31,818 nt of DNA from Fragilaria crotonensis (taxonomy: Eukaryota > Bacillariophyta > Fragilariophyceae > Fragilariales > Fragilariaceae): the NCBI GenBank assembly GCA_022925895.1, contig JAKSYS010000704.1:1-31818 (forward strand). The letters are read 5' to 3'. The position numbers and the translations under genes are program-made. Below, piece after piece: positions 1 through 31,818 of this stretch; positions within the stretch are counted from its first letter, which is position 1; each line of letters starts with the position of its first letter. The notes beneath the pieces were generated by a model. That model was not told where the DNA came from. It ran no database searches and was given only the letters and a program-made list of their open reading frames with translations.

Positions 1-2190
1 GCGCATGTTTTGATGACGTTGTTGCGACGATCTGTGTGAGCAAACAACAAGTTTACGCATGTCTGCCCACCAGTATTCATCAACGTCTTCTGTCGCTACA
101 TTGCAATAGCAACAATCATCGAACAAACGGTGCCACGTCTTAAATCATATAAACCATGCAAGTCTTTTTTAAAAATTTGAGACGACTGAACAACTTTGTT
201 TTGACACACTCTTTCACCATCATGCGTTGCGCGTTAATTGTGTTTTGAAGCTGCATGTTAAGCGGAAGAGGATGAGGAACCATTGCAACATTTCCAGGCA
301 TTAAGCACGCTCTGTTTCTCCGCCGTCTCGCATTGATGGCATGGGAGAATAACCAGTCATGATCGGCGTTACTTGGTGCTGTTGTTGATGATATATGTAC
401 TTTTGATCACTTTGCACGGCCTCGCAAGCGCAATCATTTCGTCTCGACATATACAACATGTTTTTGGTAAGTATCGAAGGCAGTTCATCATCCAAAACGG
501 ATGATGGGTCCAGTTGACCGCGATGATGCATTCCGTTCATCAAGCAAACTTGCGTTTTGAACTCATGTAAAACGTGCTGTAGTAAGTCTTTATAATTCCA
601 CGATTAATGCAAACTCATTCAAACATTGATCATTTCATCATGTAGATATATGTTGTATGACAACATGTGGTTTGTTGCATGTATAAATGTGAACAAAAAC
701 ACGTGTTGTGGTTCAAACAAAAGTTACGACTTACGATTTATTTGAAAGTCAAACCTTAATTGCGTGCCGCGCATTTATTTAATTGGAATTGTGTTTAAAT
801 TAAATCTCAGTAATAAATTGATGGCACTGTGAACTGGTTCCGTGCTAAACAAAAACGTAAAATTAAATAACGTGCTGCCGCTGTATTCAACGTAGAACAA
901 GATACTGGATTCACACGATTCCGCTACTTCCGTAAAAGTAATCTAGTAGTTTGCATCAAATGTTTTCATTGCCCTTTTTACTATCGTTGAGTTCTTAGTA
1001 AGTACTGCTTTATGGCGGTACTTCTCTGGATCTGCAATAAATACGACCTTTCTTACTTTTACTTTGATTGCTCTTCTCGCTAATGCGTAATACAGGCGTG
1101 TTCATTGTTAGCAATTTTGTGTGACCTATGTGCAGCCTCTGCAGATCGGCATCACAAGGATAAACACATTGCTGCTGTACCGGTCGTTCCATATGTTGGC
1201 GGTTGTCGTATATGGTGGTTAGCTGTCGTGTGATTGCTTATTGTTCCATCGCTTTTTCGCAGCAAATGGCTTGAAATTCTTCATTTTGTATTTGCCATTG
1301 TTTTTTCCACTGCGGTTATATCAGAATCAACCGTTGTGTTGCAATTGTGTTTCGATGCATCGGGTGTGGTTTCGGTGTTGATAGTGATACTCGTCTTGTA
1401 GGCGTGCTGTTATATATATGTCGCAATTCAATTTGCTTTTGCTGTTAAACAAACCGCCAAGGCTCCTCGAGAACGCAAATGGAACTGCGATCTTGGGGCT
1501 GCGGGCATCGAACCACTGCGGTCCCTGCTAGTTAATGCACCTCAAAACCTGCGTTTGTGTGAAGGTAGTATAAACCTTCTCGGTACATTATCCGTTAAAT
1601 CGATGTTAACATGACGTTAAACGACCGTTATGCGTCGAACACATTTTGGTACACAACTCCATCCAGTGTCAGATCCTCAAGTGAACTGACACACTTCTGT
1701 CACTCTTTTCTCAATTCTTCACCAAATTCGTTTCTGTAAGTAACATCCCATCCTCTTATGTCATGAGATGAATCTGTGAGAGTTTTGGCTTTGAAGATGA
1801 CAAGGTTGTTGTTCTTTTTGAATGGATGAGATCAGGGAATTTTGGTGTGTTGCCGCAGGGTAACCGGATGTACAAAACTCTACTTCCACGCGTTTTCTAC
1901 GGCATCGTCGTACCAGCACTGTTGTTTTTGTACAGTGAGTACTTACTGGTAGTACGCGCCAAAAACACGTGGCCTCTACTGCATGGTGGTAGGAGCACTG
2001 TGTTGTATTTACTACGCTTGTTCCTTTGACAGTAGGTACTCTTTATCACTGTACCTGGTACTGATCAAGATCTTACCGTTGTGCAACCAAGAAACTGCTT
2101 TGCTGCATCACAATCGAAATAACTCACTCCAATTTTGATCTGTTTTGTCAGTTTTACAACCAACAACTTCAGCTGGCAAGCATTGTCGTC
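1..2190. other. AT-rich intergenic stretch, no supported gene
   Basis: I see no convincing gene here. The open frames are short and low in complexity. A minus frame at 543-301 (80 codons, starting Met-Met) and a plus frame at 1826-2029 are the longest, but neither has a recognisable motif. Scattered GTACT/AGTAC words (near 994, 1938 and 2034) resemble those in other intergenic parts of the window. Position 868-881 carries a 14-base word, TAACGTGCTGCCGC, which recurs at 22865-22878 inside the hAT-like element with similar flanks. Confidence 0.5.
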
Positions 2191-2218
2191 GTTATTGATT
2201 GATAAGATTGTTCAGTTG

Positions 2219-2652
2219 CTGCACCATCTCGAGTTTTGTGTGTGGACATCAGTCACCTGCGAGGATCTTGCTCGAAAGAGTAGTGTGCCTACACGTCGTG
2301 CCTTACTGGTAAAGCCCACATTACTCGGTTGGTGCAGTAGTCCTTTTGTTTAGCAAAGGACCGTTCAAGAAATTGGACGTCTGGTACATTGTTGTTGATT
2401 GATTTGGAGGACATTGTGCTGTTTGGCCACAGTTGTTGCGAGGACGCAATTATTGTTCCTGTCATTCCTTGCTTCTCTCTGTTGCTGCACCAGCTCGGGT
2501 TTTGTGTGTGGACAGTGGACACCAGTCACCTGCGAGGATCTTGCTCGAAAGAGTAGTGTGCCTACGTCGTGCCTTACTGGTAAAGCCCACATTACTCGGT
2601 TGGTGCAGTAGTCCTTTTGTTTAGCAAAGGACCGTTCAAGCCATTGGGCGTC
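2219..2652 (+). repeat. Two-copy direct repeat upstream of the Ulp1-like transposon gene
   Basis: Copy 1 spans about 2219-2381 and copy 2 about 2484-2652, offset 271-273 bases, with small indels. Each copy contains GTCCTTT and AAAGGAC as inverted arms around an 8-base loop (2340-2361 and 2611-2632). The array ends about 50 bases before the first ATG of the downstream gene at 2704. It therefore probably lies in the promoter or 5' leader, like the arrays before the genes at 13502, 18975 and 28840. Seeing the repeat is certain; the regulatory role is inferred. Confidence 0.85.
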
Positions 2653-4439
2653 ATTGAAGTTTGTGAGGTCTGATTGAAATCATACGATTGTTGATTCTCC
2701 ATCATGAGTGGGAAAGATTTGACGAGTGAAATGCTTCGTGAAGTTGATAGTGAAGCTGAGTCCGGCCGCATCAGAAACAGTCACCAATGCTGAGACAACA
2801 CTCATGATTGGTAGGATGGAAAACAGTGATAGTTTGGTTTCGCGTCCTCAGAGGCAAATGCCAGAGCTGAGACAAGCCAAATGCCTCCTGTTGAATTGGA
2901 TGGTGATGCAGATTTGGCAGCTTCTGCATTGGCATTGTCGAATCTTGCAAGTGCCGATCCCATGCAAGGACTTGAGGTTATGGCCAAGGCTGCTGGTGAG
3001 GCAGTACCGCACGCTTCACTCCTGAGGTTATCCACAAACTTATTGAAGGTGACGTCGATGTTGTGGTTCCTGTTCCAATACACCACGAAAGTTTCAACAT
3101 TAGCTTCGGTGTATAAGTTTGACGGAATTAATGAGTTGGCTGGACAACTTAATCATGGACAGCGCGCATAATTGCTGCGTATATCCGTGGGTTGGATGTC
3201 GGCTTTGTGGAACAGAATTTACCTCCATTCCGTAATTGGTTCAAACACTTTCGGTTTGCGGAGGCTATATTCAAGCCTGGAGACATTGGCAATAAAATGT
3301 GGCATTTTCGCCATGTTCTCTTGGGGCCGCAATGTGTCGAAAACATTTCTTTTGGAACAGCTCCAAATTTCTTAACTTGCGCTCGACAATTTTACACCGA
3401 GATTTTCCATCCCTCTCCGTCAATGGAAGAACAAATCGATCGGGCCATGAAACAAGATATCACAATCATGATGCTTGCTCTTCGGGTTGCCAAAGGGTGT
3501 TCTACCGAAATCCCTGACGCCATATGCCTCATCCTGATCACAGTGTCAGCGGTTACTTTTCAATTGCATCGCGATCCAAGATCATGGAGCAATGTCGGTA
3601 TTTGTGTCTTTCTTGGGAGTGACGCACCATTTGACAGCACATCCGCCTTCGATAACATCGTGGCGCCGCAATGGAGTGGGTTTGTTCATGATGGTTCAAG
3701 TTATTAAACGGTGTGCATCCATTAAGGATGTCAAGACGATTGAGGTGTTCCTTCAATGTTCAGAACCATCAGCATTTCACTTCTACGATGATTGGTTTTC
3801 GTCAGTTGAACAAAAGTGAAGCAGATGACGGGTTTAAAATGCTTCCTTTGCATTTGCAAACAGCATTGAAATCCCAAACCCCATCATCCTTTTTGCGCTC
3901 AACAAATGATTCAAAGCACCCAATGCTTATGCATTTGCGCCATGGTGAATTGAATTACCGCAATTCTGCAAATGCCGCCAAGGACAAGGAAGATGATGAA
4001 GACACAGTCAATGTTGAACCGAGGACCCAACCATTCTGGTGCCAGTATCCACCTCCACTTTTGATAGGTGGTGGAAGATTCGTCTACGATCGAAAGATGC
4101 GGACAATCTATTTATGTCACTACCGCTTTTGCGCAAACTCTTGCCTGGTCCACTTGAGCCTTTGTTGCCTGCCAATTCGTTGTTCTTGAAAGGCGAAATG
4201 ACGCTGGTCCGTCGCAAGCAACATAGTGAATCGGAAGGAACACAATGGTTTCAGTGGTGAGATAAACTTGATGCTTTCGATTTTGACATGTGATGGAAGA
4301 TATGAAGATGCAACTTTCATTTTGTCTGTTTATTTTAAGCGTCTTGAAGAAAGGTTTTGCGGCGCACGCATCTTACAAAGCCCTCCTTCAATTGGAAAAA
4401 GACAATGCATCAATGGATGAAAAGGAACTCGAAGCCTTG

Positions 4440-5000
4440 GTCCAAAGATTTTGGGAACAGGTTCGAAACAGATTAAACGTACACAACAAGTTCAGCAAGA
4501 CTTTGTGGTGCATGAAATCATCGAGAGAAATCCCGGATTGCTTTCGAAACAGGTATTAGTGTTCCCTCAAAATGAGGATGGTGAGCACTGGAGTGTTACT
4601 TTGTCTTCAATCCAGGGTACATTCGTGACAACGTTGGTGACATTGAGAATGCAGACAATTCTCCAAAACCATTTTTCTTCCGATACTGCAGCAAATATCC
4701 GTTTGGGACGGGATGTCTCCATTGATACAGGCATCATTTGGTTCCTGAACTTGTCATACAGCACCAAAGTTTACCAAGAAAGCATGCCTGCGCAAGTGCG
4801 GCTATGAGATGGTGTTCCCATTTGGAAAAACGTCCAAGGCAATATGCTTGGAACCAAAAGCTTTCCGGCCTTACGTCTCCCAGAAGCAAATTTGCTCCCA
4901 CGACAAGACGATGGATGGAACTGTGGAGTGGGAGTTGTTGCTGCTGTCGGGATTATATTGCGAAATGTTTGCACAAAAAGTGGAACGAATGAATTTCGAT
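4440..5000 (+). other. Ulp1/C48-type cysteine protease domain, split across frames
   Basis: The frame starting near 4451 reads VLVFPQNEDGEHWSVT, where His-Trp (codons at 4586-4591) matches the catalytic histidine block of Ulp1 proteases. The pattern then continues two bases further along, as FVFNPGYIRDNVGD and FFRYCSKYPFGTGC. A third segment has WFLNLSYS. The last reads FPALRLPEANLLPRQDDGWN followed by CGVGVVAAVGIILRN, placing Gln at 4904 and Cys at 4922 with the canonical Gln-x5-Cys spacing (oxyanion-hole Gln and nucleophile). At least two frame changes lie inside the domain, so no functional enzyme is encoded as the bases stand. The assigned acidic partner residue is uncertain. Confidence 0.8.
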
Positions 5001-5422
5001 GAGCAATTTGGTCCTCAGAAGAATTGGGAGCTACATCAGGATAACATCACAAAGGAGTGGTTTGCCTACTTTGACAGACGGTTTTGAACCACTCCCGACG
5101 GAAAACAACGACTTGATATTGGCAGATTATCTTACTATGCTTCGCCAAGAATGGTTTGTTCTCTTTGATCGGATGGCTGCTATGCAATATGAGGTGTTCC
5201 CAAAACGAGTGAACAAGAACAATTCGGTCAATCCATTATACTTGGAAACAAAGCAGAGTACACTTGCTTGGCCCGATTTCGACACAATGAAAAAGCGCCA
5301 GACATTGTCCAAGCAAAACTTCGCCTACTCGCAAACAAATTGATGAAGAGAAAGAAAAGACACAAGCTGCAGCTCAAGGTGATTCATCTGCAATTGATGT
5401 TTCCCAGAGCCCCGACAGAAAT

Positions 5423-5616
5423 ATCATTGTTGATTTATCTTCACCAGCAGAAAAGGCAGATAAGGCTTTTGATTTATCATCACCAGCAAAGAGAGGGGCT
5501 GGTGTATCCATGAATCTGGATGAAAATGTGACAATCAATTTAATGTCGCCAGATGCAAAGCCTCTGCTGCATTAAGGGAAACTGTTGATGACAATGAAAT
5601 CAATTTCATGTCGCCA
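5423..5616 (+). other. Four repeated hydrophobic-Asp/Asn-Leu/Phe-Ser-Pro motifs (SUMO-interaction-like)
   Basis: Reading in the coding frame (with one shift near 5570) gives IIVDLSSP (5423-5446), FDLSSP (5468-5485), INLMSP (5534-5551) and EINFMSP (5599-5616), spaced about 15-22 residues apart in an acidic linker. The shape, two or three aliphatic residues followed by D/N-L-S next to acidic residues, resembles SUMO-interacting motifs of the I/V-D-L-T/S type. It sits directly after a Ulp1-like protease, which makes such a role plausible. It is an inference from pattern only; they may equally be phosphorylatable Ser-Pro repeats. Confidence 0.45.
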
Positions 5617-7080
5617 GAGACAGAGCCTCTGATGGCTGCTGCAACGCAGGTTGCTTCACAATCAAATGAAATCGCAAGAGCCTCTGCTGATGATTTGACA
5701 ATAATCGATCCTGACACTATTGTTGCAGAAATCAGAATCGACCACACACCAACAAAGACGACGTTGCAGACATCGAAATTGAAGACACACCAACAAAAAA
5801 GACAAGTCGGCAGATGAAGAACCAGGGTACACAATCAAGAAGATCGAGGATCCTTCAAAACTTGGACCCATCAAACTCCACATTCGAACCCCCACAAAGA
5901 AGCGCAAAGATGGCGAATTGTTGAAACGATTGCATCTTGATGATGTTCTGTTTGAAGATGACAATGTGGTACCCCAACGAAAGAAAGGAAGACTCAAAAG
6001 CGATGATGATGATGGTGATGTCGACAATGATTACATCGTGCTCACTGAGGAAGCCAAACAGCAAAAGGTTTCTACACAGTCGACAACTACGATTGGGGCC
6101 TTCTATCACAAATACCATGCTACAGCGACTGCAGATGATACAATTGTCACTATCGACAAAGGTTTCAAAGCGGAACTCTCAAAATTTATTGCAGAGAGTT
6201 TTGAAAAGTGGAACTGGTCAAGTGAAAAGGATCACCAGAAAACGATTGAGTTTTGGGCAAAGCAAATGAAAGCCCGAGATTGCTCGAATCCAAGAAAGAA
6301 TACATCCGTGAGTTGATTAAAGGTATCAAGAATGAACGATCTCAGTTTACAAAGGAGTTGACGAACGAGTTCATGTTTACTCGCCTTACGATGGTTAAGG
6401 GCTCCGCTTTGAAAAAGCAAACAACAGCTTTTATGCTCGCTTGGTTTATCAAGAACCAAGCGAAACAGATCCAAAAACAATGGTGGTCTCTGAAGAAGAA
6501 CTAAAAGTCGATGAAGAATGGGTCCGAAGCGAATATGCAGATGTGGACATTCAACATATTATCAACATGCATCAAACAGACAAGTGGACTGACGTTCCAC
6601 GTGATGTTGAAGTAAGAATCGCCAAACATAAAGTTGTTCGTGTGCGATATGTGCCTCCCCAAGTTCGCCATGTGATTGATTATGAAGCAACAAAGAAGGT
6701 CATAAATGAGAAGGATGTAACGAATGCCAAGAGGCGAAAGAAGCTTGGATTTGCTGACCTTCCAGCGGAGCGAATCGACAAACTTTCGCTTTTGGAACAG
6801 ACAATTCCCAGACGCCGAATGTCACAGCAAAAGGCACCACCCACACCTTCTAAGGTTGCAAGAAGTCCAATGAACATCAAGAAACATGAGAAAATACGTC
6901 TTGAAAAGGAAGAGGCAAAATGGCAAAAGTCAGTCATTCGAAAGCCTGTTACTTCAAAAGAGAAATGGTTAGGTCGAATGGAAAATAATAAGGAGACAAC
7001 TTTGGAGGAAGAGTTTGTCAGTATGGCATTTGGTGAACCATTTGTGAAGGAGTTGAAGATGGGGGGATCTACGTGGGTTC

Positions 7081-7671
7081 GTGGATGTGCCCGTCGGTGA
7101 TTACAAACCATCTCACTTGCACCACCATCCAAACTTGCAATGTTATGGGGCGCCTGCTGTCCACTTCAATCAAGCTGATGGAAAAGATTTGTGTGTGTCG
7201 AAGGCCCTTGCTTCAGCTTTGTTTTCGCTAGGTTTTTGCGACGAGGCATCTACCATTGACAATTTCGGTGAAGAAATTTTAAAAGGGGCAGTTGTCGATG
7301 CTTTGGAAAATGTTGTGAAACATGCGAGAAGCATTCTTCCGACTTGGATAGTGATTCGGCGTTTGCCTCGACAATTCGATTGGAGAGTTGACCTCGATGT
7401 GCGAAACCTCTTGCTTGGTGTTCTGACTGCATCGGACGGTAGCTGTTGTCATGCCGTTTGCATTCATGGAGGATTTGTGTATGATGCGAATGAGGTTAAA
7501 GCCCTCCCTTTTTGCGAAGAGGCTTTGAATTATTGTACCTCTACTCCATTGGTGAAGAGTGAGTTTGTTGGATTCCGGCGGGGTTACATTTTTCGATATG
7601 AAGGACAGCGACAGCAGAGGATTGAAAAAAATGACATTGATGACAGAAATAAATTGAAACCTTTTACATGA
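7081..7671 (+). CDS. C-terminal segment with a Cys/His/Asp peptidase-like pattern
   Basis: This is the longest undisturbed piece at the 3' end of the transposon gene (196 codons, TGA stop at 7671). The frame opens without an ATG; the protein most likely continues from the upstream frame ending at 7100, where GGSTWV precedes the sequence FVDVPVGDYKP. Visible features are Cys38 in DLCVSKALASAL at the head of a likely helix, and His124 in CCHAVCIHGGFVYDANE followed by Asp135 and Asn137. A Cys at a helix start followed far downstream by His-Ala-Val and an Asp/Asn is the layout of papain-like and bacteriocin-peptidase-like folds. I do not recognise the exact family, so peptidase activity is inferred. 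The 3' end converges on the transposase stop at 7694. Confidence 0.5.
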   Translation: MDVPVGDYKPSHLHHHPNLQCYGAPAVHFNQADGKDLCVSKALASALFSLGFCDEASTIDNFGEEILKGAVVDALENVVKHARSILPTWIVIRRLPRQFDWRVDLDVRNLLLGVLTASDGSCCHAVCIHGGFVYDANEVKALPFCEEALNYCTSTPLVKSEFVGFRRGYIFRYEGQRQQRIEKNDIDDRNKLKPFT

Positions 7672-7693
7672 ATTAAGTATAACATTTATTTTA

Positions 7694-10539
7694 TTATGAC
7701 CCTGTTTTGAGATAGCATTTGCTTGACTCGTCCACAGGTTCAGTAAATTCTGATGCCCACAAATGGCGAGGCAACGTTTGCAAAATTTTAGAGCCATCAT
7801 CCTTAATCAAAATAGCAAAGCAGGGGCCATCTATATCAGAAGGTTCAATAACGGTATAATCGTCGGACATTAACCATTCGGTCAGAAGCACTGATTTGAT
7901 GCCAGTTGTGTGTAAGCCTTTTTGGACAACCAGTCGAATGGGTTGCAGATTGTTGGTAACAACAACCATAGTTAAACGGCACGGATGCACCGAGACTCTG
8001 TTGGACGTTTTGGTTTTGAAGTTCACATTCATCCAATCATAAACAGGACCTCCAGATTGGAATGATGGATGGCATCGATACGTGGATGCGTTGTGCCTCA
8101 GCTCCGTGCACACATGCACCTTTGAACCAAATTGGTAACTCAAGAACTGCAATACAGTATCGGGAATGTGCATCAATGAGACATTGGTTTGAGTATGCCA
8201 ACACAACCGATATCCAGTTGTGAAGTCACATGTCAATGTTCCAAAAGTGGCTTTGCCAGTGCTGGTCGGAGGATTGGGTGTTCTCAGGAACGTTAGCGGC
8301 ACCTTTTTGTGGTGTCCCATATTCTGGTATAGACTGCATTAATCATCAGTGAATACGACAAGCGTTGCGCAGATTGTAGTTCGTAAGCAGATCCATTGTG
8401 ACGTTTTTGTGCTCGGCGGCCAGGCTTTTTGGCAACTGGAATTAACAGTGATTCTGGACGTTGCGCACAATAATTGATTGGAGCACCAAACCGTTCCATA
8501 TTGTCGAGTAAATGCAACAATTCGTGAAACTTTGGAAACTTCCACGATTTGTTTTGGACAGTGGAATGTCAGTTACACACATGGACATTAATGTTTTGAT
8601 GGCATTCTGAACAACCATTTTGGATTCTGCATGATGCTGCGGGGTCCAGTATGAGGTTTTATTGAGCCATTGATCAAAACATAACATTGCCTCAAAGACA
8701 GAAATCACAGCAGGAAGGTTGGCAGCTTCTTCGGCTGCAGCGTTTTATCAGCACTTTGGGCTCTTACTCGCCGCATTTCAAACGTGGATTCTAAAATCAG
8801 CCATCCTTCATCATATTGTGCCAGAATTACAAACAAAAATACCAAACCCAAACGTTCCGCTGCTGAAATTTTTGTCAAATTTGTGATACCTTGGCTAAAA
8901 TCCGTTGCAGGAAACGTTCGGCGAATTGTTTGTCGGTGCGTATTGTGAAACCGAATTGCAAGGGCGTCCAACGCCGCCAACTGGCTGGGAGGGACATTTT
9001 CAAGAATCAAGAACGTGACCATTTCGATCATGCCTTTACGAAACGCATGCATGGTTTCAACCGGTGTTGCACCATATATTCCACGAATTGGGTCGGCCAT
9101 CGGAATGCTATCAAAGACATTATTCAAACGATGTTGTGACCATCGTTTTCGAGTTGCCACGTTGGGATCACGCGCAATGGCTGCAATATCGTGGGCTGAA
9201 AGCATAGAACATTGGACCTCAGGATTATCCAAATTTTCATGATCGACATCACACGCACGACTATGTCGCTGAATGCCTGCTCCATGTGACCCAAATCGAC
9301 CACACAACATGTCACCTTCTTGCATGTCTTGAATGACATACAAAATACAAGTGACGACATCCACTTGCATGATTCCCTGTGGGACCAATTGGCAATGATA
9401 CATTCATTAAATAGGGACCGGCCGAAGTAAATGAACTTAACACTGCATCCAACTGGGCATGATAGTTCCGCACATTGTCACCTTGTTTCATGTTAGTTTG
9501 ATTTTGTGCGGATGATAATTTTGCTTTTGGGAGGAAGCCATGATATCCCCAGGCCTGTAGCTTACGACGAAACTCCTCTTTAAAAATAGCTGGCGCGAAC
9601 ATGTATGGTTTCAGTGAAAATCGGGCATTACCTGTCACATGTGTGCGGTCGATCCATTGGATTATGGGAACAAATAATTGTCGTGCCGGATTCGTTATCA
9701 TTCGTTGGTATGCATCGCGATACACACTCCCAGAAAGCGCATCCCCAAGTCTGCCATCAGGGCTCTGATATGGTACCAAGGGATTGTTCAAATCAATCAA
9801 TAGATTTTCAGCAGTCATGATGGACGGGTTTTGCAACAAGTTAAGTAATTGCGGTGCGAATTCATAAGCGATGACATCGCACGGTGGTCCGTGCGGCACC
9901 TCCACAGTGACAACCGCAGGTAACAGCCTCTGTGCGTTTGTCACAGATTGAAACAGAACATCCACATTTTCAATCGCGATTGCCCACCGACGGGATTAAA
10001 TGAGTACCCATCTGCGTGGGCATGTCTGGCCCATTTTAAGACCGATTCAAACGCATAATCAGGCGCATTTATGTCATCCAATATCTTTAACAATGAAATG
10101 GTCCATTTTTGATCCGTAGAAAACATAAATTGTGATGCGGCAACTCTATCATGACGTGTTGGACATTCAGGTATATCATTGGGTTCATCCACAAGATTTT
10201 GAATGTCATTTATATCATCAAACGGTGATTCCGTCATATGAATGACGGGTGGCAACAATGCTGGCAGTGCGTTCAACGACGATGGAGCTGACGATTGTAC
10301 AAGTCATTTACCACTTCGCAACGCAAATGCTTGGGACGTTTGGTACTTGTAAAAACGCTTTCATCAAAGGTTGCGTCAACGCGATATTGCGCAACTGGTG
10401 TTGTGGTTGTTGAATGGCCGCGACGGAGAAAAGCTAAACATGTCGGTGACCGCTGAAAATGGATTGTGAATGCCTTTTCTGTTGTGAACAGTTTGTGACG
10501 GCTCATACAATGCGGGTTGTAGCATACAAATCCTGACAT
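7694..10539 (-). pseudogene. DDE-type transposase, KDZ/Plavaka/CACTA-like, frame-broken
   Basis: A continuous transposase pattern runs from ATG 10539 to the stop at 7694, with frame changes near 10275, 9955, 9405, 8706, 8560 and 8335. In order: an N-terminal zinc-binding motif (CYNPHC ... HFQRSPTC, 10539-10440); a segment with WIDRTHVTG (possible first catalytic Asp, codon 9650-9648); RRKLQAWGYHGFLPK; VIQDMQEGDMLCGRFGSHG (possible second Asp, 9328-9326) followed by a Cys-rich stretch; GIYGATPVETMHAFRKGM (possible Glu, 9055-9053); ITNLTKISAAERLGLVFLF; and KFHELLHLLDNMERFGAP with AKKPGRRAQK. These blocks are the style of Plavaka/CACTA and related KDZ transposases, which cut and paste DNA in the nucleus. 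The catalytic assignments are mine. It is convergent with the Ulp1-like gene. Confidence 0.7.
10436..10539 (-). other. N-terminal C2HC-type zinc-binding motif of the transposase
   Basis: The first 35 codons read MSGFVCYNPHCMSRHKLFTT then an alanine-histidine helix and SPTC, giving Cys-x4-Cys, a central His and a final Cys. The spacing is that of a zinc finger with a short helix. Transposases of the Plavaka/KDZ kind usually begin with such a finger, which supports ATG 10539 as the real start. Confidence 0.6.
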
Positions 10540-10559
10540 GTTTTGAGAGTGATTGAATT

Positions 10560-11130
10560 GTTTATGTTGTGAGAGATAATAAACGTGGTGTTTGCGTCAC
10601 TGCGTGTTTGCAAGTGGGTGTGTCATCAAACGGCTGCTTTCACAACACTGGCTAACAATATCAACATTAATTCATGGACAACCAATGAAAACTGGTCATG
10701 CATACTGACAAACAGGGATGACGTGTTTGAGCGCACACATAAGGAAGAAACACAAATCTCATTTATCCGTATTGACTTCAGAAATACCAACTCAAATGTC
10801 AATCCGAATCCTTAGACGTGATTTGGTACTGATTAGTACATAGGTTGAGAAACACGTAGAACGACTAATTTGAATAAATAGACAAACACGTATATTAACG
10901 AGTACGGATGTATGAGCTTGTGGAAAAATATGGAAACAAAATTGTGGTTATGTACTAAAATCGGCTAAATATCTACCTTTTTTAAGTTTGTACGAACTTG
11001 AGCATTCGTAAGTACTGCATTATTTCGATTTTTGGCCCTTAGATGTAGTATGCATACTACAGAGAGGTGCACCGGTGTACACTTCCACACCAACGATCAG
11101 CTGAAGCAATGGCCACATCATCGCCCCTTC
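10560..11130. other. Intergenic stretch with TATA-like and AT-rich words
   Basis: This lies 5' of the transposase and should hold its promoter. There is no convincing gene; a 76-codon plus frame at 10585-10815 has no recognisable features. An 18-base perfect palindrome sits at 11044-11061. Confidence 0.4.
11044..11061. repeat. 18-base perfect palindrome
   Basis: TGTAGTATGCATACTACA equals its own reverse complement. It shares the GTAGTA/TACTAC arms with the 16-base palindrome at 23572-23587. Confidence 0.85.
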
Positions 11131-12450
11131 TCTTTCACTTTAGTTCTGATGATTTGACTTCCCAAGTGATAATTACTTGAAACTTAATTCGCATTAAGTC
11201 ATGATGTTCAGAGGGACTTTACTGCATTATTCACTGAATTGCAAATGTTCGCTTCTTTGATCACATCAACACTTAAGTACACAAATTCTGGTAGGCAGTC
11301 TTGTGCCTGAATCATGCAAATACATTTGGGATGAAGGAAGCATGTCATGACATATTTTGCTGCCTGGGACATCTGCATTCCACTGCTGCGCGATGCAGTT
11401 AAAGATTCCATTGTTGCTTGTGAGAAAGAAATTCCCAATGGTGTTGTGCAGCATACCAGCAGAGTTTGTGTGCAGTATGACATTTTGTGCCATAGTAACT
11501 TCATTTCAAAATAATGGGAGTAACTGAAATATTGAAAAGAAAAAGTGTTCAGCTGTAAAATGTACATTCTGCCAGAGAAAGTCATTGCACTTTTATGCAA
11601 GGTGACAAGAATAATCTTTTTAAGAGATTCTTCAAAAACAACTTAGTTCTCAACTTGTCTATGGTGAACACCATCATACAGATTGTTGTGGATGAAAAAC
11701 ATTCGGAGAAGATTGTATGTTATGAAAGCATTCATGCAACAATGATGAGTTTCTTCTTGTTGCCAAAGTCAGATGCCGTACATTGATCAGCTTGAATGTC
11801 AACGGCATACTAGCTATGTAAAACCTTCAACTTGGCACCAAGTGCCAGCATCATTGTATGCCATCAGATATTGTCATGCCCCATGAGTATATTTTATTCA
11901 CTCTCAATCAGTATCCTCACAGCTATCAACAGCAGGCAATATAACAAACTGATCTTGAAATTGTCCTTCCTGCTTCTCTTGCAATAAGCCCGGCAATAAC
12001 AAATTTTCCTCCACCACATGGTATTGCCTCACACCAGCAATCTAGGCCAAGCTTGCATGGAAGTAGCATTGTTGTCTCACTTACATGACATGCATTCTGG
12101 TCACATAGTCTCAAGTATTCATGGATCATTAAATACCCAAGATGCATTTAACTCAGCGTGTTTGCATCAAACCAAGTACTGCACACAAATTCCTACGTTT
12201 CCGTGTATGAATACTACTGTATGAAATGACAAGGATGACCCATTTCATGCAAATAGGGTATAGACGAGCCTTCATAGATATTGCCACAATACTAGTATTG
12301 TTATTCCAAGGATTATAAGGTGATTGGAGCAAAAATTTCTATTTTGCACATAGCAATTTCAGAAGGCAGATTCTTTCCATTTTTATGCATGGAAGGTGTT
12401 GTTCAGCTTGTTTCTACGTAACAATTGTAGCTTTTTTCAGTTGATTAGAA
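11130..12450. other. CpG-poor block, possible decayed element
   Basis: By eye I count about 11 CpG in roughly 1.1 kb (11200-12300), with many TG and CA dinucleotides, against several CpG per 60 bases in the HSF gene. Open frames are short (the longest is minus 11600-11208, 130 codons) and none is recognisable. The pattern fits an old sequence eroded by deamination of methylated CpG. It abuts the truncated end of gene X of element A. Confidence 0.5.
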
Positions 12451-12547
12451 ACATATTTTGTCATTTGTTCCCCAATTTACGATGTTTTTGTAATATTGTT
12501 TGTCACTTTAAACGCAAAAGTACAGAACGTTTTGTTTTCCTCGCCCG

Positions 12548-13502
12548 TTAGTATACTAATCTGTGTTTGTTCTTCAACATTGTTTTGTCTCGGTTCTGTT
12601 GGGAATGGTGTGTTCTCCCAGTGGAAATCCTCCACGCTGACACGCGGTGATTCTCATCAAGGAAGTGCCAACCAGAACTGATATCATGCTCATCACGATA
12701 GACACAATGGCCCGTATGCTCAGTATAAAATCGCTTCACAAAGCTGTCGCTGCCAAACTTGTATGACACCTCACGACCACCACATCACCTCACGTTGCAG
12801 GCGTAGCCAGCTCATGTCATGGGCTATGAATGAGCCCGGCACACCAACATCTCCCCTACGACGCTCCCTATGACAGTAGAACACGCCGCACTGGGGTAAG
12901 AAAAGGATAGCAGCCCTATAACAATAATCCTTCTCAGGTAGAGCATCATCCGGCTGGTACAATCGAAACGGTCGGACCACGTCCCGGATCAACAACAGGT
13001 TGTTTCTTGTGATCAGATGGAGCCCCTGTCACTGCTGCTGATGAAGGCGCCCGGTTCAGAATGACATCCATAATGTAAAATTCATTAAGGAACTCGATTC
13101 AATCCGCTCCGGGAACATGTCGCCCGCCCGTCGTAGCTGGAACGGCTCGCATTGAAAAGCTTTGGCGATCCAACTCATCGGAACGTGGCACAGATTGCTT
13201 TGTTCTGATTTTGCATGCTTCCTTTCATCCTTGCTTGCCCGCCGGAACCGTCGCCTGAAAGCACTCCTCTCCTCAGGAATAACCGCCATCGACAACAGCC
13301 TCATAATCCTCCTATTTGTCGGGAGACTCTCCCGCTCGTTGCGCTTTGCTGGGAGTTGTTTCTTTGCATCCTTCTTCTCGTCCACAACATGCAATCCTGG
13401 CACTCGCGGTGTCTTCCCCAAATTTAGCACCGACGTCTTGCACGGAGAAGTCTTATTGCCCATGCCCGCGACCCTATCACCACCGCGTCGATTATGCGAC
13501 AT
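12548..13502 (-). pseudogene. Gene X of element A, truncated relative of the gene at 28,840-31,369
   Basis: Two in-line frames belong together. The first (13502-13056, 148 codons, ATG start) is a basic protein start with SWIAKAFQCEPFQLRRAGDM near its end. The second (12995-12771) contains YRAAILFLPQCGVFYCHRER and ends in a WLRLQ block. This matches the plus gene of element B, which has YRACIVLLPQAGIFYCHRER and WLRLQ at 30075-30201, with a similar W(I/V)-x-P-(E/D) block upstream. After about 12790 the similarity stops, so the C-terminal half present in B, including the oxygenase-like domain, is missing. A third frame (12769-12548) may be residual coding sequence. Function is unknown. The start lies 35 bases from the tandem array at 13537, and the gene runs divergently from gene Y at 15099. 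Confidence 0.6.
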
Positions 13503-13536
13503 CGGGCCCTCCCTTGCTTTCTGGCAAGTAAAGGCC

Positions 13537-14229
13537 GCACGATGTCAGTTCAGTTCCTCGCAACGACCACCACTGGTGGCAATGCGAGCGCGTCTTCGAC
13601 AACTCAATGGCAACTCTCCCTGCTTTCTGGCGGGAATGAGCCTCTGATCGTCGAATTGGCGAGAACGATCCGACAGCAACGGTGACAATCGCGATGCAAA
13701 TGAATGCACGATGTCACTTCTGTTCCTCGCAACGACCACCACTGGTGGGAATGCGAGCGCGTCTTCGACAACTCAATGGCAACTTTCCCTGCTTTCTGGC
13801 GGGGAATGAGCCTCTGATCGTCGAATTGGCGAGGAGAACGAGGATCCGACAGCAATGGTGACAATCGCGAAGCAAACGAATGCACGATGTCAGTTAAGTT
13901 CCTCGCAACGATTCCCACTGGTGGGAATGCGGCGCGTCTTCGACAACTCAATGGCAACTCTCTGCTTTCTGGCGGGAATGAGCCTCTGATCGTCGAATTG
14001 GCGAGGAGAACGAGGATCCGACAGCAATGGTGACAATCGCGAAGCAAACGAATGCACGATGTCAGTTAAGTTCCTCGCAACGATTCCCACTGGTGGGAAT
14101 GCGAGCGCGTCTTCGACAACTCAATGGCAACTCTCCCTGCTTTCTGGCGGGGAATGAGCCTCTGATCGTCGAATTGGCGAGGAGAACGAGGATCCGACAG
14201 CAATGGTGACAATCGCGAAGCAAACGAAT
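13537..14229. repeat. Tandem array, four units of 169-176 bp
   Basis: Units begin at GCACGATGTCA at 13537, 13706, 13882 and 14054, and a fifth start at 14230 is immediately replaced by a hairpin. Unit lengths of 169, 176, 172 and 176 are not multiples of three and indels shift the frame, so this is not a coding repeat even though it keeps long frames open on both strands. Units 3 and 4 carry ATTCCCAC and GTGGGAAT as 8-base inverted arms around TG. The array lies directly upstream of gene X of element A (start 13502, minus), the same position as the array before gene X of element B. Confidence 0.9.
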
Positions 14230-14258
14230 GCACAATTGCTTCTGAGAAGCAATTGTGC
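14230..14258. repeat. Perfect 14-bp-arm palindrome at the edge of the tandem array
   Basis: GCACAATTGCTTCT, a single G, then AGAAGCAATTGTGC. The first four bases also continue the array unit (GCAC), so the array breaks off exactly into the palindrome. An extra CAATTGC follows. It could be a hairpin or cruciform and may mark the recombination end of the array. Confidence 0.85.
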
Positions 14259-14261
14259 AAT

Positions 14262-15098
14262 TGCTTGTGGTGTCAAGTATTGACAACAGGAACACATAAC
14301 GCACGAAAAGGGATCAGTTTACTATGCAAAAAAGAGGCGATTCTGCACCTGGGACTTGAGTACAGGAACTCAAACTACTTAGGAAATGCTTGTATATGTT
14401 GTGTATAACCACATGACGTATATAAGTATACAAATATGTAATTTATACTAAACTAATTAACTATGTACATGTATGCCATATTGCTGTCATGGGAAATGAC
14501 TAAAAAATTGTACGCACAGTTTCTACTACATGGTACGTAGCAGTTAGAAATCAATTTTTTATGATTCTTATATAACTACAATAACTCTCTATGTAAATCT
14601 GATTTTTCGTCGATACAAACTCTGAAGTAGTATGAACTACTATTAATAGTTGTGTATACTGAACATAATAATGTATCTAAGTAAAACAAATAGTGGTAAA
14701 AATAGACTCTTATATATATATATATATATGCAATGCTACGTGGTTGCGGTACAAACAATGAAACGAATGCAGGAATGCGGGAATGTCAACAACAGATACG
14801 ACTAAACATAACGTATGACTTACGCCGTAACGGAAAACTCAGCTGTTGAGTACTGACCATCAACCTGCATTCAAACACAACACATGATACATCTTACGCA
14901 TGTATGTTGATTTGTACTATAAAAAAATATGTTTTAATCATGTGACGGTATATATTAAACAAACATGGCGAACTGCTTCGCATTCAAAAATCCCTATCTG
15001 ATTCAAAACGCATGATGTAGCATACACGAATCCTACGAATTGTTGCCTTTCTCACACTTCCTTTTTCACACTTGCTTGTAGTTAAAGATACATGCATC
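14262..15098. other. AT-rich spacer between divergent genes X and Y of element A
   Basis: Very AT-rich, with a TA microsatellite at 14710-14729 and no supported gene. Together with the array it separates the divergent starts at 13502 and 15099. Element B has an AT-rich spacer at 27120-28180 in the same relative position. Confidence 0.6.
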
Positions 15099-16797
15099 AT
15101 GGCCAGAGGAGCAGCCAAAGCAGCTTCTTGGACATCACCACGCAAGAAGCAGGCACGCACCCGTAAAGGCGGAGCTGCACAACTACAGCAGCATGTAACG
15201 AAAGGCGGAGGATCAAAGACTACGAAAACGACAAATAACAAACGAAAGAAGGTAAATGAAAGTGCTGCTGCTGCAAATCATAAGCGTACAAAAACAACGA
15301 ATGATCCGGATGGTGACAAGGGCAAACCTGATGGTGACGAATCCGATGCTGTCGAAGTGTGACCACCAAGAACAAAAACGTGTTGCTGGTGCTGGTAAGA
15401 AGAGAAGTCAATTAAACCAAGAAAATCGGTGGTACAGAAGTTGATACTCGATGACATTGAAAGCACATCCGAATCAGAGGAGTATGTTGACGAGGAGAAC
15501 GATGACAAGGAGGATGATGAAGAGGAGGTGTATGAGGATGCTGTGCAGGACGAATCAAGTGATGACGACGGGGACAGAAGGAACCCGCCAACAACAACGA
15601 CGCTGAAAATAAGGAAAAGCATGGCTGGTCGTCAACTTCATCAGATGAGGATGACAGCAGGGACGTCGACAGAGATACAATGGGTATCGAAGGGAAATGG
15701 AGGACGAGGCAGAAGCCGCAGCAATGAGGGCTGAGGCTCGTCGGGGAGTTGAACCGCAGTACCCAACAAGGTGCAGTGGATCCTCCAAACAATTCAAATC
15801 CTAATGTCATGTTGCCGTCACGTCAGATTATTGATGTTGGCATTTCGGTTCGTGGCTTGTCAAAGGCTGAATCTATTCAGAAGCAAGAGAAGCATGTGGC
15901 AGATCGTGTTACTCAATTTGTTAAATCAGATGTATTCCGCCGAATCAAGTTCATTAATAACGACGCAATGTTCCAAAGAGCATTCCAGTTGGTGATGAAT
16001 CATGAAAAAGTGGAGCCTAACAAGCGTGTAAGTTTTCAAATGCTGTACGAAAGTTGTTTTAATCATGCATTGAATACGAAGAGGAGTTCGTGCGAACAAA
16101 CAGGTGGGGCACTTGCAAGGAAAGCAATCGCCGAGTTCAAACAACGTGGAGAAGAGTTTTACAGTTTTGACGAATTCTGTAAGCTCAGGAGAGCAACAAC
16201 AGAAAGAGAGAAGAATGCATTCTTCTGGTTCTTTGACACGTTCTTGGAATGTGTATGCGGGGCAAGGCAGTGGAGAAATGCAAAGAAGACCACGTTGGTG
16301 TCAAAAGCCGCAGATGGGCGTGGTGGAAAACTTGTAACTAAAAGTGATGAAGCGTTTGGTTTGTTGCTCATCGATAATTATATGGAAAAGTGGGTTACCG
16401 TTCTGGCAGAGGAGGAAAAGGCACGCGCTAATGAAGTTGCTAACAATCATGACGTCGACAATACAGCGAGACAGGTGGGAACCAACGGCAACAGGCAAAA
16501 GAAGAAGGCGGCGGCAAAATCCCAGGAAGGTATACAGCAAAAAAATGGGCACTGCAAGTATGGTGGGTGGAGCCGTGATGGAACTGCACGTTTCAATGAA
16601 CTATACAATCTTGTTCAAGACGACCGAGCAAGCGCGCAATCGGAACAAATGGAAAGGAGTTGATGGCATTTTGCAGGGCTCAGGCGGGAATAGATGACAA
16701 CAATGCACAACACGAACAGGAGGGTCATGGTAACAACAATGCGGCGGAAGGAACTGAAGCACTGCCGGTCGAGGCAGCATGGGACTTGGACGACTAA
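15099..16797 (+). pseudogene. Gene Y of element A, conserved transposon-associated protein, frame-broken
   Basis: It starts at ATG 15099 with a basic, Gly/Ala/Lys-rich N-terminus, passes through a Ser/Asp/Glu-rich acidic stretch (15429-15560), and has its main frame at 15749-16663 (304 codons). The last shift near 16660 restores a tail ending PVEAAWDLDD at 16797. Shared with gene Y of element B are, in order: a block with VKSDVFRRIKFINND; TKSDEAFGLLLIDNYMEKW; and GGWSRDGTARFNELYNLVQD. B has VKEDVFPKQKFANLNGD, LTDEAFLLLCLESYVPKW and WSKDGLERFNGLMVDVYRDR at matching positions. I do not know its function. It is probably nuclear given the basic start, and may be a DNA-binding accessory or regulator of the transposon. 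Breaks lie near 15360, 15600-15740 and 16660. Confidence 0.65.
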
Positions 16798-16799
16798 GC

Positions 16800-17750
16800 A
16801 AATGGACTTGAGAGACTAGTTTAAACATTTCTTCTAGCACTACGATGAGCCAATATGCAAAGAAAATAGCTGTATACTATTTGTAGAATGAAATGCTTAC
16901 AGGATACAACGTCTGGTGAAAAAGCAACATCTGTTTGGTTACTGAACAACAAATTAATGAACAAAAATTGCAAGGAGCAACCATAAAACAGTGATCAAGA
17001 CAAACAAATATAGTTGCTCAAAAGGTCATATCTAGCCAAATATGTTGATTTGTAACATTAGATTGTGATTAAATTGGTGAAAGACAACATTTTATGGTTT
17101 TATCAACAAAATTGGTCATAGTAACCATTTATAGTTGAGATGTTACAGATCGGAGGTCATTACTCGGTAACTCTTACCAAGTAAAAATAAAGTAAACATT
17201 TTGCACCTTCTGATGTATGGCTCACCAGGCATGCATCATTCGGTTGCGCTGGGTTGCTCAATGACCTAATCATGTGTCCTCACCATTGTTGGAGTTGATG
17301 GTTGACGACCAGATCATCATTCACAGAATTCGTGGAGGAAAGCACTAGTTATACCATCTGAAGCTGCAGGAAATTTTCCACACACTCAAGAGTTGTCATC
17401 AAAGGCATCCAACTACCATTAAAGAGCCCAAAATTGTTCCTACACAGCTTTGCTGATGTTTTAAGTTGATCTTCCAACTTCTGCTGCGCAGTTGTTGTGC
17501 CACTTTTCTCATTTTTTCTTCATCATCCGTGGACTCTTGCTGGTAGAACTTTAGTTGTCAGAACTTTCATCCTCCTAATTGTAGTCACTGCCCAATGATT
17601 CTATATAATTGTCATCATCATCAGATTTTTCCCAGACAACATAGCATTGCTTCGTGGTCCATACAATAATGTACTGCTCCCCTTCCCTTCTGAACTTAAC
17701 TTAAGTCACTATTCAATCAAATTTGTACACAGTATATCAAAAGATATGAA
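16800..17750. other. CpG-poor stretch downstream of gene Y (element A)
   Basis: About a dozen CpG in 900 bases, AT-rich, no open frame worth naming. The minus strand has short acidic and basic fragments (around 17580-17400) that could be remnants of coding sequence. A CpG-poor block also lies downstream of gene Y in element B (24.0-25.27 kb). Confidence 0.4.
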
Positions 17751-18346
17751 TTCTGAACCCACCTCTCATAGTGCTTCTGTCAAAAATTTCGAAAAAAACA
17801 ATCGTTCATATACTCAATAAAATGAATGCGCTATCAGTCGTCCCAGAAGTCATTACAATTCATTTTTACCAATGCAGCCAATAAGTGGTCGTTGTTAATC
17901 GTAATCAGACACGAGCCTGACATTCCCACATTACGAGGCTGCCTGGTACTCGTATGTGCGAGAAGGCAGGCCGACTGAACAGACAGACAGACAACCTCCA
18001 GGAAGAATGAGTTCTCACGTTCTCACATACTCCGAACGAATTCGACCAAGACAACGACTACATACCGGTAGAGATAGAAAGTTAAATTCCCACCCACCAC
18101 CCAGGGATAGGGAAGGAAAGAGAGATTATGAAGCGTCAAGGGGAATGAATTTATGTGTAGAAATTCTGTTAACAATACAAATATGCGATACCTGGTATTA
18201 TACGTCAGAAACGCCAAAAGTCCGGAATAAGTCCGGAATAGTAGCAGTCCGAGTACTTGGTATGGACTATGGGCTACTGCAAACGTGGGTGGCATACCAC
18301 TATGTACGTCATCTTGGTTCTATGCTGCATTCTTTTCTATGCCTAT
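17750..18346. other. Intergenic stretch
   Basis: Plus (17956-18348) and minus (18295-18023) frames overlap fully and neither looks like a real protein. I see no gene, RNA or repeat. Confidence 0.4.
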
Positions 18347-18843
18347 GAGGCTATGAGAAATGAGAAGGTGGAGGCCATCCGCGCTTCGACGTCACGCACA
18401 TTATCGTTGTACTTATGAGAATAATGATGGCTTGTCACAACTCACTACTCACAACACTTCAAGAGGACATAGTATCATGATTCATAATAATGTGTCACTC
18501 TCCACGTGACACTAAGAGGCTATGAGAAGGTGGAGGCCATCCGCGCTTCGACTTCACGCACATTACCAGATCGTTGTACATGTACATATGAGAATCATGA
18601 TGGATGATGGCTTGTCACAACTCACAACTCACAACACTTCAAGAGGACATAATATCATGATTCATGTGTCACTCCACGTGACTCTAAGAGGCTATGAGAA
18701 GGTGGAGGCCATCCGCGCTTCGACGTCACGCACATTACCAGATCGTTGTACAAGTACATACGAGAATAATGATGGCTTGTCACAACTCACAACTCACAAC
18801 ACTTCAAGAGGACATCATATCATGATCACTCTCCGTGACACTC
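18347..18843 (+). repeat. Tandem array, three units of about 170 bp, upstream of a small gene
   Basis: Units start with GAGGCTATGAGAA at 18347, 18516 and 18688. Units 1 and 3 contain CGACGTCA (18387-18394 and 18721-18728), the reverse of a CRE-like TGACGTCG; unit 2 has one substitution (CGACTTCA). The end of unit 1 has GTGTCAC and GTGACAC arms (18492-18512) around a CACGTG-containing centre, and unit 2 keeps CACGTG. The array ends about 130 bases before the ATG at 18975, so a promoter role is likely. Confidence 0.9.
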
Positions 18844-18853
18844 ATATTCTCCA

Positions 18854-18937
18854 TACTGTAGTACTGTAGTACTGTAGTACTGTAGTACCTCACAAGGACC
18901 TCAAATGGGGTTCGAAGTTCGAAGTTCGAAGTTCGAA
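18854..18937. repeat. Two short tandem repeats: 8-bp TACTGTAG and 7-bp TTCGAAG
   Basis: TACTGTAG is repeated about four times (18854-18888). After a 22-base gap TTCGAAG is repeated nearly four times (18911-18937). Both are built of palindromic cores (GTAC, TTCGAA) and lie 40-120 bases before the ATG at 18975. Confidence 0.85.
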
Positions 18938-18974
18938 TCATCACGCAACAAAAGCGATTAGTTTTTGCTCATCA

Positions 18975-19687
18975 ATGACGAAACGAAATCTCGTATCAAC
19001 CTTTTTCAATACAAACGCTAAATTGATTGCAGTCCTCCGCGATGTGCTGAAGTCTCGCGCAAAAGGAAATGCTCTGGACTCTGGAGTACTCGAGTTCTAC
19101 TATCGTAAGCAGGAGTCATTTCCAAAACTGTCGTCTGGCTCTGAAACGTGTGCGTTCATTTCGTTTGTACAGCGGTACGCAGTATATCATCGATCATACA
19201 TTCACCTCAAGCCTACCCAATGACTCCCTCCTCCTTTTGCAGCATATGCTTCCGAAGAATAAACATCTTGTAACGAAGAACGCCTACATATCGACGGCCT
19301 TCTCAGGATCGCGACTGCGTGGTCGGACCCTCCTCTAGGAGAAACAACAGAGACACCAAAGGATTACTCCTGAGCACAATAGACGATTCTCGGCTGTTGC
19401 TCTCGCAGCTTTCAACCGTGACAATCCTACAAAACGGAGCCTCATACGAGACAGGACGGATCACTTTCAAGACTTTCAGTGGTGGGTACGGCGAAATGTC
19501 GGTCGAGATCCTTATGCAGATTGTTGGCTTTCTAAACAAGGCGCTTGAAAAATCTACTAGTATCACCAAGAGAGCATTTTTTGTTTCTTTTGCAAGGATT
19601 CAGTCCTACACCAAACGATTGTTGATAACACAGTCCTCATACAGAAGAACCATTTTTCGAAACATTAACAAAGATGTCTTAAATTGA
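18975..19687 (+). CDS. Unrecognised small gene, probably spliced
   Basis: The ATG at 18975 opens 82 codons (MTKRNLVSTFFNTNAKLIAV onward) that stop at 19223. A strong 3' splice-site-like run, CTCCCTCCTCCTTTTGCAG, ends at 19242, and a donor-like GTATAT near 19191 is in phase with it. A second open frame, 19274-19687, carries STVTILQNGASYETGRITFK and a basic helical C-terminus. Joining the two needs one further intron or a one-base shift near 19300 that I could not settle. No domain is recognised. It is convergent with the HSF-type gene (144 bases between stops) and lies downstream of the 170-bp array. This stretch is CpG-rich, like the HSF gene and unlike the decayed blocks. Confidence 0.4.
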
Positions 19688-19830
19688 GTTATTTGGTAAA
19701 TCATCGCATCATTTCCTGTGGCGATGTTGAGAAACGTTCAATTTGAGCTGGCTTTGAATAATAGAATATGTATTCAGGATTCTTATATCGCCACGACCGT
19801 GCTGCTGTGAAGTGGGTTTTGCAAAGCGAG

Positions 19831-20949
19831 TCAATGGTCACCACTGACGCTCGCACAACTTCCTAGTTGGCGCGGTTTCTTCTTGATGCGCCGCATGCCA
19901 CTGGAAAGAGCGGGATTATCGCGAATGAAAAGCTCGTGTCTGTATAGGCCCCTGGCAAACCCCTTCCCTCCGACACGTTTAAAATTATAGAGGTTGAGCT
20001 GCCTCTGAAAACTTGCGAAACATTTCATCTTGGGAAAGAAGGTTGGAAGAATGGTTTCTTCAAAGAAGGTCTGGTTCTTGATTTGGAAGGTCCTACCGTC
20101 GGGAAGAAATTCAGCAATGTCCGCGTGGCGGCCGTTGAATTCCAACTCAGCGAGGGCTCGATGAAGTACCATAGGAAACGTTTCGGAGCCACCGATAACT
20201 GGAATCTGATCTTCCTCGTGCTGTGAGAATGGTCTTGCGCGCTCTGCCGCCTGTGCAGCGGATAAGAGTGCGCTTGTTGAGACAGAGGATGGTGCGGCCT
20301 GAAGGTCATGCTTTTCGTTGTCGTCGGAAATAGTCGATGGTGACCTGAAAGGAACATCAACGTGCAACTGCACATGCTGCCTGTTATTTGCTTCCCCCAG
20401 ACATTGGGATATTTGCCTCCTTGCGAGCATGGCGGATGCCTCAAGGAAGTGAACACGCTTTTGCAAATCGAGCTCCTGTTGTCTCGAATGCGATGAGCGA
20501 GTAAAACCGGCATTTGATTCGCGGCGAGACCTTGGCCTCCATACAGCATTGCCAATGTCCCTGACATAGCGATTTCATTCATAGCATCCGCATGCATCCT
20601 GGCGTAGGATTGGATGCTTCCAACGTCAATGTTTCGTTGCTGTTGATCGTGATCAGTGTTAGAATTTTGCAATACTAGTGTGTGACCTGACTCAACATGC
20701 GGCAATGACCCGGAGACGTACCTGACGACGTTCATCTCTGCTATTAAACGGCGCTTCTGTTGTCCTTATGGACGATGGGTGAGTTCCATTGGCCGCAGCA
20801 CTAAGGTACATCATATCAAACTGTGTGTTCGGATTCGCGCCCCGAGGGAATCTGTTGGATAATGCCTCAGTCAATTGTGACACGGTCTCGAGAGAAGGAG
20901 ACTGAAACGAGCGAGAATGCAACTCATGGCCGACGACGCGCGGCACCAT
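19831..20949 (-). CDS. HSF-type DNA-binding domain transcription factor, three exons
   Basis: Exons are 20949-20722, 20639-20545 and 20482-19831, giving 324 residues. Intron 1 (82 nt) has an ideal donor, CAG|GTACGT, a CTAAC branch-like site and CAACAG|. Intron 2 (62 nt, GTATGG to CGAG|) is less certain but restores the frame and a heptad-like helix, LQQELDLQKRVHFLEAS. The DNA-binding domain is C-terminal (about residues 200-310): FPMVLHRALAELEFNGR, LPDGRTFQI, FFEETILPTFFPKMKCFASF, QRQLNLYNFKRVGG and YRHELFIRD. Heat-shock factors bind GAA/TTC units, and this family is greatly expanded in diatoms. Oddities: Asn replaces the usual Gly in LNLYGF, the usual Trp before LPDG is absent, and the domain lies at the end. 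The frame is open upstream to 21060, so an earlier exon is possible (MPMPRRTPSDEDSGEAQ at about 21173). Confidence 0.8.
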
Positions 20950-21590
20950 CGCATCCCGATTGGTGCTTTCTCGCGCCTCGCATATGATTCTCTGACTGAG
21001 ACAGGGAACAGGATCGACAAGTAAGCCGTCGCTGTGTAAGGTGCATAAGGCCCTTGGTTGTTATCGCGGATGTTTGATCCATGTTGATTGCCTCGCTTGT
21101 TGCAATGCTCAATTGTCGAGGTTTGCGCTTCACCTGAGTCCTCATCGGAAGGAGTTCTTCTGGGCATTGGCATATTGACGCAATGGGAGTTATGAGGTGG
21201 TCGTTGGTTTGAAACAGCTGCTTCTTCCCTTGCTGGTAGAGTACGAGCACTCAAGTGTAGTTTTGTTGCTGTTTTGGACTGAAACTGAAACTGTTCGGGA
21301 TGAACTCTCGCGTGCGATAGAAGAATTTTCACGGAGTAGAAATAGAGATTGTTTAGGGACGAAAATTCCCAAAACATGTTGCGTACTTCGCATTGAGAAC
21401 AATCTCATAATACGAATGCGCATAATTAAGCAATATCGAATTTTGGGTTCGCATCCATGTTCATCGACTGACGCAGCCGTTCCCACCCGTTCTGATGTGC
21501 TCCTGTCCTCCTTGGAGACGTGTAGGGACTCCGGGTTCCCGCATGAGCGTTATAAGTTGACGTAACACGGCGCATTTTTTTCGCCTATGT
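20950..21590. other. 5' region of the HSF-type gene
   Basis: It probably holds the promoter and perhaps a first exon. Minus frames starting at 21377 and 21486 are open and CpG-rich (for example MGTAASVDEHGCEPKI and MPMPRRTPSDEDSGEAQ), but I cannot fix the splicing. A plus frame, 21197-21565, overlaps them and is probably a shadow. Confidence 0.4.
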
Positions 21591-21599
21591 GCCTATAAA
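21558..21599 (+). promoter_or_regulatory. CRE-like site and TATA box of an interrupted plus-strand unit
   Basis: TGACGTAA at 21558-21565 is followed 36 bases later by TATAAA at 21594-21599, and an ATG lies 72 bases after the TATA at 21671. The same pair of motifs (TATAAA and TGACGTC), in the other order, occurs in the array at 28.2-28.7 kb. Confidence 0.45.
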
Positions 21600-21670
21600 G
21601 TGCCGATTCAGCGATCGGATTCTGAGTTTTGCAGTTTTGCCGTTGTGCCCCAACACTTTTTGCTGATAAA

Positions 21671-21702
21671 ATGATCAAATCTCTCGTCCGACCAGCCCAC
21701 AG
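21671..21702 (+). pseudogene. Short ORF start interrupted by the hAT-like element
   Basis: MIKSLVRPAH starts behind a TATA box and runs straight into the left end of the element at 21703. Removing the element and one 8-bp duplication joins this frame to the bases after 23566, giving a 32-codon frame ending at TGA 23631-23633. Whether this is a gene, a first exon or chance is open; no family is recognised. Confidence 0.35.
21695..21702. repeat. Target site duplication, left copy
   Basis: GCCCACAG immediately precedes the left terminal repeat; an identical octamer follows the right terminus. Confidence 0.85.
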
Positions 21703-22126
21703 CAGGCTGTGTTATTTTGGGAGCTTTTTCTTATTTCTTATTTTGGGAATTTGTTCCCAATTGAACATTTAAAAGTTCCCGATTTAAACCGTGTAGAATA
21801 CGTAGGATTCAGTAGAGATCAACTGGCCATCGCCCGAATCTTTGTCGGACTGGCGTCGTACTGGAGGTTCCGGAATTTTTACCTTTAAGTGTATACTAGT
21901 GGCTACGTATACAGTACTAATTCTATAACGTTCATCACGCCGGACAAATATTCCACGTTCCATCACCCCTTCAAATGTCCGGATCATTAGGTACATTAAT
22001 TGCATGACGTGACAAATTTTGAGCTTTAAGTAAAGAACTTGAGCTTAGACTTTGCGACAATGGAATCGACGTCTTATGAAATCCTACTTAAGGATATAAG
22101 ACATCTGAAGTGTCGGCAGCCGTTGT

Positions 22127-22186
22127 CTCAAGAGCCGCTGGCTCAAGAGCCATTGGCTCAAGAGCCGCTGGCTCAAGAGCCAACGG
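22127..22186 (+). repeat. 15-bp minisatellite, four units
   Basis: Units of the form CTCAAGAGCCGCTGG, each holding GGCTC and GAGCC arms around AA. It lies in an open frame (22039-22320), where it would read Gln-Glu-Pro-Leu-Ala repeats, but nothing else supports that ORF. Confidence 0.85.
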
Positions 22187-22411
22187 CTGAACAACAGCCC
22201 CCGACGAAGTCAAACTCAAGAACACACTTTTTTGTGTGTCATAGAGCTTGTCATTTGCTTGATGTATTCTCTTCATACTTGAATATTGTTTCGCCGATGC
22301 TTACAGAAAATGCTATATAGCAACCATAGATGACCTGTCATTTCTTTCTTTCCCCGTTTGGCGAGTTCTCATTTAAGGAAAACACGTTCCTCGACTAGTT
22401 CGACGAAGTAA

Positions 22412-22503
22412 ACTGGCTCTTGAGCCAGTGGCTCAGAGCCAATGACTCAAGAGCCAATGACTCAACAGCCTCTGGCTCAAGAGCCAATGGCTCAAGAGCC
22501 AAC
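22412..22503 (+). repeat. Second cluster of the same 15-bp minisatellite
   Basis: About six more or less degenerate units. It begins with an 18-base palindrome, ACTGGCTC-TT-GAGCCAGT (22412-22429), in which the unit is met by its own reverse copy. It lies 226 bases from the first cluster. Confidence 0.85.
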
Positions 22504-23118
22504 GTCTTTTCCAAATATCCCTACATAGTACTAGGGTTCATCCAAGACATTGAATCGATGTCGTACTTGTCATAACAAACGATGTTAACAAAGTTCCAAA
22601 ACTTAAGCACGGTTTTTATTATTGTGGTTCAACAGAAGACATTCTATCATTTTGAAACGTGGAATTATTTAGGTGTTCGTCGAACATATTTCTGGTAGAT
22701 AATCTGCCGCGTGAAAGGTATGAGACACATAAAAGAGCCGAAATTCCGGAACCTCCTGGACTCGGTCATAGTAGCACTGAATTACTGTATTACTGTATGA
22801 TATCATCGATGTACTGACGATCCACGTAACAACAAAACAAACAAAAAAACCTCGAAATCTAAATTAACGTGCTGCCGCGATATTCGGCGGTACAAATACT
22901 CGACTCGCACGGGTAGCCACAACTCTGGAGGAATTGCAGGTACCGAGAATAGTTGTCCCAGTGGTTTCCCCTTGCAACTAAGCGGACGGTATGGTGTTAA
23001 AGTATGATCGTATAGATCGCACGCCCGTGAGTGCTCGCGTTTTCACTCTTTTTCACTCTCTGCAATGGTGGACGCATGCATCAGAATCCAATTCTTCGTA
23101 ACGTGTATGGGATGTTTA

Positions 23119-23497
23119 TCATGTGCTTCTGGTGTTTCCAACAAGAGGTCCTGGACTCTTGGTTCCATCATCCCACGTTGGGAGTATAGTTCTGTGAGTT
23201 GTCTCCTTACTTCTTATTGTTCCGCAACGGCTGACCTCATCTTTACCAAAGAGTTCCGAATTTTGACTTAACCATAGCTTGTGCCATTTGTCCCATATTT
23301 TCGATATTAAGTTCACTTGCCATCGTTCCGACATGTATTGTTGCGTTGGATACTGCATCTCGTGATACCGTACTTGCACCTTGCTCCACTCCTTCGCAAA
23401 TCTCCCTAGCCATGACGATCCACGTAACAATCACGTAGGCCTCACACTGTACTGTGTACTGTATGTTCCCAATTAAAGTTACCAAAATAAGTTTCAA
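23119..23497 (-). CDS. Coding-like fragment inside the hAT-like element, unrecognised
   Basis: A minus frame at 23497-23243 contains SNATIHVGTMASELNIENMG and a frame at 23430-23119 contains EVSRCGTIRSKETTHRTILP. They could be one protein with a shift near 23260. No motif of a known transposase is visible, and it may be chance. Confidence 0.2.
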
Positions 23498-23558
23498 AAA
23501 TGTCCCGAAATAAGCTATTTTGGTGTTTTGGGGAACTTTCCAACTATAACACAGCCTG

Positions 23559-23566
23559 GCCCACAG
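23559..23566. repeat. Target site duplication, right copy
   Basis: GCCCACAG, identical to 21695-21702. Confidence 0.85.
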
Positions 23567-23571
23567 TACTA

Positions 23572-23729
23572 GTAGTACCGGTACTACAAAAGGACTGTGT
23601 ACGAAGAATTTCTACGTAGAAACGCTTAGTTGATTTGGCGCCTACAAGTATAGTACTTATTATTCTATGCCTGTGGCAAGATAAAATAGTAAACATGCTC
23701 TAATCTAGTCTACTAGAGACTCTAGTAGA
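23572..23729. repeat. Cluster of three perfect palindromes
   Basis: GTAGTACCGGTACTAC (23572-23587), TTTCTACGTAGAAA (23609-23622), and TCTACTAGAG-A-CTCTAGTAGA (23709-23729), within 160 bases just right of the hAT-like element. All use CTAC/GTAG/TACT words, like the palindrome at 11044. Confidence 0.85.
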
Positions 23730-24000
23730 ACGAGTACCGGTAGCTAGTTGTCTACCCATCTGGTCCCTATGTCCCTTAACCCCAGTATTTTTGCCGCATG
23801 GCATGCAACAAAACTTATCCCGATTTCTGGGCGACCCCAAAATATTTGTCCTACGAAAAAGCTAGCGAGAATTTTAGTGCGACAAATGTTTTTCAGTGAT
23901 TCTTGTCGATTGCAACAACTGAAGGCTACTTGTTGTCGCTTGAAGGTATCAGAGCCCAGTTGTGCACCCATCACGTGCCTTATTTAACCCCATAAAAATA
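23730..24000. other. Intergenic stretch
   Basis: Frames at 23748-23987 (plus) and 23974-23744 (minus) mirror each other, and neither has recognisable features. Confidence 0.3.
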
Positions 24001-25270
24001 TGAAATTGTATTGCTGTTGTATACTCAAAAATACTCTTCTTGACACTGACAAAATTAGATTGAACTCCTCAGATTATACAAATAAATCATCAAGAAGTGC
24101 AGCATTGCAATCTAGATGTTCCAATTTGCTCCCTTTGTTGATTCCAGTAACAAAATCAAAGGAATGCTACTTTTGCACTCAGAATGCATTCTTGAAAGTC
24201 CAACTAGGTAGCCCCAAAGTGCAGAAGAAATGGAAAAATAGTGAAACAGTCACCATTTTGTGAGACCTCATCATTTAAAAATGAAACAATGATGTTCATA
24301 TTGCATCTGTGGCTACTCAATAGCAGAGATTGCATGGATCCCACTCTCATTAGCCTCTGCTTGAGCAACAATGATGTGAGCATCATTTCTGCCACATTTA
24401 AGCCTTATTGGATTTGCAGATCATGAGGTGTGGTCCATGTGATGTCATGGTCAACAATGCAGGACAAAAACAATCATATACTTTTTAGCTTGAGATTCTG
24501 TTTATAACTCAATTTCAAACAAGAATATTGAGCAATTGCGCACAATTGCCTATTAAATCATGCAACCTTTCAGTGTTAGGTCGTGTTCAAGGAGATAGGC
24601 CAAGTCTGGAGTCCACCAGACATGTCCAAGTTAAGGAGGCATACTATCAAATGTTGGCAAATATAGGGTTCTTCATTGCTGAAGACTTTTCATATGTGAG
24701 AACATAATAAATCTGAATCTGGATTTTAACAATCGAGTTTTAGGTTGCATTTTTGGCATGCTACTTAATGTGATAGCTCATGACCATGCAAACCCCAGAC
24801 CCTCCTGTTCCCAGGCAAGATCTCTTGCAATACTACAAACAAAGAAAAATCTTAATTGTGAGCAAGGAAGCAACTCATTCCCATACTGGTGCTGTGCTGG
24901 GCGTTGCTTGTTGAGATGATTGTTGATAGTGAAGTTGCTTGTTGAACTTAAACGGCCATGGATTACAAATTCCATGTGTGTAACAAAATGCACTAAAAAA
25001 GAACTGTCAATGTCCCAAGCTCTGGATTCACGATAAAGAAGTCCAAGAAGAAGTCAGCAAATTGGTGCCTCGCTTCCAGTGCAGATCACAGGCTGAAATA
25101 ATTCAATTCAACTCTTGGAATTCCAGAACAAGATTGCATAACATGAAGTGTGACACAGATCATGATCTAAGTTTCATTGCATGTATGAGGAGTGCTCTCA
25201 AGCATGCATTGACAGAGCATCACAGCACATTTGTCATCATGCATCATCAGGAAGCCCATTTCTGTGATTT
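24001..25270. other. Strongly CpG-depleted block
   Basis: I count only 7 CpG in 1,270 bases and none from 24001 to 24538, while TG and CA are common. This contrasts with the HSF gene, which has up to six per 60 bases. Open frames are short and mostly not recognisable (minus 24993-24778 is the most protein-like). The best explanation is an old mobile element eroded by methylation-driven C to T change; an alternative is foreign DNA of different composition. Confidence 0.6.
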
Positions 25271-25547
25271 CTAAATATTTATTTATATTTCATTCTAATT
25301 ATTTCTTTGGTTTTTTGAGACAGATTCTGTTCTCTTTACTTAGAAAGTTATAAGTATTAATTTACAAAATTGACATCTTTATATAGAAATGTTGTGGATA
25401 TTTATGTACAAATACTTTGGACAAATTGGTCGCAGCTAATATTTTCAATTTATTCCATGAGAAATTTATTCCGCGAGTTTTAGGGGAGGTGTGTAGAAAC
25501 GGTTTGGTATATTTATTGTACGGTTGATTTTCATACCATTACTCTGC
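25271..25547. other. AT-rich spacer
   Basis: Short AT-rich stretch between the CpG-poor block and the 3' end of gene Y of element B. It may hold the element's terminus; I found no inverted repeat. Confidence 0.3.
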
Positions 25548-27117
25548 TCACTTCTTCTGTATGACTATCATCATCATCATCATCATACCTTGTTCTTGCT
25601 GCCCTCCTCTTGTTGCTTCTCTACCGGCGCCAACAGCACTGGCAGCTGTGGCATGAGCCATAAGCTGTTCCATGTTGAAGTCACTGTAGACTACAACAAC
25701 ACGATTTTCAGGATTTGCTTGATCATCTTCTCCCCTCGTGCTGGATTTGCGCTGTCATTTTGTTTGCCATACCTTTTGATCATCTCCTCTCTGAAAATGT
25801 TGTCAAAGTTGGCCCCATTTGCCTGTCGGTCCCGATAAACATCAACCATAAGCCCATTGAATCGCTCTAATCCATCCTTTGACCAGCTGCGCTTTGTTCC
25901 TCGGCTTCTCCTGTGTACAATGCGTCTTCACCGTCGCCTTCTTTTTGCTCTCCTTCTTGTTGCCGTTCTGCTGCTGCTGCTGCTATCGGACACGAGAACT
26001 TTGAGCCCATTCGATTCCACTTCGGTACATACGACTCTAGGCACAACAGTAGAAATGCCTCGTCTGTCAGTGTAAACCATTCACTCAATGGTTTAGTCAT
26101 CCTGTTATCAACGTACACTTTACGTCCAACCACTGCCCTCGCAAGACAATCCAACAACTCTACATATGCTGGCCTTGATGGGAGACTTCTCATTCCCATG
26201 ATGCTCCATAAGCGGAATTCGGTTTGTTACAGCTAGTATATTATCTGTGGTAATATCAGCCAGAGAAGAGTAGGGTGTTAGAAGAAATAGTGCATTGCCA
26301 GCATGATGTCACAGAAATCAGTCGCCACCATCTCACCGTTGAATTTTGTTTTTATTGTTTTGATCACATTGTTCCTATGGTTTTTCAGTTTCTTATGGAC
26401 AGCTTTCTTCGAACTCTCCCACCAACCTTCCACATCCGCTTCCTGAACTTTCATTTTTTCCGCCATGAATCTGCAGATGGAATTACGGTTGTTGCTGAAG
26501 TCAAGATCACCATTCAAATTTGCAAACTTCTGCTTGGGAAACACATCCTCTTTCACACACTTCTCAAGCAACCAATCTTTTCCCACATTTGTCAGTCTGT
26601 TCCCATATTGCATGACCCTTCGTGAACTTGTCGCCCGTCTGTTGCTGGAGCATGAATGGGAGCTGCAACAGCAGGTTCATCATAAGCAGGGTCGTCTTCT
26701 CCATCATCATCCTCCTCCTCACTTCCGTCTGTGTCGGCAAACAATCTTCGCATCATATGAGCATTAGTGGGAGCACTTACATGAGAAGCTGCAGCAAGTC
26801 GTTGACGCGTCCTTCTTCTAGTTGAAGAATCTTCTGTGACATCAGCAGCACGACCGCGACCCTCGACCACCATCATGACAATCAGCAGAATTAGAACCTG
26901 CTTGAAGCGCAAGCATCAGTTGTCGTCGTGTTCGTGTAGCTGGAGAATCTTCAACACTGTTGCCAGCAGCAGCCGCATGATCCGGTGGAGCAGGTGGAGG
27001 AGGTGGAGGAGGCGGAGGCGGAGGACGAGGAGGAGGACCACCTCTAGCTCCTCGACCACTTCTCCCAGCACCTCCACCACGTTGTCGTCGTCCTGCTCGA
27101 CCACGACCTCCTGCCAT
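25548..27117 (-). pseudogene. Gene Y of element B, conserved transposon-associated protein, frame-broken
   Basis: It starts at ATG 27117 with a Gly/Arg-rich N-terminus, then a polyproline tract (residues 28-45, bases 27036-26983), an acidic stretch (SEEEDDDGEDD), and then the conserved core: VKEDVFPKQKFANLNGD (frame 26613-26278), LTDEAFLLLCLESYVPKW (frame 26199-25867) and WSKDGLERFNGLMVDVYRDR (near 25880-25820). The tail ends with six Met from an ATG microsatellite and stops at 25548. Frame changes lie near 26860, 26610, 26240, 25885 and 25740. The three core blocks match gene Y of element A in order and spacing. Function is unknown; an RGG-like and Pro-rich start suggests nucleic-acid or protein contacts. 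It is divergent from gene X at 28840. Confidence 0.65.
25567..25586. repeat. ATC microsatellite
   Basis: About seven ATC units. On the minus strand they code for the Met run at the end of gene Y of element B. Confidence 0.8.
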
Positions 27118-27119
27118 AG

Positions 27120-28180
27120 AGACTACCCTGATCTTTGGGTGTGTTCTTTAAACGCGAGAACAAAAGCCAGCATATGGCAAGATCACTCGGCTGACATGTG
27201 TTCTGTTTTGTTTTCGTGCGAGCACAAGACTTGTTCAATATTTGAAGTCTTGACAAAGTTATTCACATGCGTTTCAAAATCTGCATATCCTTAGGGAAGA
27301 TGATTTACACTGAACGTTACACATAAGTATTCACATTCAATATACTTCTTCAAATGATCAGTTTAAATATGCATGAATATGTAGATGTTTTGAATTTTCG
27401 TTTTGTCATTTGAATATGCATATTATACATATATCCGTATGTATAACATACATTTCGCTAAATGAATCGATATGCGCATACATAATCATATGCGTTGAAT
27501 TAAAATGTGGTTGCATGTTATGCTTATATTCATATATATAACATACATTTCTTGCTAAATGAATTGATATGCGCATATATAATCATATGCATTTAATAAA
27601 AATGTGGTTGTTTGGAATTAATAATGTTCATTATACATTGTATGTAATTCTTGGTATATTAAACAGGTGTTAATGTAGCATACACTCAACATGTACTTTC
27701 TTAGACAAAGTAGCCGTTTACGCGAAGTAGCGAGTCAATTTACCGCTCGCAGTATCGCTATGAACATTCATAGTGTCTATACTGGCGATTCAATGGTATA
27801 AGACGACATCCTAGTAGTACTGAATACTTCGCAGGATGGACAAATTTTCTCAATAAAAACAAGCACCGAAAGTACTGTCACATTCTACATGTGAATCATA
27901 TCAGTAAATATTAGTGTACTTATATGTTCAATTTGCAATTATGCTTAGCATAGTGAAGCTTTGTATGCATTCCTGCTCGCAACGTGATGCACAAGTTTTG
28001 GTATGTTTTCTACAACGAATGTATTGGGCGATTCGGTTGTCTCTTTTTGTCAAATTTTCTCAACTACAACACACTCACTGTTAGGCCTCCTGACCCCGAC
28101 AACCTTGTCACACTCATTGCCTTTCGTATCGCATTGATGTTTTGGAAGCTCCACCATCAACGAGCAACAGATTTTGCAAC
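27120..28180. other. AT-rich spacer between divergent genes Y and X of element B
   Basis: AT-rich with many TATA and ATATGCATAT words and no supported gene. It contains the direct repeat at 27442-27611. It corresponds in position to the spacer at 14262-15098 in element A. Confidence 0.6.
27442..27611 (+). repeat. Direct repeat of about 72-75 bp, period 95 bp
   Basis: Copy 1 is 27442-27513 and copy 2 is 27537-27611. Both run TATAACATACATTT, GCTAAATGAAT, GATATGCGCATA, ATAATCATATGC, AAAATGTGGTTG, with a three-base insertion in copy 2. They contain ATATGCGCATA half-palindromes. Confidence 0.85.
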
Positions 28181-28840
28181 ACTGTCGTTGTCTTGATCCA
28201 CACCGGTCACTGGCTTCCAATTTTGCGTTCAGCTTTGCGTTTACATCTATAAAGCTCAGCTGACGTCGATTTGGTTGTTCACGGCTGGCTGTTGGTGACA
28301 ACGACGACGACAGGTCGTTGCATATTTGTTCTTCGTTGGCTGTCACGTTGCAGAATTCTCGTCGGCGATCGCTCCGCCACTGATAACAGATATTGCGAGA
28401 CTGTCGTCATTGTCTTGATCCACGCCGATTGCTGGCTTCCAATTTCGCGTTCAGCTTTGCGTTTACATCTATAAAGCTCAGCTGACGTCAATTTGGTTGT
28501 TCACGGCTGGCTGTTGGTGACAACGACGACGACAGGTCGTTGCATATTTGTTCTTCGTTGGCTGTCACGTTGCAGAATTCTCGTCGCTCCGCCACTGATA
28601 ACAGATATTGCGAGACTGTCATTGTCTGGATCCACGCCGATTGCTGGCTTCCAATTTCGCGTTCAGCTTTGCGTTTACATCTATAAAGCTCAGCTGACGT
28701 CGATTTGGTTGTTCCTGGCTGGCTGTTGGTTACGACAACGACCGGTCGTGTTCGCGTGTTGCTCGCTGTTGGCTTCCTTGCTCCACCGTTGACGACAAAT
28801 TTTGTGAGGCCCATTCACTTTGATTGGCTCCAGTTGTCTA
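28181..28840 (+). promoter_or_regulatory. Three-copy tandem promoter array with TATA plus CRE-like site in each unit
   Basis: Units begin near 28191, 28413 and 28625 (periods 222 and 212). Each holds TATAAA (28248, 28470, 28682) followed exactly 13 bases later by TGACGTC(G/A) (28261, 28483, 28695). The middle copy is the perfect palindromic CRE, TGACGTCA. The last TATA is 158 bases before the ATG of gene X at 28840. In diatoms, TGACGT-type elements are known to mediate CO2/cAMP responses, so bZIP control is possible. The repeats and spacing are seen; the regulatory role is inferred. Confidence 0.75.
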
Positions 28841-31369
28841 TGATGGCAGAGACTTTGTGCTCAACGACTTCATGTTCGACGTTGACAAAGGAATGGTTTG
28901 AGGATTCATCGTCGGAAGACGAGGCGGAGTTTTCTCAAAACTGCTACCATGTTCGGCTATTCAAGAAGGAAAGACCTCAACTTTGGCAAGAAGGTCTGAT
29001 TCGTTGAGGAAGGACAACGGTATGATGGTTGAGCTCAAAGTTAAAGTGAAGATTGAGTTGAAGGTTGTGTCTACTAAGGCTGTCTTGATGGCAAATGTGA
29101 GTGGTGGATTGAAGAACGCTGGTTCATCGACTAGTGCTGTTGATGATGCTGTGACCACGTTGCCATCTTCATCCCAAAGCACCAAACCACGGCAGAAGAA
29201 AAAAAAGAGTGGGAAGGCGGAAAACAATTGGCGTGAACGCCCAATTCGTGCTCGCCCTCATGGACCATTTCAACGCACTCTGCCAGGTGAGCTCTCCCGT
29301 GCCATTATTTTGGCAAGAGTGAACAATCGACAGACCATTCCGTTGACGGAAAACACCATGTCTGTGCCTATTACCACACTTGGCGGTACCATGGAAGCTG
29401 ATGCCGCTGTCGGCAGCAATTTTCCTGATCAGGGGACAGGGAGAACGAGGAAAGAAGTCAAGGCTGCGAGGAAGATAATCAAGGAAACGAAAGGTTTGGG
29501 GATTGGATTGCTTCGAGAGCATCCATCACTTTCTATGGCAAGTCACACTCAAGTTGCAAATGTAATAGCCAAGTGTCTGCCTTTGCAGTCTGTTGCTCCT
29601 TTCATGGTCATGTTCAACAATTTTCGACCACCTCCTCTCCAAAACGGAAGAAGCAAAAGCGGAAGAAGGGCAACGCCGCGTCTGTTCAATACCACCTGCA
29701 GTTGTGGCGGCGTCAGCTCTAGGTCCATCGGCATTTTGTGACGAGAAGATTTGCAAGACTCCCATCAATTGGGTTGACTCGTCCCTGAAACATGTGTTTG
29801 GTACTGAGTATGTCATGCTCAAGCGCTGCAAACATCCTGATGAAATGTATAGTCATGGGAAAGTCATTCCGATCTCGACCTGATCGTCATGGATTGTGTT
29901 CTCTCGAGAAGTGGTCCTATGGATTTGAAAGGAAAAGGAAAGATGACGCCCATGCCTGTGACAGTCCCGTGCATGTCTGTCTATTTGATGATGTTGATGC
30001 TGTCAATTTGGCAATCGCTGTTAGAGATGAAAATGCTTTTTCTTCTCTTCAGGAAGAATAACAGCGATAACTTCTACCGTGCATGCATTGTCCTCCTTCC
30101 CCAAGCTGGCATATTCTATTGCCACAGGGAGAGGCGCTCACGATCGACTGGGGTCCTTAATTCGCATGTCCCAATGGACATAAACTGGTTACGACTTCAG
30201 CATGATTCTCATGGTAACTTCTTCGGTGATGGATCTTATGTTTCACACCTTGCGAATGCTGATAAGTGTTCCATTTGGAAGTGGACTATTCGGCTCCGCC
30301 ACAAACCTCTTGCCAATTCCCAATGCGATCATGGGGGTGATGCCAAGATCACTTGTGAGATCTATTCACTGCACGAAGCAACTGATGGATGAGGAAGGAC
30401 CTGGACTTCCTCCTGACTATGTTGTGGGTGAGAAGGATGAGTTGTTGAGTGCTGATCATAAGTTTCGAGCTGAGACATTCCAAGATGCGTTCTCGCGATC
30501 AAGGTCAGCCAAACGTGGAGGTCGCCATTATGCACCGGGATTTCTGCACAAGACCATTGACCCGTTAACGACATTTGTTATCAATCCAATCAAATATGGT
30601 GAGCTTGACTTGCACGTTGATGTCACTGTACCCGCAAATGCGGGCGAAGTTGCTTTCCATCGGTGTTCTGTGGTTCAAATCCGGTACCTCCCAAACGTTG
30701 TTGGATCAGGTTGTGAGGACCTTCTGACCGACATCAACAGGCATTGCAACTTGGTGAGAAAACAGAAGAGCAGCACGGGAGCAAGGGCTGGCAATGGAGA
30801 CCTCGGATCAATGCATCCAATTGGAAGCCGCATCACAAAATGCTGGAACAAGGTGCCATATGTGACATCATCAACTGTGGATGCTGCCCCGGTATTGTTG
30901 AAGGCTGTGCAAGCTGCGGCAAAGCTTGCATCAGTGACTATCCCGCTGCCCTCAGAGTGATGCAGGACTTGGAAAATGATTCTGAAATGAAGCATGTTGG
31001 TGGCATGGACGGAGGCATGTGCCGCGTTACGCACAGCATGGACTTGTCAATTAATTTGGCAAATTCAACACATTACGATGTGAACGATGCCAGTCAGGGG
31101 TTTACGATCTGGACTGAAGATCACCCTGGGACAACTGAGGATTGGTACTTTGTCCTTCCGAACATGAAGGGAAATTCCCAGGATCGGATCGGGACTACAA
31201 CGGAATTGCCATCAAATTGTCTGATGGTGTCCTGATTGGATGGGATGGCCGCCTGATCAGGCATGGTACATCCATGACAGGTTCGCGGAGTGGAAATATC
31301 ATAAATGCGTTCTTTGCCCCAAAGACACGGATCATCATGTATGGAATGTCCCAGTTACCGATGGTTTAA
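28840..31369 (+). pseudogene. Gene X of element B, transposon passenger with C-terminal oxygenase-like domain, frame-broken
   Basis: It starts at ATG 28840 (Met-Met-Ala) behind the tandem promoter array. In order: acidic N-terminus; Lys/Arg-rich region with KPRQKKKKSGK (about 29185); conserved TLPGELSRAIILARVNNR; a W-V-D block (29770-29880); a block with FYCHRERR and WLRLQ (30075-30201) shared with gene X of element A; LPPDYVVGEKDELLSADHKF and a long region to 30957; and a domain with THYDVNDASQGFTIWTED and GVLIGWDGRLIRHGTS (30960-31369). Frame changes lie near 28990, 29600, 29885, 30060, 30390, 30958 and 31160. The basic stretch suggests nuclear location. The gene ends 13 bases before the convergent transposase fragment. 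No intact protein is encoded as read. Confidence 0.6.
30960..31369 (+). other. 2-oxoglutarate/Fe(II) oxygenase-like domain (tentative)
   Basis: The sequence has His-Tyr-Asp (codons 31071-31079), a likely HxD iron-binding motif, followed by strand-like segments (FTIWTED, WYFVLPN, GIAIKLSDGVLIGWDGR), and a distal His in RHGTS (31262-31264), 64 residues later. This order fits the double-stranded beta-helix of 2-oxoglutarate oxygenases. The TET/JBP branch of that fold is known to travel with KDZ-type transposons in fungi. One frame change near 31160 splits the domain. The call is by pattern only. Confidence 0.4.
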
Positions 31370-31381
31370 TATTGTTTCTAC

Positions 31382-31818
31382 TTAATTTTGACCATTGATG
31401 GTGTAATCAACCATTGCTGAATCGTAGAACATTGATGCCCATTTGTCCCTATCTGTTACAACAAGGACATCAGAGTCAGCGAGGTCAGGGTTGCTTGGGA
31501 CAAAACACAAGCCAACAATGGCTTCTGAGGAGACAACATGAAACTCCTTCTCGAATGTCCACTCAGTGAACAGGAAGGACTCACGCCCAGTTGGTTTGCC
31601 ACAACATTGAATAATGAGGTCAAACGTGGTGGTTTCAATTCCACCAAGGCAACTGTGGCGTGGTATGCAACTCACAATGCGAGATGGGTACTCCATCTCA
31701 TTTCATCATCTTCATAGCGGATGAGAGCCCAATCATACTAGGAATACCCCTTTCCCTGAAGTTGGGATGACAGCGAACAGAAACCATCTCCTCCTTTGTT
31801 TCAATGTTGTACTTATGG
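31382..31818 (-). pseudogene. C-terminal part of a second transposase, related to the one at 7.7-10.5 kb
   Basis: The frame at 31696-31382 has a TTFDLIIQCCGKPTGRESFL block ending FTEW, and VVTDRDKWASMFYD near its end. The first transposase has RLVVQKGLHTTGIKSVLLTE then W, and RHLWASEF, at matching positions near its own C-terminus. Upstream, beyond a frame change near 31697, the reading YEDDEM continues toward the window edge, where the gene is cut. It is convergent with gene X, as the first transposase is with the Ulp1 gene. Confidence 0.55.

Follow-up and report, generated by a model that had tools for sequence, protein, structure and literature searches.

Genes X and Y, a divergent pair found twice in a 31,818-nucleotide stretch of Fragilaria crotonensis DNA (the window), are most probably (probability about 0.9) accessory genes of Plavaka-type cut-and-paste DNA transposons of the CMCT clade, PlavakaB-like and approximately 9–10 kb long. 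These transposons carry three genes in the order Y(<-) X(->) (<-)Z, where Z is the transposase and is convergent with X, and end in terminal inverted repeats (TIRs) of 13–15 bp starting CATCAG. A first-pass annotation of the window had proposed an undescribed modular transposon family. The modular transposon is supported by TIRs, 2-bp target duplications, uninterrupted sites, dispersed copies and fixed gene order, but it has three genes rather than two, and its transposase, termini and duplication size point to an already known superfamily, Plavaka (PlavakaB), a probable assignment that draws on a marginal Pfam match, termini, duplication size and motif order. In the literature searched, no Plavaka bearing X and Y was seen, nor any from a diatom. 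The elements described here place in a photosynthetic alga a complete and delimited Plavaka lineage that has moved recently, and add to Plavaka two constrained accessory genes unnamed in the databases searched.

X, Y and Z form one mobile unit

All three genes lie inside TIR pairs at C30 89655-99539, C529 17653-27776, C85 19018-28200 and C487 19650-29312. The element ends are inverted CATCAGAAGGTGC repeats, replaced by CATCAGGAAGCCCAT in element B, and follow the CATCA..TGATG pattern; the 13-mer CATCAGAAGGTGC had 60 matches genome-wide versus 1 for the reversed control. The genome search that had been suggested, covering X–Y pairs, their ends, repeats and duplications, revealed TIRs and 2-bp target duplications of variable sequence in 10/10 independent TIR-bounded insertions checked (CG, CA, TC, TG, TT, CA, TA, TC, GA and AT). 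Uninterrupted sites were sought for two insertions and were present for both, the C30 junction being spanned by 12 loci at 98–100% and the C85 junction by one locus, C511, at 94%. The C30 and C85 copies are 99.5% identical across 7.9 kb and have different flanks. The X-Y-Z unit has moved as a single block. MULE, hAT and Helitron readings were set aside, since the TIRs begin CATCAG and the duplications measure 2 bp. Elsewhere, C620 has a TIR pair 22 kb apart, and a chimeric copy in C599 has TIR-like ends whose flanks, TG and TA, do not match.

The pairing of X and Y goes beyond chance, as had been claimed from the window: X lay within 8 kb of 71 of the 111 Y loci (entered from 148 genome matches), all 71 pairs being divergent, where about 3.8 neighbouring Y–X pairs of any orientation were expected; the remaining 40 Y loci had no X within that distance. 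Similarly, 58/91 Z loci had X within 8 kb (55 convergent, 2 tandem and 1 divergent), and B-type Z, where paired with X, was convergent in 19/19.

Elements in the window

The two elements proposed from the window are real, but their limits had to be redrawn: A spans 12407-17215, and B begins at 25245 and extends past the contig end. The features are as follows.

7694-10303, minus strand: transposase of element C, a third, older, Plavaka-like element without recognisable X
12407-17215, no strand: element A, an internal-deletion derivative lacking Z and the C-terminal part of X, with the Z-side TIR lost
12407-12588, no strand: Z-side subterminal remnant of A, 98.9% identical over 184 columns to C30 element coordinates 257-440
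12586-13502, minus strand: X of element A, with its 3′ end missing and its frame disrupted (tblastn 98.5–100% to X of L013, in two frames)
13537-14233, no strand: tandem array of A, 176 bp x 4 (TRF), directly upstream of X
15099-16797, plus strand: Y of element A in a broken frame, its tblastn matches to Y of L013 falling in three frames
17203-17215, minus strand: Y-side TIR of A, CATCAGAAGGTGC
25245-31818, no strand: element B, comprising Y, X and a 3′ portion of Z, running past the contig end
25245-25259, plus strand: Y-side TIR of B, CATCAGGAAGCCCAT, flanked by AT; inverted repeat at C487:19650, with AT on both sides in C487
25534-27117, minus strand: Y of element B, frame broken
28166-28742, no strand: tandem array of B, 222 bp x 2.7 (TRF), directly upstream of X
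28840-31369, plus strand: X of element B, frameshifted, with HYD and RHGTS motifs and an X profile match
31382-31818, minus strand: 3′ end of the element B transposase Z, truncated where the contig stops

Comparison of element A with the full-length C30 element revealed element coordinates 257-440 joined to 5417-9887 at approximately 98–99% identity, and the insertion is found with both TIRs and a flanking TA duplication in C474 and C487. The X profile matched element A at 12774-13028 and 12551-12784. Element B, frameshifted and contig-end-cut in the window, is whole (9.66 kb) in C487, a presumed haplotig; its X aligned by tblastn with the open copy in L004 in pieces of 94–100% identity plus a single piece of 74%, spread over three frames. 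The transposase seen converging on X of B is Z, a part of the unit and no mere neighbour; 31613-31818 is 96.6–96.7% identical to L062/L063, whose Z frame continues. The transposase of element C matched Pfam PF18759 at 9312-9965 (2.3e-7, 30.8 bits, cut-off 26.3) and clusters with B-type Z in the tree; the X profile had no match in the window outside A and B.

As originally described, A and B share the divergent X/Y order, the spacer and an array immediately upstream of X. A blastp comparison of stop-to-stop frames from the window aligned X of A with X of B over 60 aa at 47% identity (E 1e-14). The same direct comparison found no Y–Y match at E 1e-3, but the predicted relation holds through relatives, as Ys on other contigs match the B copy down to 3e-7 and B-type Y finds A-type Ys genome-wide with E down to 4.7e-7. 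The spacer described as AT-rich is only mildly so, with a GC content of 0.383 and 0.371 per 1-kb bin versus 0.378 for 24001-25000 outside the elements. The array beside X does not generalize beyond A and B: in L016, L017 and L022 the Y–X interval holds none with a period of at least 20 bp, L019 and L020 hold only weak ones, and a conserved array was rejected as a general defining part on the basis of these loci.

Two transposase lineages

Z of C30 matched the Pfam Plavaka model PF18759 marginally (4.3e-6, 26.6 bits, cut-off 26.3). Among the 9 Z sequences of set A2, several of them fragments, 2 matched at E<=1 and 1 exceeded the cut-off; two B-type frames tested had no Pfam match at E<=1, and no Z relatives were found in viral contigs. 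A-type Z carries DKT, GDTEGHD, CRxCE, HLVLH and AES in order, consistent with the D, D, C(2)C, H(3-4)H, E arrangement, for which a catalytic role is probable. B-type Z carries LDGT, DGKQGD, CDCL, HEIKH and PEE, with CDC near the second D, so that C(2)C is not strictly kept. Z, in which the D, D, C(2)C, H(3)H, E motifs follow the order typical of the CMCT clade, would excise and insert the element. A-type and B-type Z are 21–29% identical over aligned stretches; A and B, initially taken for two copies of one module, are members of two deep transposase lineages and not copies of one element.

X and Y are constrained accessory genes

X, Y and Z are under constraint, with dN/dS of 0.12–0.23 for X (six pairs), 0.22 for Y (one) and 0.13–0.14 for Z (two), values to be read with dS >1.5 in several pairs and saturation in two Y pairs and one Z pair. 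X is a large protein whose tails are long and variable; the longest frame read spans 1494 codons from stop to stop. X and Y appear to match no known family: nothing exceeded the cut-off for X in Pfam, PDB, PHROGs or NCBIfam (best E with domain or core alignments 0.076, 0.11, 0.082 and 0.025, respectively) or for Y in Pfam and PDB, and no X relatives were found in viral and prokaryote contigs.

An HxD...H arrangement is kept in 30/30 X loci in which the alignment covers all three positions, a count that takes in near-identical copies. In alignment A4 it is present in 18/18, the distal His lying 62–69 residues on, preceded by WDGR and followed by Lys. This arrangement suggests, without demonstrating, an Fe(II)/2-oxoglutarate dioxygenase, and at slightly below even odds X is a divergent enzyme of this kind, TET/JBP- or AlkB-like, that would modify or demethylate DNA. 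Both the strictly kept triad and its WDGR/Lys context argue for this reading, as do published precedents: some fungal PlavakaB elements contain a dioxygenase, and such genes move between transposon lineages (PMC12730594). Transposon-borne TET/JBP genes of fungi are likewise presumed to modify or demethylate DNA. The discordance of the X tree (see below) is of the same kind as that of the fungal elements' dioxygenase genes. Against the dioxygenase reading stands the lack of any match in profile searches; an X domain profile compared with AlkB and Naegleria Tet gave no support (4/60 column shuffles scored as high or higher), in an insensitive test whose positive control, NgTET versus AlkB, reached only 8.6%. 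Somewhat less probably, X is a structural or DNA-binding protein without enzymatic activity, in which conserved His, Asp and Trp stabilise the fold; the large size, long variable tails and lack of an identified enzyme family favour this, whereas a metal-site-like triad strictly kept in a core with a mean column identity of 37% speaks against it.

X and Y would help their element. X might, at not quite even odds, act through its HxD...H domain on DNA or chromatin against silencing, and Y is a tentative candidate for a DNA-binding or regulatory partner. More speculatively, at roughly one chance in three, X represents a hitherto unrecognised family of rapidly diverging 2-oxoglutarate/Fe(II) dioxygenases that modify DNA and are used by algal Plavaka elements, together with Y, to evade epigenetic silencing, gained independently of the fungal TET/JBP-carrying elements and traded as a module between transposon lineages.

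X has a history of its own

The Y and Z trees are congruent, whereas the X tree is discordant with both, and both X clades are found with both Z types. The disagreement implies that X was exchanged or differentially lost; we infer that X was swapped between transposase lineages, or lost differentially after an ancestral duplication, making it an accessory gene whose history differs from that of its transposase. Descent from an ancestral element with two X paralogues, followed by loss, would by itself place both X clades beside both Z types, but is less likely: no two-X element was seen among the copies retrieved, and the C599 chimera shows that recombinants do arise in which B-type Z stands beside X and Y from another lineage. 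That X–Y is a mobile element of its own, merely landing beside transposases, is largely refuted and very improbable: 51/134 X loci lack both A-type Y and A-type Z within 8 kb (19 have B-type Z and 32 are unpaired in what was searched) and the 5.1-kb copies in C474 and C487-A have Y and part of X without Z, but these copies derive from the C30 element by internal deletion and retain its Z-side end, TIRs enclose all three genes in C30, C529, C85 and C487-B, and the orientation of Z toward X is nearly always identical.

Comparison with known systems

CACTA/EnSpm elements have CACTA termini. The X-Y-Z elements resemble them in transposase clade and CA..TG termini, but showed neither CACTA/G termini nor 3-bp duplications, having CATCAG and 2-bp duplications instead. 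The duplications of CACTA/EnSpm are given as 3-bp in PMC12730594. Among non-fungal systems, the Plavaka giant repeats of Amoebidium (PMC11244446) and EnSpm-Plavaka of Auxenochlorella (PMC12633428) likewise have Plavaka transposases, and the available portions of both papers make no mention of X/Y-like genes.

TET/JBP-carrying fungal transposons (Kyakuja, Zisupton, Dileera, Plavaka and others; PMC12730594) share an accessory gene in which HxD (or HxE) is followed by a distal His, and in some groups its inheritance is discordant with the transposase; X differs in not being recognisable as TET/JBP by sequence and in its pairing with Y in a fixed divergent order. A close likeness is also to fungal PlavakaB, which has CATCA..TGATG ends, 2–3-bp duplications, a PF18759 transposase, the D-D-C(2)C-H(3-4)H-E order (here seen in A-type Z) and, in some members, an extra gene passing between lineages (PMC12730594). 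The elements described here differ from it in their algal host, in carrying X and Y without recognised relatives and in a B-type Z that has diverged beyond the reach of the Pfam model. Should X prove to be a dioxygenase, anti-silencing enzymes borne on transposons would have an origin in a lineage far from fungi.

Three genes in one transposon unit

The first-pass annotation had described two opposite copies of a divergent X/Y gene module, elements A and B, as a possible undescribed modular transposon family. Comparison of frames confirmed that X of element A matches X of element B (E 1e-14). The two Y copies gave no direct match at 1e-3, but a B-type Y finds A-type Y genome-wide (E down to 4.7e-7), and Y proteins of other contigs match the Y of element B (E down to 3e-7); A-type and B-type refer to two deep transposase lineages named after these elements. 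Gene order, divergence, spacer and array in A and B were as described, except that the spacers are only mildly AT-rich and that the tandem array, real upstream of X in both elements, is no fixed part of other members.

The eukaryotic assembly searched comprises 62.1 Mb in 881 contigs, one of which (C674) is the entire window. Copies fetched from other contigs revealed that X meets a third gene, the transposase Z, in convergent orientation. Genome matches numbered 151 for X, 148 for Y and 116 for Z, corresponding, with each gene entered once and presumed haplotigs counted separately, to at least 134 X loci among the matches listed, 111 Y loci and 91 Z loci. Among the listed matches, X lies within 8 kb of 71 of the 111 Y loci, versus approximately 3.8 expected, and all 71 of these neighbours are divergent; likewise, a listed X lies at most 8 kb from 58 of the 91 Z loci, and of these pairs 55 are convergent, 2 tandem and 1 divergent. 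Neither A-type partner was found near 51 X loci; for 19 of them a B-type Z lies no more than 8 kb away, in every case convergent. The 32 X that are unpaired among the matches listed include that of element B in the window, because its Z is cut off. X was not found with many B-type Z relatives at 33–39% identity, such as that of element C, a third element in the window.

Ends, target duplications and mobility

The Y-side boundary falls at an identical base in copies with different flanks. The 13-mer CATCAGAAGGTGC located there occurs 60 times in the genome versus once for its reversed control, and inverted pairs of it enclose Z, X and Y in contigs C30 (9.9 kb), C529 (10.1 kb) and C85 (9.2 kb) and bound 5.1-kb copies in C474 and C487 and 2.5–2.7-kb copies in five further contigs. 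Mapping of the ends thus revealed terminal inverted repeats (TIRs) and 2-bp target duplications: duplications of variable sequence flank all ten of these loci, of which nine are independent, since the copy in C474 and the A copy in C487 are one insertion. Element B has a separate TIR, CATCAGGAAGCCCAT, at window position 25245, and in C487 it is 9.66 kb long and flanked by AT duplications, giving ten independent insertions with 2-bp duplications.

The uninterrupted C30 site, in which the flanks are joined with a single TC, is present in 12 loci (98–100% over the first 450/500 bases). Each of the 12 is a B-type Y gene; the C30 element therefore inserted within another transposon:

C30:89655-99539 (loci L013/L025), nested insertion of the C30 element within Y of a B-type element

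For the C85 element, an uninterrupted site was found at one locus (94%), where divergence prevents base-by-base reading of the duplication. Over 7.9 kb, the C30 element shares 99.5% identity with that of C85. The whole unit has transposed recently; the X/Y module moves as a transposon, as first proposed, but within a unit that holds Z as a third gene.

Elements A and B and other derivatives

Element A (window 12407–17215) corresponds to positions 257–440 of the C30 element joined to positions 5417–9887, with Z and the end of X deleted; its Z-side TIR is absent from the window copy and present in C474 and C487. Element B retains Y, a frameshifted X and the tail of Z, and is cut at the contig end. 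Further derivatives were as follows:

C599:12500-22400 (L064), chimera in which truncated X and Y from the C160 lineage are fused to a B-type Z
C55:204391-206970 (L031), C134, C215, C235 and C525, non-autonomous family of 2.5–2.7 kb sharing TIRs with the CATCAGAAGGTGC copies

The ends of the chimera lack matching duplications. Within the non-autonomous family, the C55 and C134 copies are 99.4% identical, and the C55 copy contains internal tandem arrays of approximately 170 bp.

The remainder of the window contains the following features:

2723-10600, older third Plavaka-like element (C), transposase on the minus strand, convergent plus-strand frames
18409-18826, tandem array, 172 bp × 2.4, not part of A or B
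19831-20466 (-), gene with a heat-shock-factor DNA-binding domain (PF00447, 1.9e-14)
22118-22502, 15-bp minisatellites, likewise not part of A or B

The plus-strand frames of element C that converge on its transposase are not X. The last of them reads DLCVSKALASAL...HAVCIHGGFVYDANE, a pattern that we take to be that of a cysteine protease; this frame had no convincing match in Pfam. C474 and C487 look like haplotigs of the window locus because 98–99.6% identity extends through the flanks. Window 11046–12406 is unrelated to the matching 1.2 kb of C474, so one copy is rearranged beside element A. Elsewhere in the assembly, one contig carries a plastid-type rbcL, which marks the host as a photosynthetic alga; features of the rbcL protein and of its neighbours suggest a diatom. 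A reverse transcriptase lies at C155:62389-63093 (-) within a 4,666-codon open frame.

History of X

The A and B types separate at 100/100 in the Z tree. The Y tree is in line with this, its details being unsafe owing to long branches. The X tree also has two clades (split 100/100), and X linked to B-type Z occurs in both. Grouping the three B-linked X together was rejected (p 4e-60; 19-row X tree with Z assigned for 11 rows), as was grouping Z of C30, C87 and C471 (p 1e-209), both p values overstating the test, as the groups were picked after identities were seen. The discordance of X with Z and Y means that X moved between the two lineages or that the ancestor had both X types and each branch lost one; X was apparently exchanged between transposon lineages.

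Constraint on the accessory genes

X, Y and Z are under constraint, as indicated by low dN/dS, and X is the best supported: values were 0.12–0.23 for six X pairs (dS approximately 0.7 in two and >1.5 in four), 0.22 for one Y pair (dS 1.7; two further pairs saturated) and 0.13–0.14 for two Z pairs (dS 2.5 and 0.03; one further pair saturated). When two X domains were compared by tblastn with the fetched loci and the window, an H, a D and a second H were kept in 30 of 30 loci aligning them, a set that includes near-identical copies and loci picked partly for long open frames. In 18 aligned copies, WDGR, the second His (62–69 residues past the first) and a Lys after it are all invariant. By motif and spacing, we see in this pattern a likeness to the iron-binding triad of 2-oxoglutarate dioxygenases; none of the profile searches with X supported a dioxygenase reading. 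We treat the roles of X and Y as hypotheses.

Relation to Plavaka transposons

Z of element C scores clearly above the Pfam Plavaka cut-off (30.8 bits), Z of C30 narrowly so (26.6 versus 26.3 bits) and Z of C829 below it; of the nine aligned Z sequences, the seven besides those of C30 and C829, several of them fragments, had no Pfam Plavaka match at E ≤ 1. A-type Z carries D, D, C(2)C, H(3)H and E in order, and B-type Z keeps this order except that the cysteines read CDC. We infer the mechanism of Z from its family. The elements are Plavaka-type transposons of an alga: the family is only partly undescribed, being of a known type with two new accessory genes. The surveyed Plavaka literature, in the portions available to us, describes neither X/Y-like genes nor Plavaka in a diatom. 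In Kojima's account, PlavakaB elements have 2- or 3-bp duplications and CATCA..TGATG termini, and some of those in mushrooms carry a TET/JBP dioxygenase (PMC12730594); the termini and duplications of these algal elements agree with that description.
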